Below, in pieces: positions 1 through 64,000 of a stretch of 64,000 bases of DNA; the stretch's first letter is position 1, and each line of letters starts with the position of its first letter. The translations under genes were made by a program, and so were the position numbers. Location: contig NZ_JAGPXE010000005.1 in the NCBI RefSeq assembly GCF_018070075.1, positions 310,001 to 374,000 on the forward strand, in the 5' to 3' direction. The stretch comes from Saccharopolyspora endophytica (GTDB lineage: Bacteria > Actinomycetota > Actinomycetes > Mycobacteriales > Pseudonocardiaceae). The notes beneath the pieces were generated by a model. That model did no database searches and was not told the DNA's origin. It saw only the letters and a list, made by a program, of their open reading frames with translations.

Positions 1-144
1 GCGCTGCAACGCCAGCAGGTCGATCAGCGCGGCGACGCCGGTGGCGCTGCCCAAGAAGAGCAAAGGTAGGGAGACCCACGACCGGATCGTGAGTTTCCCC
101 AGCACAGCGCAGAACAACACGCGCAAATGATGAACGGTGTTCAC
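1..144 (-). CDS. N-terminal fragment of an unidentified membrane protein
   Basis: An open frame of 48 codons starts at a GTG at 144 and runs off the left edge of the window without a stop. The visible part has a short basic start followed by a hydrophobic stretch, SWVSLPLLFLGSATGVAAL, which looks like a first membrane segment. It is divergent from rpmE. I do not recognise the family from 48 residues, and other GTG or TTG codons a few residues in could also be the start. Confidence 0.4.
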   Translation of the reverse strand, partial: MNTVHHLRVLFCAVLGKLTIRSWVSLPLLFLGSATGVAALIDLLALQR

Positions 145-255
145 GGGGTTGTGCATCTCGGGTGCGCGGGGTCTCGGCGGGTGGTTGCTCTGCTGCGCCG
201 GGCGGTCGCACCGGCGCGACGAACGGCTCCGGGAATACTCCTCCGAACACCTGCG

Positions 256-286
256 TTGCAGGTCGCGTGCCGTGGTCTGGCACAAT
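256..286 (+). promoter_or_regulatory. Candidate rpmE promoter
   Basis: A TTGCAG hexamer at 256-261 and a CACAAT hexamer in the context TGGCACAATTG at 281-286 resemble -35 and -10 elements. The 19-base spacer is longer than ideal. The position, about 80 bases before the rpmE start, fits. This is pattern matching only. Confidence 0.35.
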
Positions 287-364
287 TGAAGGCTGGTTCC
301 GGTCCCGGTTCACCACGCTGCGATGGGCGCGTGGACCCGGCGGCCAAGTTGAGAGGAAAAGCCG

Positions 365-577
365 TTGAAGAGTGGCATCCACCCCGAGTACGTGGTGACG
401 CAGGTCAACTGCGGTTGTGGCAACAGCTTCACCACCCACAGCACCCGCAAGAGCGGTCAGATCACCGTTGAGGTCTGCTCGAACTGCCACCCGTTCTACA
501 CGGGCAAGCAGAAGATCCTGGACACCGGTGGCCGCGTGGCCCGCTTCGAGGCCCGTTACGGCAAGCGCAAGAAGTAG
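365..577 (+). CDS. rpmE: 50S ribosomal protein L31, zinc-binding form
   Basis: The 70-residue protein is a full-length bacterial L31, a component of the large ribosomal subunit that contacts the 30S head. Cysteines at 16, 18, 38 and 41 (CGC and CSNC) show the zinc-binding form rather than the Cys-less paralogue induced when zinc is scarce. The start is a TTG at 365, seven bases after GAGAGGA, and the next codons give the usual MKSGIHPEY opening. A strong hairpin terminator follows at once, so it can be transcribed alone upstream of prfA. Confidence 0.95.
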
Positions 578-584
578 CTGCGCC

Positions 585-631
585 GACGGCGCCCGCTCTC
601 CGCATCACGCGTGAGGGCGGGCGCCGTCTTT
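585..631 (+). terminator. Intrinsic terminator after rpmE
   Basis: A perfect 12-base stem, GACGGCGCCCGC at 585-596 with GCGGGCGCCGTC at 617-628, is followed directly by TTTGCGT. It lies 8 bases past the rpmE stop codon and separates rpmE from prfA. Confidence 0.85.
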
Positions 632-698
632 GCGTCAGGGCCGTCTCGACCGGGGCGGCTTCGTCCCACTTCACAGCCGTCAGGAAAAGGGTCGCCCC

Positions 699-1766
699 GT
701 GGAGACATCGAAGCTCGAAGGTCTGCTGGCCGAGTACGACGATCTGGAGAAGCGGCTGGCCGACCCGAGCGTGCACGTCGACCAGGCGAACGCCCGCAAG
801 CTCGGCCGCCGCTACGCCGAGCTCACCCCCATCGTGCGCACCTCGCGCGAGCTGGACGAGATCCGCTCCGACCTGGAGACCGCGCAGGAGCTGGCCACCG
901 AGGACGAGGGGTTCGCCGAGGAGGCCGAGCGGCTCGCCGAGCGCATCCCCGAGCTGGAGGACAAGCTCACCGAGCTGCTGCTGCCGCGCGACCCGCACGA
1001 CGGTTCCGACGTGGTGCTGGAGGTCAAGTCCGGTGAGGGCGGCGAGGAATCCGCGCTGTTCGCCGGCGACCTGCTGCGCATGTACCTGCGCTTCGCCGAG
1101 CGCCGCGGCTGGCGCGCCGAGGTTCTCGACGCCACCGAATCCGATCTCGGCGGCTACAAGGACGCAACCGTCGCGCTCAAGGCCAAGACGGGCGACAACA
1201 GCCCTGACGGCGTGTGGTCGAAGATGAAGTTCGAAGGTGGCGTGCACCGCGTGCAGCGCGTGCCGGTCACCGAGTCCCAGGGGCGTGTGCACACCTCCGC
1301 GGCCGGTGTCCTGGTCTACCCCGAACCCGAAGAGGTCGAGGTCGAGGTCGACGAGAAGGACCTGCGCATCGACGTGTACCGGTCCTCCGGGCCTGGCGGC
1401 CAGAGCGTGAACACCACGGACTCGGCGGTGCGCATCACCCACCTGCCGACGGGCATCGTGGTGTCCTGCCAGAACGAGAAGTCGCAGCTGCAGAACAAGC
1501 TGCGCGCCATCCAGGTGCTCAGGGCCCGGCTGCAGGCGGCGGCCGAGGAAGAGGCCGAGCGCGAGGCGTCGGAGACCCGTCGCAGCCAGGTCCGCACGGT
1601 GGACCGCTCGGAGCGCATCCGCACCTACAACTTCCCGGAGAACCGGATCTCGGACCACCGGGTCAACTACAAGGCGTACAACCTCGACCACGTTCTCGAC
1701 GGCGACCTGGACGCGGTGCTCGACGCGCTGCTCGCTGCCGATCGCAACGAGCGCCTTGCGCTCTAA
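699..1766 (+). CDS. prfA: Peptide chain release factor 1
   Basis: This 355-residue protein releases finished peptides at UAA and UAG codons. The codon-reading PVT motif sits in [12 protein letters not shown] and the catalytic GGQ in [14 protein letters not shown], both as in RF1. The frame is open further upstream, but the GTG at 699 with AGGAAAAGG eight bases before it gives the normal family length (about 357) and the usual N-terminus. prmC, which methylates the GGQ glutamine, begins 10 bases after the stop, so the enzyme and its substrate are probably co-transcribed. Confidence 0.95.
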
Positions 1767-1776
1767 GCTGACCGAC

Positions 1777-2649
1777 GTGACCCGACAGCCACTGCGCTTG
1801 GCAATCCTGGAGGCCGAGCGCACTCTCGCGGCGGCGGGCGTGGGTAGTCCACGCGCCGACGCCGAGCTTCTCGCCGCGCATCTGCTCGGCGTCGAGCGCA
1901 CCAAGCTCATGATGGTTCCCCTGGTCGACCCGCCGGTCGTGGAGGCTCTGCAGGAACTGGTGGGCCAGCGCGCCGCCCGCGTCCCGCTGCAGCACCTGAC
2001 CGGTCGCGCCCACCTGGGCGGTGTGGACCTGGAGGTCGGGCCCGGCGTGTTCGTGCCCCGCCCGGAGACGGAGCTGCTGGTCGAGTGGGGTGTCGGTGTC
2101 GTGGACGGCGTCGAGCGGCCCACGATCGTCGACCTCTGCTCGGGTTCGGGAGCTCTCGCGCTGGCGTTGGCGCACGCCCGCCCGGACGCGTGCGTGCACG
2201 CGGTCGAGAAGGATCCCGCTGCCCTGTCGTGGGCGCGGCGCAACGCCGGTCTGCGGTCGGAGGCGGGGGACACCCCGATCGGCCTCTACTCCGGTGACGT
2301 CACCGACCCCATGCTGTTCATGGAGTTGGAGGGCCTGGTCGACCTGGTCGTCTGCAACCCGCCGTACGTCCCGGACGGAACTCCGGTCCCGCCGGAGGTC
2401 CGCAACCACGACCCGCACGAGGCCGTCTTCGGCGGCCGGGACGGGCTCGACGTCGTCCGCCACGTGGTGGCCTGCGCGGCCCGGCTGCTCAAACCGGGCG
2501 GCGGTGTGGCGATCGAGCACGACGACACCCACGGCGGTTCGGTGCCCGCGCTGCTGCGCGCCCGCAGGGTCCTGACCGAGGTCCAGGAACACCCGGATCT
2601 GGCCGGCCGCCCCCGTTTCGCGACTGCCCGCCGCACCCACCCGGAGTGA
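1777..2649 (+). CDS. prmC: Release factor glutamine N5-methyltransferase
   Basis: This enzyme (HemK family) transfers a methyl group from S-adenosylmethionine to the glutamine of the GGQ motif in release factors. The 290-residue protein has an N-terminal helical domain and a Rossmann-type domain with DLCSGSGAL for cofactor binding and the catalytic VVCNPPYVPDG. It follows prfA, the common arrangement. I chose the GTG at 1777; an in-frame TTG at 1756 would overlap prfA. The TGA stop lies inside a copy of the dispersed GGAAGGTTCCC repeat. Confidence 0.93.
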   Translation: MTRQPLRLAILEAERTLAAAGVGSPRADAELLAAHLLGVERTKLMMVPLVDPPVVEALQELVGQRAARVPLQHLTGRAHLGGVDLEVGPGVFVPRPETELLVEWGVGVVDGVERPTIVDLCSGSGALALALAHARPDACVHAVEKDPAALSWARRNAGLRSEAGDTPIGLYSGDVTDPMLFMELEGLVDLVVCNPPYVPDGTPVPPEVRNHDPHEAVFGGRDGLDVVRHVVACAARLLKPGGGVAIEHDDTHGGSVPALLRARRVLTEVQEHPDLAGRPRFATARRTHPE

Positions 2650-2670
2650 CAGGAAGGTTCCCTTCCTCGC
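2646..2670 (+). repeat. GGAAGGTTCCC repeat, copy overlapping the prmC stop
   Basis: GTGACAGGAAGGTTCCC followed by TTCCTCGC. The prmC TGA is bases 2647-2649 of this copy. It is one of 33 copies in the window; see the first finding for the whole family. Confidence 0.85.
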
Positions 2671-2680
2671 GATGAGAAGG

Positions 2681-2724
2681 GCCCCTGCCCATCGGGGAGC
2701 GGATTCCCGGTGATGGACAGGGGC
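2681..2724. terminator. Bidirectional hairpin between convergent prmC and hydrolase genes
   Basis: GCCCCTGCCCATC at 2681-2693 pairs with GATGGACAGGGGC at 2712-2724, a 13-base stem with one mismatch. It lies midway between two convergent genes and is flanked by a dispersed repeat on each side. There is no clear T-run. Confidence 0.65.
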
Positions 2725-2729
2725 CTCTG

Positions 2730-2753
2730 GTGAGCGGAAGGTTCCCTTGCTCA
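2730..2753 (+). repeat. GGAAGGTTCCC repeat, copy overlapping the hydrolase stop
   Basis: GTGAGCGGAAGGTTCCC followed by TTGCTCA. The outer bases TGAGC and GCTCA form a small dyad. The last three bases (2751-2753) are the stop codon of the minus-strand hydrolase. Confidence 0.85.
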
Positions 2754-4253
2754 GGTCGCGGGCTTGTCGCCGGTGTCCTGGGGGTCGTCCTTCTTCGGCT
2801 TCTCGTCGCCCTCTGAGGTCGTGTCCGAGGACTTCTCGTCGGGCTTCTCGGTTTCGGCTTCCGGTTCTTCGGCTTCGGCCGGGGTCGCCGGTTCCGAGCC
2901 GACCTTGAGGAAGCGGGTCGGTGCGTCGGTGGTGGCCTTCTTCTCGGCGTCGGCGGTTTCGGCGCTGTCGTCGGCAGGCTTCTCAGGGGAGTCGGCATCG
3001 TCGGACTTCTCCGTCGATTCGCTCTCCGTCGGCTCTGCCTTCTCGGCCGTTCCTGCCTCCGCCGACTCGGTTTCCTCCGCGGGCTTCGCCTCCGCCGACT
3101 CGGTTCCCTCCGGTTCCGCGGACTCGGCGGTTCCAGCGGTGTCCTCAGTGGACTCGGTGGGCTCCGCGGATTCAGGAGCGGTGCCGACGGCTCCGACCTT
3201 CAGCAGCGTGGTCGGGGAGTCGACGCTCTCGTCCTTCGCAGCGGGGGAGTCCTCGGTTCCGGTGGAGTCCTCGGGCTTCGCGGACTCGCCCGGCTTGGGG
3301 ATCTTCAGCCGGTGCGTCGGGGCCTCCGCGCTCTCCTCCCGCTTGGCCGGGCCGGTGGTCCCCTTCTGCGGGGCGATCGCCTGGGTGTTGACGCCGTTGA
3401 CGAACTCGCGGAGCAGGGCGTTGAACTCGGTGGGCCGTTCGCGGTTCGGCCAGTGGCCCGCCTGCGGCATGACCCGCAGCTGCGCGCCCGGGATGGTTCC
3501 CGCCACTTCCTGGGCGGAGGCGACCGGGACGAGGGCGTCCTTCTCGCCGTGGATCACCGTGACCGGGCAGGTGATCCGGTTGAGCTGGGGCAGGTGGTTG
3601 ATGGTCATCGAGCGGCGGTTGATCGCGTCGGCGTGCCAGTCGGCGAAGACCGAGCGGCGGACGGCGGCTTCGGCGCTGACCTCGTCGACGATGGACTCCA
3701 GATCCCGCACCGAGGAGGCGTCGGCGAAGAACACCTTGTTGAGCGCGAAGCGCACCAGGGAGCGGTTGCTGCGCAGCAGGGTGGCGGCCATCCGGCCGCT
3801 GAACCCGGTGCGCATCAGCAGGTAGGTCGCCAGGTGGTGCGGCATGCGGTGCTGCATCCCGGTGCTGTCGACCAGCGCGAGCGCGCGCACCCGCTGGGGG
3901 TGGCGCAGCGTGAACCCGGCCGCGATGCTGCCGCCCATCGACAGGCCGACCAGGGTGGCCTGGGGGATCCGCCAGGCGTCGAGCAGCCAGCGCAGGACCT
4001 CTTCGAAGGTGCGCTGGTTGCCTCGTCCGCGCCACTCGGTGCTACCGCCCTGGCCGGGCAGGTCAGGGGCGTAGACGCGGTGGTCGGCGGCCAGAACGCC
4101 GATGGTGTTCCGCCAGCTCAGCAGGGCGTTGTCAGGTCCGCCGCCGTGCAGCAGGACGATCGGTGGCCCGTCGGTTCCCGCCTTGTAGTAGCGGACCTTG
4201 CCGGCCGGGAATTCGATCTGGTCGACCTCGACACCCTGGGGTGGGGCGGTCAT
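2751..4253 (-). CDS. Alpha/beta hydrolase with long acidic disordered tail
   Basis: About the first 280 of 500 residues are an alpha/beta hydrolase. They contain the oxyanion loop LLHGGGPDNA, a nucleophile elbow GLSMGG (Ser105), an acidic residue in HGEKDALVP and a catalytic His in GHWPN. This resembles meta-cleavage hydrolases and lipases, but the substrate cannot be told. The remaining 220 or so residues are low complexity (Glu, Ala, Ser, Thr, Pro, Lys) and contain three copies of a short motif, APTHRLKIP, SPTTLLKVG and APTRFLKVG. The start is the ATG at 4253, which has AGGAGA six bases before it; an ATG five codons upstream is less likely. Confidence 0.8.
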   Translation of the reverse strand: MTAPPQGVEVDQIEFPAGKVRYYKAGTDGPPIVLLHGGGPDNALLSWRNTIGVLAADHRVYAPDLPGQGGSTEWRGRGNQRTFEEVLRWLLDAWRIPQATLVGLSMGGSIAAGFTLRHPQRVRALALVDSTGMQHRMPHHLATYLLMRTGFSGRMAATLLRSNRSLVRFALNKVFFADASSVRDLESIVDEVSAEAAVRRSVFADWHADAINRRSMTINHLPQLNRITCPVTVIHGEKDALVPVASAQEVAGTIPGAQLRVMPQAGHWPNRERPTEFNALLREFVNGVNTQAIAPQKGTTGPAKREESAEAPTHRLKIPKPGESAKPEDSTGTEDSPAAKDESVDSPTTLLKVGAVGTAPESAEPTESTEDTAGTAESAEPEGTESAEAKPAEETESAEAGTAEKAEPTESESTEKSDDADSPEKPADDSAETADAEKKATTDAPTRFLKVGSEPATPAEAEEPEAETEKPDEKSSDTTSEGDEKPKKDDPQDTGDKPAT

Positions 4254-4451
4254 CAGTGTTCTCCTCATTTCCGTGCTTCGTCGGTGCCCGTGTCCGGCAG
4301 ACGCGTGGGAGGTCGGGCTCGTTTCGTGTCCACGGCCACACCCGAATTGATCTCGGGCCGATGCCCCGGTGTTACTCGCCAGGATGCTCCTAGATGGTGA
4401 TCTGCTGCACCACCTGAAGGGGTCTCGGCGTGGCGTGCCAGGATGCGAGGA

Positions 4452-5102
4452 GTGAGCACCGTTTTTGACTGCAGCAGTCCGGACAAGCGCAAGGCGGGAT
4501 TGGCCGCCGCGGCGAACGCGGTCCGCGCCGGCGGACTCGTCGTGCTGCCGACCGACACGGTCTACGGCATCGGCGCCGACGCCTTCGACGCCGAGGCCGT
4601 GCGTTCGCTCCTGGCGGCGAAGGGCCGGGGCCCGGACATGCCCGTTCCGGTCCTCGTGGGGTCCTGGTCCACTGTGGATGGGCTGGTGATGTCGGTTCCG
4701 GAGCAGGCTCGCGCGCTCATCGAGGCCTTCTGGCCGGGTGGGCTGTCCCTGGTGCTGCCGCAGGCACCGTCACTGAACTGGAACCTGGGCGAGACCCGGG
4801 GCACCGTGAACCTGCGGATGCCGCTGCACCCGGTCGCGCTGGACCTGCTGCGTGAAGTTGGCCCGATGGCCGTCTCCAGCGCCAACCACACTGGTCAGCC
4901 GCCCGCCACCAACGCCGAGGAGGCCGAGGCGCAGCTGGGCGATCGCGTGCAGGTGTACCTCGACGGCGGTCCTTCGGGGGACGCGGTGGCCTCGACCATC
5001 GTCGACCTCACCCAGGGGACCCCGCGGGTGCTGCGCGACGGCGCTGTGAGCAGGGCGGAGTTGACCGATGTGCTGGGTGTGGAGATCGAAGCGGACCGGT
5101 GA
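4452..5102 (+). CDS. sua5: L-threonylcarbamoyladenylate synthase
   Basis: The product makes threonylcarbamoyl-AMP from threonine, bicarbonate and ATP for the t6A modification of ANN-decoding tRNAs. The 216-residue protein is the short YrdC/YwlC form. Typical blocks are LVVLPTDTVYGIGADAF near the N-terminus, KGRGPDMPVPVLVG, and GPMAVSSANHTGQPP. I chose the GTG at 4452, giving MSTVFDCSSPD like mycobacterial homologues; an ATG at 4443 is also in frame. It lies between prmC and the wecA-type gene as in mycobacteria, with a hydrolase inserted on the other strand. Confidence 0.9.
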   Translation: MSTVFDCSSPDKRKAGLAAAANAVRAGGLVVLPTDTVYGIGADAFDAEAVRSLLAAKGRGPDMPVPVLVGSWSTVDGLVMSVPEQARALIEAFWPGGLSLVLPQAPSLNWNLGETRGTVNLRMPLHPVALDLLREVGPMAVSSANHTGQPPATNAEEAEAQLGDRVQVYLDGGPSGDAVASTIVDLTQGTPRVLRDGAVSRAELTDVLGVEIEADR

Positions 5103-5320
5103 GAAGTCCCGGCGCGCGGATCGATAGCGTTACAGCGGAAACAACGCGGGCCAGTCGTCCCTGTCGGGGCGGGCGGCGGTCTCGCCGCTCGGGCGCGGTG
5201 CGCCGCGGCGACGCCGTTGAAGGGGCCGCGATTCTCAAGCGATGAGGAGCGCCGGGTTTGATTACTCCGTCCTGGGGGCTGAACTTCTACTTCGCGCCGC
5301 AGCGCGGGTGAGCCACCGGT

Positions 5321-6487
5321 ATGGACTACGCACCCTTCGCCCCGGTCGGACTGCCCGCTCGTGAGTACCTGTTGGTCATGCTCACGGCGGCGGTCACCAC
5401 GTTCCTGCTGACCGGCCTGGTCCGGCTGCTGGCCATCCGGGTGGGCGCGGTCGCCTACCCGCGGGTCCGCGACGTGCACGTCAAGCCGATGCCGCGGATG
5501 GGCGGCGTGGCGATGTACGGCGGTGTGCTGGCCGCGACGTTCCTGGCCGCGAACCTGCCCGCGCTGTCGCGCGGCTTCGCCTACTCCAAGGATTCGCTGG
5601 CGGTGCTCATCGCCGGCGGGCTGATCGTGCTGGTGGGCGCGCTCGACGACCGGTTCGAGCTGGATTCGCTGACGAAGCTGGCCGGGCAGGTCACCGCGGC
5701 CGGGATCCTGGTGCTCTCCGGTGTGCAGTGGTTCGTGTTCTGGGTGCCGTGGGGCGGCACGGACGGTCACGTCGGTCAGCTGCTGGTGCTGGGCAGCAAC
5801 CAGGGTCAGCTGCTGACGGTGCTGCTGGTCGTGGCCATGATCAACGCGATGAACTTCGTCGACGGTCTGGACGGGCTGGCCTCGGGCATCGGGTTGATCT
5901 CGGCGACCGCGACGTTCGTGTTCTGCCTGAGCGTGCTGGACCGGCAGAACGGCGACGTCAACGCCTACCCGCCGGCGCTGATCGCGGCCGCCATCGCCGG
6001 TGCCTGCCTGGGTTTCCTGCCGCACAACTTCCAGCCCGCGAAGATCTTCATGGGCGACTCCGGGTCGATGCTGATCGGCCTGATGCTGGCGACGGCGAGC
6101 ACCTCGGCCTCGGGCCGGATCATCTACACCGGTTCCGGGCCGGGCGACACGATCGCGCTGCTCTCGCCGCTGCTGGTGGTCGCGGCGGTGCTGTTCGTCC
6201 CGCTGCTGGACCTGATCATGGCGGTGGTGCGGCGGACGAAGGCGGGCAAGAGCCCGTTCCACGCCGACAAGATGCACCTGCACCACCGGCTGCTCGAAAT
6301 CGGGCACTCGCAGCGCCGCGCGGTGCTGCTGATGTACCTGTGGGCCGCGGTGATCGCCTTCGGCGCGGTGTCGTTGACGCTGTTCAACACGTGGGTGGTC
6401 GGCTGGGTCGTGGCGTTGACGGTGCTGCTGGCCGCTATCATCTCGTTGATTCCGCGCATGCGAACCCGAGCCGATCGAGAGTCCTGA
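5321..6487 (+). CDS. wecA: Undecaprenyl/decaprenyl-phosphate GlcNAc-1-phosphate transferase
   Basis: This is an integral membrane protein of the polyprenyl-phosphate N-acetylhexosamine-1-phosphate transferase family. It transfers GlcNAc-1-phosphate from UDP-GlcNAc to a lipid carrier, a first step in making arabinogalactan linker or other wall glycans. The 388 residues contain the Asp-rich ALDDRFELD (Asp109, Asp110), NFVDGLDGLA (Asp181, Asp184), NFQPAKIFMGDSGS and the late MHLHHRLLEIGHS motif, with about ten hydrophobic segments. The stop overlaps the next start (TGATG), so it is translationally coupled to the AtpI-like gene. Upstream, 5103-5320 has no clear gene. Confidence 0.88.
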   Translation: MDYAPFAPVGLPAREYLLVMLTAAVTTFLLTGLVRLLAIRVGAVAYPRVRDVHVKPMPRMGGVAMYGGVLAATFLAANLPALSRGFAYSKDSLAVLIAGGLIVLVGALDDRFELDSLTKLAGQVTAAGILVLSGVQWFVFWVPWGGTDGHVGQLLVLGSNQGQLLTVLLVVAMINAMNFVDGLDGLASGIGLISATATFVFCLSVLDRQNGDVNAYPPALIAAAIAGACLGFLPHNFQPAKIFMGDSGSMLIGLMLATASTSASGRIIYTGSGPGDTIALLSPLLVVAAVLFVPLLDLIMAVVRRTKAGKSPFHADKMHLHHRLLEIGHSQRRAVLLMYLWAAVIAFGAVSLTLFNTWVVGWVVALTVLLAAIISLIPRMRTRADRES

Positions 6488-6951
6488 TGAGCGAAGCATC
6501 CGAGCCCGCCACCGGCGAGCAGGCCGAGCCGGAGAACCCGCACGCCGAGGTCGTGCGCAGGTTGGCCACGGCGATGCTGCGCACCGCGGTGTGGCCGGGT
6601 GCGGCCACTGTGGTCCTCGGGGCGATCGTGGCGACGGTCCTGGTCGGGGTTCCCGGGTTGGTGGGAGCGCTGATCGGTGGGGTCGTGGCCTTCGGGTCCT
6701 CGCTGCTGACCATCTGGCTGATGCGGTTCTCCGGAGGGATGAACCCCCAATTTGTGATGGTCATCGCACTCGGTGGTTATGTCGGCAAGATGTTGGTGCT
6801 CTTGGTGGTGATGACGTTGCTGGGAGGCATCGACGCCATCCACCGGGAATCGCTGGCCTTCACGATGCTGGCCACGGTCATGGTGTGGGCGGGGGCTGAG
6901 GTGGTGGCCTTCAAGCGCACCAAGATCCCGACCATCATTCCGACCAACTGA
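6487..6951 (+). CDS. atpI: AtpI-like membrane protein upstream of ATP synthase
   Basis: The 154-residue protein has a polar N-terminus of about 40 residues and four hydrophobic segments, ending in a basic tail. Its place, between the wecA-type gene and atpB, and its four-helix layout match the AtpI/Rv1303-type proteins thought to help assemble the c-ring or carry magnesium. Sequence conservation in this family is weak, so the name rests mainly on position. The ATG at 6487 overlaps the preceding stop. A 274-base gap follows before atpB; it contains small hairpins and probably the operon promoter, which I could not place. Confidence 0.72.
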   Translation: MSEASEPATGEQAEPENPHAEVVRRLATAMLRTAVWPGAATVVLGAIVATVLVGVPGLVGALIGGVVAFGSSLLTIWLMRFSGGMNPQFVMVIALGGYVGKMLVLLVVMTLLGGIDAIHRESLAFTMLATVMVWAGAEVVAFKRTKIPTIIPTN

Positions 6952-7225
6952 ACCGTTCTCACGGCGTAATCCGAACCTGCGGACGGGTGCAATCGCAGGA
7001 GTAGTCGACCAGCATGTCGGGAGGCTACTTACCCGCTGGTAAGGTCTCGACCGAAAGCCTTCCCTGCACAGCGGGTTGAAGGGCACCAGAAGGTCGGCCT
7101 TCAGACGCCACTAGGTGGGGAGGGCCCCTCCGCGTGCCGGATCGCGTATCAGGTACGTTAAGTGCAAAACGTGACGATTCCCCCGGAAGAGTGAAGTTCG
7201 GCCGGGAGAACCGGAAGGAGCCCAG

Positions 7226-8005
7226 TTGGGCGCGCTGATGCTGGCCGAAGGCGGAACATTCCAGCCGCCGGGCGCCGATAGCTTTTTCCTCCCGCCGATC
7301 GCCGGCGGAGTCACCAAGCCGATGGTTCTCGTCGTGGCTTCGGCGATCATCGTGGGCGCCTACTTCCTGATCGCCACCCGAAACCTCAAGCTGGTTCCGG
7401 GCAAGGGTCAGTTCGTGGCCGAGTTCGCCTACGAGTTCAGCCGGAACAAGATTGCCCGGGAGCAGATCGGCGCCAAGGACTTCCGTCCTTTCGTGCCGCT
7501 GATCTTCGCGCTGTTCACGTTCGTACTGGTGAACAACCTCTTCGGGATCATCCCGATCATCCAGTTCCCCACGATGTCCAAGATCGGTTTCCCGATCGCG
7601 CTGGCCGCCGTGGTCTACGTGGTGTTCCACGGGGTGGGCTTCGCCCGGCACGGCTTCCTGGGCTACTTCAAGCACATCATGTTCCCGCCCGGGGTTCCGA
7701 AGCCGATCTACCTCCTGCTGGCACCCATCGAGTTCCTGCAGAAGTTCGTCGCGCAGCCGGCCGCTCTGGCGGTCCGAGTGTTCGCCGCGATGTTCGCCGG
7801 ACACCTCATCCTGCTGGTGTTCACGCTCGGCGGTGAGTACCTGCTCCTCGAGGCGAGCGTGGCGTTCAAGCCCATCTCCGTGGTGGCATTCGCCTTCGCT
7901 ATCGCCCTGACCTTTGTCGAAGCCCTGATTCAGGTGCTTCAGGCCTACATCTTCGCCCTGCTGACCGCCAACTTCATCGGCGCAGCGCTGGCCGAAGGCC
8001 ACTGA
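7226..8005 (+). CDS. atpB: ATP synthase Fo subunit a
   Basis: Subunit a forms the proton half-channels next to the c-ring. The 259-residue protein is hydrophobic with five to six membrane helices. The essential arginine is in LAVRVFAAMFAGH, and the late helix contains FVEALIQVLQAYIFALL as in other a subunits. Translation should begin at the TTG at 7226, five bases after a strong GGAAGGAG; an ATG four codons later lacks that spacing. It is the first gene of the atpBEFHAGDC operon. Confidence 0.95.
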   Translation: MGALMLAEGGTFQPPGADSFFLPPIAGGVTKPMVLVVASAIIVGAYFLIATRNLKLVPGKGQFVAEFAYEFSRNKIAREQIGAKDFRPFVPLIFALFTFVLVNNLFGIIPIIQFPTMSKIGFPIALAAVVYVVFHGVGFARHGFLGYFKHIMFPPGVPKPIYLLLAPIEFLQKFVAQPAALAVRVFAAMFAGHLILLVFTLGGEYLLLEASVAFKPISVVAFAFAIALTFVEALIQVLQAYIFALLTANFIGAALAEGH

Positions 8006-8109
8006 GGGCCTGACACAAATAAAAACCGGGCGACGACAAAGACTTTCCGATCCGAAAAAGGACCTGTCGATCCGCCCAGATAAAGCGGACCGAGTGAAAG
8101 GTAGTGAAA

Positions 8110-8367
8110 GTGAGCAACATCGTTCTCGCGCAGGCCGCTGAGGCTGCGGGCAGCATCAACCCCGGTCTCGCCGCGATCGGCTACGGCCTCGGCGCCGTCG
8201 GCCCGGGCATCGGCGTGGGTCTGATCTGGGCCGCCGTCATCAACGGCACCGCCCGCCAGCCGGAGGCCCAGGGCCAGCTGCAGGGCATCGCCTGGATCTC
8301 CTTCGTTCTGGTCGAGGTGCTGGCGCTGATCGGTCTGGTCGTCTACTTCATCGCGTCGGCTGCCTGA
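8110..8367 (+). CDS. atpE: ATP synthase Fo subunit c
   Basis: The 85-residue hairpin proteolipid builds the rotating c-ring. The polar loop RQPEAQ and the proton-binding Glu in helix 2 ([11 protein letters not shown]) are present, and the glycine-rich helix 1 is typical. I chose the GTG at 8110, eight bases after AAAGG; another GTG at 8104 is too close to it. A 100-base AT-richer spacer separates it from atpB. Confidence 0.95.
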
Positions 8368-8402
8368 TCATCTGACGGCTCAACGCGTTGGGAGACGTTG
8401 TG

Positions 8403-8960
8403 GTGAAGACCCAGATGCTGCTCGCCGCTGAAGGCGAGCACAACCCGATCGTCCCGGAGCCCGCGGAGATCGTGGTCGGTCTCGTCGCGTTCGGGCTGCT
8501 GCTGTTCGTGCTCTGGAAGTTCGCGGTCCCGCGCTTCGAGAAGATCTACGCGGAGCGCAGCGAGCGGATCGAGGGCGGGATCGCGAAGGCCGAGGCCGCG
8601 CAGGCCGAGGCACAGCGGACCCTGGAGCAGTACAAGTCGCAGCTGGCCGAAGCTCGTGCCGAGGCCGCACGCATTCGCGACGACGCCCGTGCCGAGGGGC
8701 AGCAGATCCTGGAGGAGATGCGGACTCAGGCTCAGACCGAGTCGGACCGCATCGTCAGCCAGGGTCAGTCCCAGCTGGCGCACCAGCGGGCTCAGATCGT
8801 CGCCGAACTGCGTTCCGACCTGGGACGTCAGGCGGTCGACCTGGCCAGCCGGGTGGTCGGCGAGTCCCTGGAGGACGAGGCGCGTCGTCGCGGCACCGTT
8901 GACCGGTTCCTCGACGAGCTGGACGCGACCTCGGCCCCGGCCGAGTCGGCCAAGCCCTGA
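8403..8960 (+). CDS. atpF: ATP synthase Fo subunit b
   Basis: Subunit b is the peripheral stalk. The 185-residue protein has a short N-terminal segment, one membrane helix (EIVVGLVAFGLLLFVLW) and a long charged coiled coil rich in Ala, Glu and Arg. The GTG at 8403 has GGAGA seven bases upstream and was preferred to the TTG at 8388. It lies between atpE and atpH as in most bacteria. Confidence 0.94.
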   Translation: MKTQMLLAAEGEHNPIVPEPAEIVVGLVAFGLLLFVLWKFAVPRFEKIYAERSERIEGGIAKAEAAQAEAQRTLEQYKSQLAEARAEAARIRDDARAEGQQILEEMRTQAQTESDRIVSQGQSQLAHQRAQIVAELRSDLGRQAVDLASRVVGESLEDEARRRGTVDRFLDELDATSAPAESAKP

Positions 8961-8982
8961 ACCTAGTGAAAGGCGCTGAGAG

Positions 8983-9813
8983 TTGAGCACCCTCGTGAAC
9001 GCCGCGAGCCGTGAGGCAATGGCAGCGAGTCAGCTGCAGTTGCTGCAGGCCACTGACGGGGCTCAGGCTGCGGAGATCACCGGGCTCGCCGACGAGCTGT
9101 TCGGCGTGGCCGCTCTGCTGGGCCGCGAGTCCACGCTCCGCCGGGCGCTCGCCGACGCCTCCACCGACGCGCAGTCCAGGGAGAACCTGGCCCGCGGGTT
9201 GCTGGAGTCCAAGGTCGGCGCCCGGGCGCTGCCGGTGATCGTCGAAGCCGTCCGCGCACGCTGGTCCAGCCCGAGCGACCTGGTCGGCGGGCTCGAGCAG
9301 CTCGCCCGCACCGCGCTGCTGGTGCAGGCCGAGCGGGCAGGTCGCCTCGACGCGGTCGAGGACGAGCTGTTCCGGCTGGGCCGCATCATCGGCTCCGAAG
9401 TGGACCTGGAGCGCTTGCTGTCCGATCCCTCCGGGGACCCGGCCAGCAAGACCGCCGTGCTGGATCGGCTCATCGAGGGCAAGGTCGAACCGGTCACCCT
9501 CGAACTGGTCCGGCAGCTCGTGGCCCGGCCGCGTGGCCGGCGGGTCAGCGAGGGGCTGGAAGAGCTGGCCGAGCTGTCGGCGAAGCGCCGGGAACGCTCG
9601 GTGGCGCACATCCGTTCCGCGTTCCCGCTCAGTGCGGAACAGCAGGACCGGTTGTCGCGCACCCTGCAGCGGATCTACGCCCGTCCCATCGCTCTGCACC
9701 TGGAGATCGATCCCGGTGTCGAGGGCGGGCTGCTGATCAAGGTCGGTGACGAGGTCATCGACGGCAGCGTGACGGGACGCCTGCAGACGCTGCGGCGCGA
9801 CCTGGCCGACTGA
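8983..9813 (+). CDS. atpH: ATP synthase F1 subunit delta
   Basis: Delta joins the peripheral stalk to the top of the F1 head. At 276 residues it is longer than the 180 or so of E. coli delta but normal for actinobacteria. The conserved C-terminal signature is visible as [20 protein letters not shown]. The start is a TTG at 8983 with AAAGG ten bases before it. A 93-base spacer precedes atpA. Confidence 0.93.
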
Positions 9814-9906
9814 TGCCGACACCGCGCCCCGGCTTGAAACCGAGCCGGGCGCGCGGTGCGCAACACCAACTCCCTTCCAAGAACTAACCGAGGGCAGGAA
9901 CGAGAC

Positions 9907-11550
9907 ATGGCGGAGCTGACGATCTCGTCGGACGAGATCCGCAGTGCGATCGAGAATTACGTCTCCAGCTACTCCCCGGAGGTCAGCCGCGAGGAGGTCG
10001 GGGTCGTCACCGATACCGGTGACGGCATCGCCCATGTCGAGGGCCTGCCTTCGGTGATGACCGAGGAACTGCTGGAGTTCCCCGGCGGCATCTACGGTGT
10101 CGCGATGAACCTTGAGGCTCAGGAGATCGGCGCGGTCATCCTGGGTGAGTCCGAGAAGATCGAGGAAGGCCAGGAGGTCAAGCGGACCGGCAAGGTCCTG
10201 TCGACCCCCGTCGGCGACAACTTCCTCGGTCGCGTGGTGAACCCGCTGGGTGAGCCCATCGACGGACTCGGCGAGATCGTCGCCGAGGAGCAGCGCCCGC
10301 TGGAACTGCAGGCCGCCACGGTCGTGCAGCGCCAGGGCGTCGGCGAGCCGATGCAGACCGGCATCAAGGCCATCGACTCGATGACCCCGGTCGGCCGCGG
10401 ACAGCGCCAGCTGATCATCGGTGACCGCAAGACCGGCAAGACCACGGTCGCGGTCGACACGATCATCAACCAGAAGCAGAACTGGGAGTCGGGCGACCCG
10501 ACCAAGCAGGTCCGCTGCATCTACGTCGCGATCGGCCAGAAGGGCTCCACGATCGCCGGTGTGAAGCGGTCCCTCGAGGACGCCGGCGCGATGGACTACA
10601 CGACCATCGTCGCGGCCCCGGCCTCCGACTCCCCGGGTCTGAAGTGGCTGGCCCCCTACACCGGTTCGGCCATCGGCCAGCACTGGATGTACCAGGGCAA
10701 GCACGTCCTGATCATCTTCGACGACCTCACCAAGCAGGCCGAGGCCTACCGCGCGCTCTCGCTGCTGCTGCGTCGTCCGCCGGGCCGCGAGGCCTACCCG
10801 GGTGACGTCTTCTACCTGCACTCGCGTCTGCTGGAGCGCTGCGCGAAGCTGTCGGACGAGCTGGGCGCCGGTTCGATGACGGGTCTGCCGATCATCGAGA
10901 CCAAGGCCAACGACGTGTCGGCCTACATCCCGACCAACGTCATCTCGATCACCGACGGTCAGTGCTTCCTGCAGTCGGACATGTTCAACGCCGGTCAGCG
11001 CCCGGCCATCGACGTCGGCATCTCGGTGTCCCGTGTCGGTGGTTCCGCGCAGATCAAGGCGATGAAGAGCGTCACCGGTTCGCTGCGTCTGGACCTGGCC
11101 CAGTACCGCGAGCTGGAGGCCTTCTCGGCCTTCGCCTCCGACCTGGACGCCGCTTCCAAGGCCCAGCTGGACCGCGGTGCCCGCCTGATGGAGATCCTCA
11201 AGCAGGGGCAGGGCGAGCCGCTTCCGGTCGAGGAAGAGGTCGTGTCGCTCTACATCTCCACCAAGGGTCACCTCGACTCGGTGGCGATCGCCGACGTGCG
11301 CCGCTTCGAGAGCGAGTTCCTCGCTCACATGCGCCGCTCGCACGAGACCACGCTCAAGGACATCGTCGAGACCGGCAAGCTGTCGGCCGACGGCGAGAAG
11401 GTCATCGTGGACGCGATCGAGGAGTTCAAGAAGAGCTTCACCGGTTCGGCCGGCTCCGCCGCGCCGAGCGGCCCGGACGCCGAGGCTCTGGCCGCCGACG
11501 AGGTCGGGCAGGAGACCGTGAAGGTCGCCAAGCCCGCCCCGAAGGAGTGA
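9907..11550 (+). CDS. atpA: ATP synthase F1 subunit alpha
   Basis: Alpha is the regulatory nucleotide-binding subunit of the F1 hexamer. The 547-residue protein carries the P-loop GDRKTGKT at residues 172-179 and the family block [17 protein letters not shown]. The C-terminus is extended by about 40 residues rich in Ala, Gly and Glu, as in mycobacteria and relatives. The frame extends upstream, but the ATG at 9907 gives the normal N-terminus and follows GCAGGAACGAGAC. Confidence 0.97.
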
Positions 11551-11561
11551 CCAGGTAAGCC

Positions 11562-13914
<2,353 letters not shown>

Positions 13915-13919
13915 TCTGC

Positions 13920-13997
13920 CACCCCGCTTGCAAGCCTGGCGGGGTGTGGTGAAAACCGGCGAGCGGGGTCGGGGCCCGACGGGTCCCGACCCCCTTT
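13920..13997 (+). terminator. Double hairpin between atpD and atpC
   Basis: CACCCCGC at 13920-13927 pairs with GCGGGGTG at 13939-13946. A second perfect stem, GGGGTCGGG at 13965-13973 with CCCGACCCC at 13985-13993, is followed by CTTTG. The second has the form of an intrinsic terminator. It lies inside the ATP synthase operon, before the epsilon gene. Confidence 0.7.
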
Positions 13998-14048
13998 GCC
14001 ACTAGGCATTTTCAGCCCGGCCAGTCAGATCGCCCTGGTGGCGTTGGC

Positions 14049-14054
14049 TAGACT
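14049..14054 (+). promoter_or_regulatory. Candidate -10 element for atpC
   Basis: TAGACT at 14049-14054 in the context TTGGCTAGACTG lies 31 bases before the atpC start and downstream of the atpD hairpins. No convincing -35 is visible (CAGATC at 14026-14031 is at the right distance). Confidence 0.35.
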
Positions 14055-14084
14055 GCGGGCACACACCCGACAAAGGAGACGCGC

Positions 14085-14450
14085 GTGGCCAACATGTCCG
14101 TCCAACTGGTCGCCGTCGAGCGCCTGCTGTGGTCCGGGGAGGCGACCGCGGTCGTCGCGCAGACCACCGAGGGAGAGATCGGCATCCTGCCGGGCCACGA
14201 ACCGCTGCTGGGTCAGCTGGTCGAGGGTGGCGTCGTGCGCATCACCACTACCGACAAGGAGACCGTGACCGCTGCGGTCCACGGTGGCTTCCTGTCGGTG
14301 ACCGGTGCCGGCGTGAGCGTGCTCGCGGAGTCCGCGGAGCTGGCGCAGGAGATCGACGTGGCGCAGGCTCGCAAGGACGTCAAGAGCGACGACGAGCTGG
14401 CCAGAACGCAGGCGACAGCCCGATTGCGAGCAGCGGGCCACACGGACTGA
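14085..14450 (+). CDS. atpC: ATP synthase F1 subunit epsilon
   Basis: Epsilon couples the rotor to the c-ring and inhibits ATP hydrolysis. The 121-residue protein has the beta-sandwich with [16 protein letters not shown], and a short C-terminal helical part. A GTG at 14085 follows AAAGGAGA. The gene is 170 bases from atpD, behind a terminator-like structure, so its level may be set separately from the rest of the complex. Confidence 0.94.
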
Positions 14451-14460
14451 TCGGGCCAGC

Positions 14461-14895
14461 ATGGGTTCGCCGGTCGTGTTGCTCGTCGTAGCGTTCGCGC
14501 TGCTGCTGCTCGCCGCTCTCGCGGTGGGACTGCTGGCCTGGCGACGAGTGCGCGAACTGCGGGTCGGAGGCATCGACGTGGCGCTGCGCGCCACCGATGG
14601 CAAGGGACGCGGCTGGCAGCTGGGTGTGGCGCACTACCGGGGCGAGGAATTCGCCTGGTACCGCATCCTGAGCCTTCGCTCCGGCCCGAACTGGGTGATC
14701 AACCGGCGAACCGTGGACATCGCCCAGCGACGTGAACCCTCGGTCGCGGAGGCGTACGCGATGCCGAGCGGCTCCACGGTCCTGGACCTCACCGGTCCGG
14801 ACCTGGAGCTGGCGATGAACAGCGACGCGCTGACCGGCTTCCTGTCCTGGCTCGAATCGGCACCACCGGGACATTCGGTGCCGTGGGCGTCGTAG
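14461..14895 (+). CDS. DUF2550 membrane-anchored protein
   Basis: The 144-residue protein has one N-terminal membrane helix rich in Leu, Ala and Val followed by a cytoplasmic or external domain of about 115 residues with RGWQLGVAHYRGEEFAWYR. This is the DUF2550 family, found directly downstream of atpC in many actinobacteria (Rv1312 in Mycobacterium tuberculosis has this position). It begins 10 bases after the atpC stop and is followed by a terminator. Its function is unknown. Confidence 0.8.
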   Translation: MGSPVVLLVVAFALLLLAALAVGLLAWRRVRELRVGGIDVALRATDGKGRGWQLGVAHYRGEEFAWYRILSLRSGPNWVINRRTVDIAQRREPSVAEAYAMPSGSTVLDLTGPDLELAMNSDALTGFLSWLESAPPGHSVPWAS

Positions 14896-14912
14896 AACGC
14901 CCGACGAACAAC

Positions 14913-14942
14913 AGCGGGGTCCGACCACGGGCCCCGCTTTTT
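14913..14942 (+). terminator. Intrinsic terminator ending the atp cluster
   Basis: AGCGGGG at 14913-14919 pairs with CCCCGCT at 14932-14938 and is followed by TTTTC. It lies 17 bases past the DUF2550 stop. Confidence 0.85.
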
Positions 14943-14956
14943 CGTGCCCTGGGAAC

Positions 14957-15020
14957 GGAGGATGGGAACCTTCCTGCCACTCCCGGCGCACGTGGTGACA
15001 GGAAAGTTCCCGTGCTCGCG
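14957..15020. repeat. Facing pair of GGAAGGTTCCC repeats
   Basis: A minus-oriented copy at 14957-14980 (GGGAACCTTCCTGCCAC) faces a plus-oriented copy at 14995-15020 (GTGACAGGAAAGTTCCC then GTGCTCGCG). The second has A for G in the core. Together they can fold into a stem of about 17 bases. Confidence 0.8.
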
Positions 15021-15067
15021 CTGACCCGGGTGGCCTCGCACGGCGGGGGTTGCCGAGACTGGTCCTC

Positions 15068-15538
15068 GTGACGGAGGATCTCACGATCAGGCCGGAACCC
15101 TTCGAGAGCCCTGACGTCCAGCGTGCGCTGGCTCAATACGTCGCTGAGCTCGCAGAGCGCTTTCCGGAGGGATTCGATCCGGGTAGGGGTGTGCCACCCG
15201 CTGAGGACGATTTCACGCCGCCGAAGGGCGTGTTCCTGCTGGTGCGATTCGCCGGCGAGGTGGTGGGGTGCGGTGGGCTGCGGACGGAGCCCGACGGCAT
15301 CGCCGAGATCAAGCGGATGTGGATCTCGCCCGCGTTACGCGGCAAGGGAGCCGGTCGCGCACTGCTGACCGGCCTGGAGGACCACGCGCGTCGCATGGGG
15401 TGCGCGCGGGTGCGGCTGGACACGGCGGCCGAGCTGGCCGAGGCCCAGGCCCTCTACGCCAAGGCCGGGTACGTCGAGATCCCCGCCTACAACGACAACC
15501 CCTACGCCGCGCACTGGTTCGAGAAAACCCTTCGATGA
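15068..15538 (+). CDS. GNAT family N-acetyltransferase
   Basis: The 156-residue protein has the GNAT fold. Its acetyl-CoA binding motif is MWISPALRGKGAGRALL, followed by an amphipathic helix and the C-terminal strand with AQALYAKAGYVEIPAYNDNPYA. The substrate cannot be read from the sequence. I chose the GTG at 15068; a TTG at 15050 is in frame. Its stop overlaps the start of a second acetyltransferase (ATGA), so the two are coupled. No close similarity between the two is obvious beyond the fold. Confidence 0.8.
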   Translation: MTEDLTIRPEPFESPDVQRALAQYVAELAERFPEGFDPGRGVPPAEDDFTPPKGVFLLVRFAGEVVGCGGLRTEPDGIAEIKRMWISPALRGKGAGRALLTGLEDHARRMGCARVRLDTAAELAEAQALYAKAGYVEIPAYNDNPYAAHWFEKTLR

Positions 15539-16038
15539 CCAGGGGCGCAGCCGATTACGCTGCGAGCGTGCGCATCGTGACCGTCGGCTACGACCACCCC
15601 GATTCCCAGCGGCTGATCGAGGCCGTGCAGCAGGAGTACGTCGAGCGCTACGGCGAGCAGGACGTGACGCCGGTCGACCCGGCGGAGTTCTCCCAGCCCC
15701 GCGGCCTGTTCCTGCTGGGCTACCTGGGCGAGGAGGCGGTGGTCTCGGGTGGTTGGCGTGCGCGCGAGACCGGTGAGGACGGGTTTCGGGACGGCGACGC
15801 GGAGCTCAAGCGCATGTACGTCGTGCCCGCTCAGCGCGGCAAGGGGTGGTCCCGGCGGATGCTCGCCGAGCTGGAGTCCACCGCCGCGCTGGCGGGTCAC
15901 AAGCGCTTGGTGCTGGAGACCGGCACCAAGCAGCCCGAAGCCATCGGGCTCTACCTCTCGTGCGGGTACGAGCAGATCGAGAACTTCGGTGTCTACCGGT
16001 GCGACCCGGACAGCCGCTGCTACGGCAAGGAGCTCTAG
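15535..16038 (+). CDS. GNAT family N-acetyltransferase
   Basis: This second acetyltransferase has 167 residues, with the acetyl-CoA loop MYVVPAQRGKGWSRRML and a late GLYLSCGYEQIENFGVY strand. The ATG at 15535 overlaps the previous stop by four bases. A GTG eleven codons later is another possible start. Its TAG stop shares the tetranucleotide CTAG (16035-16038) with the stop of the convergent adenosyltransferase gene. Confidence 0.8.
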   Translation: MTRGAADYAASVRIVTVGYDHPDSQRLIEAVQQEYVERYGEQDVTPVDPAEFSQPRGLFLLGYLGEEAVVSGGWRARETGEDGFRDGDAELKRMYVVPAQRGKGWSRRMLAELESTAALAGHKRLVLETGTKQPEAIGLYLSCGYEQIENFGVYRCDPDSRCYGKEL

Positions 16039-16607
16039 GCGTTGCCGCCCGGCTTCCACAGCACGTCACCGTCCGGGTTGGCGACCCTGGCCAGGATGAA
16101 CAGCAGGTCTGAGAGCCGGTTGAGGTACTTCGCGGGCAACGGGGACGTGCGCTCGGGGTCGGCGTCCTGCAGCGCCCAGGCGGCACGTTCGGCGCGGCGG
16201 GCCACGCAGCGCGCCTGGTGCAGCAGCGCGGCACCGGGAGTGCCGCCGGGCAGGATGAACGAGTCGAGCTTGCCCAGCCGACCGTTGAACTCGTCGCACC
16301 AGCCCTCGAGCCGGTCGACGTAGGCCTGGGTGACCCGCAGCGGCGGGTACTCGGGGTTGTCCACGACGGGTGTGGACAGGTCGGCGCCGACGTCGAACAG
16401 ATCGTTCTGCACGGCGCGCAGCACGGTCACGACGTCGTCGGCGAGGTCCGCGGTGGCCAGGGCCACGCCCAGCACGGAGTTCGTCTCGTCCACGTCGGCG
16501 TAGGCGACCAGGCGCGGATCGGTCTTGTGCACCTTCGAGTTGTCCGACAGGCGCGTGGTGCCCGCGTCCCCGGCCCGCGTGTAGATCTTCGTCAGGTGGA
16601 CTGCCAT
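16035..16607 (-). CDS. ATP:cob(I)alamin adenosyltransferase, PduO type
   Basis: The enzyme attaches the 5'-deoxyadenosyl group of ATP to cob(I)alamin, making coenzyme B12. The 190-residue protein has the three PduO signatures: KIYTRAGDAGTTRLSD, DSFILPGGTPGAALLH with the following RCVARRAERAAW, and YLNRLSDLLFILAR. It is likely to serve methylmalonyl-CoA mutase; a methylmalonyl-CoA epimerase lies in this window at 38039-38488. The ATG at 16607 gives MAVHLTKIYTR; a GTG two codons upstream is possible. It converges with the acetyltransferase through a shared CTAG. Confidence 0.92.
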   Translation of the reverse strand: MAVHLTKIYTRAGDAGTTRLSDNSKVHKTDPRLVAYADVDETNSVLGVALATADLADDVVTVLRAVQNDLFDVGADLSTPVVDNPEYPPLRVTQAYVDRLEGWCDEFNGRLGKLDSFILPGGTPGAALLHQARCVARRAERAAWALQDADPERTSPLPAKYLNRLSDLLFILARVANPDGDVLWKPGGNA

Positions 16608-16642
16608 GCCCACAGCCTATGCGTGCGCGCCGCGGGCGGAAG

Positions 16643-16743
16643 GTGGCAGGAAGGTTCCCTCGCACCACAGGCACCGCTGCGGCACCGCAGGTGACAGGAA
16701 GGCTTCCCGCACCTCCACCCGGTGGGAGGAAGGTTCCCTCACG
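16643..16743 (+). repeat. Three tandem GGAAGGTTCCC repeats upstream of murA
   Basis: Copies in the same orientation lie at 16643-16665 (GTGGCAGGAAGGTTCCC), 16691-16710 (GTGACAGGAAGGCTTCCC, a core with one extra C that is a perfect palindrome) and 16722-16743 (GTGGGAGGAAGGTTCCC). They fill the divergent region between the adenosyltransferase and murA starts. Confidence 0.8.
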
Positions 16744-16796
16744 AGCTCGTGACCCGCCCCGATGCGCGTTGGGCGGGGGCCGTAACCTCGATGCTC

Positions 16797-18053
16797 GTGA
16801 GTGAGCACTTCCGGGTACGCGGCGGAGCGCGCCTCGTCGGCGCGGTGGATGTGGTGGGGGCGAAGAACAGCGTCCTCAAGCTGATGGCCGCTGCGCTGCT
16901 TGCCGAAGGCACGACGACGATCGTGAACTGTCCCGAGATCTTGGACGTTCCGCTGATGGCCGACGTGCTGCGCAGCCTGGGCTGCGAGGTGACCATCGAC
17001 GGCGGCACGGTGCGCATCACCACGCCGTCCTCGATCAGCCACGAGGCGATCTCGCCGTCGATGGGGAAGCTGCGCGCCTCGGTGTGCGTGCTGGGACCGC
17101 TGGTGGCGCGCTGCCGCCGCGCCGTGGTGACTCTTCCCGGTGGCGACGCGATCGGTTCCCGCCCGCTGGACATGCACCAGAACGGGCTGCGGAAGCTGGG
17201 CGCGACCAGCCACATCGAGCACGGTGCGGTGGTCGCCGAGGCCGAGAACCTGCAGGGCGCGCAGATCTGGCTGGACTTCCCGAGCGTGGGCGCCACCGAG
17301 AACATCCTGATGGCCGCGGTGCTGGCCGAGGGCACCACGGTCATCGACAACGCCGCGCGCGAACCGGAGATCGTCGACCTCTGCGTGATGCTGCAGCAGA
17401 TGGGCGCCAAGATCGAGGGCGCGGGCACCTCCACCCTGACCGTGCACGGCGTCACCTCGATGAAAGCGGTGGAGCACCGCGTGATCGGTGACCGGATCGT
17501 CGGCGCGACCTGGGCGTTCGCCGCCGCCGCCACTCGTGGCGACATCACGGTCAACGGGGTCGACCCGCAGCACACCAACCTGATGCTGGAGAAGCTGCGC
17601 AGCGCGGGTGCGGAGGTGACCACCGGTGAGGAGAGCTTCCGGGTGGTCATGCCGGAGCGCCCGAAGGCCGTGGACTACGTGACCTTGCCCTTCCCCGGCT
17701 TCCCGACGGACCTCCAGCCGATGGCGCTGGCCTTGTCGGCCGTCGCCGACGGCACCTCGATGATCACCGAGAACCTGTTCGAGTCGCGGTTCCGGTTCAT
17801 CGAGGAACTGGTGCGGATGGGCGCGGACGCGCGCACCGACGGCCACCACGCGGTGGTGCGCGGCATGGAGAGGTTGTCCAGCGCGCCGGTGTGGGCCACG
17901 GACATCCGCGCCGGTGTGGGCCTGGTGCTGGCGGGGTTGTGCGCGGACGGCGACACCGAGGTGTGGGACGTCTTCCACATCGACCGCGGTTACCCGAACT
18001 TCGTGGAGAACCTGCGCGGGCTGGGCGCCGACATCGAGCGCGTCGCGGACTGA
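16797..18053 (+). CDS. murA: UDP-N-acetylglucosamine 1-carboxyvinyltransferase
   Basis: MurA adds enolpyruvate to UDP-GlcNAc, the first committed step of peptidoglycan synthesis. The 418-residue protein matches actinobacterial MurA throughout. In the active-site loop the sequence is [16 protein letters not shown]: Asp replaces the usual Cys, the change that makes mycobacterial MurA insensitive to fosfomycin. I chose the GTG at 16797 ([15 protein letters not shown]); an ATG two codons earlier is nearly as good. TAACCT nine bases before the start would fit a leaderless transcript. A perfect 12-base hairpin follows the stop. Confidence 0.95.
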
Positions 18054-18063
18054 TCTTGGTCCT

Positions 18064-18106
18064 CTGTGGCCGGTGGTCCCGCTTCGTCCGGGGGCACCGG
18101 CCACAG
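18064..18106 (+). terminator. Hairpin after murA
   Basis: CTGTGGCCGGTG at 18064-18075 pairs perfectly with CACCGGCCACAG at 18095-18106. No T-run follows. Confidence 0.65.
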
Positions 18107-18210
18107 GTGTTCCCGGGGGCCTGCGGGAGTGTCGGGGATCATGATCATCGGTACCGGTCCGGGTGGCTAGAGTCCTCCGCGGACCAGGTGAGAATCCGGA
18201 AAGGGAACCG

Positions 18211-18534
18211 ATGAGCACCACCACGCGGGTCGGCCGCATCATGACCTTCACCGCGAAACCCGGCCGGGGTGACGAACTCGCCACGATCATGATGCAGGTG
18301 GCCGAGGGCTTGCGCGGATCGATGGGGTGCCAGCTCTACCTGGTCAGCCGTGACGTGGAAGCTCCCGACACGGTGCGCGTGGTCGAAGCGTGGACGGATT
18401 TCGCCAGCGCTGACGCGGCCCTGGCCACCACCGTGGCCACGCGACCCGACATCGACCTCAACGACGTGCTGGGCATGCTCGCCGAACCGCCGGAGCAGAT
18501 CGACCTGAACGCTCTCGGCGGCGTCGGCCTGTGA
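18211..18534 (+). CDS. Antibiotic biosynthesis monooxygenase (ABM) family protein
   Basis: The 107-residue protein has the ferredoxin-like ABM fold: an opening strand GRIMTFTAKPGRGDELATIM, a central MGCQLYLVSRD strand, and RVVEAWTDFASADAAL. Small stand-alone members act as quinol or aromatic monooxygenases, or in detoxification, without cofactors; the substrate here is unknown. The ATG at 18211 follows GGAAAGGGAACCG. TAGAGT at 18168-18173 is a likely -10, preceded by the 10-base palindrome GATCATGATC at 18137-18146. Confidence 0.75.
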   Translation: MSTTTRVGRIMTFTAKPGRGDELATIMMQVAEGLRGSMGCQLYLVSRDVEAPDTVRVVEAWTDFASADAALATTVATRPDIDLNDVLGMLAEPPEQIDLNALGGVGL

Positions 18535-18535
18535 G

Positions 18536-19072
18536 TCAGGCGTCGCGGCGTTCGCGCAGCAGGAGCAGGGCGTAGGCGGCGATGGACTGGGCGTCGGTGA
18601 CCTCGCCGGCGGCGATCATCTTCTCGAACTCGGTTCGGCTGAACCACGCGGTGCGCATGTCCTGCTCCTCGTGCTCGCGTTCGTGCGCGCCTTCGGTGAG
18701 CCCGGTCGCCAGGAACACCCGGCCGCGCTGGCTGGACATGCCGGGCGCGACGTCGAGCAGCCCCAGGTCCAGCATGTTCGCCGCGCGCAGCCCCGTCTCC
18801 TCGCGCAGCTCGCGGGCCGCGAGCTCACCGGCCTCGACGTCGGCCCGGTCGGGCGCGGTGCCCTGCGGGAACTCCCAGCGGCGCATGCCCAGCGGGTAGC
18901 GGAACTGCTCGACGAGGTGCAGCCGATCACCGTCGAGGGGGATGACCAGGGCGTAGTCCGGTTTGTCGATGACCCCGTAGATCCCGGGGGTCCCGTCGTC
19001 GCGCCGGACGCCGTCCTCGCGCACCGACATCCACGGATTCGCGTACACCTCGCGGCTGCTGGTCTGCTCCAT
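18536..19072 (-). CDS. NUDIX hydrolase, ADP-ribose pyrophosphatase-like
   Basis: The 178-residue protein contains the NUDIX box as GELAARELREETGL, with Mg2+-binding Glu residues in REETG. Flanking sequence (YALVIPLDGDRLHLVEQFRYP, then RRWEFPQG) resembles ADP-ribose and nucleotide-sugar pyrophosphatases. The ATG at 19072 was chosen over an ATG three codons upstream and a much longer frame without family similarity. Its stop lies one base from the stop of the convergent ABM gene. Confidence 0.85.
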   Translation of the reverse strand: MEQTSSREVYANPWMSVREDGVRRDDGTPGIYGVIDKPDYALVIPLDGDRLHLVEQFRYPLGMRRWEFPQGTAPDRADVEAGELAARELREETGLRAANMLDLGLLDVAPGMSSQRGRVFLATGLTEGAHEREHEEQDMRTAWFSRTEFEKMIAAGEVTDAQSIAAYALLLLRERRDA

Positions 19073-19104
19073 GCGCCCCATCCTGCCGCTCCCGGGCGCG
19101 GGAG

Positions 19105-19129
19105 GTGCGCATGGGAACCTTCCTGCCAC
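19105..19129 (-). repeat. GGAAGGTTCCC repeat upstream of the NUDIX gene
   Basis: GTGCGCATGGGAACCTTCC then TGCCAC, minus-oriented. It lies 33 bases upstream of the NUDIX start. Confidence 0.8.
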
Positions 19130-19161
19130 GCCAGCCCGGCGCAGCGCCTGGTGAGGGCGTT

Positions 19162-19188
19162 GGTGGGCGAAAGGTTCCCCTACTCCGC
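19162..19188 (+). repeat. GAAAGGTTCCC repeat over the permease stop
   Basis: GGTGGGCGAAAGGTTCCCC then TACTCCGC. The stop codon of the minus-strand permease is bases 19180-19182 of this copy. It belongs to the GCGAAAGG-type variant of the family. Confidence 0.8.
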
Positions 19189-20580
19189 CGTGCGGTTGAG
19201 CTGCGACTTCCGGCGGCCGTATCCGAAGTACACGGCGAGTCCGAGCGCCGTCCAGATCGCGAAGGTCAGCCAGGTGACCGCGTCCAGGCCGGTGATCAGG
19301 TACGCGCACAGCGCGAGGCCGAGCAGCGGGACGAACGGCATCAGCGGAGTGCGGAAGCTTCGGGGGAGCTCGGGGCGGGTCCGCCGCAGCACCACGACGC
19401 CGATGTTGACCAGGCCGAACGCGACCAGGGTGCCGATGCTGGTGGCTTCGGCGAGCTGGTTGAGCGGCACCACGGCTGCCAGCAGTGCCACGAGGATTCC
19501 CACCAGCGCGGTGTTGCGGGCCGGAACCGACCGGCGGTTGACCCGCGAGAGCATCTTCGGGACGAGGCCGTCGCGCGACATCGCCACCAGGATCCGGGTC
19601 TGCCCGTAGAGCACGGTGAGCACGACCGAGGCGATCGCGATGACCGCTCCCAGCGCGAGCACGACCGCGGGCCAGCCCTGGCCGGTGACCGTGCGCAGCG
19701 CGGTGGCCAGCGACGCGTCGGACTCTCCCAGCGCTCCGGCTCCGACGGCTGCCACCGCGGCGAAGGCCACCAGCACGTAGATCGTGGTGACGATGATCAG
19801 CGACAGGATGATGGCCCTCGGCAGGTCGCGCTTGGGGTTGCGCGCCTCCTCACCCGCGGTGGAGGCGGCGTCGAAGCCGATGAAGGAGAAGAACACCGCG
19901 GAGGCGCCGACCGAGATGCCGGCGATCCCGGCCGGGGCGAAGGGGGTCAGGTTCCCGGAGTCGAACGCCGTGAAGGCCACCGCCACGAAGAACACGAGCA
20001 CAGCGATCTTGAGCACGGTGGTGACGGTCGTGGCCCACGCGCTCTCGCGCACGCCGAGCAGCAGCACGCCGGTGGCCAGCAGCACGACGACGGCGGCGGG
20101 CACGTTGACGACGCCGCCCTCACCCGGCGGTGCGGCGAGCGCCTCGGGGATGGTCATGCCGATGGTGCCCTGCAGGAACTCGTTGAGGTAGCCGCCCCAG
20201 CCGACCGCGACGGCGGCGACCGACACCCCGTACTCCAGCAGCAGGCACCAGCCGCAGATCCAGGCGATGATCTCGCCGAGGGTCGCGTAGGTGTAGGAGT
20301 AGGCGGATCCGGACACGGGGACGCTGCCCGCCAGTTCGGCGTAGGACAGCGCCGAGCACAGCGCGGCCAGCCCGGCCAGCACGAACGAGAGCACGACAGC
20401 CGGGCCGGCGGCCGGGGCCGCCTCGGCGAGCACCACGAAGATGCCGGTTCCCAGCGTCGCGCCGACCGACAGTGCCACTAGCGGCACCAGGCCCAGGGTG
20501 CGGTTCAGCTCGCTGTGCGAGCCCTCGGTGGCGAGCCGTTCGGCGGGTTTGACGCGGAGCAGACTGCGGGCGAAAGACAC
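19180..20580 (-). CDS. APC family amino acid permease
   Basis: The 466-residue protein has about 12 to 14 membrane helices and resembles the cationic amino acid transporter (YfnA/CAT) branch of the APC superfamily. Helix 1 has the substrate-binding GATLGTGIFVVLAEAA, and a cytoplasmic loop has STAGEEARNPKRDLPRAI, both typical. Substrate is not determined. The start is the ATG at 20580, divergent from nucS with about 120 bases between. The NUDIX gene lies downstream on the same strand with two dispersed repeats between them. Confidence 0.88.
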   Translation of the reverse strand: MSFARSLLRVKPAERLATEGSHSELNRTLGLVPLVALSVGATLGTGIFVVLAEAAPAAGPAVVLSFVLAGLAALCSALSYAELAGSVPVSGSAYSYTYATLGEIIAWICGWCLLLEYGVSVAAVAVGWGGYLNEFLQGTIGMTIPEALAAPPGEGGVVNVPAAVVVLLATGVLLLGVRESAWATTVTTVLKIAVLVFFVAVAFTAFDSGNLTPFAPAGIAGISVGASAVFFSFIGFDAASTAGEEARNPKRDLPRAIILSLIIVTTIYVLVAFAAVAAVGAGALGESDASLATALRTVTGQGWPAVVLALGAVIAIASVVLTVLYGQTRILVAMSRDGLVPKMLSRVNRRSVPARNTALVGILVALLAAVVPLNQLAEATSIGTLVAFGLVNIGVVVLRRTRPELPRSFRTPLMPFVPLLGLALCAYLITGLDAVTWLTFAIWTALGLAVYFGYGRRKSQLNRTAE

Positions 20581-20700
20581 GAGCGGTAACGGTAACTCCG
20601 GTGGTGGGAAGGGGTGTGGCGCGGGTCCCGACCGGGTGCGGGGCGTTGATCACCCGTGGGGGTGCTCGACATCGATGGCCACGCCCGTACTCTGTGCCGG

Positions 20701-21360
20701 GTGCGACTTGTGATTGCCCGCTGCCAGGTGGACTACGTCGGTCGTCTCACCGCGCACCTGCCGATGGCCCAGCGACTGCTGCTGGTGAAGGCCGACGGTT
20801 CGGTGTCGGTGCACTCCGACGACCGCGCCTACAAGCCGTTGAACTGGATGAGCCCGCCGTGCTGGCTCATCGAGGACCCCGACGTGTGGACGGTGCAGAA
20901 CAAGGCCGGCGAGAAGCTGGTGATCACGGTCGACGAGGTGCTGCACGACTCCAAGCACGAGCTGGGCGTCGAGCCGGGCTTGGTCAAGGACGGCGTCGAG
21001 GCGCACCTGCAGGAGTTGCTCGCCGAGCACGTGACGACTCTGGGCGAGGGCTGGTCGCTGGTTCGCCGCGAGTTCCCGACCGCGATCGGGCCGGTCGACC
21101 TGATGTGCCGGGACGACGGCGGGAAGAGCGTCGCGGTCGAGATCAAGCGTCGCGGTGAGATCGATGGTGTCGAGCAGCTGACCCGCTACCTGGAGTTGCT
21201 CAACCGCGATCCGCTGCTCGCCCCGGTCACGGGCGTGTTCGCGGCCCAGCAGATCAAGCCGCAGGCGCGGACGCTGGCCGAGGACCGGGGGATTCGCTGC
21301 GTGGTCCTGGACTACGACAAGCTGCGCGGCATCGAGCCCGACGAGTACCGCCTGTTCTGA
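20701..21360 (+). CDS. nucS: Mismatch-specific endonuclease NucS
   Basis: NucS (EndoMS) makes double-strand cuts at G:T, G:G and T:T mismatches and replaces MutS/MutL in most actinobacteria. The 219-residue protein has the N-terminal DNA-binding domain with [17 protein letters not shown], then the RecB-like nuclease core with [24 protein letters not shown] and [13 protein letters not shown]. It ends in EYRLF, a hydrophobic tail like that implicated in binding the sliding clamp. I start it at the GTG at 20701, giving [16 protein letters not shown]. Confidence 0.94.
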
Positions 21361-21375
21361 GGCACGTCGGCCGGG

Positions 21376-21705
21376 GTGGCAGGAAGGTTCCCCGGCTCCG
21401 ACCGCGCGCGGTGTTGCCCGTCCTCACCTGGCTTTCCGGGCCGCCGAATCCGCAGCCGATGAATCCGGCTGCTCGTGAACCGCGAGTGATGGCCGAGAAT
21501 GGTCGGCATTGCGCGACGCATTCGGAGCGTCACCGACCGTCGCCGACCATTCATCGATCTTGATCGGAATTGGATCGGATTGGGCGGTGACAGGAATGTT
21601 CCCATCATTCCCATTCCCGCCCATCGCGATCTGCCGGCACCGAGTTCCGCCTCGGATGGCGGACGCTTTCGGCGGCGGGAGTGGCAGAAAGGTTCCCGTG
21701 CTCGC
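21376..21705 (+). repeat. Three GGAAGGTTCCC repeats in the nucS downstream gap
   Basis: Between the convergent nucS and the small gene at 21716 there are 355 bases without another gene I can support. They hold three same-orientation copies: 21376-21400 (GTGGCAGGAAGGTTCCCC), 21586-21610 (GGTGACAGGAATGTTCCC, T in the core) and 21681-21705 (GTGGCAGAAAGGTTCCC then GTGCTCGC). The stretch 21480-21620 is less GC-rich than its neighbours. Confidence 0.8.
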
Positions 21706-21715
21706 GCGCGAGGGG

Positions 21716-21910
21716 TCAGCGGCGTGCGTGACCGTTGCAGTCGCAGGGCTGGAGGCGGGGCGTGGACAGCGGGGCGAGCATCGCCGCCAGCTGGTGGAGC
21801 AGCCCTTCGGGCCGGCGGTCCGGTGACGCTGCGTCGACGTCGGTGCGGGATTCGTCGATCGGGTCTTCCGCGAGTCCGGCGCTGATCGCCAGATCGATCC
21901 GGGCGTTCAC
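21716..21910 (-). CDS. Small protein with C-terminal CDC motif
   Basis: I do not recognise this 64-residue protein. The GTG start at 21910 has a near-perfect GGGGAGGAAC ribosome-binding site just upstream, the main reason for calling it real. The first half is acidic (AEDPIDESRTDVDAASPD), the middle is a probable amphipathic helix (EGLLHQLAAMLAPL), and the end is LQPCDCNGHARR with two Cys and one His. It converges on nucS across a repeat-rich gap and is divergent from the symporter. No modifying enzyme is nearby, so a RiPP precursor is only a remote idea. Confidence 0.6.
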   Translation of the reverse strand: MNARIDLAISAGLAEDPIDESRTDVDAASPDRRPEGLLHQLAAMLAPLSTPRLQPCDCNGHARR

Positions 21911-22214
21911 GGTTCCTCCCCGCAGCGTGGCGAATGCATTGTGTGACCATACCGTCACGGTGCGTCGAAATAGTCGGGAAAACGCGTATATCACTCGCTT
22001 GGCCCCGCTCGCTCACGGGGTGCACACGCGTACGACCGGAAAGTCCCCTGCGTGGCGCCAGTCGGCGGAAGTTCCGTGATCGATTTAGTGTCTTCTCCAA
22101 CGAATTGATATCGGCTTACGGCTGCCGCCTCATCTGTGCGGTACTGTCCGACCGCTATCGCGAATGTGGTGGTTCTCGTTTGACTTTGTTGGGTCTGTGG
22201 GAGGTGGGGCGGCA
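21911..22214. promoter_or_regulatory. Divergent intergenic region before the symporter
   Basis: This 304-base region lies between the small CDC gene and the symporter. It contains the dyad ACCGTCACGGT (21951-21961) close to the small gene's start and a weaker CCCCG/CGGGG hairpin (22003-22020). It is less GC-rich than average around 22080-22120. I could not place promoters with confidence. Confidence 0.4.
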
Positions 22215-23891
22215 GTGCTGCTAGCCCAAGGTCAGCTACTCGACGCGAACGGCGTCGACTACGCGTTGTTGGCGCTGTATTTCGCGTTCGTACTGGGGAT
22301 CGGCTGGCTGGCGAGGCGGGCCGTTTCAACCAGTCTGGACTTCTTCCTCTCCGGGCGCGCTCTGCCCGCATGGGTGACGGGTCTGGCGTTCATCTCGGCG
22401 AACCTCGGCGCGATCGAAATCATCGGCATGTCGGCCAACGGTGCCGAATACGGCATGCCGACGATGCACTACTTCTGGATCGGTGCGGTCCCGGCCATGC
22501 TGTTCCTCGGCGTGGTCATGATGCCGTTCTACTACGGTTCCAAGGTCCGAAGCGTTCCCGAATTCATGCTCCGCCGATTCGGCAAGGCCGCGCACCTGGT
22601 CAACGGCATCTCCTTCGCCCTCGCCCAGGTGCTCATCGCCGGTGTGAACCTGTACCTGCTGGCCAGCATCGTCAACGCGCTGCTGGGCTGGCCGCTGTGG
22701 GTCTCGGTGCTCGTCGCCGCGCTGATCGTGCTCTCCTACACCGCGCTGGGCGGCCTGTCCGCCGCCATCTACAACGAGGTGCTGCAGTTCTTCGTGATCG
22801 TCGCGGCACTCCTGCCGCTGACCATCGTCGGTCTGGTCAAGGTCGGCGGTGTGCAGGGCCTGGTCGACAAGGTCACCGCGAGCAAGGGTGGCGCCGAGCA
22901 GCTGACCGCTTGGCCGGGTGCTGAGCTGACCGGTTTCAGCAACCCCATCCTCAGCGTCATCGGCATGATCTTCGGCCTCGGCTTCGTGCTGTCCTTCGGT
23001 TACTGGACCACGAACTTCGTCGAGGTCCAGCGCGCGATGGCCTCCAAGTCGATGTCGGCCGCGCAGCGGACCCCGATCATCGGTGCCTTCCCGAAGATGT
23101 TCATCCCCTTCATCGTGATCATCCCCGGCATGATCGCCGCGGTGATCATCCCGGAGATGACCAACTACAAGCTCACCGAGCAGGGTCCGTACGACTACAA
23201 CGACGCGATCCTGCTGATGATGCGAGACCTGCTGCCCAACGGCATCCTCGGCATCGCGCTGGCTGGTCTGCTCGCGTCCTTCATGGCCGGTATGGCGGCC
23301 AACCTGTCGTCGTTCAACACGGTGTTCACCTACGACATCTGGCAGGCGTACGTCGTCAAGGACAAGCCGGACCACTACTACCTGCAGATGGGCCGCTGGG
23401 TCACCGTCGGCGCCACCCTCGCGGCCGTGGGCACGGCGTTCATCGCCTCCGGCTACGAGAACCTGATGGACTACCTCCAGCAGCTGTTCTCGTTCTTCAA
23501 CGCACCGCTGTTCGCGACGTTCATCCTGGGCATGTTCTGGAAGCGGATGACCGCGCACGCCGGTTGGTCCGGTCTGGTGCTGGGCACGGCCTCGGCCATC
23601 ACGGTCTACGCTCTGTCCGAGACCGGAGTGCTGGACCTGCCTGGTCAGGGCGCGAGCTTCGTCGGTGCCGGTGTTGCGTTCGTCGTCGACGTGATCGTCA
23701 GCGTCGTCGTCTCGCTGGCCACCAAGCCCAAGACCGATGAGCAGCTGGTCGGTCTGGTCTGGGGCCTGACGCCGAAGGAGAACCTGAAGGCGTCCACCAC
23801 CGGTGAGGACTCCGGCTGGTACCGGCGCCCGGGCCTGCTGGCCGGTATCGCGCTGATCCTGATCATCGCCCTCAACATCATCTTCGGCTGA
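22215..23891 (+). CDS. Sodium:solute symporter (SSS family)
   Basis: The 558-residue protein has about 14 hydrophobic segments. It resembles the sugar branch (SGLT-like) of the SSS family: FISANLGAIEIIGMSANGAEYG early on, TALGGLSAAIYNEVLQFF, and an NLSSFNTVFTYDIW block in the core helices. The substrate is uncertain; sugars, polyols or organic acids are all possible. I chose the GTG at 22215, five bases after GGGAGGTGGGG, rather than an ATG at 22164. A small membrane protein follows 22 bases later and is probably co-expressed. Confidence 0.85.
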   Translation: MLLAQGQLLDANGVDYALLALYFAFVLGIGWLARRAVSTSLDFFLSGRALPAWVTGLAFISANLGAIEIIGMSANGAEYGMPTMHYFWIGAVPAMLFLGVVMMPFYYGSKVRSVPEFMLRRFGKAAHLVNGISFALAQVLIAGVNLYLLASIVNALLGWPLWVSVLVAALIVLSYTALGGLSAAIYNEVLQFFVIVAALLPLTIVGLVKVGGVQGLVDKVTASKGGAEQLTAWPGAELTGFSNPILSVIGMIFGLGFVLSFGYWTTNFVEVQRAMASKSMSAAQRTPIIGAFPKMFIPFIVIIPGMIAAVIIPEMTNYKLTEQGPYDYNDAILLMMRDLLPNGILGIALAGLLASFMAGMAANLSSFNTVFTYDIWQAYVVKDKPDHYYLQMGRWVTVGATLAAVGTAFIASGYENLMDYLQQLFSFFNAPLFATFILGMFWKRMTAHAGWSGLVLGTASAITVYALSETGVLDLPGQGASFVGAGVAFVVDVIVSVVVSLATKPKTDEQLVGLVWGLTPKENLKASTTGEDSGWYRRPGLLAGIALILIIALNIIFG

Positions 23892-23913
23892 GCCAGGACT
23901 GGGAGGAAATCTC

Positions 23914-24177
23914 ATGGCTAGTGGAGGTTCGGGGCACAGCGCTGGTGCCTTCGACATTCGCACGGTGATCGCGTTGCTGTTCGGCATCTACGGAGTCGTG
24001 CTCGTCGTGCTCGGCTTCATCCAGCCGCAGGCCGAGATCGACAAGGCCGCAGGGCTCAACATCAACCTGTGGGCCGGCCTCGGCATGGTGGTGTTCGCGG
24101 CGATGTTCGTCGTGTGGGCTCGCCTGCGTCCGATCACGGTTCCCGACGACGTCGAAGGCGGCACCGCCGCCGAGTGA
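23914..24177 (+). CDS. Small two-helix membrane protein paired with the symporter
   Basis: The 87-residue protein has two hydrophobic segments (VIALLFGIYGVVLVVLGFI and NLWAGLGMVVFAAMFVVWA) joined by a short polar loop, and an acidic tail. Its ATG follows GGGAGGAAA. Position and size suggest an accessory subunit of the symporter, like small partners known for some SSS transporters, but I do not recognise the family. A terminator follows. Confidence 0.7.
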   Translation: MASGGSGHSAGAFDIRTVIALLFGIYGVVLVVLGFIQPQAEIDKAAGLNINLWAGLGMVVFAAMFVVWARLRPITVPDDVEGGTAAE

Positions 24178-24200
24178 CGTGAGCTGAATCAGGCCGGGGC

Positions 24201-24231
24201 GGCGCTCGCACTTCATAGTGCGGGCGCCGTT
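24201..24231 (+). terminator. Hairpin after the symporter operon
   Basis: GGCGCTCGCAC at 24201-24211 pairs with GTGCGGGCGCC at 24218-24228 (one G-U pair), with a six-base loop, and is followed by GTTTCG. It ends the symporter pair. Confidence 0.75.
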
Positions 24232-24438
24232 TCGCATTTCGATACCGATTCTGCGGTTCCGGTCCCGATTCCAAGATCGTCTGACTACCGTGTCGGCAAC
24301 GCGCAGCTGTCAAGTGGACCAGCGTGCAACGGTGCGTGTCCAGCACATGAGTCGGGCGGTACATGACGGTTCTTTCCCGACTCGGTATTTCGTAGGCTGC
24401 ACGTTGACAATGAACGTCGTAATGGTGGGAGGCCGGCC

Positions 24439-25947
24439 ATGACCCAGACCGCCCGTGGGAACGTCGAAGAGATCGCCAGCGCGCGGTTCGAGACGTTCCA
24501 GTCGATCGACCCGCGCACCGGTGAGGTGGTGGGCGAGCATCCGATCCACGATGCGGAGGCGGTCGAGAACGAGGTCGCGGCGGCACGCGAGGCGCAGTCG
24601 GCGTGGGACGAGCTCGGGTTCTCCGGTCGGAAGCCGCATCTCGATCGCTGGCGGAAACTGCTGGTCAAACGCCTCGACGAGCTCGCGGGCGTGGTATGCG
24701 CGGAGACCGGCAAACCGCTCGAGGACGCCAAGCTCGAACTCGTGCTGGTCATCGACCACCTCGCGTGGGCCACCTCCAACGCCGAGAAGGTCCTCAAGCG
24801 GCGCAAGGTCTCGCCCGGCGTGCTGATGTCCAACCAGACCGCCACGGTCGAATACCTCCCCTACGGCGTCGTGGGTGTCATCGGCCCCTGGAACTACCCG
24901 GCCTTCACGCCGATGGGCTCGATCGCCTACGCGCTGGCCGCGGGCAACGCCGTGGTGTTCAAACCCAGCGAACTCACCCCTGGAGTGGGTGAGTGGCTGG
25001 TCAAGACCTTCGCCGAGGCCGTGCCGGAACACCCGGTGTTCCGCCTCGTGACCGGCTTCGGGCAGACCGGCGCCGCGCTGTGCCAGGCCGGTGTGAACAA
25101 GGTGGCCTTCACCGGTTCCACCGCCACGGGCAAGCGCGTGATGGCCTCGTGCGCGGAGAACCTGATCCCGGTGCTGGTCGAGTGCGGCGGCAAGGACGCC
25201 TTGATCGTCGACTCCGACGCGGACCTGGCCGCGGCCGCCGACGCCGCCGTGTGGGGTGCGATGTCCAACGCCGGCCAGACCTGCATCGGCGTCGAGCGCG
25301 TCTACGTCCACGACGCCGTGGCCGACCGGTTCCTGAAGATGGTCAGCGACCGCGCCGCCAAGCTGCGCCCGGGCGGTGAGCCGGGTGCCGACTTCGGTCC
25401 CATCACGATGGCCTCGCAGGTCAACATCATCCGCGACCACATCGACGACGCGATCAAGCGCGGCGGTCGTGCGGTGGTCGGCGGACGCGACTCGGTGCGC
25501 CCGCCGTTCGTCGAGCCCGTGGTGATCGCGGACGTCCCCGAGGACTCGGCCGCCATCACCGAGGAGACCTTCGGCCCGACCCTGGTCGTGCAGCGGGTGC
25601 GCGACGTGGACGAGGCCGTCGCCCACGCCAACGCCACCAAGTACGGCCTCGGCGCCACCGTGTTCTCCCGCGCCCGAGGTGTGGAGCTGGCCCGCCGGCT
25701 GCGCAGCGGCATGGTCGCGGTCAACTCGGTGATCGCCTTCGCCGGTGTGCCCGCCCTGCCGTTCGGCGGTGTCGGCGACTCGGGCTTCGGCCGGATCCAC
25801 GGCGCCGACGGCCTGCGCGAGTTCGCCCGCCCGCAGTCGGTGACCCGAACCAAGTTCAAGATCCCGCTGAACCCGATGAGCTTCGCCCGCCCCAAGGGCA
25901 CCGTCGGCACGGTCGTCAAGCTCATCAAGGTGATGCGCGGCCGCTGA
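24439..25947 (+). CDS. Aldehyde dehydrogenase family protein
   Basis: The 502-residue protein is a full-length NAD(P)+-dependent aldehyde dehydrogenase. Catalytic residues are visible: Asn152 in GPWNYP, Glu248 in LVECGGKDA and Cys282 in NAGQTCIGVERV. The late PFGGVGDSGFGR motif is typical. A basic C-terminal extension (TRTKFKIPLNPMSFARPKG) suggests membrane association, as in succinate-semialdehyde-like or long-chain enzymes, but the substrate is open. The ATG at 24439 has GGGAGG six bases before it. Confidence 0.88.
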   Translation: MTQTARGNVEEIASARFETFQSIDPRTGEVVGEHPIHDAEAVENEVAAAREAQSAWDELGFSGRKPHLDRWRKLLVKRLDELAGVVCAETGKPLEDAKLELVLVIDHLAWATSNAEKVLKRRKVSPGVLMSNQTATVEYLPYGVVGVIGPWNYPAFTPMGSIAYALAAGNAVVFKPSELTPGVGEWLVKTFAEAVPEHPVFRLVTGFGQTGAALCQAGVNKVAFTGSTATGKRVMASCAENLIPVLVECGGKDALIVDSDADLAAAADAAVWGAMSNAGQTCIGVERVYVHDAVADRFLKMVSDRAAKLRPGGEPGADFGPITMASQVNIIRDHIDDAIKRGGRAVVGGRDSVRPPFVEPVVIADVPEDSAAITEETFGPTLVVQRVRDVDEAVAHANATKYGLGATVFSRARGVELARRLRSGMVAVNSVIAFAGVPALPFGGVGDSGFGRIHGADGLREFARPQSVTRTKFKIPLNPMSFARPKGTVGTVVKLIKVMRGR

Positions 25948-25990
25948 GCTGATCCAGTCCACCACGGTCGGTGTTTTGGCTTGCGCCCGT

Positions 25991-26016
25991 GGTGACAGGA
26001 AGGTTCCCTTGCTCGC
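25991..26016 (+). repeat. GGAAGGTTCCC repeat between aldehyde dehydrogenase and dhaK
   Basis: GGTGACAGGAAGGTTCCC then TTGCTCGC, 44 bases after the dehydrogenase stop. It is one of the best matches to the consensus. Confidence 0.85.
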
Positions 26017-26141
26017 ATCCCCCGGTGTTCGCCAGGGGGATGCGCGCGGGCGCACGTCCCGGGCAGAGTTGACCGCGCACGGTTGATCGCGTCGAGCCTC
26101 GGTGGCTTCGGCGGCGGGAGCGCAGGCGAGGAGGCCAACGG

Positions 26142-27137
<996 letters not shown>

Positions 27138-27151
27138 GGAGGAGTCCCGGA

Positions 27152-27790
27152 ATGGGTTGCACCGCACAGGACATCATCGCCGCGCTCAAGGCGGGTGCCG
27201 CCGTGGTCGCCGAGCACCGCGACGAGCTGATCCAGCTGGACCGCGAGATCGGCGACGCCGACCACGGCGAGAACATGGACCGAGGGTTCCGCGCCGTCAT
27301 CGCGAAGATCGAGACGTCGGAGCCCGAAACCCCGGCGGCCGCGCTGAAACTCGCCGCCACCGTGCTCATCTCCACGGTCGGTGGAGCATCGGGTCCCCTC
27401 TACGGCACGGCGTTCCTGCGCGCGGCGTCCGCGGTCGGCGACGAAGCGGAACTCGACGCGAGCGCCGTCGCGAAGGCCTTGCAGGCGGGCATGGAGGGTG
27501 TCGTCGCGCGCGGGCGCGCCGAGGTCGGCGACAAGACGATGATCGACGCCCTCTCGCCCGCGGTGGACGCGGCCAAGAACACCGCCGAATCCGGGGCCGA
27601 CAGCGCCAAGGTGCTGGCCGCGGCCGCCGAAGCTGCGCACCAGGGCGCGCAGGCGACCGAACCGCTCGTCGCCCGCAAGGGCCGCGCTTCGTACCTGGGT
27701 GAGCGCAGCGCCGGACACATCGACCCGGGGGCGCGTTCCACCGCGCTGCTGTTGACCGCATTCGCCGAAGCCGCAGGAGCCCGAGCATGA
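27152..27790 (+). CDS. dhaL: Dihydroxyacetone kinase subunit DhaL
   Basis: DhaL carries a bound ADP that is recharged to ATP by DhaM and then phosphorylates dihydroxyacetone on DhaK. The 212-residue protein has the Asp triad for Mg-ADP in DREIGDADHGENMDRGF, plus GGASGPLYGTAFLRA and VGDKTMIDALSPA. The ATG at 27152 follows GGAGGAG. Its stop overlaps the dhaM start (ATGA). Confidence 0.95.
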   Translation: MGCTAQDIIAALKAGAAVVAEHRDELIQLDREIGDADHGENMDRGFRAVIAKIETSEPETPAAALKLAATVLISTVGGASGPLYGTAFLRAASAVGDEAELDASAVAKALQAGMEGVVARGRAEVGDKTMIDALSPAVDAAKNTAESGADSAKVLAAAAEAAHQGAQATEPLVARKGRASYLGERSAGHIDPGARSTALLLTAFAEAAGARA

Positions 27791-28476
27791 GCGTCGGACT
27801 GGTCATCGTTTCGCACAGCTCCGGTCTCGCGGAGGGCGTCGTCGAACTCGCCGGGCAGATGGCGCCCGAGGTGCGCATCGTCCCGGCAGGTGGCCTGCCG
27901 GACGGTGCGATCGGCACCGACTTCGAGAAGGTCTCGGCCGCGCTGTCCGACGCCGACTCCGGTGCGGGCGCGATCGTGCTGTTCGACCTCGGCAGCGCGC
28001 AGATGGTCGCCGATCTCGCGGTGGAAACCCTCGGCGACCCCGACAGCGCTCTGGTCGTCGACGCCCCGCTCGTCGAGGGAGCCGTTGCCGCAGCCGTTTC
28101 GGCGCAAGGCGGCAACGACATGAAGACCGTGGCCCGAGCGGCCGAAAGCGCCCGCGGCAGCGCGGAAGCCCCCGCGGCGGAACCCGCCGCTGCTGCACCG
28201 GACTCCACCGACCAGGTCACCAGGGAACTGGAGCTGACCAACGACGTCGGCCTGCACGCCCGACCCGCGGCCCTGCTGTCCCGCAGCCTCACCGGTCTGC
28301 AGGCGACGGTCAAGGTCGCCCTGGGCGACAAGCAGGCCGACGCCTTCAGCGTCCTCGGCCTCATGGGATTGGGTGCGCGCAAGGGCGACCGGATCACCCT
28401 GCTGGCCAACGGTCCCGACGCCGTCCAGGCCGTCGAGCGCATCATCGACCTCGCCAACCGCGACTTCGACGAATAG
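27787..28476 (+). CDS. dhaM: DhaM phosphotransfer subunit, EIIA-HPr fusion
   Basis: DhaM passes phosphate from the PEP phosphotransferase system to DhaL. The 229-residue protein has an EIIA-Man-like domain with His10 in VIVSHSSGLAEG, a linker of about 30 Ala/Glu/Pro-rich residues, and an HPr domain with His157 in NDVGLHARPAALL. It lacks the enzyme I fragment found in E. coli DhaM, so it should take phosphate from a separate enzyme I. A large hairpin made of two dispersed repeats begins 11 bases after the stop. Confidence 0.92.
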   Translation: MSVGLVIVSHSSGLAEGVVELAGQMAPEVRIVPAGGLPDGAIGTDFEKVSAALSDADSGAGAIVLFDLGSAQMVADLAVETLGDPDSALVVDAPLVEGAVAAAVSAQGGNDMKTVARAAESARGSAEAPAAEPAAAAPDSTDQVTRELELTNDVGLHARPAALLSRSLTGLQATVKVALGDKQADAFSVLGLMGLGARKGDRITLLANGPDAVQAVERIIDLANRDFDE

Positions 28477-28486
28477 GCACCGACCT

Positions 28487-28537
28487 GCGGAGGGGAACCT
28501 TCCTGCCACCGCTGGTGACAGGAAGGTTCCCCTCCGC
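28487..28537. repeat. Facing GGAAGGTTCCC repeats forming a 24-base hairpin after dhaM
   Basis: The minus-oriented copy at 28487-28510 and the plus-oriented copy at 28514-28537 are separated by only GCT. They pair over 24 bases with one mismatch. The structure could stop transcription of dhaKLM, although it has no T-run. Confidence 0.85.
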
Positions 28538-28596
28538 TCAGGATCGGACGGTGTCGATGACTGCGTTGCAAGGTCATCGAGGGCTAGGCTGAGTTG

Positions 28597-29571
28597 ATGT
28601 CGCCGCGTCGCCACCGAGGCATGCTGCTGCTCTTCGCGTGCTGGGTGCTGCTCGCCGGGTGCACCGCGCAGAATCCCGCTCCGACCGGCGAACCCCAGCA
28701 GGCCGACACGAGCGCGCGCACGATGCTCGGCGACATCCGCACCCTCGACCCGTGCACGCTGACGGATCCCGCCGCCCTGCAGCCCTACGGCGCGGTGTCG
28801 AACGCGGGCACGGTGTCGCTGGACTACTGCCTGCTGCACCTCAAGCCCGACGACGGCACGCTCATCCAGCTCGCGGTCGGCGAACTCGTCGGCCCCGAGG
28901 CCATCGAGCCGGGGGACCCGGTCGTGCAGCACGGGTCCCTGCACATCTCCCAGAGCGCTCCCGCTCCCGGGCACTGCACCCGCCGCGTTCAGTTCGGTGA
29001 CGGTGTCTCGCTCCAGGTCAGCGCCGATCTGCTAAACGGTGATCCCGCCGCCGGGCTGTGCGGCATCGCCGACACCGGAGCGAAGGCCGCCGCCGACGCG
29101 GTTCAGCAGGGGCGCGCAGGGCACCGCGACTACCCGTCGAACTCGCTGGCGCTGCTCGACCCGTGCACCGTGCTGGACACCGCGGCGGTGAACCAGGTCC
29201 CGGGTTTGGAGGAGGCGCGGCCACGTCCCGGCATCGCCGGTCACCAGTGCGCCTGGGGAGAGCCGTCGGCCGATGCCCCGCGCGTGCAGTTGCAGCACAC
29301 CGCGGGTGAACCGCCCGAGCTCCTGCACGGTGCCGCCGTGGAGGAACCGGTGGACGGGCGTCGCACCGTGCTCAGCGTCGTGGGCGGTGATCCGCAGGTT
29401 CCCCTGTGCTCGGCGGAGACCGCCCACATCCCCTTCGGTGCCGTCGCCGGACAGGTCGAGGTCGCCCAGCTCGTCGTCGCGCTGCCCGGCATGACGGGTA
29501 CGGACGCGTGCGACTACGCCCGAGGACTTGCCCGATTGGCGTGGCCGAGCCTGCCGCCTGCGAATCCGTGA
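28597..29571 (+). CDS. Secreted lipoprotein of unknown function
   Basis: The 324-residue protein has a lipoprotein signal: basic start, hydrophobic MLLLFACWVL and lipobox LLAGC with the modified Cys near residue 22. The mature part holds two similar halves, each with a LDPCT motif (TLDPCTLTDPAAL and LLDPCTVLDTAAV) and further Cys residues. This resembles DUF3558-type actinobacterial lipoproteins. Its role is unknown. A TTG three bases upstream is an alternative start. TAGGCT at 28585-28590 is close enough for a short or absent leader. Confidence 0.78.
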   Translation: MSPRRHRGMLLLFACWVLLAGCTAQNPAPTGEPQQADTSARTMLGDIRTLDPCTLTDPAALQPYGAVSNAGTVSLDYCLLHLKPDDGTLIQLAVGELVGPEAIEPGDPVVQHGSLHISQSAPAPGHCTRRVQFGDGVSLQVSADLLNGDPAAGLCGIADTGAKAAADAVQQGRAGHRDYPSNSLALLDPCTVLDTAAVNQVPGLEEARPRPGIAGHQCAWGEPSADAPRVQLQHTAGEPPELLHGAAVEEPVDGRRTVLSVVGGDPQVPLCSAETAHIPFGAVAGQVEVAQLVVALPGMTGTDACDYARGLARLAWPSLPPANP

Positions 29572-29596
29572 GCACCGAACCGGTTACCGTTGTCGA

Positions 29597-29911
29597 GTGC
29601 CTCGACGCAACCGACAGCAGCGCCCGAAGGGGCTCCGCGCGGACACCAGTCACCGCGGAGCCGGCACCGCCTACGGGGCTTCCCGCGTCGAGCAGGGACC
29701 GGACGGCGACTGGATGGTGCGCACCGTTCCTGCTGCTCAGGCCACCAAGGTCTACCGCTGCCCGGGTTGCGACCACGAGATCCAGACGGGCATCGCGCAC
29801 GTCGTGGCCTGGCCCGAAGCCGAGCTCGGCGGTGTCGACGAGCGCAGGCACTGGCACACCGGCTGCTGGAAGGCACGCTCCCGTCGCGGCCCGACCCGCC
29901 GCTGGTCGTAG
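29597..29911 (+). CDS. Small protein with zinc-ribbon-like CxxC and His/Cys residues
   Basis: This 104-residue protein has a basic N-terminus (PRRNRQQRPKG), then VYRCPGCDHEIQTGIAHVV and later HWHTGCW, a pattern that could bind zinc. Similar short proteins are common in actinobacteria and often carry the uninformative label ATP/GTP-binding protein. Start at the GTG at 29597, 25 bases after the lipoprotein stop, so the two may be co-transcribed. Function unknown. Confidence 0.7.
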   Translation: MPRRNRQQRPKGLRADTSHRGAGTAYGASRVEQGPDGDWMVRTVPAAQATKVYRCPGCDHEIQTGIAHVVAWPEAELGGVDERRHWHTGCWKARSRRGPTRRWS

Positions 29912-29974
29912 CGCGCGCCACTGCTGCGCGGGTCACCACGAGCAGGCCACCCCTTCGTGGCAGGATCGAGGTCG

Positions 29975-30724
29975 ATGAGCACCGAGATCCGCGCCAACAC
30001 GATGCTGCCCGCCCGCCGGGAGCAGATCACCCTGCACACCGCTGACGGGCTGGAACTGATCGGGGAGCTCGCGCTTCCAGAGTCGGGGCAGCCGCGGGCC
30101 ACGCTGATCTGCCTGCACCCGCTGCCCACCCACGGCGGCATGATGGATTCGCACATCTACCGCAAGGCCGCGTTCCGGTTGCCGGCGCTGGCCGACATCG
30201 CGGTGCTGCGCTTCAACACCCGGGGCACCGCCAGCGAGGCGGGACGCAGCCAGGGCAGCTTCGACAACGGGGACTCCGAGCGCTTCGACGTCGCCGCGGC
30301 GCTCGAGTACGCCGAGTTCCACGACCTGCCCAACGTGTGGCTGGTCGGCTGGTCCTTCGGCACGGACCTGACCCTGGTGCACGGGCTGGACCCGCTGGTG
30401 GAGGGAGCGGTGCTGATCTCCCCGCCGCTGCGCTGGAGCACCGAGGACCACCTGCGCGCCTGGGGCGAATCGGGCAAAACCGTGCACGCCCTGATCCCCG
30501 AGTTCGACGACTACCTGCGCCCGCAGGAGGCCCGCGAGCGGTTCGCGCTCATCCCGCAGGCGAAGGTGACCGGCTTCGATGACACCAAGCACCTGTGGGT
30601 CGGCAAGGCGGAGGCGGCGCTGGACGCCATCGTGGAGACCATCGCCCCCGACGTCGCGACGCCGCTTCCCCGCACCTGGGACGGCCCGTCGGAGACCCGT
30701 CAGGTCACCATCGTCAACTCGTGA
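29975..30724 (+). CDS. Alpha/beta hydrolase
   Basis: The 249-residue protein has an alpha/beta hydrolase core. LICLHPLPTHGG supplies the oxyanion loop, GWSFGT the nucleophile Ser, PEFDDYL an acidic residue, and DDTKHLW the His. RFNTRGTASEAG resembles the xylan esterase and YfbB-like dienelactone hydrolase groups. Substrate unknown. The ATG at 29975 follows GATCGAGG. Confidence 0.8.
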   Translation: MSTEIRANTMLPARREQITLHTADGLELIGELALPESGQPRATLICLHPLPTHGGMMDSHIYRKAAFRLPALADIAVLRFNTRGTASEAGRSQGSFDNGDSERFDVAAALEYAEFHDLPNVWLVGWSFGTDLTLVHGLDPLVEGAVLISPPLRWSTEDHLRAWGESGKTVHALIPEFDDYLRPQEARERFALIPQAKVTGFDDTKHLWVGKAEAALDAIVETIAPDVATPLPRTWDGPSETRQVTIVNS

Positions 30725-30735
30725 CCCCGGCGGTG

Positions 30736-30762
30736 GGTGACAGGAAGGTTCCCATGCTCACG
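30736..30762 (+). repeat. GGAAGGTTCCC repeat between convergent genes
   Basis: GGTGACAGGAAGGTTCCC then ATGCTCACG. The stop codon of the minus-strand acetyltransferase (30758-30760) lies in its right flank, and the hydrolase stop is 12 bases to the left. Confidence 0.85.
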
Positions 30763-31279
30763 CCAGGGGAGCCGTAGACCGGTACAGGACCTCCGGGACG
30801 CCTTCGTGGACGCGTTCCAGCACCCGCTCGAAGCCGAGCTTCTCGGCGACCCGGACCGCTGGAGCGTTGTGCGCGGCGGTGGCGATGACGACGGGGTGGT
30901 CGGGGCGGTTGCGATGCGCCCACCGCATGGCGGCGTGCCCCATCTCCGACGCGTAGCCGTGGCCCCACGCGGCCGGGAGGAACCGGAAGTACAGGTTGAG
31001 GACGTTCTCGCCCTCGTCGACCGAGTGCCGGAGACCGCCGAACCCCAGGACCGTGCCGGTGTCGGCGGCCAGAACCGTCCAGTAGCCGACGCCGCGGGTG
31101 TCCCAGTCGAGTTGGAAGCGCTCCAGCAGCCGCAGCGACTCGTCCCGGTCGCGTCGGCCGAATCCGGACAGCGCGTGCGTCTCCGCGCTGGTGTGCACCT
31201 CGACGAAGGCTTCGGTGTCGGCGGGCAGCGGGCGACGCAGCAGCAGTCGCCGGGTTCGGATCTCCGAAGGGTCGGCCAC
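30758..31279 (-). CDS. GNAT family N-acetyltransferase, RimJ type
   Basis: The 173-residue protein has the RimJ/RimL form of the GNAT fold: RTRRLLLRRPLPADTEAF at the start, FRFLPAAWGHGYASEMG as the acetyl-CoA loop, and APAVRVAEKLGFERVLE at the end. It may acetylate a ribosomal protein or another N-terminus or amine. Start at the GTG at 31279. The frame runs on upstream without family similarity. It is divergent from the next hydrolase. Confidence 0.82.
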   Translation of the reverse strand: MADPSEIRTRRLLLRRPLPADTEAFVEVHTSAETHALSGFGRRDRDESLRLLERFQLDWDTRGVGYWTVLAADTGTVLGFGGLRHSVDEGENVLNLYFRFLPAAWGHGYASEMGHAAMRWAHRNRPDHPVVIATAAHNAPAVRVAEKLGFERVLERVHEGVPEVLYRSTAPLA

Positions 31280-31344
31280 CCCACGCACGCTATCGGGGGC
31301 CGCAGCGGTCCGGCAGCCGAATTTCCAGGTTCGCGTGCGCGGTG

Positions 31345-31427
31345 GTGACAGGAAGGTTCCCATGCCCGCACCCGGCCTGTTGCGTGCTGCGGGTGGGGCG
31401 GGTCCGGCAGGATGGTTCCCGTGCACT
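31345..31427 (+). repeat. GGAAGGTTCCC repeat and a degenerate copy at a gene start
   Basis: A good copy lies at 31345-31369 (GTGACAGGAAGGTTCCC then ATGCCCGC). A second, GGCAGGATGGTTCCCGTGC at 31407-31425, differs from it by one base in the core (T for A), and the next hydrolase starts within it. Confidence 0.7.
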
Positions 31428-32239
31428 ACATCGAATCCGGAGCAGGAACGCCCCTCGTGCTGCTGCACGCCTTCCCGGTGGATGCGCGCATGTGGAATCC
31501 GCTGCGCAGCCGGTTGGAGGAGCAGGCCCGGGTCATCACGCCCGATCAGCGCGGTTTGGGGGAGAGCTCCCTCGACGGGACCACGGCGCGGGGAATGATC
31601 GAACCAGCGGCGGCGCCGCTGACGGTCGATCGCCCCAGCGTCGACGTCGCCGCCGCCGACGTGCTGGAGCTGCTCGACCAGCTGGAGCTGCCGCGCGTGG
31701 TGCTGGGCGGTTGTTCGATGGGTGGCTACGTGGCCATGGCGGTGCTGCGGGCGGCGCCGCAGCGGGTCGCCGGCCTTCTGCTGGTGGACACCAAGGCTCC
31801 CGCCGACACCGATGAGCAGCGCACCAACCGGCTCAACGTCGCCTCCCGCGCCGAGAAGGAGGGCACCGGTGGCTGGCTCGCCGAGAACATGCTGCCGAAC
31901 CTGCTGGGTTCGGCCACGCGCGAGAAGCGCCCGGAGGTTGTGGGGGACCTCCGGGCGCTGATCGAAGCACAACCCGCCGATGGTGTGGCGTGGGCTCAGC
32001 GGGCGATGGCGGCCAGACCCGACAGCGTCGAGGCGCTGCGCGCCTTCGACGGGCCCGCGATGGTCGCCGTCGGTGCCGAGGACACCATCACCCCGCCCGC
32101 AGCGGCCCGTGAGATGGCCGATGCGTTGCCACGCGGGGAGCTCGTCGAGCTGGCCGGTTCAGGGCATCTGCCGTCGTTGGAGGCGCCGGACGCCTTGGCC
32201 GACGCGGTGAGGCCCTGGTTGGCCGGCATCGACGTGTGA
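31421..32239 (+). CDS. Alpha/beta hydrolase
   Basis: The 272-residue protein resembles 3-oxoadipate enol-lactonase and similar hydrolases. It shows LVLLHAFPVDARMW, RGLGESS, the nucleophile elbow GGCSMGGY, VGAEDTITP and GSGHLPSLE. The substrate is not clear. I chose the GTG at 31421, five bases after AGGATGG; an ATG at 31412 is in frame but has its purine run directly against it. Both starts lie in a degenerate copy of the dispersed repeat. Confidence 0.82.
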   Translation: MHYIESGAGTPLVLLHAFPVDARMWNPLRSRLEEQARVITPDQRGLGESSLDGTTARGMIEPAAAPLTVDRPSVDVAAADVLELLDQLELPRVVLGGCSMGGYVAMAVLRAAPQRVAGLLLVDTKAPADTDEQRTNRLNVASRAEKEGTGGWLAENMLPNLLGSATREKRPEVVGDLRALIEAQPADGVAWAQRAMAARPDSVEALRAFDGPAMVAVGAEDTITPPAAAREMADALPRGELVELAGSGHLPSLEAPDALADAVRPWLAGIDV

Positions 32240-32243
32240 GCCG

Positions 32244-32411
32244 CTACCCGTCCTCGCCGGTGTCCTCGTCGGTGGTGCGTTTCGCGGTCTCCGGCTCGTG
32301 CTCGTCTCGCCGGAAACGCTCCGCGGTTTCGCTGGGCAGCACGAAGTACCTGCCCGAGTCGCGTTGACCGCGTGCGCGGGCGTTCTCCCTGCCTGGGTCG
32401 CTGTCCGCCAT
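32244..32411 (-). CDS. Small charged protein of 55 residues
   Basis: This short gene starts at an ATG at 32411 preceded by AGGAGAGGACCGATCCA, a good ribosome-binding site. The protein is hydrophilic: RENARARGQRDSGRYFVLP then an acidic tail ending TTDEDTGEDG. I do not recognise it. The phrase GRYFVLPSETAERF is its only ordered-looking part. It lies 105 bases downstream of the coiled-coil gene on the same strand and ends four bases after the convergent hydrolase stop. Confidence 0.6.
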   Translation of the reverse strand: MADSDPGRENARARGQRDSGRYFVLPSETAERFRRDEHEPETAKRTTDEDTGEDG

Positions 32412-32516
32412 TGGATCGGTCCTCTCCTGGTGCGCCGGCTCGCGGCCGACCTCGTCAAAAGAGACACCTCTGCCCGTGAACGATGACGCGGAGGCTGCTG
32501 ACCAGCGCCGATGCGA

Positions 32517-34076
32517 TCAGCGTTGCTGGTTGGCGTCCACCCGGGCGGCGTTCTGCGGGCGCTGCTCGGACTGCTGCTCGCCGGGCACCGGGAGCTGGAT
32601 CCGGCGGGTCGGCTCGTCCGTCGAGACCTGCTTGCGCTGGATCTTGTCCGTCGGCTCGTCCGCGGACTGCGAGCTGCCGCGTTCCTGCCCCGGCGTGCGC
32701 TTGGGCAGCCCCGAGCCGGTGACGGCCTGCTCGGCGGGCCGCGAGTTGTTCTTGTGGATCTCGCCGGTTTCGCGACCGTCGCGGGCGATGGCCTCCTCGG
32801 CGTCCTTGCGCGCCTGCTCGCGGGCCTCCACCGCGGCCTTGCGCAGCTTCTCCTCCTCGGCGTCCTCGAGGTCGAGGCGCTCCAGCAGCGGCGTGGTCTG
32901 GCCGAGCAGCTCAGCGGCGTCCCGCAGCTTCTTGGCGACGGTGTCGCGCAGCTCGGTGAGCGAGTGCACGTGCTCGTCGGCCTGGGCGAGCCGGCGCTGC
33001 ACTTCCTCGGTGGTCGCCCCGAGCCTGCGCTGCGCGTCCGCGCGGGTGGCGGTGACCAGGCGCTTGGCCTCGCGGGTGGCGACGTCGATGCGGCGGGTGG
33101 CTTCTTCGGTGCACTCGCGGATCATCCGCTCGGACTTCTCGCCGGCCTCGTGGACGAGCCGTTCCGATTCCTGCTTGGCCTCCTGCAGTCGCCGCTGCGC
33201 GGCTTCCTTGCTGGACGCCTCGCGCGCGTTGGCGGTCTCGGTGGATTCGCGTTCGAGCTTCTCGGCGGCCGCGGTGGACTCGCGCTCGAGCTTCTCGGCC
33301 TTGGCCGTGGCGTCGCTGACCAGGGTGTTCGCCTGGTCGGTGGCTTCCTGGACGCGGCGGTGGGCCTCGTTGGTGCCCTCGCGCAGCCTGCGGTTGGCCT
33401 CTTCGGTGGCTTCCCGGACGCGGCGTTCGGCCTCGGACTTGCTGGTGGCCTCCTGCTCGGCGAGGGTCCGCATGGCCTCGGTGCGGCGGGCCGACATCGC
33501 GATCTCGAAGTCCTCTTCCACCTGGGTGCGGTGGGCTTCGGACTCCTCGTCGGCGCGCTTGCGGTTCTCCTCGGCTTCGCGGGTGATGCGCTCGGCCTCG
33601 GTCTTGGCGCCGTCCATCAGCGAGCGGTGCTCGGTTTCCATCTCGCTGCGCCGGTGGTCGACCTCGCTGATCAGCCGCTCGTAGCGGGTGCGCAGGTTGA
33701 CGGCCTCGGCTTCGGAGCGCGAGCGGATCTGCGCGGCGTCGGCCTCCGCGCGGGAGCGGATGTCGGCTGCTTCGTCCTGGGCCAGCCGGAGCATGCGCTG
33801 CAGGCGCTCGCTGAGGCCTTCGAGGGTTGTCGGCGGCTTGGCCAGCCGGTCGACCTGGCCGCGCAGGCTCTCGATCTCAGAACGGGCCGACTCGAGCTGC
33901 TTGGACAGATCGGCGGCCTGCGACACCGCGGCATCGCGATCCGAGGTGAGGATGCGGATGTCGGCGTCGAGGCGCTCTAGGTGCTCGTCGACCTGGGCAC
34001 GGTCGTAGCCGTTCTTACGAGCAAGATCGAATCCCGATCCCAGTGGCAGCAAATCGCGGTCGTCGGCAAGGCCCAT
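32517..34076 (-). CDS. DivIVA-like coiled-coil protein
   Basis: The 519-residue protein opens with LGSGFDLARKNGYDRAQVDEHLERL, the DivIVA/Wag31-type N-terminal domain that binds curved membrane. It continues as a very long charged coiled coil to about residue 430. Related actinobacterial proteins (Scy, FilP and other polar-growth scaffolds) organise hyphal tips. The C-terminal 70 residues are disordered and carry DEPTDKIQ and DEPTRRIQ, matching a motif in the hydrolase tail at 2751-4253. The ATG at 34076 starts the recognisable domain; the longer frame does not fit. Confidence 0.82.
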   Translation of the reverse strand: MGLADDRDLLPLGSGFDLARKNGYDRAQVDEHLERLDADIRILTSDRDAAVSQAADLSKQLESARSEIESLRGQVDRLAKPPTTLEGLSERLQRMLRLAQDEAADIRSRAEADAAQIRSRSEAEAVNLRTRYERLISEVDHRRSEMETEHRSLMDGAKTEAERITREAEENRKRADEESEAHRTQVEEDFEIAMSARRTEAMRTLAEQEATSKSEAERRVREATEEANRRLREGTNEAHRRVQEATDQANTLVSDATAKAEKLERESTAAAEKLERESTETANAREASSKEAAQRRLQEAKQESERLVHEAGEKSERMIRECTEEATRRIDVATREAKRLVTATRADAQRRLGATTEEVQRRLAQADEHVHSLTELRDTVAKKLRDAAELLGQTTPLLERLDLEDAEEEKLRKAAVEAREQARKDAEEAIARDGRETGEIHKNNSRPAEQAVTGSGLPKRTPGQERGSSQSADEPTDKIQRKQVSTDEPTRRIQLPVPGEQQSEQRPQNAARVDANQQR

Positions 34077-34252
34077 GGCAACCAAGCTACCTGGAAGCGG
34101 ACGTTGTTGTGGGAGGTGCGCCTGGGTCTCGGGAGGATTTTGCTCACCTCGGTGAAGTCTCTCTCGTGGCAACGCGAAACCCTGTCTTGACCGGCTGGCC
34201 AACCAAGGATGAAGATGAAGTGGTCAAGTCGGACATAACGGAGGTGATCGAC

Positions 34253-34636
34253 GTGGCTGAACGGTCGAGCGCTTCGGCTTCGAAGCCGTGGATTCGCTGG
34301 CAGGACTGGGTCGGCGTGGTCTTGGGCGCCTACCTCATCCTCGGCACGATGTGGACGTCGACGAACGGCGGCGCGATGTCGGCGATGATCGTGCTGGGTG
34401 CGCTGCTGCTGATCGCGAGCGTGTGGTCGCTGGCGATGCCGGGATCGATGACCAGCGAGTACAGCCACATGCTGCTGGGCGTCCTGCTCTTCATCTCCCC
34501 GTGGGTCCTCGGCTACGCCGAGATGGTGGGCGCGGCGTGGACCTCGTGGATCGTCGGCGTGCTGGCGGTGGTCGTCGGTGCGGCGGCCTTGCCCGAAGCC
34601 AACGCGGCGCACCGCGGTGTGGCGGGGCAGCACTGA
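34253..34636 (+). CDS. SPW repeat membrane protein
   Basis: The 127-residue protein has four hydrophobic segments in two similar halves, each starting near a Trp motif (WIRWQDWVGVVLGAYLIL and FISPWVLGYAEMVGAAWTSW). This is the SPW repeat family, common in bacteria and of unknown function. The GTG at 34253 is preceded by GGAGGTGATCGAC, an almost perfect anti-16S match. It is divergent from the coiled-coil gene. Confidence 0.82.
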   Translation: MAERSSASASKPWIRWQDWVGVVLGAYLILGTMWTSTNGGAMSAMIVLGALLLIASVWSLAMPGSMTSEYSHMLLGVLLFISPWVLGYAEMVGAAWTSWIVGVLAVVVGAAALPEANAAHRGVAGQH

Positions 34637-34777
34637 TCCGGTCGAGCCGCTGGAGAGCCCGCACGCCGCGAACCTCCCGGGTGGGATGAGGAGGTCGCAC
34701 TCCTCCCGCGACGTGTCCGATTGGTGCGGGTTCGACAGCGGCGATGACCAGGCAGTGCTCGGTTGCGACAATCGCGC

Positions 34778-34800
34778 GGCCCGGCGGTAACGTCCGGGCC
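34778..34800 (+). promoter_or_regulatory. Candidate operator of the TetR gene
   Basis: GGCCCGG at 34778-34784 and CCGGGCC at 34794-34800 form a perfect 7-base dyad with a 9-base centre. A TAACGT (34788-34793) at its centre could be the -10, with TTGCGA at 34763-34768 as -35 (19-base spacer). The place and symmetry fit self-repression by the TetR protein encoded 42 bases downstream. Confidence 0.45.
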
Positions 34801-34841
34801 GCGCTCTCAAGTGTTGGTCCCGCCAGGAGGAGGTCGGGCAG

Positions 34842-35483
34842 ATGTCGAACGAGCTGGGCGAGAAGGCCCGTCGACGCCCGTCCACTTCGGATTCGGATGA
34901 CGATCGCGGCAGCAGTGCCAGGGAGCGCATCCTGACCGCCGCCGGCGAGCTGTTCGCCGAGCACGGTTTCAACGCCACCCCGACGTCCCGGATCGCCGAA
35001 CGCGCCGAGGTGCCCAAGGGGCTCATCCACTACTACTTCCGCCGCAAGCAGGACCTGCTGGCAGCGCTCGTGGAGCGGCTTCCCGAGGAGGAAGTGGAAT
35101 CCGAGGGCCTGGTCGTGCGCGGCGACGTCGCGGGCAGCCTGCGACGCCTGGTGGGCGAACTCGACGCACGACTCGAATCGTCGATGCTGCTCAGCCACCT
35201 GCTGTGGCGGGAGGCCGACACCCACGACGCGGTGCGGCAGGCCATGCAGCAGCGGTTCGGCGTGGTCGTCGAGCAGATCCGCCGGGTCATCGAACTGGCC
35301 CTGCCGCCCGGCTTGGCGGGGTGTGACGTCGATGCGGCCGCGGTGCTGCTCGCCCGCGTGATCAACCACCGCCACTCCGTCGCCCGCCACCGCACCGAGG
35401 ACGACGAGCTCGACCGCGAGATCGGCTTCATCGCCAGAGCGCTCGAACTGGGCGCCGGCTCGCGAGCCGTGAAACCCGCCTGA
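34842..35483 (+). CDS. TetR family transcriptional regulator
   Basis: The 213-residue protein has the TetR DNA-binding domain near residues 25-70: ARERILTAAGELFAEHGF, TPTSRIAERAEVPKGLIHYYF. The C-terminal ligand domain is not recognisable. A 15-residue acidic and polar N-terminal extension precedes it. The ATG at 34842 follows AGGAGGAGG. The penicillin acylase-like gene begins 72 bases downstream on the same strand and may be a target. Confidence 0.85.
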   Translation: MSNELGEKARRRPSTSDSDDDRGSSARERILTAAGELFAEHGFNATPTSRIAERAEVPKGLIHYYFRRKQDLLAALVERLPEEEVESEGLVVRGDVAGSLRRLVGELDARLESSMLLSHLLWREADTHDAVRQAMQQRFGVVVEQIRRVIELALPPGLAGCDVDAAAVLLARVINHRHSVARHRTEDDELDREIGFIARALELGAGSRAVKPA

Positions 35484-35555
35484 ACGAACCCGGCCTTGTG
35501 GCTGCGGTGTTCGCCGCGCTAGAAACTCCCGCAGGCGATCACCGCGGAGGTTGGG

Positions 35556-37936
35556 GTGGGCATTGGGCGCGTTCGGTTATCCCGTCGGCAAGGGCTCCTC
35601 GCCACCGGTCTCGGCATCGCGGGAGCAGGTGCGATGACATCGGTCGTCGACGCCTCGCCGGACCCGGCGACCTATCCGGTCACCGGGCTCAGCGACGACG
35701 TCGAGCTGATCGAGGACCGCTACGGGGTCCCGCACCTCTACGCCGACAGCGAGGACGACCTGTTCCTCGCGCAGGGCTTCAACGCGGCCAGGGAACGTCT
35801 CTTCCAGATCGACCTGTGGCGGCGACGCGGGCTGGGCCTGCTCTCCGAGGTCCTCGGCCCCGACTACGTCGAGCAGGATCGCGCCACCCGGCTGTTCCTC
35901 TACCGAGGCGACATGGACGCCGAGTGGACGCGCTACGCCGACGACGCGCAGCACATCGCCACCCAGTTCGCCCACGGCATCAACGCCTACCTCGACTGGC
36001 TCGACGCCCACCCCGAACGCATGCCCGAGGAGTTCGGCATCCTCGGCTACCGGCCGGCCCGCTGGGACCCGGCCGACGTGGTGCGCATCCGCAGCCACGG
36101 CCTGACCCGCAACCTGGAGAGCGAGGTCGAGCGAGCGCGGGTCGTGTGCGCCGCGGGCGTGGAAGCCGACCTGATCCGCCAAGGGCTGCAACCCGACCAC
36201 CGCACCGTCGTCCCGGACGGGTTCGACCCGTGCGCGCTTCCCGCCGACGTGCTCGAGGTCTTCGACCTGGCCACGCAGGACGTCGAGTTCAAGGAGAACT
36301 CCATCCGGCGCGTGCCGCGCGACGCGACCACCGAGGGCAGCAACAACTGGGTGGTGAGCGGGGAACGCACCGCGACCGGGCGTCCGCTGCTGGCCAACGA
36401 CCCGCACCGCGCCTACTCGGCTCCCTCGCTGCGCTACATCGCGCACCTGTCCGCGCCCGGCCTGGACGTGATCGGAGCCGGTGAGCCCGCCCTGCCGGGG
36501 ATCTCCATCGGGCACAACGGCACGGTCGCGTTCGGACTGACGATCTTCCCGATGGACCAGGAGGATCTCTACGTCTACCAACTCGACCCGGCTGATCCCA
36601 GCCGATACCGCTACGGCACCGGCTGGGAGGAGATGACGGTGCTGCGCGAAGAGGTCCCGGTGCGCGGTGAGGCCGGGCGAGAGGTGGAGCTGACCTTCAC
36701 GCGGCACGGCCCGGTCATCCACGTCGACCGGAAGCGCAACCTCGCCTACGCGGTGCGCACCGCCTGGCTGGAGCCCGGGATGTCGCCCTACTTCGGCAGC
36801 ATCGCCTACATGCGCGCCGAGAACTTCACCGAGTTCACCAAGGCCATGCGGAACTGGGGCGCCCCGACCGAGAACCAGGTCTACGCCGACGTGGAGGGCA
36901 ACATCGGGTGGGTTCCCGGTGGCCTGGCGCCCAAGCGGGTCGGCTACGACGGGTTGCTCCCCGTGCCCGGTGACGGCCGGTACGAGTGGGACGGCTTCTA
37001 CTCGGGGGACGATCTGCCGCGGGTGTTGAACCCGGACGAGGGCTTCATCGCCACGGCGAACCAGTTCAACCTCCCGCCCGAACACCAGCAGATGGGGCTC
37101 GGGTACGAGTGGACCAACCCGTTCCGGTACCAGCGGATCGTGGAAGTCCTCTCCCGGCAGCGCAAGCACACCATCCGTGACTCGGAGCTGCTGCAGACCG
37201 ACCAGCTGTCGATCCCCGCTCGGCGGATCCAGCCGCTGCTGTCCCGGTTGGACAGCGGCGACGCCGACCTGCGGCGCGCGTTGCGGATGTTGCGCGACTG
37301 GGACGCCGTGCTGGGAGCGGATTCCAACGCGGCCGCGCTGTTCGAGGTGTGGTTGTCCAAGCACCTCGGTCCCGGATTCGCGCGCGCCGCGGTGCCCAGG
37401 GCGGCCGAGCACATCGACACCGTCGACAACCTGGTCATGATCACCGAGCTGGAGAACCCGGGTCGTTGGCTGCCGGACGCGGCGGCCCGCGACCGGCTGC
37501 TCCTGGACACCCTGCGCGCGGCCTACGCCCAGGTGCGACAGCTGCTCGGCCGAGGGGAATCGAGTTGGCGGTGGGACGGCTGCACCACAGCCTCTTCGAG
37601 CACCCGGCCTCCGATGCGCTCGACCCGGTCCAGCGCGCCCGTTTCGACGTCGGACCGTTCCCGCGCGGTGGTTCCTCGGCGACGGTGAACCAGTCGTCCT
37701 ACCGCGTCAGCGACTTCCGCCAGACCAACGGCCCGTCGTTCCGGATGGTGCTCGACGTCGGCAACTGGGACTACTCGGTCGCGGTGAACACGCCGGGCCA
37801 GTCCGGGAACCCGTCCGACCCGCACTACCGGGACCTCGCGGAGAGCTGGCGGGACGGAACCTACTTCCCCCTGGCCTACAGCCGCGAAGCCGTCGAGGAG
37901 ATCGCCGAACGCCGAATCCTGCTGGTGCCGGCCTGA
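35556..37936 (+). pseudogene. Penicillin acylase family protein with a frameshift near the C-terminus
   Basis: The first frame (35556 to about 37575) encodes a Tat-type signal (SRRQGLLATGLGIAGAGA) and an Ntn hydrolase of the penicillin/cephalosporin acylase family. The autocatalytic cleavage site is TTEGSNNW with Ser262 as nucleophile. At about 37573-37575 a GGG run breaks the frame: the normal continuation GRLHHSLFEHPAS, GPFPRGGSSATVN and SPHYRDL-like region lie in the next frame to a stop at 37936. One extra G would restore a protein of about 793 residues. As given, the first frame ends at 37688 after about 38 unrelated residues. It may be a true mutation or a sequencing error. Family members cleave beta-lactam amides or acyl-homoserine lactones. 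Confidence 0.8.
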
Positions 37937-37956
37937 ACCTCCCGTAAGCGGCCGGG

Positions 37957-37982
37957 AGTGGGCGAAAGGTTCCCATGCGCTC
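37957..37982 (+). repeat. GAAAGGTTCCC repeat between acylase and epimerase genes
   Basis: GTGGGCGAAAGGTTCCC then ATGCGCTCA, between two convergent genes, 20 bases past the acylase stop. Confidence 0.8.
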
Positions 37983-38038
37983 AGCGGTCGTCGAGGTGAC
38001 GAGCGGCGGGTCCACATCGGACTCGCCGCTCGGTCTCG

Positions 38039-38488
38039 TCAGTGGCCGTGAGGCGCGGGCTCGACCAGTTCGACCAGGACGCCGCCGGCGTCCTTGGGGT
38101 GCACGAAGTTGATGCGGCTGTCGGCGGTGCCGCGGCGGGGCTCGTCGTAGAGCAGGCGCAGTCCCTTGGCGCGCAGCGCCTCCATCGCGGCCTCGACATC
38201 GGTGACCCGGTAGGCGAGTTGCTGCAGGCCCGGGCCGTTCTTGTCGAGGAACTTGGCGATGGTGGAGTCCTCGCGCAGCGGTGCGAGCAGCTGGATCTGG
38301 GTGGCCCCGGTGGTGTCCCCGGGTGCGCGCAGCATCGCCTCGCGGACGCCCTGCTCCGCGTTCTCCTCGGAGTGGGCGACTTCCAGTCCGAAGGTGTCGC
38401 GCTGGAAGGCGATGGCCTCGTCGAGGTCGGGGACCGCGATGCCCACGTGATCGATTGCCGTGACCAGGTCTTTCAGTTCCGCTCGCAT
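38039..38488 (-). CDS. mce: Methylmalonyl-CoA epimerase
   Basis: The 149-residue VOC-fold enzyme interconverts (R)- and (S)-methylmalonyl-CoA in propionate and odd-chain metabolism. Metal ligands are visible in AIDHVGIAVPDLDEA (His) and GGVLVELVEP (Glu), with the QLAYRVTDVEAAMEAL strand between. No ribosome-binding site precedes the ATG at 38488, but TACGCT seven bases upstream suggests a leaderless transcript. The partner cofactor enzyme, the cob(I)alamin adenosyltransferase, is also in this window. Confidence 0.9.
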   Translation of the reverse strand: MRAELKDLVTAIDHVGIAVPDLDEAIAFQRDTFGLEVAHSEENAEQGVREAMLRAPGDTTGATQIQLLAPLREDSTIAKFLDKNGPGLQQLAYRVTDVEAAMEALRAKGLRLLYDEPRRGTADSRINFVHPKDAGGVLVELVEPAPHGH

Positions 38489-38620
38489 GGTCGCAGCGTA
38501 GTCGTCGCGGAAACCATGGGAAAAGCGGCGAAATCGGCGGCCCGGATTGCGCCAACAGGCGGAGTCGAGTGATCTGTCCCAGAGGCGAGCATGTGGCGAA
38601 TTCACATGGAAGGGGCAGAT

Positions 38621-39625
38621 ATGGTCAAGACGCAACGAGCTCGCAGACTCGCCGTCGTCCTGGTCGCGTTCGGGATCGCCGCCGGCACGGCCACGCCCGT
38701 CGCGCTCGCCGCGGGCGGCGACGGAACCATCAGCGGCGGTGGCGGTCCCAACCCCAACGCCGAGAAGATGAGCCGGGATCGCGGCTGGGTGGTTCCCTTC
38801 GCCCCGCTGCACTTCGGTGCCGCACCCTACGAGGCAGTCGAGACCGCGGCCACCACCGCGGCCGGAGAGGCCGACTGCAGCATCAGCGCCACCGAGGCCA
38901 CCTACCTGACGTTGTCCACGACCTGGCCCGAGGTGTCCCCGTCCGGCGCATCGCCGTCGCCGATGACGTTGTCCCGCTACGACGACCAGACCTCGCTCGC
39001 CGACCCCGAGCAGCGCGCCGAAGGCCTGTTCTTCAACCCCGGCGTCGGCATCTGGCAGCTCGACTCGGCCGGCCTCGGTGCGAAGGAGACGGCCGCCACC
39101 GCCATCGACAGCTCCACCGCCGCCGCGACGATGGCTCCCCACATGGTCGACGCGTACTGCTCGGCCATCAACGGCGGTTCGAGCAAATCCCAGGCCCGCG
39201 CGACCGCGTGGACCCCTTGGCACGCGTGCGACTCGGGCGCCTGCGAGGACGTCTACCAGCGGCTGGAGGCCGACGGAGTCACCAAGGACGCCGACGTCGA
39301 CCGCTACGGCGGCGCCGAGAAGCGCACGTGCACCTTCGAAGGAGCCGAGTACGACTGCCTGTACGTCGACCCGAGCGCCGCGCAGGGCGAAGATGCCTGG
39401 ACCGCCCCCGACTACGGCCCCGCGCCGGTTCCCGCCCCCTTCTACGCCTTCACCTACGAAGAAGGCGGCGTCGACTACGAGGTCCGGTACTGGCTGAAGG
39501 GCGACTCCGGTGCCTCCACCGACGTGTCCGCGTCCCGGGAACTGGGCGTGAACGCGCGCAGCGAGCTGTCGTGGGCCGAGGAATCGAGCCTCTGCGACAC
39601 CACCACCGGCACCGGCAACTGCTGA
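38621..39625 (+). CDS. Secreted protein, possibly lysozyme-like
   Basis: The 334-residue protein has a Sec signal peptide (basic start, VVLVAFGIAAGTATPVALA, cleavage near residue 33). The mature part contains about seven Cys residues. A stretch FNPGVGIWQLDSAGLG, with following Ala-rich helices and MAPHMVDAYC, resembles the GIWQ part of lysozyme-like or transglycosylase domains, but I cannot confirm a catalytic Glu. The end is rich in Ser, Thr and Gly. The ATG at 38621 follows GGAAGGGGCAG. It separates mce from the thiolase. Confidence 0.65.
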   Translation: MVKTQRARRLAVVLVAFGIAAGTATPVALAAGGDGTISGGGGPNPNAEKMSRDRGWVVPFAPLHFGAAPYEAVETAATTAAGEADCSISATEATYLTLSTTWPEVSPSGASPSPMTLSRYDDQTSLADPEQRAEGLFFNPGVGIWQLDSAGLGAKETAATAIDSSTAAATMAPHMVDAYCSAINGGSSKSQARATAWTPWHACDSGACEDVYQRLEADGVTKDADVDRYGGAEKRTCTFEGAEYDCLYVDPSAAQGEDAWTAPDYGPAPVPAPFYAFTYEEGGVDYEVRYWLKGDSGASTDVSASRELGVNARSELSWAEESSLCDTTTGTGNC

Positions 39626-39647
39626 AGCCGCTCGACCCCGGGCCGGT

Positions 39648-39716
39648 GTGAGCAAGGGAACCTCCCTGCCACCCCGGCCCGGTCGAAACCGCAGGACGGG
39701 GAACCTTCCGCTCACC
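39648..39716 (-). repeat. Two GGAAGGTTCCC repeats in the same orientation
   Basis: Minus-oriented copies at 39648-39672 (GTGAGCAAGGGAACCTCCC, C for T in the core) and 39691-39716 (GACGGGGAACCTTCCGC then TCACC) lie between the secreted protein and the thiolase. Confidence 0.75.
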
Positions 39717-39848
39717 GATCCGCGCTGGGTATGGCAGTCGTCACAGCCGGTGCTCGCGGCCTTCGCGGGTATGGTCCCGAGTGCCTTCGCGGGTGATGAT
39801 GGGCTGCGAGGCCGATGACGTGGTGTCGACGATGACCGGGAGGCAGTC

Positions 39849-41036
39849 GTGGGTAGTTCTGTGATCGTTGCGGGCGCGCGAACCCCGATGGGGCGGTTGC
39901 TCGGTTCGCTCAAGGACTTCTCCGGTGCGCAGCTCGGGGGAGTCGCCATCAAGGCCGCGCTGGAGCGCGCCGGTGTCGCACCCGACCAGGTGCAGTACAC
40001 GATCATGGGCCAGGTGCTGACCGCCGGAGCCGGGCAGATCCCGGCCCGCCAGGCCGCTGTGGCCGCCGGCATCCCGATGGACGTGCCCGCGCTGACCATC
40101 AACAAGGTCTGCCTGTCCGGGCTCGACGCGATCGCGCTGGCCGATCAGCTCGTCCGAGCAGGTGAGTTCGACATCGTCGTGGCCGGTGGCCAGGAGTCGA
40201 TGACCCAGGCGCCGCACCTGCTCACGGGCTCGCGCGAGGGCTTCAAGTACGGCGACGTCACCATGCTCGACCACATGGCCCACGACGGGCTGTTCTGCGC
40301 GTTCGACCAGGTCGCGATGGGTGTCTCGACGGAGAAGTGCAACTCCCGCTACGGCATCACCCGCGAGGAGCAGGACGCGTTCGCCGCTCGTTCTCACCAG
40401 CGCGCCGCCGCCGCGATCGACTCCGGCGCGTTCGCCGAGGAGATCGCTCCGGTGGAGATCCCGCAGCGCAAGGGCGACCCGGTGGTGTTCGACACCGACG
40501 AGGGCGTGCGCGCGGCGACGACCACCGAGACGCTGGGCAAGCTGCGCCCGGCCTTCTCCGCCGACGGCACGATCACCGCGGGCTCGGCCTCGCAGATCTC
40601 CGACGGCGCCGCCGCGGTCGTGGTGATGAGCAAGGCCAAGGCCGAAGAGCTGGGCCTGGACTACCTGGCCGAGATCGGCGCGCACGGCGTGGTCGCCGGG
40701 CCGGACGCGAGCCTGCACGAGCAGCCCTCGAACGCGATCAAGAAGGCGTGCGAGAAGGCCGGAGCGGATGCCGCCGGGCTCGACCTGGTGGAGATCAACG
40801 AGGCCTTCGCCGCGGTCGGCATCGTCTCCACCCGCCAGCTGGGCATCGACGAGGAGAAGGTCAACGTCAACGGTGGCGCCATCGCGCTGGGCCACCCGAT
40901 CGGCATGTCCGGTGCCCGCCTCGCGCTGCACCTCGCCCTGGAGCTCAAGCGCCGCGGCGGCGGCACCGGCGCGGCAGCGCTGTGCGGCGGCGGCGGGCAG
41001 GGCGACGCCCTGCTGCTCACGGTCCCCTCGGCCTGA
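39849..41036 (+). CDS. Acetyl-CoA C-acetyltransferase (thiolase)
   Basis: The 395-residue thiolase II condenses two acetyl-CoA to acetoacetyl-CoA or cleaves 3-ketoacyl-CoA. Active-site residues are Cys88 in [11 protein letters not shown], His in [17 protein letters not shown], and the second Cys in [12 protein letters not shown]. The GTG start at 39849 follows GGGAGG. Its closeness to methylmalonyl-CoA epimerase, with one secreted gene between, is a common actinobacterial neighbourhood. A perfect 12-base hairpin follows. Confidence 0.93.
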
Positions 41037-41049
41037 TCAGGGCATCCCT

Positions 41050-41082
41050 GGCAAATCCCCGAGGGGCACCCGGGGATTTGCC
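41050..41082 (+). terminator. Hairpin after the thiolase gene
   Basis: GGCAAATCCCCG at 41050-41061 pairs perfectly with CGGGGATTTGCC at 41071-41082, 13 bases after the stop. No T-run follows. Confidence 0.7.
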
Positions 41083-41126
41083 CACCTGCATGATCATCTG
41101 TCTGGTTCGTGGCTACCCTGGACCGC

Positions 41127-41858
41127 ATGAAGTGGCTTCCAGGGGGATGGCAACGAGCTGACTGGAGCGAGCCGACGCGCACGATCCCGCGCGGCACCGC
41201 TCGATACACCTCGGGGCGCCAGGCGGCGGAGCCTCATCCGCCGCCGGCCGGGGCGCCCGCGCCCACGATGCTGGGTGCTGACGCCCACGACATCGACGTC
41301 AGCTCCGCGAGCTTCCGCTCGCTGCTGATCGGTGGCGGGATCAGCGGCCTGGGCACCGTGCTGATCGCGGCGACGCTGGTCAACAACGGCAGCACCGCGG
41401 GCATGTGGTTCTGGCAGCTGGTCTTCGGCGTGGCGTTCCTGTGGTTCGTGATGGGTTCGCGCGGGATGCTGCGCGGCCGCGGGTTCCTGATCGACCGCAG
41501 CGGTTTCTACGCGCGCACCATGGGCGAGGTCGTCGGAGTCGACTGGCGCGAGATCAAGGCGGTCGGCATCGGCGCCCTGCCGTGGATCGAGAACAAGCGG
41601 CCGGTGAACCCGGAACGCCGCCGCGCGCTGGAGATCTACCCCGCAGACGCGGGTTTCATGGACCGGCATCCCGAGCTGGAGCGCTGGCTGGTGGAGGAGC
41701 CGCCGACCGTCCAGGGCCTGCCGCCGGACCGCTACCGGTTCCACCTGCCGCCGTTCAGCCGGCTGCCGAAGGACCTGGAGGCCGCGGTCAAGGAGATCGC
41801 GCCGCAGAAGTGGGTGGGGCAGTACCGGCGTCACCTGCCGCGCCCGCCGCAGGGCTGA
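41127..41858 (+). CDS. Membrane protein of unknown function
   Basis: The 243-residue protein has two close membrane helices near residues 70-120 (SLLIGGGISGLGTVLIAATL and MWFWQLVFGVAFLWFVMGS), then a cytoplasmic part with GVDWREIKAVGIGALPWIE, similar in look to PH-like domains. I do not recognise the family. TACCCT seven bases before the ATG suggests leaderless translation; a GTG at 41109 is in frame. The last 28 bases overlap the end of dinB on the other strand. Confidence 0.65.
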   Translation: MKWLPGGWQRADWSEPTRTIPRGTARYTSGRQAAEPHPPPAGAPAPTMLGADAHDIDVSSASFRSLLIGGGISGLGTVLIAATLVNNGSTAGMWFWQLVFGVAFLWFVMGSRGMLRGRGFLIDRSGFYARTMGEVVGVDWREIKAVGIGALPWIENKRPVNPERRRALEIYPADAGFMDRHPELERWLVEEPPTVQGLPPDRYRFHLPPFSRLPKDLEAAVKEIAPQKWVGQYRRHLPRPPQG

Positions 41859-43192
41859 TCGGCTTCGAGACCCAGGCTGTCGAGCGGGTCGCCGGCGCTG
41901 AGCTGCGGATCGTCGACCGCGAAGGTCCGCGCCACGCCCCGGCCCGTCGCGGCCGTCTCGAACCGGACGGTGACCCGGCCGTGCCCGGCGCCCTGCACCC
42001 AGCCGTGCCCGTGCTCGCCGTGCAGGACGTCGTCGCCCGCCCGCCACTGGCGTGACGACGGCTGCGCGGCCTCGGCCGGTTCGGGTGCCTCCGCCTCGGG
42101 TTCCGGGTTCTCCTCCGGATCGGCGGGGTGGTCGAACAGCGACTCCTGCTCGGAGTTGGCCAGTCCCGAGTAGGACACGCCGACCAGGCGCACCGGTGTT
42201 CCCGGCGGCACGGCGATCGGCAGGAGGCGGCGTGCCGCTGCCGCCAGGGTGTGCAGTTCGCTGGTGGCCGAGGCGAACGTCTCGGCCCGGCTGATCGTGG
42301 TGAAGTCCGAGTCGCGGACCTTGAGCGTCACGGTCCGCGCGGCGCGACCCGAGGACACCAGCCGCCGGTGGGCGTTCTCGGCCTGGCCCACCACCTCGGT
42401 CAGCAGCGTCGCTCGGTCGGTGATGTCGTGGTCGAAGGTCGTCTCCGCGCTGACCTGCTTGGCTTCGGCGCGCTCGGCGACGGGGTGGTCGTCGATGCCC
42501 TGCGCGAGCCGGTGCAGCTCGGCGCCGATCGCCTGGCCGAGCAGGGACGTCACGTCCTGCGGGTGCAGCGCGGCGAGCTCGCCGATCGTGCTGACCCCGA
42601 TGCGGTGCAGCTTGGACTCGGTGACCGGCCCGATGCCCCACATCTTGCGCACCGGGAGCGCCCACAGCAGTTCCAGCTGCTCCTCGGGCGGCACGACCAG
42701 CATCCCGTCCGGTTTCGCCAGCCCCGACGCGATCTTCGCGAGCTGCTTGCCCGGTCCTGCGCCGATGGAGGCCACCACCCCGACTTCGCGCAGCACGCGA
42801 GCTCGCAGCGCGCCGGCGAACTCCTCGACGCGGTGAACGGGAGCACCGGCGAGCTCGGTGGGTTCCATGAACGCCTCGTCGACCGACACCTGCTGCACGA
42901 CGTCGGAGACCTCGCGGACGATGCCCAGCACGTGCCGGCTGACCGCCTGGTAGACGCGGAAGCGCGGTGGCAGGACCACGGCCACCGGGCAGCGGCGGCG
43001 GGCTTCGGCCATCGGCATGGCCGATTTCGCCCCGTACTCGCGGGCTTCGTAGCTCGCCCCGGCGACGGTGCCGCGCGGCCCGAGCCCGCCGACCAGCACC
43101 GGGCGTCCCCTCACGGTGGGGCGGGTGAGCTGTTCCACGGACGCGAAGAACGCGTCCATGTCCATGTGCAGCACCCACCTCATGGGACTCAT
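41831..43192 (-). CDS. dinB: DNA polymerase IV (Y family)
   Basis: This translesion polymerase of 453 residues has the catalytic MDMDAFFASVEQ and SVDEAFMEP acidic motifs, the helix-hairpin-helix region VRKMWGIGPVTESKL, and a little-finger domain. A clamp-binding QESLF follows near residue 365. About 85 further residues form an acidic linker and a small C-terminal domain (HGHGWVQGAGHGRVTVRFET) seen in some actinobacterial DinB proteins. It overlaps the convergent membrane protein gene by 28 bases. The ATG at 43192 is chosen; one three codons later is possible. Confidence 0.92.
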   Translation of the reverse strand: MSPMRWVLHMDMDAFFASVEQLTRPTVRGRPVLVGGLGPRGTVAGASYEAREYGAKSAMPMAEARRRCPVAVVLPPRFRVYQAVSRHVLGIVREVSDVVQQVSVDEAFMEPTELAGAPVHRVEEFAGALRARVLREVGVVASIGAGPGKQLAKIASGLAKPDGMLVVPPEEQLELLWALPVRKMWGIGPVTESKLHRIGVSTIGELAALHPQDVTSLLGQAIGAELHRLAQGIDDHPVAERAEAKQVSAETTFDHDITDRATLLTEVVGQAENAHRRLVSSGRAARTVTLKVRDSDFTTISRAETFASATSELHTLAAAARRLLPIAVPPGTPVRLVGVSYSGLANSEQESLFDHPADPEENPEPEAEAPEPAEAAQPSSRQWRAGDDVLHGEHGHGWVQGAGHGRVTVRFETAATGRGVARTFAVDDPQLSAGDPLDSLGLEADQPCGGRGR

Positions 43193-43311
43193 TGAACTCG
43201 AACGGGCCGACAGGGGCGCGGAAGGCGCGGTTGTGAGCGCCGTCTCCGTTGCGGTCGGTCCGGTGGGTGAGGTGAAGGTCGTCCTTCGGTCACCTCGCCC
43301 GGCGCGGACCG

Positions 43312-43334
43312 GTGCGAGGGAACCTTCCTGTCAC
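43312..43334 (-). repeat. GGAAGGTTCCC repeat between TipAS and dinB genes
   Basis: GTGCGAGGGAACCTTCC then TGTCAC, minus-oriented. It lies 13 bases downstream of the TipAS-like gene stop. Confidence 0.8.
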
Positions 43335-43347
43335 TCCCGGGCGGAGT

Positions 43348-43764
43348 TCAGCGCAGGCGGGACCAGGCGTAGGTGGTCATGGCGTCGCGGAGGTAGGAGG
43401 CCATGCCCTTGGGCTTGCGCCGCTCGATGCGGTGCCGGAACTTCGGCTGGTTGACGTACATCTCGGCCAGCCGCAGGTAGGAGGCGCGGTCGGGCGTCCA
43501 GAAATGGCCGAGCCACTGGTAGTGCTCGTGAACGATCTGCTGGGTCCGGGGATCGTTGCTGGGAACACCGGTGGCGAACAGCTCGGCGACGGTGGAGCTG
43601 ATGCGCTGCCAGTCCTCGCCGATCTTGCGGGCCACGGCTTGCTTCTGCGCCGGGCTGAGGTTCCCGGCTCCTGAGGGGGTGAGGTTTCCGATCAGCGCGG
43701 TGCCGTCCTCGACGGCCTCGGTCTGTTCGAGAGCTGCGCTCCCGGACAGGTTGTTCGGCTGCAC
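43348..43764 (-). CDS. Stand-alone TipAS-type antibiotic-recognition domain protein
   Basis: The 138-residue protein resembles the C-terminal TipAS domain, an all-helical globin-like fold that captures thiopeptide antibiotics in TipA regulators: EHYQWLGHFWTPDRASYLRL, MYVNQP, MASYLRDAMTTYAWSRL. No MerR DNA-binding domain is present, as in the short TipAS form. It could sequester thiopeptides or related compounds. The GTG start at 43764 follows AAGGGGGATG. A large inverted repeat lies upstream. Confidence 0.75.
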   Translation of the reverse strand: MQPNNLSGSAALEQTEAVEDGTALIGNLTPSGAGNLSPAQKQAVARKIGEDWQRISSTVAELFATGVPSNDPRTQQIVHEHYQWLGHFWTPDRASYLRLAEMYVNQPKFRHRIERRKPKGMASYLRDAMTTYAWSRLR

Positions 43765-43804
43765 GGCATCCCCCTTGTTTCGATCACGCGCGCACAGCGC
43801 CTTC

Positions 43805-43870
43805 TGCCACGACCAACGGGCAGTGATGCATCAAGACTCTTTCGAGCGAATGCGTCAACTGCCCGTGGCA
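43805..43870. promoter_or_regulatory. Nested inverted repeat upstream of the TipAS gene
   Basis: TGCCAC (43805-43810) faces GTGGCA (43865-43870). Inside it, GGGCAGTGATGCAT (43818-43831) faces ATGCGTCAACTGCCC (43850-43864) with one bulge and one mismatch. It stands 40-100 bases upstream of the TipAS-like gene, around a TTGACG on its strand that could be a -35. It could be an operator or form a strong RNA hairpin. Confidence 0.5.
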
Positions 43871-43961
43871 CAGTAGCGGAGACGACCGGCTGCGGTGCGT
43901 GATCTACCGGATCCGCGACAACTCTGTGATTGCGCTGCGGATTCTGCCGGGGGAGGGGGCG

Positions 43962-44138
43962 TCACTCCGGCCGGTCTTCGTCCGGTTCTTCCTCCGCTGC
44001 GGTTGCGCGGGGAGCGAGGAACACCACGCCCCGGTCCAGGTCCAGCGGACCACCCGGGTCGTGGTCACGGGACACGCCGTCCTGGTCGCCCTCGTGCTTG
44101 AGCTTGCGACCGGGGAACATCTCACCGATTGCGGCCAT
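43962..44138 (-). CDS. Small DUF6191-like protein
   Basis: The 58-residue protein begins MAAIGEMFPGRKLKHEGDQ and contains PLDLDRGVVFL, a pattern I associate with short actinobacterial proteins of the DUF6191 type, function unknown. It has no other domain. The ATG at 44138 has GGTGGGG about four bases upstream; TTACGGT just before it may be the -10. It is one of the shorter genes in the window and easy to miss. Confidence 0.6.
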   Translation of the reverse strand: MAAIGEMFPGRKLKHEGDQDGVSRDHDPGGPLDLDRGVVFLAPRATAAEEEPDEDRPE

Positions 44139-44178
44139 GACCCCACCGTAACCGCGACCTGCGGTGATGCACAGCGCT

Positions 44179-44202
44179 GAGCGAAAGGTTCCCATGCTCG
44201 CG
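44179..44202 (+). repeat. GAAAGGTTCCC repeat beyond the sugar ABC operon
   Basis: GAGCGAAAGGTTCCCATGC then TCGCG. GAGC and GCTC at its ends form a dyad. It lies in the tandem gap between the DUF6191-like gene and the end of the sugar-binding protein gene. Confidence 0.8.
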
Positions 44203-44274
44203 GCCGCGCGGAGGGCGCCGGAACGCCGGTGCCCGCCTCGCCTGGGACGAGACGGGCACCAACCGATCAACGGC

Positions 44275-45252
44275 TCAGCACTGCGACTTGTAGAAGTACT
44301 GGGCCTGCTGGTCCAGGTTGTCGCGGGTGATGGAGATCATCTCCGTCTTCGTCTCCCGCTCGACGGGTTGTCCCTTGATCGCCGCGATGGCGCGCTTGAC
44401 GCCCTCCTGGCCGATCTTGCCCGGGTTCTGGGCGATGAGGGCCTGCACCCGACCGTTGCGCAGGTCGTCGACCTGCTTCGGGCTCGCGTCGAAGCCCACC
44501 AGCTGCACCTGACCGGACTTGCCCGCGTTGGACAGCGCCGTGCCCGCGCCCTCACCCGTGTTGAGGTTCGTGCCGAACACGCCCACCAGGTCGGGGTTGG
44601 CCGCCAGCGTCGAGGACACGATCTGCGCGGCCGTGGCCGGCTCGTTCTCGGTGTACTGGGTCGGCAGCAGCTTCAGGTTCGGGTGCTTGGCGATCTCCTC
44701 CTCGAAGCCCTTGGCGCGCTCGTCCGTCGTGGAGGTGCCCGCCTTGGTGTTGAGGGCCAGCACCGAGCCCGGCTTGCCACCCAGCAGCTGCACCAGGGTC
44801 TGCGCCGCCAACTGCCCGCCGGCGTAGTTGTCCGAGGACAGCGACGTGACCGCGATGGAGCGGTCCTCCAGCGCGGTGTCGACCTCCACGACCTGGATGC
44901 CGTTGCCCTTCGCCTGCTGCAGCGGCGCGGCCAGGGCCTTGTCGTCGGTCGGGGCGATGATCACCGAGCCCGGCTTGCTGGCGACGATGCCGCCGAGGAT
45001 CTGCGACTGCTCCGCCTGCTCGAACTTCTCCGGAGCCTGCACGTTGAGCTGATAACCCTGCGCCGCGGCTTCCTGCTGCGCCGCGCATTCGATGGAGACG
45101 TAGAACGGCTCACCGCGCTGCCCGGTGATCAGCGCGAGGTTCTTGTTGTTCGGGTCGGTCTGCCCGCCGGTGCCACCGATCTGCCCGGAACCGCAGCCGG
45201 CCAGCAGCAGCGCCGCGGCGCCGAGCGCCAACAGCCCCTTGTGCGTTCTCAT
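44275..45252 (-). CDS. Sugar ABC transporter substrate-binding lipoprotein
   Basis: The 325-residue protein has a lipoprotein signal with lipobox LLAGC and a periplasmic-binding-protein type I fold like RbsB or FrcB (LALITGQRGEPFYVSIECAA, IIAPTDDKALAAPL, DLVGVFGTNLNTGEGA). It should capture a monosaccharide outside the membrane and deliver it to the permease encoded next to it. The ATG at 45252 follows GGAGG at eight bases. It is the last gene of the operon, 58 bases after the permease. Mannose or fructose is inferred from the neighbouring genes. Confidence 0.9.
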   Translation of the reverse strand: MRTHKGLLALGAAALLLAGCGSGQIGGTGGQTDPNNKNLALITGQRGEPFYVSIECAAQQEAAAQGYQLNVQAPEKFEQAEQSQILGGIVASKPGSVIIAPTDDKALAAPLQQAKGNGIQVVEVDTALEDRSIAVTSLSSDNYAGGQLAAQTLVQLLGGKPGSVLALNTKAGTSTTDERAKGFEEEIAKHPNLKLLPTQYTENEPATAAQIVSSTLAANPDLVGVFGTNLNTGEGAGTALSNAGKSGQVQLVGFDASPKQVDDLRNGRVQALIAQNPGKIGQEGVKRAIAAIKGQPVERETKTEMISITRDNLDQQAQYFYKSQC

Positions 45253-45310
45253 CGAAACAACCTCCACACGACTCTGTGTTGAAAAAGGCTTGGGTTTCAA
45301 AGGATTTGGT

Positions 45311-46363
45311 TCAACGGTTGTTGCGGGCTCGACGCCGGCGCTGGTCCAGGTAGACCGCGGCGACCAGGACCGCCCCGACGGCGATCGGCTGCCAGAACGG
45401 GCGAACACCGGCCATCACGAACCCGGCGTCGAGCACCGCCGGGATGAAAACGCCGATGACACTGCCCAGAATCGTCCCGATGCCGCCGAACAGGCTGGTG
45501 CCGCCCAGCACCACTGCGGCGATCGAGTTGAGGTTGTCGTTGCTGTGGCCGCTGATCGTGGTCGTGCCGAAGTAGGCCAGTGACATGAAGCCCGCCAACC
45601 CGGCCAGCACGCCGGTGAGCGTGTAGACCGCGATGAGGTGGCGGGTGACCTTGATGCCGCTGCGCCGCGCGGCTTCGGAGTTCGAGCCGATCGCGTAGGT
45701 GTAGCGGCCGAAAGCGGTGGTGTGCAGCAGCCACATCGCCAGCAGCGTGATGATCGCGGCCAGGATCACCAGGTTCGGCACCACGCCGAAGGACGTGCCC
45801 GTGCCGAGCGTGGTGCGCAGGGTGGCGGGAACCGTGCGCACGTCGATGCCGTTGGTCAGCAGCTGCGCGGCACCCAGCGCCGCACCGAACGAGCCGAGCG
45901 TGACGATCAGCGCGGGCACTCGGGCCACCGCGACCAGCAGCCCGTTGAGCAGTCCCCACGCCGCGCCGCCGATCAGCGCCGCCACCAGGCCGATCGCGAT
46001 GACGCCCCAGCCCGCGGAGGTGGCGTCGCCGCCGCTGAGCGCTTCCATGGTCATGGCCGAGACGACCCCGGCGAACACCAGCACCGAACCGACCGACAGG
46101 TCGATGCCGGAGGTGATGATCACGAAGGTCATGCCCACCGCGAGCATCAGCAGCGGTGCGGCCTGCACCAGCAGGTTCTGCACGTTGAACAGGGTCAGGA
46201 ACGCGTCCGGGCGCAGTGCGCTGAACAGCGCGCACAGCACCACCAGCACCAGCCCGGTCCACACCGTGTTGGATCCGGCCAACCGGGAGCGCAGGCTCAC
46301 GGCGGGCTCGTCGGGGGTCTGCTGAACAGGCTTGTCGGCGGAGGTCTTCTGCGAAGTGGACAT
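45311..46363 (-). CDS. Sugar ABC transporter permease, CUT2 type
   Basis: The 350-residue protein has about ten membrane helices and matches RbsC/FrcC permeases: GMTFVIITSGIDLSVGSVLVF, NGLLVAVARVPALIVTLGS, and AVVLGGTSLFGGIGTILGS. It starts with ATG overlapping the ATP-binding gene's stop (TGATG). The N-terminal 30 residues are polar and cytoplasmic. Confidence 0.92.
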   Translation of the reverse strand: MSTSQKTSADKPVQQTPDEPAVSLRSRLAGSNTVWTGLVLVVLCALFSALRPDAFLTLFNVQNLLVQAAPLLMLAVGMTFVIITSGIDLSVGSVLVFAGVVSAMTMEALSGGDATSAGWGVIAIGLVAALIGGAAWGLLNGLLVAVARVPALIVTLGSFGAALGAAQLLTNGIDVRTVPATLRTTLGTGTSFGVVPNLVILAAIITLLAMWLLHTTAFGRYTYAIGSNSEAARRSGIKVTRHLIAVYTLTGVLAGLAGFMSLAYFGTTTISGHSNDNLNSIAAVVLGGTSLFGGIGTILGSVIGVFIPAVLDAGFVMAGVRPFWQPIAVGAVLVAAVYLDQRRRRARNNR

Positions 46364-47127
46364 CAGCTCGCGTCCTCCTGGGACAGGGCCCCGGTCATCG
46401 CACCGACCAGGTCCTCCAGCTTGGCTTCGGCGGCGTTGAACCGGGCGACCCGGCTGCCCAGTCGCAGCACTTCGACGCGGTCGGCGACCGAGAGCACCTC
46501 GGGCATGTTGTGGCTGATCAGGACGACGGCCATGCCGGTGTCGCGAACCCGGCGGACGACGTCGAGGACGCGTTCGCGCTGCACCACGCCCAGCGCGGCG
46601 GTCGGCTCGTCGAGGAACACCAGCCGGCTCGCCCACGCCACCGACCGGGCCACCGCGACGCTCTGGCGCTGACCGCCCGAGAGCGCACCGATCGGCACGG
46701 ACAGGTCGGGAAGCGAGACGCCGAACGTGGCGAACTGCTCGGTGGCTTCGGCGCGCATCTTGGCCTTGTCGAGCATTCCGAGCTTGCCGAGCAGGCCCGG
46801 ACGCCGGAGCTCGCGGCCCAGGAACAGGTTCGCGGCCGGGTCCAGGTCCGGCGCCACGGCTAGGTCCTGGTAGGCGGTTTCGATGCCGTGACCGCGCGCG
46901 GCGGTCGGGGAGTCCAGCGACACGGGCTCGCCGTCGACCAGGATCTGGCCGGAATCCGGCTGCTCCACCCCGGACAGGCACTTCACCAGGGTCGACTTGC
47001 CCGCACCGTTGTCACCGATGAGCGCGACCACCTCGCCCGGGTGCACGGTGAAGGAGGCCCCTCGCAGCGCTTCCACGCTGCCGTAGCGCTTGACGAGATC
47101 ACGTGCTTCGAGAAGTGGTTCGGTCAT
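46363..47127 (-). CDS. Sugar ABC transporter ATP-binding protein
   Basis: The 254-residue protein has a single ATP-binding domain, as in FrcA rather than the double domain of RbsA. Walker A is GDNGAGKST, the signature LSGGQRQSVAVARS, and Walker B LVFLDEPTAALG. It begins MTEPLLEARDLVKRYG at the ATG at 47127, behind GGGGAG. That ATG overlaps the manA stop (ATGA). In Sinorhizobium, FrcBCA of this type imports fructose, mannose and ribose. Confidence 0.92.
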   Translation of the reverse strand: MTEPLLEARDLVKRYGSVEALRGASFTVHPGEVVALIGDNGAGKSTLVKCLSGVEQPDSGQILVDGEPVSLDSPTAARGHGIETAYQDLAVAPDLDPAANLFLGRELRRPGLLGKLGMLDKAKMRAEATEQFATFGVSLPDLSVPIGALSGGQRQSVAVARSVAWASRLVFLDEPTAALGVVQRERVLDVVRRVRDTGMAVVLISHNMPEVLSVADRVEVLRLGSRVARFNAAEAKLEDLVGAMTGALSQEDAS

Positions 47128-48167
47128 GCGTGGCTCCCCGCTGATGGTGGTCTGCACAGCACGGTGGTGAGGTCGCCTTCCAAGCGGGTCTGCCCGGCGG
47201 CGTGCGGAACGACGGCGGTGGCTCCGCGCCGCAGCGGCAGGGGGGAACCGCTCGCGCAGTGCAGTTCTCCGCTGCCGTCGAGGACGATGAGCACGCCGAA
47301 GGACGGGTCGAGTTCGGCCGAACCGTGCAGGCGGTCGGCGCGGAAGAACGGGGCCGCGTCCTCGGCCAGGAGGGGAACGCGTCCTTCACCCAGGTCGCCG
47401 GTGCGCTTGATCAGCGATGCCAGGAGGGCGTCGTCGAAACCGGAGTGGTTGACCGTCTCCAGGGCGGTGGCGGTCTCCAGGCCGAGGAACGCGCCTTCGG
47501 CGTCGGTCAGGAATCCCTGCCACTCCAGGGTGATCGAGAAGTCGGTGGGCTGCTGCAGTTCGACGATGAACACCCCGGCGCCGATGGCGTGCGGAGTCCC
47601 GGCGGGCACGTGCACGGTGTCGCCGGGCTTGACCGGGATCTCGTTGAGCGAGCCCAGCATCGCCGAGGAGTCCTGGGTGCGCACCCACTCGGCCACCGTC
47701 TCGGGCGTCACGTCATCGCGGAACCCCAGGTACACCACGGGGTTCGCGCCGCTGGTGCCCACCACGATCCACGCCTCGGTCTTGCCGAAGCGAGAACCCA
47801 GGTGCTGCTTGGCGAACACGTCGTCGGGGTGGCAGTGGACCGGCAGGCGCTGGCCGGCGTCGAGCAGCTTCACCAGCAGCGCGGTGCTCTCGCCGTAGGC
47901 CGACACGTGATCGGCGCCCAGCCAGGACTGCGGGTCGGCGCTGACCACGTCGCGCAGCAGCCGGCCGTCGGGCAGCCGGGACAGCCCGGACTCGTCCTGC
48001 CCGAACCGGGTGGTGGTGGAGGCGACCCAGTCTTCGGGGCCGAACTCCCGGTCATCTCCGCCGCCGCGCAGCGCGGCGATCGACGCTCCACCCCGGTAGA
48101 ACTGCCGGGGCTGGTTCGCCGGCAGCACCGTTGCTCGCGCGGATGAAGAACTGTGGACGGAACTCAA
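47124..48167 (-). CDS. manA: Mannose-6-phosphate isomerase, class I
   Basis: The enzyme interconverts mannose 6-phosphate and fructose 6-phosphate. Zinc-site segments are visible: LPVHCHPDDVFAKQHLGSRFGKTEAW and VPAGTPHAIGAGVFIVEL. At 347 residues it is close to the usual length. I placed the start at a TTG at 48167 that overlaps the LacI stop (TTGA) and has GGAGAGG seven bases upstream, so the two genes are coupled. No mannose kinase is visible in the operon; it must act elsewhere. Confidence 0.88.
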   Translation of the reverse strand: MSSVHSSSSARATVLPANQPRQFYRGGASIAALRGGGDDREFGPEDWVASTTTRFGQDESGLSRLPDGRLLRDVVSADPQSWLGADHVSAYGESTALLVKLLDAGQRLPVHCHPDDVFAKQHLGSRFGKTEAWIVVGTSGANPVVYLGFRDDVTPETVAEWVRTQDSSAMLGSLNEIPVKPGDTVHVPAGTPHAIGAGVFIVELQQPTDFSITLEWQGFLTDAEGAFLGLETATALETVNHSGFDDALLASLIKRTGDLGEGRVPLLAEDAAPFFRADRLHGSAELDPSFGVLIVLDGSGELHCASGSPLPLRRGATAVVPHAAGQTRLEGDLTTVLCRPPSAGSHA

Positions 48168-49180
48168 CGAACTACCTCTCCAGAACCTCGGACCAGCAGC
48201 CTGGTCGGGACGACGACGCGGCCGGGTGGCGACGTGTCGCCGTCCAGTCGCGCGAACAGCAACTCGGCCGCGGACTTGCCCAACGCCCAGGTGTCGTGGG
48301 TGACCACGGTGATCGGTGGGTCCAGCAGGTCGGCCAGCTCGAAGTCGTCGAACCCGACCAGTGCCGGACGAGAGGGCCGCCCCGCGAGCGCGCGCAGCGC
48401 GTGAATGGTGATCCGGTTGTTGCCGGTGACCAGTGCGGTGGCCTCGCGCAGCGGGCCCGACAAGGTCTCGGCGACGGACTCGTCGGTGTGCGGGCCCATC
48501 ACGACCAGGTCGGACTGGAACGGCACTCCGGCTTGCGCGCATCCTTCGCGGAACCCGCGCAGTCGTTCGGCGGCGGTGTGGATCTCGGGGGCGTCGCCGA
48601 GGAAGGCGATGCGGCGGTGACCGTGCTCGGCGAGGTGCCGGGCCGCCTGGGCGGTCCCACCGGCGTTGTCGATGAGCACCGAGTCGGCGACGAGGTTGCC
48701 CGGCGGGCGGTCGACGAAGACCACCGGTGTGCCCGCGTTGATCTCGTGGGAGATGTAGCCGTGCTGATGACCTGCGGGAACGACGATCAGCCCGTCGACG
48801 CGGCGCGCGCAGAACTCCAGCACCAGCTCTCGCTCGCGCGTCGGGTCCTCGTCGGAGGACCCGGTGAGCACCTGCTTGCCCTGCACGCGGGCGACTTCCT
48901 CCACGGCGCGGGTCAGCACCGAGTAGAAGGGGTTGGCCAGGTCTTCCAGGACCAGGCCGAGGGTGCCGGTCCCGGTGCCGCGGCGCAGGTTCCGGGCGCT
49001 GACGTTGCGGCGGAAGCCGAGCTGGTCGATCGCGGAGAGCACGCGCTGCGCGGTCGTCGGGTGCACGCCGTCCTCGGCGTTGACGACGCGGGAGACCGTT
49101 TTGACGCTCACGCCGGCCAGCCGCGCGACATCGGTCATGGTGGCGCGGCGGACGTTTCTCGACTCAGACAACGTTGTCAT
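48164..49180 (-). CDS. LacI family transcriptional regulator
   Basis: The 338-residue protein has the LacI helix-turn-helix MTDVARLAGVSVKTVSRVVN near residues 15-35, a hinge helix, and a ribose-binding-protein-like effector domain. It heads the manA-ABC operon. A perfect 12-base palindrome overlaps its own first codons, and a related dyad precedes the divergent mannosidase, so autoregulation and joint control are likely. Its effector would be mannose, mannobiose or a phosphate ester, inferred from context only. Confidence 0.92.
   Translation of the reverse strand: MTTLSESRNVRRATMTDVARLAGVSVKTVSRVVNAEDGVHPTTAQRVLSAIDQLGFRRNVSARNLRRGTGTGTLGLVLEDLANPFYSVLTRAVEEVARVQGKQVLTGSSDEDPTRERELVLEFCARRVDGLIVVPAGHQHGYISHEINAGTPVVFVDRPPGNLVADSVLIDNAGGTAQAARHLAEHGHRRIAFLGDAPEIHTAAERLRGFREGCAQAGVPFQSDLVVMGPHTDESVAETLSGPLREATALVTGNNRITIHALRALAGRPSRPALVGFDDFELADLLDPPITVVTHDTWALGKSAAELLFARLDGDTSPPGRVVVPTRLLVRGSGEVVR
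49167..49178. promoter_or_regulatory. LacI-type operator at the start of the regulator gene
   Basis: GACAACGTTGTC is a perfect 12-base palindrome that overlaps the first codons of the LacI gene. Central CG with AT-rich flanks is typical of LacI operators. A related inverted repeat, AGCGTT and AACGCT around TTGTC, lies at 49208-49224. Confidence 0.6.
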
Positions 49181-49317
49181 GGCGGAGCGGATTGGACCTC
49201 ACGTTCGAGCGTTTTGTCAACGCTGGGCTTCCACTTCTGCTGCGCTCGGCCGCCCGTCTTGCGCCACCCGGACCAATGCCGGCGGCGGGCCGGGAACGCG
49301 GCCTTCAGTCGTGGGGC

Positions 49318-49344
49318 GGTGGCAGAAAGGTTCCCTTCCTCGCG
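49318..49344 (+). repeat. GAAAGGTTCCC repeat in the LacI/mannosidase divergent region
   Basis: GGTGGCAGAAAGGTTCCC then TTCCTCGCG. It is one of the few copies located between divergent genes. Confidence 0.8.
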
Positions 49345-49493
49345 GTTCAGGGCCTCGGTGAGGGGTCGGTCAAGACTTCCGACGGTCGCAACCGGTGCGC
49401 TGATCGGCGCCCGCCGGTGACCAAAAACGACAGGAACGGCGCTGCGCATTGACCTCGAACGCGACGGGCCGCGACGGTGGGCTCGCGTGGCTT

Positions 49494-49505
49494 GACAAGG
49501 TTGTC
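49494..49505. promoter_or_regulatory. LacI-type operator before the mannosidase gene
   Basis: GACAAGGTTGTC keeps both arms of the palindrome at 49167-49178 (GACAA and TTGTC) with GG in the centre. It ends 17 bases before the mannosidase ATG, a position where bound repressor would block transcription. Confidence 0.55.
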
Positions 49506-49522
49506 TAGGTGCGGAGAAGACG

Positions 49523-50920
49523 ATGCTTCCAGGCATGTCCAGAAGGTCTGTGTTGCGCGCGTTGGGCGCGGTCGCCGCCGCAGGCGGGATGTTCGCGACC
49601 ACGTCGGTGCCGGGGTCGGCGCGGCGGGATTGGAAACCGGTCGCCGATGCCGTTCGCGAGGAATACCTGTGGGCGTGGCGCCAGTACGTCGAACGCGCCC
49701 TCGGCGCCGACCACATCAAGCCGATCTCGGGTGGCAGGGAAGATTTCTTCGTCGAGGGTCATTCCGTCGGGCTGAGCCTCGTCGAAGCGGTGGACACGCT
49801 GTGGCTGATGGAGGCGGACGCCGAAGTCGCCCGGGCCGTGCAGTGGATCGTCGACGACCTGGACTTCGACGTCGACGCTCCCTTCCAGGTATTCGAGACC
49901 AACATCCGCATGGTCGGGGGTCTGGCCGCCGCCTACCACTGCACGGGTGATCAGCGGCTGCTCGAACGCGCCAAGGACGTCGCCGACCGGCTGCTGCCGG
50001 CCTTCACCGAATCCCCGACCGGCTTGCCCTACCGGTACGTGAACCTGGCGAGCGGGGCGGTCAGCGACCCCGAGACCAACATCGTCGAGATCGGCACCTA
50101 CATCGCCGAATTCGGCGTGCTCTCGCAGTGGACCGGTGACAACCGCTATTACGACCTGGCGAAACGAGCGATGCGCGTCGTCTACGACAAGCGCACCGAA
50201 CTCGGCCTGCTGCCGCACGACATCAACGCCGAGACCGGGCAGTGGCGGAACCGCCAGGCGACGATCGGCCCGCCCGGGGACTCCTACTACGAGTACCTCT
50301 GGGACGGGTACCGGCTCTTCGGCGACCCCGAGCTCAAGCAGTGGTACGACACGCTCACCGACGCGATCCTGTCGAAGCAGGCCGAACGGCACGACGGGCT
50401 GCTGTGGTTCCCGCAGGTGGACGCCTTCACCGGGGAGGTCCTCAGCCGGGAGCAGAGCGTCCTCGCCGGCTTCTACGCCGGGCTGCTCGCCGAATCCGGT
50501 CACGTCGCCGAAGGGCGCGCCTATCACGACGCGTTCACCGCGGTGCAGGAACGGTTCGGGGTGATCCCGACCTCCGTGGACTACTCGACGATGACCGCCA
50601 CCCGCGTCGACAACGCCCTGCGTCCGGAGTTCGCCGACTCCGCGCTGATGCTGTGGCTGGCCACCGGCGACGAGGTGTTCCGCGAACGCGCCCACACCCA
50701 CTTCGAGAACATGGTGGCCACGTCGAAGACGAACTACGGCTTCGCGTCCCTGACCGACGTCACCGCCACGCCACCGTCCCAAGAGGACACCTGTCCGGGC
50801 TATTGGTGGTCGGAGCAGATGAAGTACTACTGGCTGCTGTTCTCCGACACCCCTCGCCTGGACTACCGGGACAACTACCTGAGCACCGAGGCGAACCTGC
50901 TGCGCGGGGCGCGGCGCTGA
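49523..50920 (+). CDS. Secreted alpha-1,2-mannosidase, glycoside hydrolase family 47
   Basis: The 465-residue protein has a twin-arginine signal (SRRSVLRALGAVAAAGG) and a family GH47 (alpha/alpha)7 barrel. Typical segments are GHSVGLSLVEAVDTLWLM, NIVEIGTYIAEF, GDSYYEYLWDGYRLFGD, LRPEFADSALMLW, EQMKYYWLLFSDTPRLDY and the final STEANLL, where a Thr normally binds calcium. GH47 enzymes trim alpha-1,2-linked mannose and are mainly eukaryotic; bacterial members are known but few. It is divergent from a LacI-manA-ABC operon, and its product, mannose, would feed that importer. Confidence 0.88.
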   Translation: MLPGMSRRSVLRALGAVAAAGGMFATTSVPGSARRDWKPVADAVREEYLWAWRQYVERALGADHIKPISGGREDFFVEGHSVGLSLVEAVDTLWLMEADAEVARAVQWIVDDLDFDVDAPFQVFETNIRMVGGLAAAYHCTGDQRLLERAKDVADRLLPAFTESPTGLPYRYVNLASGAVSDPETNIVEIGTYIAEFGVLSQWTGDNRYYDLAKRAMRVVYDKRTELGLLPHDINAETGQWRNRQATIGPPGDSYYEYLWDGYRLFGDPELKQWYDTLTDAILSKQAERHDGLLWFPQVDAFTGEVLSREQSVLAGFYAGLLAESGHVAEGRAYHDAFTAVQERFGVIPTSVDYSTMTATRVDNALRPEFADSALMLWLATGDEVFRERAHTHFENMVATSKTNYGFASLTDVTATPPSQEDTCPGYWWSEQMKYYWLLFSDTPRLDYRDNYLSTEANLLRGARR

Positions 50921-50921
50921 G

Positions 50922-50975
50922 GCGAGGAGGGGAACCTTCCTGCCACCGCGGTGCGCGAAAGGTTCCCCTCCTCGC
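50922..50975. repeat. Facing repeats forming a hairpin after the mannosidase
   Basis: A minus-oriented copy (50922-50947) starts two bases after the stop and faces a plus-oriented copy (50950-50975). Their outer 17 bases pair perfectly. This could end mannosidase transcription. Confidence 0.85.
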
Positions 50976-51001
50976 TCCGCTCACCCCGATACCCTGGTGG
51001 C

Positions 51002-51328
51002 ATGGCTGATCATGTGCAGGTGGTGACCACCACCGACTCCGAGGAGTCCGCCGCGGAGCTCGCGCGGGGCGTCGTGGAAGCCCGGCTGGGGGCGTGCGTT
51101 CAGGTCGTGCCGATCCGCAGCTTCTACGTGTGGGACGGCGCGGCGCAGGACGACCCGGAGTGGCAGCTGCAGATCAAGACCTCCAGCGGTCGGCTGGACG
51201 CCCTGGTCGGGCATCTGAGGGCCAACCACGGGTACGACGTGCCCGAGATCATCGCGACGCCGATCGTCGGCGGGAACCCCGATTACCTGTCCTGGGTCGA
51301 CGAGCAGACGACTCCGGCGTCTCCGTGA
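51002..51328 (+). CDS. cutA: Divalent cation tolerance protein CutA1
   Basis: The 108-residue protein is a CutA1 trimer-forming protein with the PII-like fold: VVTTTDSEESAAELARGVVE, LGACVQVVPIRSFYVWDG, WQLQIKTSSGRLDAL, VPEIIATPIVGGNPDYLSWV. It was linked to copper tolerance in E. coli, but its exact role is unsettled. TACCCT about seven bases before the ATG at 51002, with no ribosome-binding site, suggests leaderless translation. Confidence 0.9.
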   Translation: MADHVQVVTTTDSEESAAELARGVVEARLGACVQVVPIRSFYVWDGAAQDDPEWQLQIKTSSGRLDALVGHLRANHGYDVPEIIATPIVGGNPDYLSWVDEQTTPASP

Positions 51329-51385
51329 CGCGCGCCACCGGGCACACTCGCTCTGAGGTGCCGTGCAATCGGAAGTGGGGTCGAC

Positions 51386-51745
51386 GTGCCGCGTAGCTAT
51401 GGCGGGTGGTTCCGGCTGGTCGCGATCGCCGAAGCGTTCTCCTGGGCGGGACTGCTGGTGGCGATGGCGTTCAAGTACGGGCTCGGGATGCCGCTGGGCG
51501 TGACGATCATGGGTTCGGTCCACGGGGCCCTGTTCACCGCCTACGTGGTGACCACCCTGATCGTGTTCAGCCCGTTGCGCTGGCGCTTCTGGCCGTTGGC
51601 GTTCGCGCTGGTGGCCTCGGTGCCGCCGCTGGCCACGGTGTGGTTCGAGCGCTGGGCCCACCGCCGCGGGATGCTCACCGAGCCCGACTCCGACGCCCCG
51701 ACGTTCTGGGGCCAGGTGCGCTACGCGCTCAAGGAGCTGAACTAG
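51386..51745 (+). CDS. DUF3817 membrane protein
   Basis: The 119-residue protein has three or four membrane helices and matches DUF3817 in layout (FRLVAIAEAFSWAGLLVAMA, PLGVTIMGSVHGALFTAYV). Function unknown. The GTG start at 51386 follows GGAAGTGGGG. Its TAG stop and the stop of the convergent MarR gene share CTAG at 51742-51745. Confidence 0.78.
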   Translation: MPRSYGGWFRLVAIAEAFSWAGLLVAMAFKYGLGMPLGVTIMGSVHGALFTAYVVTTLIVFSPLRWRFWPLAFALVASVPPLATVWFERWAHRRGMLTEPDSDAPTFWGQVRYALKELN

Positions 51746-52242
51746 AAGTCACCGGCCGCGTGGCGGACCTTGCCGAGCAGTTCGGTGAGCTGCTGGGTCT
51801 GGCGCTCGGTGATGCCGCCCAGGCCGAAGTCGATCTCGGTGACCGCGTCGGTCGCCTTCTGCATCAGGTTCCGGCCCTCCTCGGTGATCTCCACCAGGGT
51901 GGTGCGCCGGTCGGTGGGGTGGGGAACGCGCCGGACCAGGCCGTCCTGCTCGAGCCTGTCGACGATGTTGGTCACGCTGGTGGGGTGCAGCTGGAGCCGG
52001 TCGCCCATGACGCGCATCGGCAGGCTGCCGCGCTTGGAGAACGTGAGCAGCACGAGGGCTTCGTAGCGGGCGAAGGTCAGGTTGTGCGCGCGCAGGGCGT
52101 TGTCGACGGCGGACTGCAGGATCTGCTGCACGCGCATCACGCTGGTCACCGCGGCCATCGTCGTGGACGGGCCGATCCGCTCTGCCCAGGTCTCGGCCGC
52201 GCGCGCGATGGGGTCGAAGGGCAGTGGACCACGGGAGCTCAT
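51742..52242 (-). CDS. MarR family transcriptional regulator
   Basis: The 166-residue protein has the winged-helix MarR domain: LTFARYEALVLLTFS, LQLHPTSVTNIVDRLEQDGLVRR, and the wing HPTDRRTTLVEITEEG. The C-terminal helix would form the dimer. TAGCGT nine bases before the ATG at 52242 suggests a leaderless transcript. Targets are unknown; the DUF3817 gene is its convergent neighbour. Confidence 0.87.
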   Translation of the reverse strand: MSSRGPLPFDPIARAAETWAERIGPSTTMAAVTSVMRVQQILQSAVDNALRAHNLTFARYEALVLLTFSKRGSLPMRVMGDRLQLHPTSVTNIVDRLEQDGLVRRVPHPTDRRTTLVEITEEGRNLMQKATDAVTEIDFGLGGITERQTQQLTELLGKVRHAAGDF

Positions 52243-52342
52243 AGCGTCCGACGCTAGCAGCGAGACCGAGCACGTCTGAGGGCTGTGCTGCTACTACTGG
52301 TTCCGGGACTCATGTGACGTGGACGAACCGATGGGAGCAGAC

Positions 52343-52645
52343 GTGCTGGTGGCCTTCAGTGTTGCCCCGAGCGGGGCTGGTGAGAGCGACAGTGTCAGCG
52401 AGGCGGTGGCCGCCGCGGTGAAGGTGGTGCGAGATTCCGGTCTGCCGCACGAGACGACCTCGATGTTCACCACGATCGAGGGCGAGTGGGACGAGGTCAT
52501 GGACGTGGTCAAGCGCGCCACCGAGGCGGTTTCGGCGCACTCCCCGCGGACCAGCCTGGTGCTCAAGGCCGACATCCGTCCCGGGCACTCCGGGCAGCTG
52601 CGGTCCAAGGTCGAGCGGGTGGAGCAACATCTTCGAGAACAGTAG
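52343..52645 (+). CDS. MTH1187 family thiamine-binding protein
   Basis: The 100-residue protein has the ferredoxin-like fold of the MTH1187/YkoF-related family: VLVAFSVAPSG, AVKVVRDSGLPHETTSMFTTIEGEW, and VLKADIRPGHSGQL. Members bind thiamine or HMP-like compounds. I chose the GTG at 52343, five bases after GGGAG; earlier in-frame starts at 52331 and 52319 lack that support. A 14-base terminator hairpin follows. Confidence 0.82.
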   Translation: MLVAFSVAPSGAGESDSVSEAVAAAVKVVRDSGLPHETTSMFTTIEGEWDEVMDVVKRATEAVSAHSPRTSLVLKADIRPGHSGQLRSKVERVEQHLREQ

Positions 52646-52656
52646 GTGAACGCGAA

Positions 52657-52690
52657 ACGGGGATGGTGTCCTCGTCGACACCATCCCCGT
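52657..52690. terminator. Perfect 14-base hairpin between convergent genes
   Basis: ACGGGGATGGTGTC at 52657-52670 pairs perfectly with GACACCATCCCCGT at 52677-52690 around a six-base loop. It can serve both the thiamine-binding gene and the chaplin-like gene. Confidence 0.8.
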
Positions 52691-52713
52691 GATCACGTCA
52701 TGCTCGACTGACG

Positions 52714-52968
52714 TCAGCCCTGCGGGTGGTCGACCACCGGGGCGTTGACGCACTCGGCGTTCTGCGGCGACAGAACCGGGACGACCAGACCCACGACGGC
52801 ACCAACGTTGTTGCCGCAGGCCTGCACCGGCACGGCGCTGATGTTGTTGTCGTCCAGCAGGTTGACGCCGTCGTTGTCGGCGGTGTCCGCGAACGCGGTG
52901 CTGCCCAGGGTCACGATGCTGAGGGCGGCGACGCCGGCGGCACCGGCAACACGGGTTGCAATACGCAC
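52714..52968 (-). CDS. Chaplin-like small secreted protein
   Basis: The 84-residue precursor has a Sec signal ending near STAFA. The mature part of about 57 residues contains NNISAVPVQACGNNVGAVVG and CVNAPV. This resembles the chaplin repeat (VPV, CGN, VVGL, CVN) of Streptomyces surface amyloids, with the two Cys that form a disulfide in short chaplins. Single-copy relatives occur in other Pseudonocardiales. A GTG start at 52968 follows AGAGG. A role in aerial growth or surface hydrophobicity is inference. Confidence 0.65.
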   Translation of the reverse strand: MRIATRVAGAAGVAALSIVTLGSTAFADTADNDGVNLLDDNNISAVPVQACGNNVGAVVGLVVPVLSPQNAECVNAPVVDHPQG

Positions 52969-53296
52969 TTTTTCGAACCTCTCGTTGAACTACTGGCCGA
53001 AGGTCCCCCACGAGAGACCCCGCAGCCCGCGAGACGACCGCAGTCCCTCGCAGGCTCTGTGTCCTCTTCGGCGATCACCACCGGAGGACATGAGGGTTTG
53101 ATCGCCTACACCACCTGTTCGTGTGGCTTCGTTCACCGATTCGAATTGATCTTTGGGGCTTCGGCGTGTCCGGATGAGCGCATTCGGTGACCACTTCGCC
53201 GCCCGTACGTGACCTTGGGGCGGGTGGTGCGAGAAAGGTTCCCCTCATCGCACGCCCACGCGCCACGCCGCTGGTCGGACGTGTCAGGATGGAACT
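52969..53296. other. Divergent intergenic region upstream of the chaplin-like gene
   Basis: This 328-base stretch has no gene I can support. It holds a hairpin (TGTCCTC at 53060-53066 with GAGGACA at 53084-53090) and one dispersed repeat at 53226-53253. Promoters were not placed. Confidence 0.45.
53226..53253 (+). repeat. GAAAGGTTCCC repeat with a clear outer dyad
   Basis: GTGCGAGAAAGGTTCCCC then TCATCGCAC. GTGCGA and TCGCAC are perfect partners outside the core. Confidence 0.8.
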
Positions 53297-54268
53297 GTGA
53301 CGAGGCCGGATCCACGCCAGAACGCAGCAGCGATGTCCGCCGCGATGGCGGGCGCAGTCGACCTGTCGGCACTCAAGAGCCGTGCCGAGGCCGCAGCCAA
53401 TTCCGCAGCGCAGCCGCCCAGCGGTGGCGGTGACGGTGCGGCCGGGCAAGCGCACCCGGCGATCATCGAGGTCACCGAGGCCGACTTCCAGGCCGAGGTC
53501 GTCGAGCGGTCCATGCAGGTACCGGTCGTCGTCGACCTGTGGGCCACCTGGTGCGAGCCGTGCAAGCAGCTCTCCCCGGCGCTGGAGAAGCTCGCCCGCG
53601 AGGGCAACGGTGCTTGGGTGCTGGCGAAGATCGACGTCGACGCGAACCCGCGGATCGCGCAGCTGTTCCAGGTGCAGTCGGTGCCGATGGTGATCGCGGT
53701 GGCCGGAGGGCAGCCGGTCGACGGCTTCGCCGGCGCGCAGCCCGAGCCGCAGCTCCGGGAGTGGATCAGCTCCCTGCTCAACGCCCTGCGCGACCAGCTT
53801 CCCGGAATCCGGGCAGCCGAGGAGGGCGCTTCCGAGGCCGAGCCCGAGGAGGAGCCCGAGGACCCGCGGTTCACCGCCGCCGAGGACGCCTTGGAGCAGG
53901 GCGACTTCGCCGCCGCCGAGGCCGCCTACCAGCAGATCCTCGACAGCGAGCCGAACAACGAGCAGGCCAAGGCCGCCCTCATGCAGGTGCGCTTCATGGC
54001 CCGCGCCGAGCAGGCCGACCCGTCGGCGATCGAGCGCGCCGACACCGCGCCGGACGACCTCGACGCCCAGATCGCGGCCGCTGACGCGGAGGTCGCCTTC
54101 GGCAAGGTCGACGAAGGCTTCACGCGCCTGATCCAGGCGGTCAAACGCACTTCGGGCGACGATCGCAACCGGGTCCGCACGCACCTGGTCGAGATGTTCG
54201 AGATCTTCCCCGAGGGTGACGAGCGGGTCGCCAAGGCACGCCGCAACCTGGCCAGCGCGCTGTTCTGA
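53297..54268 (+). CDS. Thioredoxin-TPR protein, CnoX/YbbN-like
   Basis: The 323-residue protein has a 55-residue Ala-rich N-terminus, a thioredoxin domain with WCEPCK (Cys86, Cys89), then an acidic linker and a TPR-like helical domain from about residue 190. This layout matches YbbN/CnoX, a redox-dependent chaperone partner of GroEL. In E. coli the CxxC is changed, whereas here both Cys are present. The GTG start at 53297 follows AGGATGGAAC. Confidence 0.85.
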
Positions 54269-54278
54269 TCTTTCCCAC

Positions 54279-54317
54279 CGATCGCCCTCTCCGCCGAACC
54301 GGTGGGGAGGGCGATCG
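54279..54317 (+). terminator. Hairpin after the thioredoxin-TPR gene
   Basis: CGATCGCCCTC at 54279-54289 pairs perfectly with GAGGGCGATCG at 54307-54317, 11 bases after the stop. Confidence 0.7.
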
Positions 54318-54322
54318 TGGTT

Positions 54323-54349
54323 GGTGGGCGAAGGGTTCCCTTCCTCCAC
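54323..54349 (+). repeat. GAAGGGTTCCC repeat between convergent genes
   Basis: GGTGGGCGAAGGGTTCCC then TTCCTCCAC, just beyond the hairpin at 54279-54317 and six bases before the phosphatase stop. Confidence 0.8.
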
Positions 54350-54355
54350 GAACCG

Positions 54356-55075
54356 TCAGGCCGGGGCCACGAGGCGCTCGCGCAGGGTCGCCAGGCCCTC
54401 GTCGCCGAGGCCGGACGTGCGCAGGTAGTCGGCGAAGTCGCGGCCGTTGACGATCTCGTCGAGGAGGCCGCGTTCGGTGGCGTCGTGCTGGGCGAGGAAC
54501 TCCCGGATCTTCGGGGTGTCATCGCCCAGACCGGCCGCGGAGCACAGCTCCGCGCGGCGCTGGTGGCTGATCGCGTAGTCCTCGGCGATGTCCTGCGCGC
54601 TCACCCCGACCGACGCCAACAGGACCAGGGCGATCAGCCCGGTGCGGTCCCGGCCGCCGCCGCAGTGCACCAGCACACCGCCGGGTTCGGCGTGGACCAC
54701 CGCTGCGACGACCTCGGCCACGAGTCGCGGATACCGGTCCAGGAACGGCTCGTAGTAGAGGGGAGTGCACGAGAACGCCCCTCCCCACCGGTCCCAGAAC
54801 TCGGTGTCGGACTTGTCCTCCAGCGGGACCCGGACGGTGGTCAGGCCGGACGGGCGCGGTGCGCGGTCGGTTTCGTCCTCGTCCAGGCCGGTCAGGTCGA
54901 TGATCGTGCGCACGCCGTGCTGCCGCAGCCCTTCCCAGCCCGCAGCCGTCAACGCAGCGGGGTGTTCGGCGCGCACCACGGCTCCCCAGCGGATCCGCCC
55001 GCCCTCGGCGGGCAGACCTCCCAGATCACGAGCGTTGAGGAGACCGTCCCAGTCCAGAACCCGTTGTCCGCTCAT
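54356..55075 (-). CDS. Tyrosine-protein phosphatase, PtpB-like
   Basis: The 239-residue protein has the dual-specificity/tyrosine phosphatase P-loop VHCGGGRDRTG with nucleophile Cys and Arg. The NARDLGGLPAEGGRIRWGAV opening is shared with actinobacterial PtpB-type enzymes, which also act on lipids. The ATG at 55075 starts this block; no strong ribosome-binding site is seen. It lies 44 bases downstream of a metallopeptidase gene on the same strand. Confidence 0.87.
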   Translation of the reverse strand: MSGQRVLDWDGLLNARDLGGLPAEGGRIRWGAVVRAEHPAALTAAGWEGLRQHGVRTIIDLTGLDEDETDRAPRPSGLTTVRVPLEDKSDTEFWDRWGGAFSCTPLYYEPFLDRYPRLVAEVVAAVVHAEPGGVLVHCGGGRDRTGLIALVLLASVGVSAQDIAEDYAISHQRRAELCSAAGLGDDTPKIREFLAQHDATERGLLDEIVNGRDFADYLRTSGLGDEGLATLRERLVAPA

Positions 55076-55119
55076 GCTTCGAGGGACGCGCGGACCCACC
55101 GCGGGGTTGAGCGAAGGGC

Positions 55120-56589
55120 TCAGCTGTCGTACTTGGTGGTGCAGGGCGCCAGGCCTTCTTGCACGCCGACGCGGAACGCCTCCACCCTGGCGAAACCGAC
55201 CGGGACCTGATCGCCGTTGGCGTTCGCCGCGATCAGGCTCTCCTCGCCCAGCAACGCGGACACGCCCTCGTCGATGTCCTCGGGCACGATCCGCAGCTTG
55301 CCCACGGGATTGCGCTGCCCGATCGGGTCTTCCACCAGCAGCCCGCTCCACGCACCGACCATGCACGCGGTCCGCAACCCGGCGGCCTCGTCGTCGAGGG
55401 AATAACCGGCGGCCTTCTGCACCGACAGCGCGTACCGGGAAGCGATCTGCGCGTAGGCCGCGAAATCGCCGTAACCCGCGGACTGGCTCGCCTTGCTCGG
55501 CGGTGTGGCGATCTCGCGCAGCTCCGGAACGTTCAGCGAGATCGTGTTGGTCTCGGTGCAGAACGACGCCGGGGAGGTCGGTTGCCGACCGGAGCAGGTC
55601 CTGGGCTCGGCGATGACCCTCGGCGGCTCGGCGCCGGTGTCCCGGAACACCGAGTGCAGGCTCTCCTCGACCGCCTTCAGGCTCTTGTCGTCGATGGGCA
55701 GCTCGGTCTCCTGCTGGGTGGGCTTCCAGTTCTGGAACAGCGTCGTGCGCTTCTTGACCTCGTCGTTGGTCATCTCCGCGCAGCGCTGGGGACCGTCGCT
55801 GAAGCCGAACTGGAAGGCGCTGACCCGGTCGAAGGCCGTGCCGTGCGCGTTGCTGCCGGTGAAGTCCGAGGATCCGGGGGAGTCGCGGATGAAGTTGAGC
55901 ACGCCCATGACCTCGTTGAGGCCCGAACCCGTGGAAACCTGGAAGTACTGCGAGGACCCCTCGGCGACGTGCCGGAAGTAGGCGCCGGTGAAGCAGTCCG
56001 CCTGCTGCTCGAGCACGATCACGGGATCGTTCTGCGCGACGGTGCCCGCCCTGTGCTGCACGGCGTGGCCCATCTCGTGGGCCAGCACGGTCACGACCGC
56101 CAGCGGCCCGAAGCTGTTGTTGAGCTCGGGCAGCAGAGTCCCGCGATCCCAGGCGACGAGGTCCTCGGACGGGCAGTAGAAGGCGTTGACCATGCCCGCG
56201 GTGTTCTGCTTGCACAGCTGCCCGCCGGGAGCACCTGAGTCGTAGGAGATCAGGCGCTTGACGGGCTCGAACTTCTTGCCGTCGAACGCTTGCGGGAAGG
56301 CTTCCGCCCAGTAGGCGTCGACGTCGGCGACGGCGTTGCGGCCGAGCTTGTCCATCTCGCCGTTGTCGGTGCCCTCCACCGGGAGCGGCGCCTGCGGGGC
56401 GCCTTCCTTCGGTCCGCTCGGACCGTCGGCGGCGGGAAGCCCCGCCACGCTGCTGGTGGAATAGCCGCCCAGCGTCGTGGGAACGCCGCTGATGACCTGT
56501 GCGCATCCGCTGACCAGGGACGCGCAGGCGATTACCGAGACCGCGGCGCCGAGGATCCGCCCCCGCCGCCGGTTTGCCGTCGCCACCAC
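55120..56589 (-). CDS. Zinc metallopeptidase lipoprotein (YpfJ-like)
   Basis: The 489-residue protein has a lipoprotein signal with lipobox LVSGC, then a neutral zinc metallopeptidase domain. LAHEMGHAVQHRAG gives the HExxH zinc site and the following LEQQADCFTGAYF the third ligand region. The HGTAFDRVSAFQFGFSDG block is shared with the paralogue at 56743-57963. The outer-face location follows from the lipobox. Substrate unknown. The start is a GTG at 56589 followed by another GTG. Confidence 0.83.
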   Translation of the reverse strand: MVATANRRRGRILGAAVSVIACASLVSGCAQVISGVPTTLGGYSTSSVAGLPAADGPSGPKEGAPQAPLPVEGTDNGEMDKLGRNAVADVDAYWAEAFPQAFDGKKFEPVKRLISYDSGAPGGQLCKQNTAGMVNAFYCPSEDLVAWDRGTLLPELNNSFGPLAVVTVLAHEMGHAVQHRAGTVAQNDPVIVLEQQADCFTGAYFRHVAEGSSQYFQVSTGSGLNEVMGVLNFIRDSPGSSDFTGSNAHGTAFDRVSAFQFGFSDGPQRCAEMTNDEVKKRTTLFQNWKPTQQETELPIDDKSLKAVEESLHSVFRDTGAEPPRVIAEPRTCSGRQPTSPASFCTETNTISLNVPELREIATPPSKASQSAGYGDFAAYAQIASRYALSVQKAAGYSLDDEAAGLRTACMVGAWSGLLVEDPIGQRNPVGKLRIVPEDIDEGVSALLGEESLIAANANGDQVPVGFARVEAFRVGVQEGLAPCTTKYDS

Positions 56590-56721
56590 TACACGCGCCC
56601 CATCTCGCCGCCGGTACCGAACTCGTTCGCCGTGGGCCGGTCGCGCGGCCCGGTCTTCGCGCAGCAGCCTATCGGGTGACCGATCTTCGTCACGGCCGAT
56701 CTCGTCGGAGGCCCTTCGCGG

Positions 56722-56747
56722 GTGGCAGGAAGGTTCCCACGCTCACC
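56722..56747 (+). repeat. GGAAGGTTCCC repeat over the second metallopeptidase stop
   Basis: GTGGCAGGAAGGTTCCC then ACGCTCACC. The stop codon of the minus-strand metallopeptidase (56743-56745) falls in its right flank. Confidence 0.85.
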
Positions 56748-57963
56748 TCACGCACCCGCCCCAGCCGGAGCGCACCCCGTCTCCGAAGGCCGCGATCCGA
56801 TCGAAACCGCTCAGCGGTGGGCCGTCGCCGCCGCGGGACGCCGCCTCGGATTCGAGTACGACCTGCACCGCCTCGTCCAGGTCGCCCGGCGACAGCCGCG
56901 GCTGCTCCGCGGTGAACGCGCCGGTCAGGCAGGCGATGTCGGCGCCGCTCGCTCGGTGGCCGAGTTCGGTCAGGGCCGCCAGGGCGTAGCGGGAGGCCAG
57001 CAGGGTGGTGACCGCCTGGTCGCCGATGTCGTCGTGGGTGCGGCGCAGCGCCACCGGATCGGCGGTGACCGTCGGGGGAGAGGGGCAGAAACCGACCGGC
57101 CCGCCGGCGCCGGGGCAGCCGGTGGAACGGGCCGGGGGAACCCATCGCCCGCCCAGGTCTGCGACCGCGGTCCCGAATCGCTCAGCCATCGGCGCCGTGT
57201 CCAGGACCGATTCCAAGGGAGCGTTCGGGTCGTCGTCGACCGGTTCGGCGACGTCGCTCTCGGACACCCGGGTGCAACCGCGGGGGCCTCCGGTGAAGCC
57301 GTGCTGGAAGGCCGTCACCCGGTCGAAGGCGGTGCCGTGCCCGGAGGTGCCGATCGGATCGCGGAAGACGGTGATGGCGCGCAGCGCGTCGTCGAGCCGG
57401 TCCGGGTCGGTCCGCAGGTGCGGCGCGTGACCGTCGGAGACCCATCGCAGGAAGGAGCCCGCGTAGCAGTCGGCCATCGCTTCCAGCCGCAGCGGTTCGC
57501 CCTCGGCGAGCCCGGCTCGCTGCTGCACCGCGTGCCCGATCTCGTGGGCCAGCACCACCGCCACCGCCGTGTCCCCGTAGTGCTCGCGCAGCACCGGCAG
57601 CAGCGCGGCGCGGTCCCAGGCGATGGCGTCCACGGACTGGCAGTAGTACGCGTTGCCCTCGACCTCCCGCGGTTCGGAGGCGCAGGGCGGGGCGGTGCCG
57701 GTGCCGCCGGTGTCGACCGAGAAGAACCCTCCGTCGAGGTCCCGCCAGGGCGAGCCGAAGGTCTCGGGGTAGGCGTGCGCCCAGTATCGCTGGACGTCGG
57801 TGACGACGGTGGCCGCCAGGCGGTCCGTCTCACCGCGGTCCGTGCCGTGCACGAACGCCGGATCGACCGTGGGTTCCGACACATGCGGCGCCTGCTCGAC
57901 GGGCGTCGTGCAGGCGCTGATGATCAGCCCGATGGTCACCGCGACAAGTCCGAATGCACGCAC
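56743..57963 (-). CDS. Zinc metallopeptidase lipoprotein, paralogue
   Basis: This 406-residue lipoprotein (lipobox IISAC) shares the domain order and motifs of the gene at 55120-56589: LAHEIGHAVQQRAG, LEAMADCYAGSFL, and HGTAFDRVTAFQHGF. It is about 80 residues shorter. The two lie in tandem, with one dispersed repeat between, and probably arose by duplication. The GTG at 57963 is the likely start. It is divergent from the glycogen phosphorylase gene. Confidence 0.82.
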   Translation of the reverse strand: MRAFGLVAVTIGLIISACTTPVEQAPHVSEPTVDPAFVHGTDRGETDRLAATVVTDVQRYWAHAYPETFGSPWRDLDGGFFSVDTGGTGTAPPCASEPREVEGNAYYCQSVDAIAWDRAALLPVLREHYGDTAVAVVLAHEIGHAVQQRAGLAEGEPLRLEAMADCYAGSFLRWVSDGHAPHLRTDPDRLDDALRAITVFRDPIGTSGHGTAFDRVTAFQHGFTGGPRGCTRVSESDVAEPVDDDPNAPLESVLDTAPMAERFGTAVADLGGRWVPPARSTGCPGAGGPVGFCPSPPTVTADPVALRRTHDDIGDQAVTTLLASRYALAALTELGHRASGADIACLTGAFTAEQPRLSPGDLDEAVQVVLESEAASRGGDGPPLSGFDRIAAFGDGVRSGWGGCVR

Positions 57964-58053
57964 GCGCCCCAGCTTCCCACCCACCTCGGGGTGGGTGCGG
58001 GCGTCGGGTGCACATCGCACACGAGCGCGTCGCGCGAGATATGGTCCGCTCCC

Positions 58054-60603
58054 GTGAGAGCCGTCCACCGCTTTACCGTCCGGGCCCACCTGCCCGAGCC
58101 GCTCAGCCCGCTGGGCAAGTTGGCGACGAACCTGCGCTGGGCGTGGCATCCGCCCACGCAGGACCTGTTCTCGGCGGTCGACCCGCAGGTGTGGGCCTCG
58201 GTGGGGGCGGATCCGCTGCGCCTGCTCTCGGAGGTGCCCGCCGAGCGGTTGCGGCAGCTGGCGGCCGACGAGGACTTCTTGGCGCGCACCCGCGCGGTGG
58301 GCGACGATCTGCGCCGGTACCTCACGGTGCCCCGCTGGTACCAGCAGCGTCAGGACGAGGGCGCGGGACTCCCGGCGTCGATCGCCTACTTCTCCATGGA
58401 GTTCGGCCTCACCGAGGCGCTGCCGAACTACTCCGGCGGGCTCGGCGTGCTCGCGGGCGACCACCTCAAGTCGGCCTCCGACTTGGGGGTTCCCCTGATC
58501 GGGGTCGGTCTGCTGTACCGCTCCGGCTACTTCCGGCAGGGCCTGTCCTCGGAGGGCTGGCAGGTCGAGCACTACCCGGTGATCGATCCGCGCGGGTTGC
58601 CTCTGGAGGTGCTCACCGACGAGGACGACCGCCCGGTGGTGGTCAAGGTCGCCATGCCCGCCGCCCGCACGCTGCACGCCAGGGTGTGGAAGGCGCAGGT
58701 CGGACGGGTTCCGCTGCTGCTGCTGGACAGCGATCTGCCGGACAACGACGACGAGCTGCGCGGCACCACCGACCGCCTCTACGGCGGCGACGCCGAGCAC
58801 AAGATCCGCCAGCAGATCCTCGCCGGTGTCGGCGGGGTGCGGGCCGTGCGGGCCTACTGCCGGCTCACCGGGCACCCGCAGCCCGAGGTCTTCCACACCA
58901 ACGAGGGGCACGCCGGTTTCCTGGGGCTGGAGCGCATCAGGGAGCTGCAGACCGACCCCGGGCTGAACTTCGACCAGGCCACGGCCGCTGTCCGGGCCGG
59001 GACGGTGTTCACCACGCACACCCCGGTCCCGGCCGGGATCGACCGGTTCCCGGTGGACCTGGTGCGCCGCTACTTCGACGACGGTTCCCAGCAGCCGCTG
59101 CTGCCGGGGGTGCCCGCGGACCGAGTGCTGGCGCTGGGTGCCGAGGACAACCCGGGCATGTTCAACATGGCGCACATGGGCCTGCGGCTGGCGCAGCGCG
59201 CGAACGGGGTCTCGGAGCTGCACGGCGAAGTGATCCGCAAGATGTTCCGCAACCTCTGGCCGGGGTTCGGGGTCGAGGAGGTCCCGATCCGCTCGGTCAC
59301 CAACGGGGTGCACGGGCCGACCTGGTCCGCGCGTGAACTGGGCAAGTTGCTCGGCGAGTCCGAGATGGACAGCGGTGCCGGGTTGCGCGGCATGGAGCCG
59401 GTGAGCGATTCGCTGCTGTGGGAGCTCCGGTGCTCGCTGCGCCAGCGCTTGATCGACGAGGTGCGGCGCAGGTTGCGCGTCGCCTGGCAGCAGCGCGGCG
59501 CCTCGGACCTGGAACTGGGCTGGTGCGACTCGGTTTTCGACCCCGAGGTGCTCACCATCGGTTTCGCGCGAAGGGTTCCCACCTACAAGCGGGCGACGCT
59601 GATGCTGCGCGACACCGACCGGTTGCGGGAGCTGCTGCTGGATTCCGAGCGTCCGGTGCAGATCGTGGTGGCGGGCAAGTCCCACCCGGCGGACGAGGGA
59701 GGCAAGGCGATGATCCAGCGGATCGTGCGCTTCGCTGACGGCGCCGACGTGCGGCACCGCATCGTGTTCCTGCCGGACTACGACATGTCGCTGGCCCGCT
59801 ACCTGGTGTCGGGCTGCGACGTGTGGCTGAACAACCCGGTGCGGCCGTTGGAGGCGTGCGGGACGTCGGGGATGAAGGCCGCGCTCAACGGCGTGCTGAA
59901 CCTGTCGGTGCGCGACGGCTGGTGGGACGAGATGTACGACGGCCGCAACGGGTGGGCGATCCCCACGGCCGACGGCGTCAGCGACCCCAACCGGCGCGAC
60001 GACCTGGAAGCCGCGGCGTTGTACGAGCTGATGTCCGAGCACGTGGCGCCGATGTACTACGAGCGCAACAGCGATGGCGTGCCGGGCAAGTGGATGTCGA
60101 TGGTCCGCCACACCCTGGCGACCCTGGGGCCGCGGGTGCAGGCGTCGCGCATGATCCGCGAGTACGTCGACGGGCACTACACGCCCGCCGCGCAGTCGGC
60201 GCGCGCGATGTTCGACGACGACTTCCGCGGTGCGCGGGAGCTGGCCGACTACCGGAGCCGGTTGCAGGCGGCCTGGAACCGGGTGCGGGTCGGTGACACC
60301 GAGATGTCGGTGGATCACGGGACGCCGCTGCTCGGCGGGCAGGTCACGGTGCGCGCCAGGGTGGACCTGGCCGGTCTCGATCCGTCCGATGTGGACGTCG
60401 AGGTCGTGGTGGGCCGGGTCGACGACAACGACGTGCTGCACGACTTCGTCACCGCGTCGATGAAGCCCATCGGTGATGACCGGTACGCGGCCGCGGTGAC
60501 GTTGCCGCACGCGGGCCCGGCCGGCTACAACGTCCGGGTCCTACCCCGGCACTCGTTGCTGTCGGAGCCCGCGGAACTCGGCAAGGTCGTCCTCGCGGGC
60601 TAG
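58054..60603 (+). CDS. glgP: Alpha-glucan (glycogen) phosphorylase
   Basis: This GT35 enzyme releases glucose 1-phosphate from glycogen or maltodextrin using pyridoxal phosphate. The 849-residue protein is of the actinobacterial/archaeal type with an N-terminal DUF3417 region (FTVRAHLPEPLSPLGKLATN). SMEFGLTEALPNYSGGLGVLAGDHLKS and the PLP-lysine loop CGTSGMKAALNGVLN are typical. The frame is open long before, but the GTG at 58054 starts the conserved block. TATGGT at 58040-58045 suggests a short leader or none. Confidence 0.92.
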   Translation: MRAVHRFTVRAHLPEPLSPLGKLATNLRWAWHPPTQDLFSAVDPQVWASVGADPLRLLSEVPAERLRQLAADEDFLARTRAVGDDLRRYLTVPRWYQQRQDEGAGLPASIAYFSMEFGLTEALPNYSGGLGVLAGDHLKSASDLGVPLIGVGLLYRSGYFRQGLSSEGWQVEHYPVIDPRGLPLEVLTDEDDRPVVVKVAMPAARTLHARVWKAQVGRVPLLLLDSDLPDNDDELRGTTDRLYGGDAEHKIRQQILAGVGGVRAVRAYCRLTGHPQPEVFHTNEGHAGFLGLERIRELQTDPGLNFDQATAAVRAGTVFTTHTPVPAGIDRFPVDLVRRYFDDGSQQPLLPGVPADRVLALGAEDNPGMFNMAHMGLRLAQRANGVSELHGEVIRKMFRNLWPGFGVEEVPIRSVTNGVHGPTWSARELGKLLGESEMDSGAGLRGMEPVSDSLLWELRCSLRQRLIDEVRRRLRVAWQQRGASDLELGWCDSVFDPEVLTIGFARRVPTYKRATLMLRDTDRLRELLLDSERPVQIVVAGKSHPADEGGKAMIQRIVRFADGADVRHRIVFLPDYDMSLARYLVSGCDVWLNNPVRPLEACGTSGMKAALNGVLNLSVRDGWWDEMYDGRNGWAIPTADGVSDPNRRDDLEAAALYELMSEHVAPMYYERNSDGVPGKWMSMVRHTLATLGPRVQASRMIREYVDGHYTPAAQSARAMFDDDFRGARELADYRSRLQAAWNRVRVGDTEMSVDHGTPLLGGQVTVRARVDLAGLDPSDVDVEVVVGRVDDNDVLHDFVTASMKPIGDDRYAAAVTLPHAGPAGYNVRVLPRHSLLSEPAELGKVVLAG

Positions 60604-60606
60604 TGG

Positions 60607-61779
60607 TCAGCGGATCCGGCGCAGCCCGATCCCCCCGAGCGCCAGGAAGACAAGGGCGGTGACGCACGCGCCCGGCCAGCCGTGGAGGCCGTAGGTGATG
60701 CTGCCCGCGGCCGAGCCGATCGCGCCGGCCAGGAACGTCGAGAGCATGAAGATGGTGTTCAGGCGCCCACCGGCGGCGGGGTCGACCGACAGCGCCGCGT
60801 TCTGGTTGGCGGCTTGGCCGACCTGCAGGCCGATCGGCACGGCCGCGGTGCCCAGCAGCAGGGCGGTCAGCGAGTTCGTGCCCAGGATCAGCACGAGGGC
60901 GGCGAAGGCGAGCACGGTCAGTCCGAGCGCGCCGACGAGCCGAGGACCGCGGCGGTCGACCATCTTCCCGGCCACGGGCGCCAGTGCGGCGCTGAGCAGT
61001 CCGAGCAGGCCGACGAGTCCGGCCTCGGCGACGGTGAAGCCGTGCGGTGGCGCGGTGAGCACGAGGGCGAGGATGGTCCAGACGGCGTTGAACGCGGCGA
61101 AGCTCCCCGCCTGGCGCAGGCAGGCTCGGCGCAGCCCCGGCTCGCGGCGCAGGTAGCCGGGCAGCGAGCGCAGCAGCGCCCAGTAGCTCACCGGGTTCCG
61201 CTCGCCGTCGCTCGGCAGAACGCGAACCGTCCACAGGCCCACGACCAGCGTGAGCACCGCTGAGGCGGCGAAGACCCAGCGCCAGCCCAGCAGTCCGGCG
61301 AGCTGGCCGGACACGACCCGGGCGCCCATGATCCCGGTGATCAAACCGGCCTGCACCCAGGACATGGCGGTGCCGCGCTGCGCCGGGTCGGCCAGTTGCA
61401 CGACCAGCGGGATGAGGATCTGCGGCACGACGGTCGTCACGGCCGCGAGTCCGGTCAGGACCGCGAGCACCGGCAACGACGGTGCGAGAGAACTTCCCAC
61501 CAGCAGGAGCGCGGTGAGGACGCTGAGCGCGCCGACCATCGTGCGCCGATCCCTGCTGTCGCCGAGGGGGATGACGAACAGCAGGCCGGCGGAGTAGCCG
61601 AGCATCCCGGCGGTCACCACGATGCCCGCGGTCTGCGGAGAGGTGCCGAAGGTGTCGGCGACGGGGCCGATGATCGGTTGCGCGAGGTAGATGTTGGCGA
61701 CGGTGACACCGGCGCACAGCGCGGCGGCGAACAGCAGTGCACGGCTCAGGCGGCCGGTGTCGGGGGCGACGGTGGTCAT
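60607..61779 (-). CDS. Major facilitator superfamily transporter
   Basis: The 390-residue protein has 12 hydrophobic segments and resembles drug-efflux MFS proteins: NIYLAQPIIGPVADTFGTSP in helix 1-2 and the loop LGDSRDRRTMVGAL. The drug is unknown. The ATG at 61779 is preceded by GGAGAGTGG; the frame before it has no family similarity. It is divergent from a TetR gene, with two similar palindromes between, so it is likely repressed by that TetR. Confidence 0.85.
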   Translation of the reverse strand: MTTVAPDTGRLSRALLFAAALCAGVTVANIYLAQPIIGPVADTFGTSPQTAGIVVTAGMLGYSAGLLFVIPLGDSRDRRTMVGALSVLTALLLVGSSLAPSLPVLAVLTGLAAVTTVVPQILIPLVVQLADPAQRGTAMSWVQAGLITGIMGARVVSGQLAGLLGWRWVFAASAVLTLVVGLWTVRVLPSDGERNPVSYWALLRSLPGYLRREPGLRRACLRQAGSFAAFNAVWTILALVLTAPPHGFTVAEAGLVGLLGLLSAALAPVAGKMVDRRGPRLVGALGLTVLAFAALVLILGTNSLTALLLGTAAVPIGLQVGQAANQNAALSVDPAAGGRLNTIFMLSTFLAGAIGSAAGSITYGLHGWPGACVTALVFLALGGIGLRRIR

Positions 61780-61804
61780 CCACTCTCCGCAGGCGAAACG
61801 GTCT

Positions 61805-61865
61805 AACCAACTGGTTGGTTGCAGTCTCTCCACGCCCGGAACTCGTGTCAACCGAATGGTTGGTC
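61805..61865. promoter_or_regulatory. Two TetR-type operators between MFS and TetR genes
   Basis: AACCAACTGGTTGGTT at 61805-61820 is a perfect 16-base dyad with TG at the centre. CAACCGAATGGTTGG at 61849-61863 has the same arms with more centre bases. Both lie between the divergent starts. Confidence 0.65.
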
Positions 61866-61884
61866 ACAGCGGTACAGTGCGGCT

Positions 61885-62457
61885 GTGTCCCGCAACGCCG
61901 AAGCCACCAAGGCCCGGATCTTCCAGGCCGCGACGACCGAGTTCGCCGAACACGGCATCGCCGGCGCCCGCGTCGACCGCATCGCCAGGCAGGCCCAGGC
62001 CAACAAGCAGCTGATCTACGCCTACTTCGGCAGCAAGGACGCCCTGTTCACCGCGGTCCTGGAAGCCGCCATGGCCGAGCTCGCGGCCGAGGTGCCCATC
62101 GACGGCGAGGACCTCCCCGGCTACGTCGACCGGCTCGCCGCCTACCACTCGGCCAACCCGCACGTCCTGCGACTGCTCATGTGGGAATCGCTGGAGCGCG
62201 GTGACAGCGGTGTCGCCGCCGAGTCCGAACGCGCCGAGCACTACCGGGACAAGGTCGACGCGGTCCGCCAGGCCCAGGACAACGGCAAGGTCACCGGGGC
62301 GATCGACCCCGGCATGCTCGTCCTGCTGGCCCTCGGCACGATCAGCTGGCCCCTGGCCGTCCCCCAGCTGCGCCGCCTGATCCTCGGCGAGACCAAGGTC
62401 GACGACCTGCGCTCCGCTTCCCGCGAAGCCGTCCGCCGCCTCACCGACCCCACCTGA
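61885..62457 (+). CDS. TetR family transcriptional regulator
   Basis: The 190-residue protein has the TetR helix-turn-helix domain at its N-terminus (ATKARIFQAATTEFAEHG, ARVDRIARQAQANKQLIYAYF), with a C-terminal domain matching the common tetracyclin-repressor-like C-terminal family. I chose the GTG at 61885; TACAGT at 61873-61878 could be its -10. It probably controls the divergent MFS transporter. Confidence 0.85.
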   Translation: MSRNAEATKARIFQAATTEFAEHGIAGARVDRIARQAQANKQLIYAYFGSKDALFTAVLEAAMAELAAEVPIDGEDLPGYVDRLAAYHSANPHVLRLLMWESLERGDSGVAAESERAEHYRDKVDAVRQAQDNGKVTGAIDPGMLVLLALGTISWPLAVPQLRRLILGETKVDDLRSASREAVRRLTDPT

Positions 62458-62465
62458 ACCGATCG

Positions 62466-62517
62466 GCGCAGGGGAACCTTTCGCGCACTCCGGTGACAGA
62501 AAGGTTCCCATCCTCAC
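62466..62517. repeat. Facing pair of repeats after the TetR gene
   Basis: A minus-oriented copy at 62466-62488 (GGGGAACCTTTCGCGCAC) and a plus-oriented one at 62492-62517 (GGTGACAGAAAGGTTCCC then ATCCTCAC). They can pair over the core. Confidence 0.8.
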
Positions 62518-62569
62518 AACGCCCCCTCGCCTGCACGCCGGTCCGCTTTCGATGGGGCAGGGTGGAGGC

Positions 62570-63514
62570 ATGAGTGAAACCATGCGTGCCATCACCCAGG
62601 ACGCCTACGGCGGTCCCGAGGTGCTGCGCGAGGCACAACTGGACAAGCCCGAGCCGGGACCGAGCGAGGTCCTGATCCGCGTGCGCGCCGCCGGCGTCAA
62701 CCCCACCGACTGGAAGCACCGCGCCGGCCAGGGATTCCTCGGTGAACCCCCGCGCATCCTCGGCTGGGACGTCTCCGGCGTCGTCGAGGCCATCGGAACC
62801 GGCGTGACCCTGCACAAGCCGGGCGACGAGGTCTTCGGCATGCTGCCCTACCCGTTCGGACTCGGTTCTCACGCCGAGTACGTGACCGGTCCGGCGCGGG
62901 CCTTCGTCCCCAAGCCCACCGGGGTGGACCACGTGCAGGCGGGAGCCATCCCGCTCGCCGCGCTGACCGCGTGGCAGGCGCTGAACGACACCGCCGATCT
63001 GCAGGCGGGCCAGCGAATCCTGATCCACGCGGCCGCGGGCGGCGTCGGGCACCTCGCCGTGCAGATCGCCAAGGCCAAGGGCGCCCACGTCATCGCCACC
63101 GCGAGCAAGAGCAAGCACGAGTTCCTGACCGGGCTGGGCGTCGACGAGCTCATCGACTACACCTCGGCCGACTTCACCGAGGTCGTCAGCGATGTCGACG
63201 TCGTCCTCGACCCGATCGCCGCCGACTACCGCAGCCGCTCGCTGCGCGTGCTGCGCAAGGGCGGAATCCTCGTCTCGATCCTGCCCTACGACCGGGACGA
63301 ACTCGTCGCGGAAGCCGACGAGCTGGGCGTGCGCGCCGAACTGATGCTCGTCGAAGCCGACCAGGCCGGGATGCAGGCCGTCCGCGAGCTGGTCGAGGCG
63401 GGCAAGCTGCGCGTCGAGATCGCCGGGACGTTCCCGCTCGCCGATGCGGCCAAGGCCCACGCTCAGGGCGAGACCGGGCGCACCCAGGGCAAGCTCGTGC
63501 TGACCATCAACTGA
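62570..63514 (+). CDS. NADP-dependent quinone oxidoreductase-like protein
   Basis: The 314-residue protein is a zinc-free medium-chain dehydrogenase of the quinone oxidoreductase type: GVNPTDWKHRAGQGF, WDVSGVVEAIGTGVT, and the cofactor loop HAAAGGVGHLAVQIAKAKG. Members reduce quinones or enones with NADPH. The ATG at 62570 follows GGAGGC. Repeats lie on both sides of the gene. Confidence 0.87.
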   Translation: MSETMRAITQDAYGGPEVLREAQLDKPEPGPSEVLIRVRAAGVNPTDWKHRAGQGFLGEPPRILGWDVSGVVEAIGTGVTLHKPGDEVFGMLPYPFGLGSHAEYVTGPARAFVPKPTGVDHVQAGAIPLAALTAWQALNDTADLQAGQRILIHAAAGGVGHLAVQIAKAKGAHVIATASKSKHEFLTGLGVDELIDYTSADFTEVVSDVDVVLDPIAADYRSRSLRVLRKGGILVSILPYDRDELVAEADELGVRAELMLVEADQAGMQAVRELVEAGKLRVEIAGTFPLADAAKAHAQGETGRTQGKLVLTIN

Positions 63515-63530
63515 CGCAGCGCGCGACACC

Positions 63531-63583
63531 GCAGCAGGGGAACCCTTCTGCCACTTCGCGTGGCAGAAAGGTTCCCCTGCTCC
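63531..63583. repeat. Facing pair of repeats between convergent genes
   Basis: A minus-oriented copy at 63531-63554 (GGGGAACCCTTCTGCCAC, CC for C in the core) and a plus-oriented copy at 63560-63583 (GTGGCAGAAAGGTTCCCC then TGCTCC). The stop codon of the last gene abuts the second copy. Confidence 0.8.
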
Positions 63584-64000
63584 TAGTTCACGGACAGGCG
63601 CTGGCGGGTTTCGGTGACCCGCGGGGACCACGGCGCCAGTTCCTCGGCGCGCGCCAAGGCGGTTCGGGCCGACGCGTTGTCGCGGAGGGCCATGTGCGCG
63701 CGGGCGAGGGTGGCGAGGTCGTCGGCGCGCGAGAGCGGTGAGTGGTTGTAGTCCGCGCCGCTGGTGGCCAACCGGACCGCGTTGTCGGCGTCGCCCTCGA
63801 TCAGGGCCAGCAGCCCGCTGGTGCCGTTGAGCTCGAACTCGGGATAGCCCAGCTGCACCGCGTCCTGAAGGGCCTTCTTCGCCGTCGGGAGCAGGCTGTC
63901 GGCCGGCATCTGCCCGGACTCGACCGCCTTGAAACCCAGCCCCGCCAATCCCGCCAGCAGGTAGGCCATCTTGCGCGGCGGAACGTCGTTGTCGGACAGG
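63583..64000 (-). CDS. C-terminal part of a TPR-like helical protein
   Basis: The frame ends at a TAG at 63583-63585 and runs off the right edge without a start. The visible 138 codons are helical and Ala/Leu-rich, with a TPR-like pattern (ADDLATLARAHMALRDN and RTALARAEELAPWSP). The gene's beginning and function are outside the window. An ATG at 63969 is inside the frame and not necessarily the start. Confidence 0.65.
   Translation of the reverse strand, partial: LSDNDVPPRKMAYLLAGLAGLGFKAVESGQMPADSLLPTAKKALQDAVQLGYPEFELNGTSGLLALIEGDADNAVRLATSGADYNHSPLSRADDLATLARAHMALRDNASARTALARAEELAPWSPRVTETRQRLSVN

What the first reader, a model, noticed from the sequence alone, without database searches (positions are those of the whole stretch)
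2646..63583. A dispersed 25-base repeat with core GRAAGGTTCCC, 33 copies in 64 kb
I read 33 copies (one degenerate) of a short element. The plus-sense pattern is GTGRCAGRAAGGTTCCC, or a variant with a GCGAAAGG left flank, followed by N-T-N-CTCGC or CTCAC. All but the degenerate copy at 31407 lie between genes or across a stop codon. None lies inside the atp, dhaKLM or sugar ABC operons. About 24 are plus-oriented and 9 minus. The core GGAA-NN-TTCC is a small dyad and the outer flanks (GAGC/GCTC, GTGCGA/TCGCAC, TGAGC/GCTCA) often form another. Copies stand at convergent, tandem and divergent gene borders, so simple termination does not explain them all. They could be REP/BIME-like elements, a nucleoid-protein site, an RNA processing hairpin or a remnant miniature transposon.
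Basis: seen in the sequence. Interest (0 to 1): 0.75.

Follow-up and report, generated by a model that had tools for sequence, protein, structure and literature searches.

The report
Motif clustered in one chromosome region
A short DNA motif sits dozens of times between the genes of one stretch of the chromosome in most Saccharopolyspora and two related groups and rarely elsewhere, so it probably marks that region for a still unknown DNA-binding protein.

Summary
In detail: 33 copies (24 plus, 9 minus) against 1.5 core matches expected. Exact matches lie in one syntenic block around rho/atp: 48 of 51 (S. rosea), 78 of 79 (G020), 54 of 54 (G395), 60 of 62 (G396), within 136-243 kb. In the window's own genome confinement is looser: 60 of 84 in the block, with smaller outlying groups. 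The block carries sites in three genera. It is neither terminus nor origin, but 0.84-1.43 Mb from the main parS cluster. The unit is a 27-bp dyad, GTGACAG-S-AAGG-TTC-CCTT-S-CTGTCAC, often doubled into a 48-56 bp palindrome. The same gaps stay occupied across species and genera. G033 (length of S. erythraea) and G394 keep the genes but not the sites; G033 has one relic pair. RAYT, parS and Noc explanations failed their tests. Best reading: a region-specific protein site that works like matS. The protein was not found. None of the paper listings that I saw describes the motif.

The parts
1..64000 (.). window = G000:C30:310001-374000, inside the marked block (C30 ~205-401 kb)
2646..2668 (+). site, overlaps stop codon of the ORF ending at 2649
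   Evidence: 41.5 bits
2730..2752 (+). site, overlaps stop-codon end of the minus ORF at 2751
   Evidence: 35.2 bits
14958..14980 (-). site, divergent neighbour of 14995
   Evidence: 38.1
14995..15017 (+). site
   Evidence: 36.6
16643..16665 (+). site, gap before an EPSP-synthase-family (murA-like) gene; this gap is occupied in 8 of the 9 genomes compared
   Evidence: 29.4
16691..16713 (+). degenerate site
   Evidence: 6.7
16722..16744 (+). site
   Evidence: 18.2
19107..19129 (-). site
   Evidence: 33.6
19163..19185 (+). site, overlaps stop-codon end of the minus ORF at 19180
   Evidence: 25.5
21376..21398 (+). site, downstream of nucS
   Evidence: 27.4
21587..21609 (+). site
   Evidence: 30.2
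21681..21703 (+). site
   Evidence: 33.5
25992..26014 (+). site, upstream of a Dak1 (dhaK) gene
   Evidence: 41.9
28487..28509 (-). site, palindromic pair with 28515
   Evidence: 29.8
28515..28537 (+). site, palindromic pair
   Evidence: 32.8
30737..30759 (+). site, overlaps stop-codon end of the minus ORF at 30758
   Evidence: 41.5
31345..31367 (+). site
   Evidence: 36.0
31404..31426 (+). weak site overlapping the start of the ORF at 31412
   Evidence: 13.9
37958..37980 (+). site
   Evidence: 25.8
39650..39672 (-). site
   Evidence: 32.7
39693..39715 (-). weak site, tandem with 39650
   Evidence: 10.3
43312..43334 (-). site
   Evidence: 32.3
44177..44199 (+). site
   Evidence: 30.0
49319..49341 (+). 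site
   Evidence: 37.6
50924..50946 (-). site, palindromic pair with 50951
   Evidence: 34.8
50951..50973 (+). site, palindromic pair
   Evidence: 25.4
53227..53249 (+). site
   Evidence: 26.3
54324..54346 (+). site
   Evidence: 22.1
56722..56744 (+). site, overlaps stop-codon end of the minus ORF at 56743
   Evidence: 32.8
62466..62488 (-). site, palindromic pair with 62493
   Evidence: 20.9
62493..62515 (+). site, palindromic pair
   Evidence: 40.0
63532..63554 (-). site, palindromic pair with 63560
   Evidence: 22.7
63560..63582 (+). site, palindromic pair
   Evidence: 34.2

Best explanation
The repeats are double-stranded binding sites for an unidentified sequence-specific protein that marks one chromosomal region. 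Each unit is a 27-bp two-fold dyad with 12-bp half-sites. Units lie one to several per gap, closer to stop codons than to start codons, over roughly 130-290 kb around rho-atp, about 1 Mb from oriC on one arm. Shown: regional clustering, the same block in three genera, intergenic placement, long conservation of occupied gaps, loss of sites with gene order kept. Inferred: that a protein binds them, that bound copies bridge, condense or tether this region (as MatP does for Ter or RacA for the origin region of Bacillus), and that lineages without sites have lost or changed the protein.
For: Clustering. Syntenic block. Mostly intergenic: sites inside my ORFs 4 of 92 (G020), 3 of 130 (G014), 3 of 80 (G003), 3 of 67 (G034), 2 of 86 (G396), 10 of 95 (G000), 17 of 92 (G016), in regions 14-20% noncoding. 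Gap occupancy (both / only first / only second / neither): G020/G014 30/0/2/58; G000/G016 34/4/2/56; between genera G034/G396 7/3/1/24 (p=1.3e-4), G034/G000 9/5/3/26 (p=5e-4). Identity inside against outside sites 0.834/0.665 (G000/G016), 0.843/0.725 (G000/G001), 0.816/0.585 (G020/G014); inside higher in 8 of 10 pairs. Unpaired sites in tandem gaps, same/opposite to genes: 28/21, 17/24, 19/44, 22/12, 11/8, 0/2, 20/26, 10/13 in eight genomes, no common rule. Divergent gaps least used, six genomes pooled: 29 of 185, tandem 140 of 422, convergent 46 of 98. Near-identical consensus in the three genera. Sites absent or eroded in the G033, G394 and G024 regions.
Against: No protein was found: no gene of the block follows the sites, and genes elsewhere were not compared. 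It is dispensable: G033/G399 and G393/G394 have background counts, G013 and G019 low counts and degenerate copies. The window's own genome has sites outside the shared block: 15 matrix sites at C30:150-166 kb, 8 on the fetched part of C4, 7 on C32. G034 has 4 of 16 exact cores outside. In G034 and G010 nearly all fetched copies are palindromic pairs, and their arms covary, which a hairpin would also give. Inside sites are not better conserved in G000/G003 (0.451/0.480) and G020/G396 (0.420/0.479), where alignments are poor, and G034/G003 occupancy gives p=0.11. In G034 convergent gaps are not preferred (2 of 12, divergent 5 of 16) and in G014 unpaired sites lean against gene direction (19/44). 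I know of no precedent for such a region about 1 Mb from oriC.
Confidence: 0.6

Rival explanations
1. Palindromic miniature elements that expanded locally in an ancestor through an unknown transposase and have since been inherited, tandem-duplicated and eroded; the regional limit is history, not function.
For: 48-56 bp palindromes in G034, G010, G003, G396; tandem arrays and outlying groups; extra copies in relatives appear as extra units beside existing sites; repeated loss.
Against: No Y1 transposase in 7 of 8 site-positive genomes (other transposase families not searched); no excess of target-site duplications in six genomes; no exact match to one strict pattern in viral contigs and no plasmid match to one 91-bp query; sites better conserved than surroundings in close pairs; few copies leave the block in G003, G020, G395 and G396.
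Confidence: 0.2
2. RNA-level 3'-end elements: hairpins that terminate, process or protect transcripts.
For: Median distance to a flanking stop codon 54-85 bp, to a flanking start codon 145-215 bp, in seven genomes; palindromic pairs whose arms covary in G034, G010 and G003; convergent gaps used most in the pooled count.
Against: Unpaired copies are 81 of 95 in G000, 78 of 92 in G020, 116 of 130 in G014, 84 of 92 in G016, with no common orientation rule; no reason to be confined to 2-4% of a genome; in the 40 of 64 kb scanned no terminator-like match overlaps a site; the L31 leader is the only Rfam match at gathering threshold.
Confidence: 0.1
3. A large local regulon: operators of an ordinary transcription factor.
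For: Dyad sites in intergenic DNA; TetR, LacI and MarR genes lie in the window part of the block.
Against: Sites are least frequent in divergent gaps and only 0-5 per genome lie within 40 bp of a start codon in seven genomes; the genes marked are mixed and the atp operon is free of sites.
Confidence: 0.04
4. Replication or repair signals (fork barriers, recombination sites).
For: Weak lean of unpaired sites to the direction of replication in most genomes (50 of 78 in G020, 49 of 81 in G000; not in G003 13 of 28 or G034 3 of 7); nucS and a Y-family polymerase gene lie in the block.
Against: Inverted pairs and both orientations mixed; the single dif lies elsewhere in G000, G003, G014 and G020.
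Confidence: 0.05

Closest known systems
MatP/matS of Escherichia coli (PMC3116907, passages read)
   Same: Short palindromic site repeated within one chromosomal region, first recognised in silico; its GTGAC...GTCAC ends recall the GTGACAG...CTGTCAC arms here
   Different: matS is 13 bp, 23 copies, in the terminus; here 27 bp, 67-130 copies in the fetched blocks of G034, G003, G020 and G014, about 1 Mb from oriC; no binding protein found
RacA/ram of Bacillus subtilis (PMC6593407, passages read)
   Same: Centromere-like motif dense in one region, bound by a helix-turn-helix protein that tethers it to the pole through DivIVA
   Different: ram sites are dense near the origin and also occur elsewhere; no RacA-like gene was looked for here
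REP/REPIN-RAYT elements (PMC3733652, passages read; PMC3116915, listing only)
   Same: Small extragenic palindromes, singles and inverted pairs, tandem groups
   Different: REPs are not confined to one region (recalled); Y1 transposase absent in 7 of 8 site-positive genomes; no GTAG in the consensus
ParB-parS / Noc (recalled)
   Same: Multi-copy palindromic sites in one region
   Different: canonical parS is present as well, mainly beside the ParB gene; no consistent second ParB

Membership tests
MatP/matS-type macrodomain system | Motif confined to one contiguous region | tested here: met
   (G003, G020, G395, G396); looser in G000 and G034
MatP/matS-type macrodomain system | Region is the terminus (contains dif) | tested here: not met
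MatP/matS-type macrodomain system | 13-bp matS sequence | tested here: not met
   consensus; matS sequence
MatP/matS-type macrodomain system | Dedicated DNA-binding protein | not testable with these tools
   no candidate in the block; rest of the genomes not compared; MatP family not searched
RacA/ram | RacA-like protein | not tested
   no search made
REP/REPIN-RAYT | RAYT (Y1_Tnp) gene in the genome | tested here: not met
   1 of 8 site-positive genomes, the window's own
REP/REPIN-RAYT | Spread over the genome | tested here: not met
REP/REPIN-RAYT | Palindromic extragenic unit, singles and inverted pairs | tested here: met
MITE | Target-site duplications | tested here: not met
   no excess over shuffled flanks in six genomes
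ParB-parS | Site GTTTCACGTGAAAC | tested here: not met
   parS is present separately in 11 of 11 genomes, mainly beside the ParB gene in the ten whose places were fully listed
Noc-type ParB paralogue | Second ParB in genomes with sites | tested here: not met
   one match in 12 of 13 genomes, two in G014, the second of 35.5 bits
Intrinsic terminator | Hairpin followed by a T run | tested here: not met
   40 of 64 kb scanned: 6 terminator-like matches (5.7 in shuffles) and 0 (6.3), none overlapping a site

The most novel reading that the evidence does not exclude
An actinobacterial region-address system: an unknown protein recognises some 70-130 copies of a 27-bp dyad and organises or anchors a ~200 kb block about 1 Mb from oriC on one arm, the first such region that is neither origin nor terminus. 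It is ancestral to three genera, dispensable, and repeatedly lost together with erosion of its sites.
Probability: 0.45. Interest if true: 0.88.

Novelty: new variant of a known kind. Interest (0 to 1): 0.77.

Why it matters
Region-specific DNA markers are known at origins and termini of a few model bacteria. A dense marker elsewhere on the chromosome, in a family of antibiotic producers, would show that bacterial chromosomes can have other addressed regions. The natural presence/absence pattern within one genus (G395-G398 with, G393/G394 without) and in G033 against Saccharopolyspora makes the protein findable by plain genome comparison and the function testable in laboratory strains.

Tried and rejected
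Genome-wide REP/BIME: rejected by location and missing RAYT. Terminus site: dif elsewhere. Replacement of parS: canonical parS present. Noc-like paralogue: none consistent. A DNA-binding gene of the block that follows the sites: none. What differed were an IclR-like gene (also absent in site-positive G396), a small gene, rho (a difference that I put down to its variable N-terminal part, not checked further) and secreted-looking proteins. A different repeated 10-mer in the same block of G033 or G024: none evident (G394 not tested so). Phage or plasmid carriage: none by one pattern and one query. Target duplications: none. Helical phasing of tandem copies: peaks near 30, 42 and 53 bp, not separable from tandem duplication. 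Literature, listings only unless named: 0 papers; 10 of 10 listed; 12 of 15; 15 of 67 that hold GGAAGGTTCC; 14 of 14; 4 of 4; 6 of 18; 10 of 105; none of the listed titles and abstract starts describes this motif. Of PMC3610266 I saw the outline, abstract and passages; passages of PMC3116907, PMC6593407 and PMC3733652.

Corrections: one search reported 0 hits in G033 because of a speed filter; the full scan finds one relic pair. One search also shows one control hit of 9.6 bits in G034. One search assigns 15 outlying sites of G000 (C30:150-166 kb) to the block through a 44%-identity paralogue; one search shows that they lie ahead of the stretch matching G020 gene 1, separated from the block by ~40 kb without sites. 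The matrix was trained on eight regions that it then scores; G010 (34 hits), G013, G019 and the regions G033, G024 and G394 were not in training. Genes are from my own ORF caller, not a standard annotator. An earlier count gave 47 of 51 for G003; the right number is 48 of 51.
Full report
Observation. The core GRAAGGTTCCC occurs 34 times in the window with at most one mismatch, 1.49 expected. 27 lie between ORFs, 5 overlap the stop-codon end of one, 1 overlaps an ORF start.

Regional clustering. The window lies at G000:C30:310001-374000 of a 7,167,017-bp, 34-contig genome. Contig lengths shared with the fetch calls name G003 as S. rosea, G001 as S. dendranthemae and G016 as S. flava. Exact GRAAGGTTCCC: G003 48 of 51 at 5.478-5.721 Mb, G020 78 of 79 at 1.590-1.780 Mb. 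CAGGAANGTTCCC: G395 54 of 54 at 5.293-5.473 Mb, G396 60 of 62 at 1.031-1.166 Mb; the G397 list is cut. G034: 12 of 16 exact cores in the fetched block. G014: 48 of the first 50 listed at 3.857-4.067 Mb (list cut).

The window's own genome is looser. Of 84 exact cores (reversed control 0), 65 lie on C30, 10 on C4, 6 on C32 and one each on C5, C29 and C33. On C30, 60 lie at 205-387 kb, the stretch syntenic with G020's block, and 5 at 150-166 kb, ahead of it; matrix hits there are 80 and 15. C4 continues C30 by gene order (G020 genes 206-208 match its end); 5 of its 10 cores lie inside ORFs.

Same block. Reciprocal best hits show a colinear block in G000, G003, G020 and G034; matrix sites of G014, G396, G016, G001 and G010 map onto it too. 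Spans of matrix sites in the fetched stretches: G003 203 kb, G020 201, G014 288, G034 132, G396 165, G016 187 kb. G014, G396 and G016 have sites close to an end of what was fetched, so their edges may be cut. In G020 gene order the first site is at gene 19-32 in G020, G003, G014, G396 and G016 (54 in G034) and the last at gene 188-204. AtpB places agree.

Not origin or terminus. One dif per genome in 22 of 22 genus genomes, far from the block in G003, G014 and G020 and on another contig in G000. Canonical parS occurs in 11 of 11 genomes (G033 list cut). The main cluster lies 0.84-1.18 Mb from the block in G003, G020, G034, G395 and G396, and 1.14-1.43 Mb in G014.

Distribution. In 390 genomes of the family, CAGGAANGTTCCC counts of 25-122 occur in 20 of 22 genomes of the window's genus (G013 has 2, G019 has 8), 38 in G034, and 47-62 in 4 of 6 genomes of genus g61 (G395-G398). 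G393 and G394 of g61 have 0; G033 and G399 have 3 and 2; the rest 0-5. In a class-wide sample, 344 other genomes have 0-1 matches to a longer pattern. G033 has the length of the S. erythraea NRRL 2338 chromosome (8,212,805 bp; name recalled). Genus labels are the tool's.

Anatomy. Matrix hits of 12 bits or more: 101 in G000_C30, 80 G003, 93 G020, 130 G014, 68 G034, 86 G396, 57 G001, 98 G016, 34 G010; reversed controls 0 (a fuller scan of seven regions has one control hit of 9.6 bits). The consensus is GTGACAGGAARGTTCCCWTSCTC, in G034 extended to GTGACAGGAAAGTTCCCTTACTGTCAC, that is two 12-bp half-sites GTGACAGSAAGG facing across TTC. In G034 (30 pairs) and G010 (17 pairs, all 34 sites of a 70-kb contig) the units form inverted pairs with a fixed 25-bp register; G003 has 23 and G396 22 such pairs; G000, G020, G014 and G016 have mostly single or tandem units. 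Arms of pairs agree more than shuffled partners: shuffles as good are 22 of 1000 in G034, 0 in G010, 32 in G003, 196 in G396. This fits a hairpin, but also arm-to-arm correction in palindromes (a mutational process, recalled).

Placement. Occupied gaps of at least 60 bp in six genomes: convergent 46 of 98, tandem 140 of 422, divergent 29 of 185; G034 alone runs 2 of 12, 21 of 56, 5 of 16. Median distance to a flanking stop codon is 54-85 bp; 0-5 sites per genome lie within 40 bp of a start codon (seven genomes). Orientation against genes shows no common rule; G014 leans opposite (19/44). Unpaired sites lean weakly towards the direction of replication in G000, G020, G014, G016, G001 and G396, not in G003 or G034. 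Terminator-like matches in 40 of the 64 kb are at or below shuffle level and none overlaps a site.

Conservation. Gap occupancy is strongly shared within the genus and, with smaller numbers, between genera: G020/G396 p=8.5e-7, G034/G396 1.3e-4, G034/G000 5e-4, G034/G020 3.4e-3, G034/G003 0.11. An earlier test with exact cores only found no significant sharing with G034; most G034 sites are the GGAAAGTTCCC variant. Identity inside sites exceeds that outside in 8 of 10 pairs, clearly in close ones (0.82-0.84 against 0.59-0.73); it is lower in G000/G003 and G020/G396, where alignments are poor. Alignments of three close species show sites kept in diverged flanks, decay by substitution, and extra copies beside old ones (14 of 19 differing gaps printed).

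Loss. G033 and G394 keep the gene order but not the sites; for G393 only the count was seen. In G033 one pair (15.5 and 1.6 bits) remains at 7,097,916-7,097,961, beside the gene orthologous to G020 gene 98, next to which G020 has a site at 1,682,398. The best G394 match (0.9 bits, control 1.2) lies beside the ortholog of G020 gene 56, next to a gap occupied in 7 of the 9 genomes compared, but is not significant. G013 (60 kb fetched: 2 hits over 12 bits) and G019 (14 kb: one degenerate pair) look half eroded. The tree of 25 proteins puts G033 next to the window's genus (support 89) and G394 with G396 (100); the place of G034 is unresolved (53). Ancestral presence with several losses is the simplest reading.

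Mechanism. Maintained unpaired dyads with no common gene orientation, rare near start codons and clustered in one block, are what a region-marking DNA-binding protein would need. By analogy with MatP/matS and RacA/ram, bound copies could bridge or tether the region; that step is inference. The protein was not found: no block gene follows the sites, there is no consistent second ParB, and other genes could not be compared here.

Kinship. It works like matS or ram, but is not filed under either: matS sequence and position tests fail, RacA was not tested, and no protein is known. REP/RAYT fails on two tested features.

Noticed in passing
window 299-345: L31-Actinobacteria ribosomal leader (Rfam RF03158) before the L31 gene.
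   Followed up: no
L132 (G000:C32:339208-345975): Outlying group of 7 sites near genes resembling sepH and an rRNA methyltransferase (recognised from recall, not tested), with four direct copies 42 bp apart.
   Followed up: partly
L115/L116 (G000:C30:149838-165549): Outlying group of 15 sites ahead of the shared block, six of them in a tandem row 46-48 bp apart.
   Followed up: no
G033:C1:5920775 and G028: Two AtpB matches in each of these genomes.
   Followed up: no
G033, G393, G394: Y1 transposases occur in 3 of 5 site-negative but only 1 of 8 site-positive genomes.
   Followed up: no
window 32517-34076: Long protein with a DivIVA match below the curated cut-off inside the block, of interest only because RacA tethers DNA to DivIVA.
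   Followed up: no
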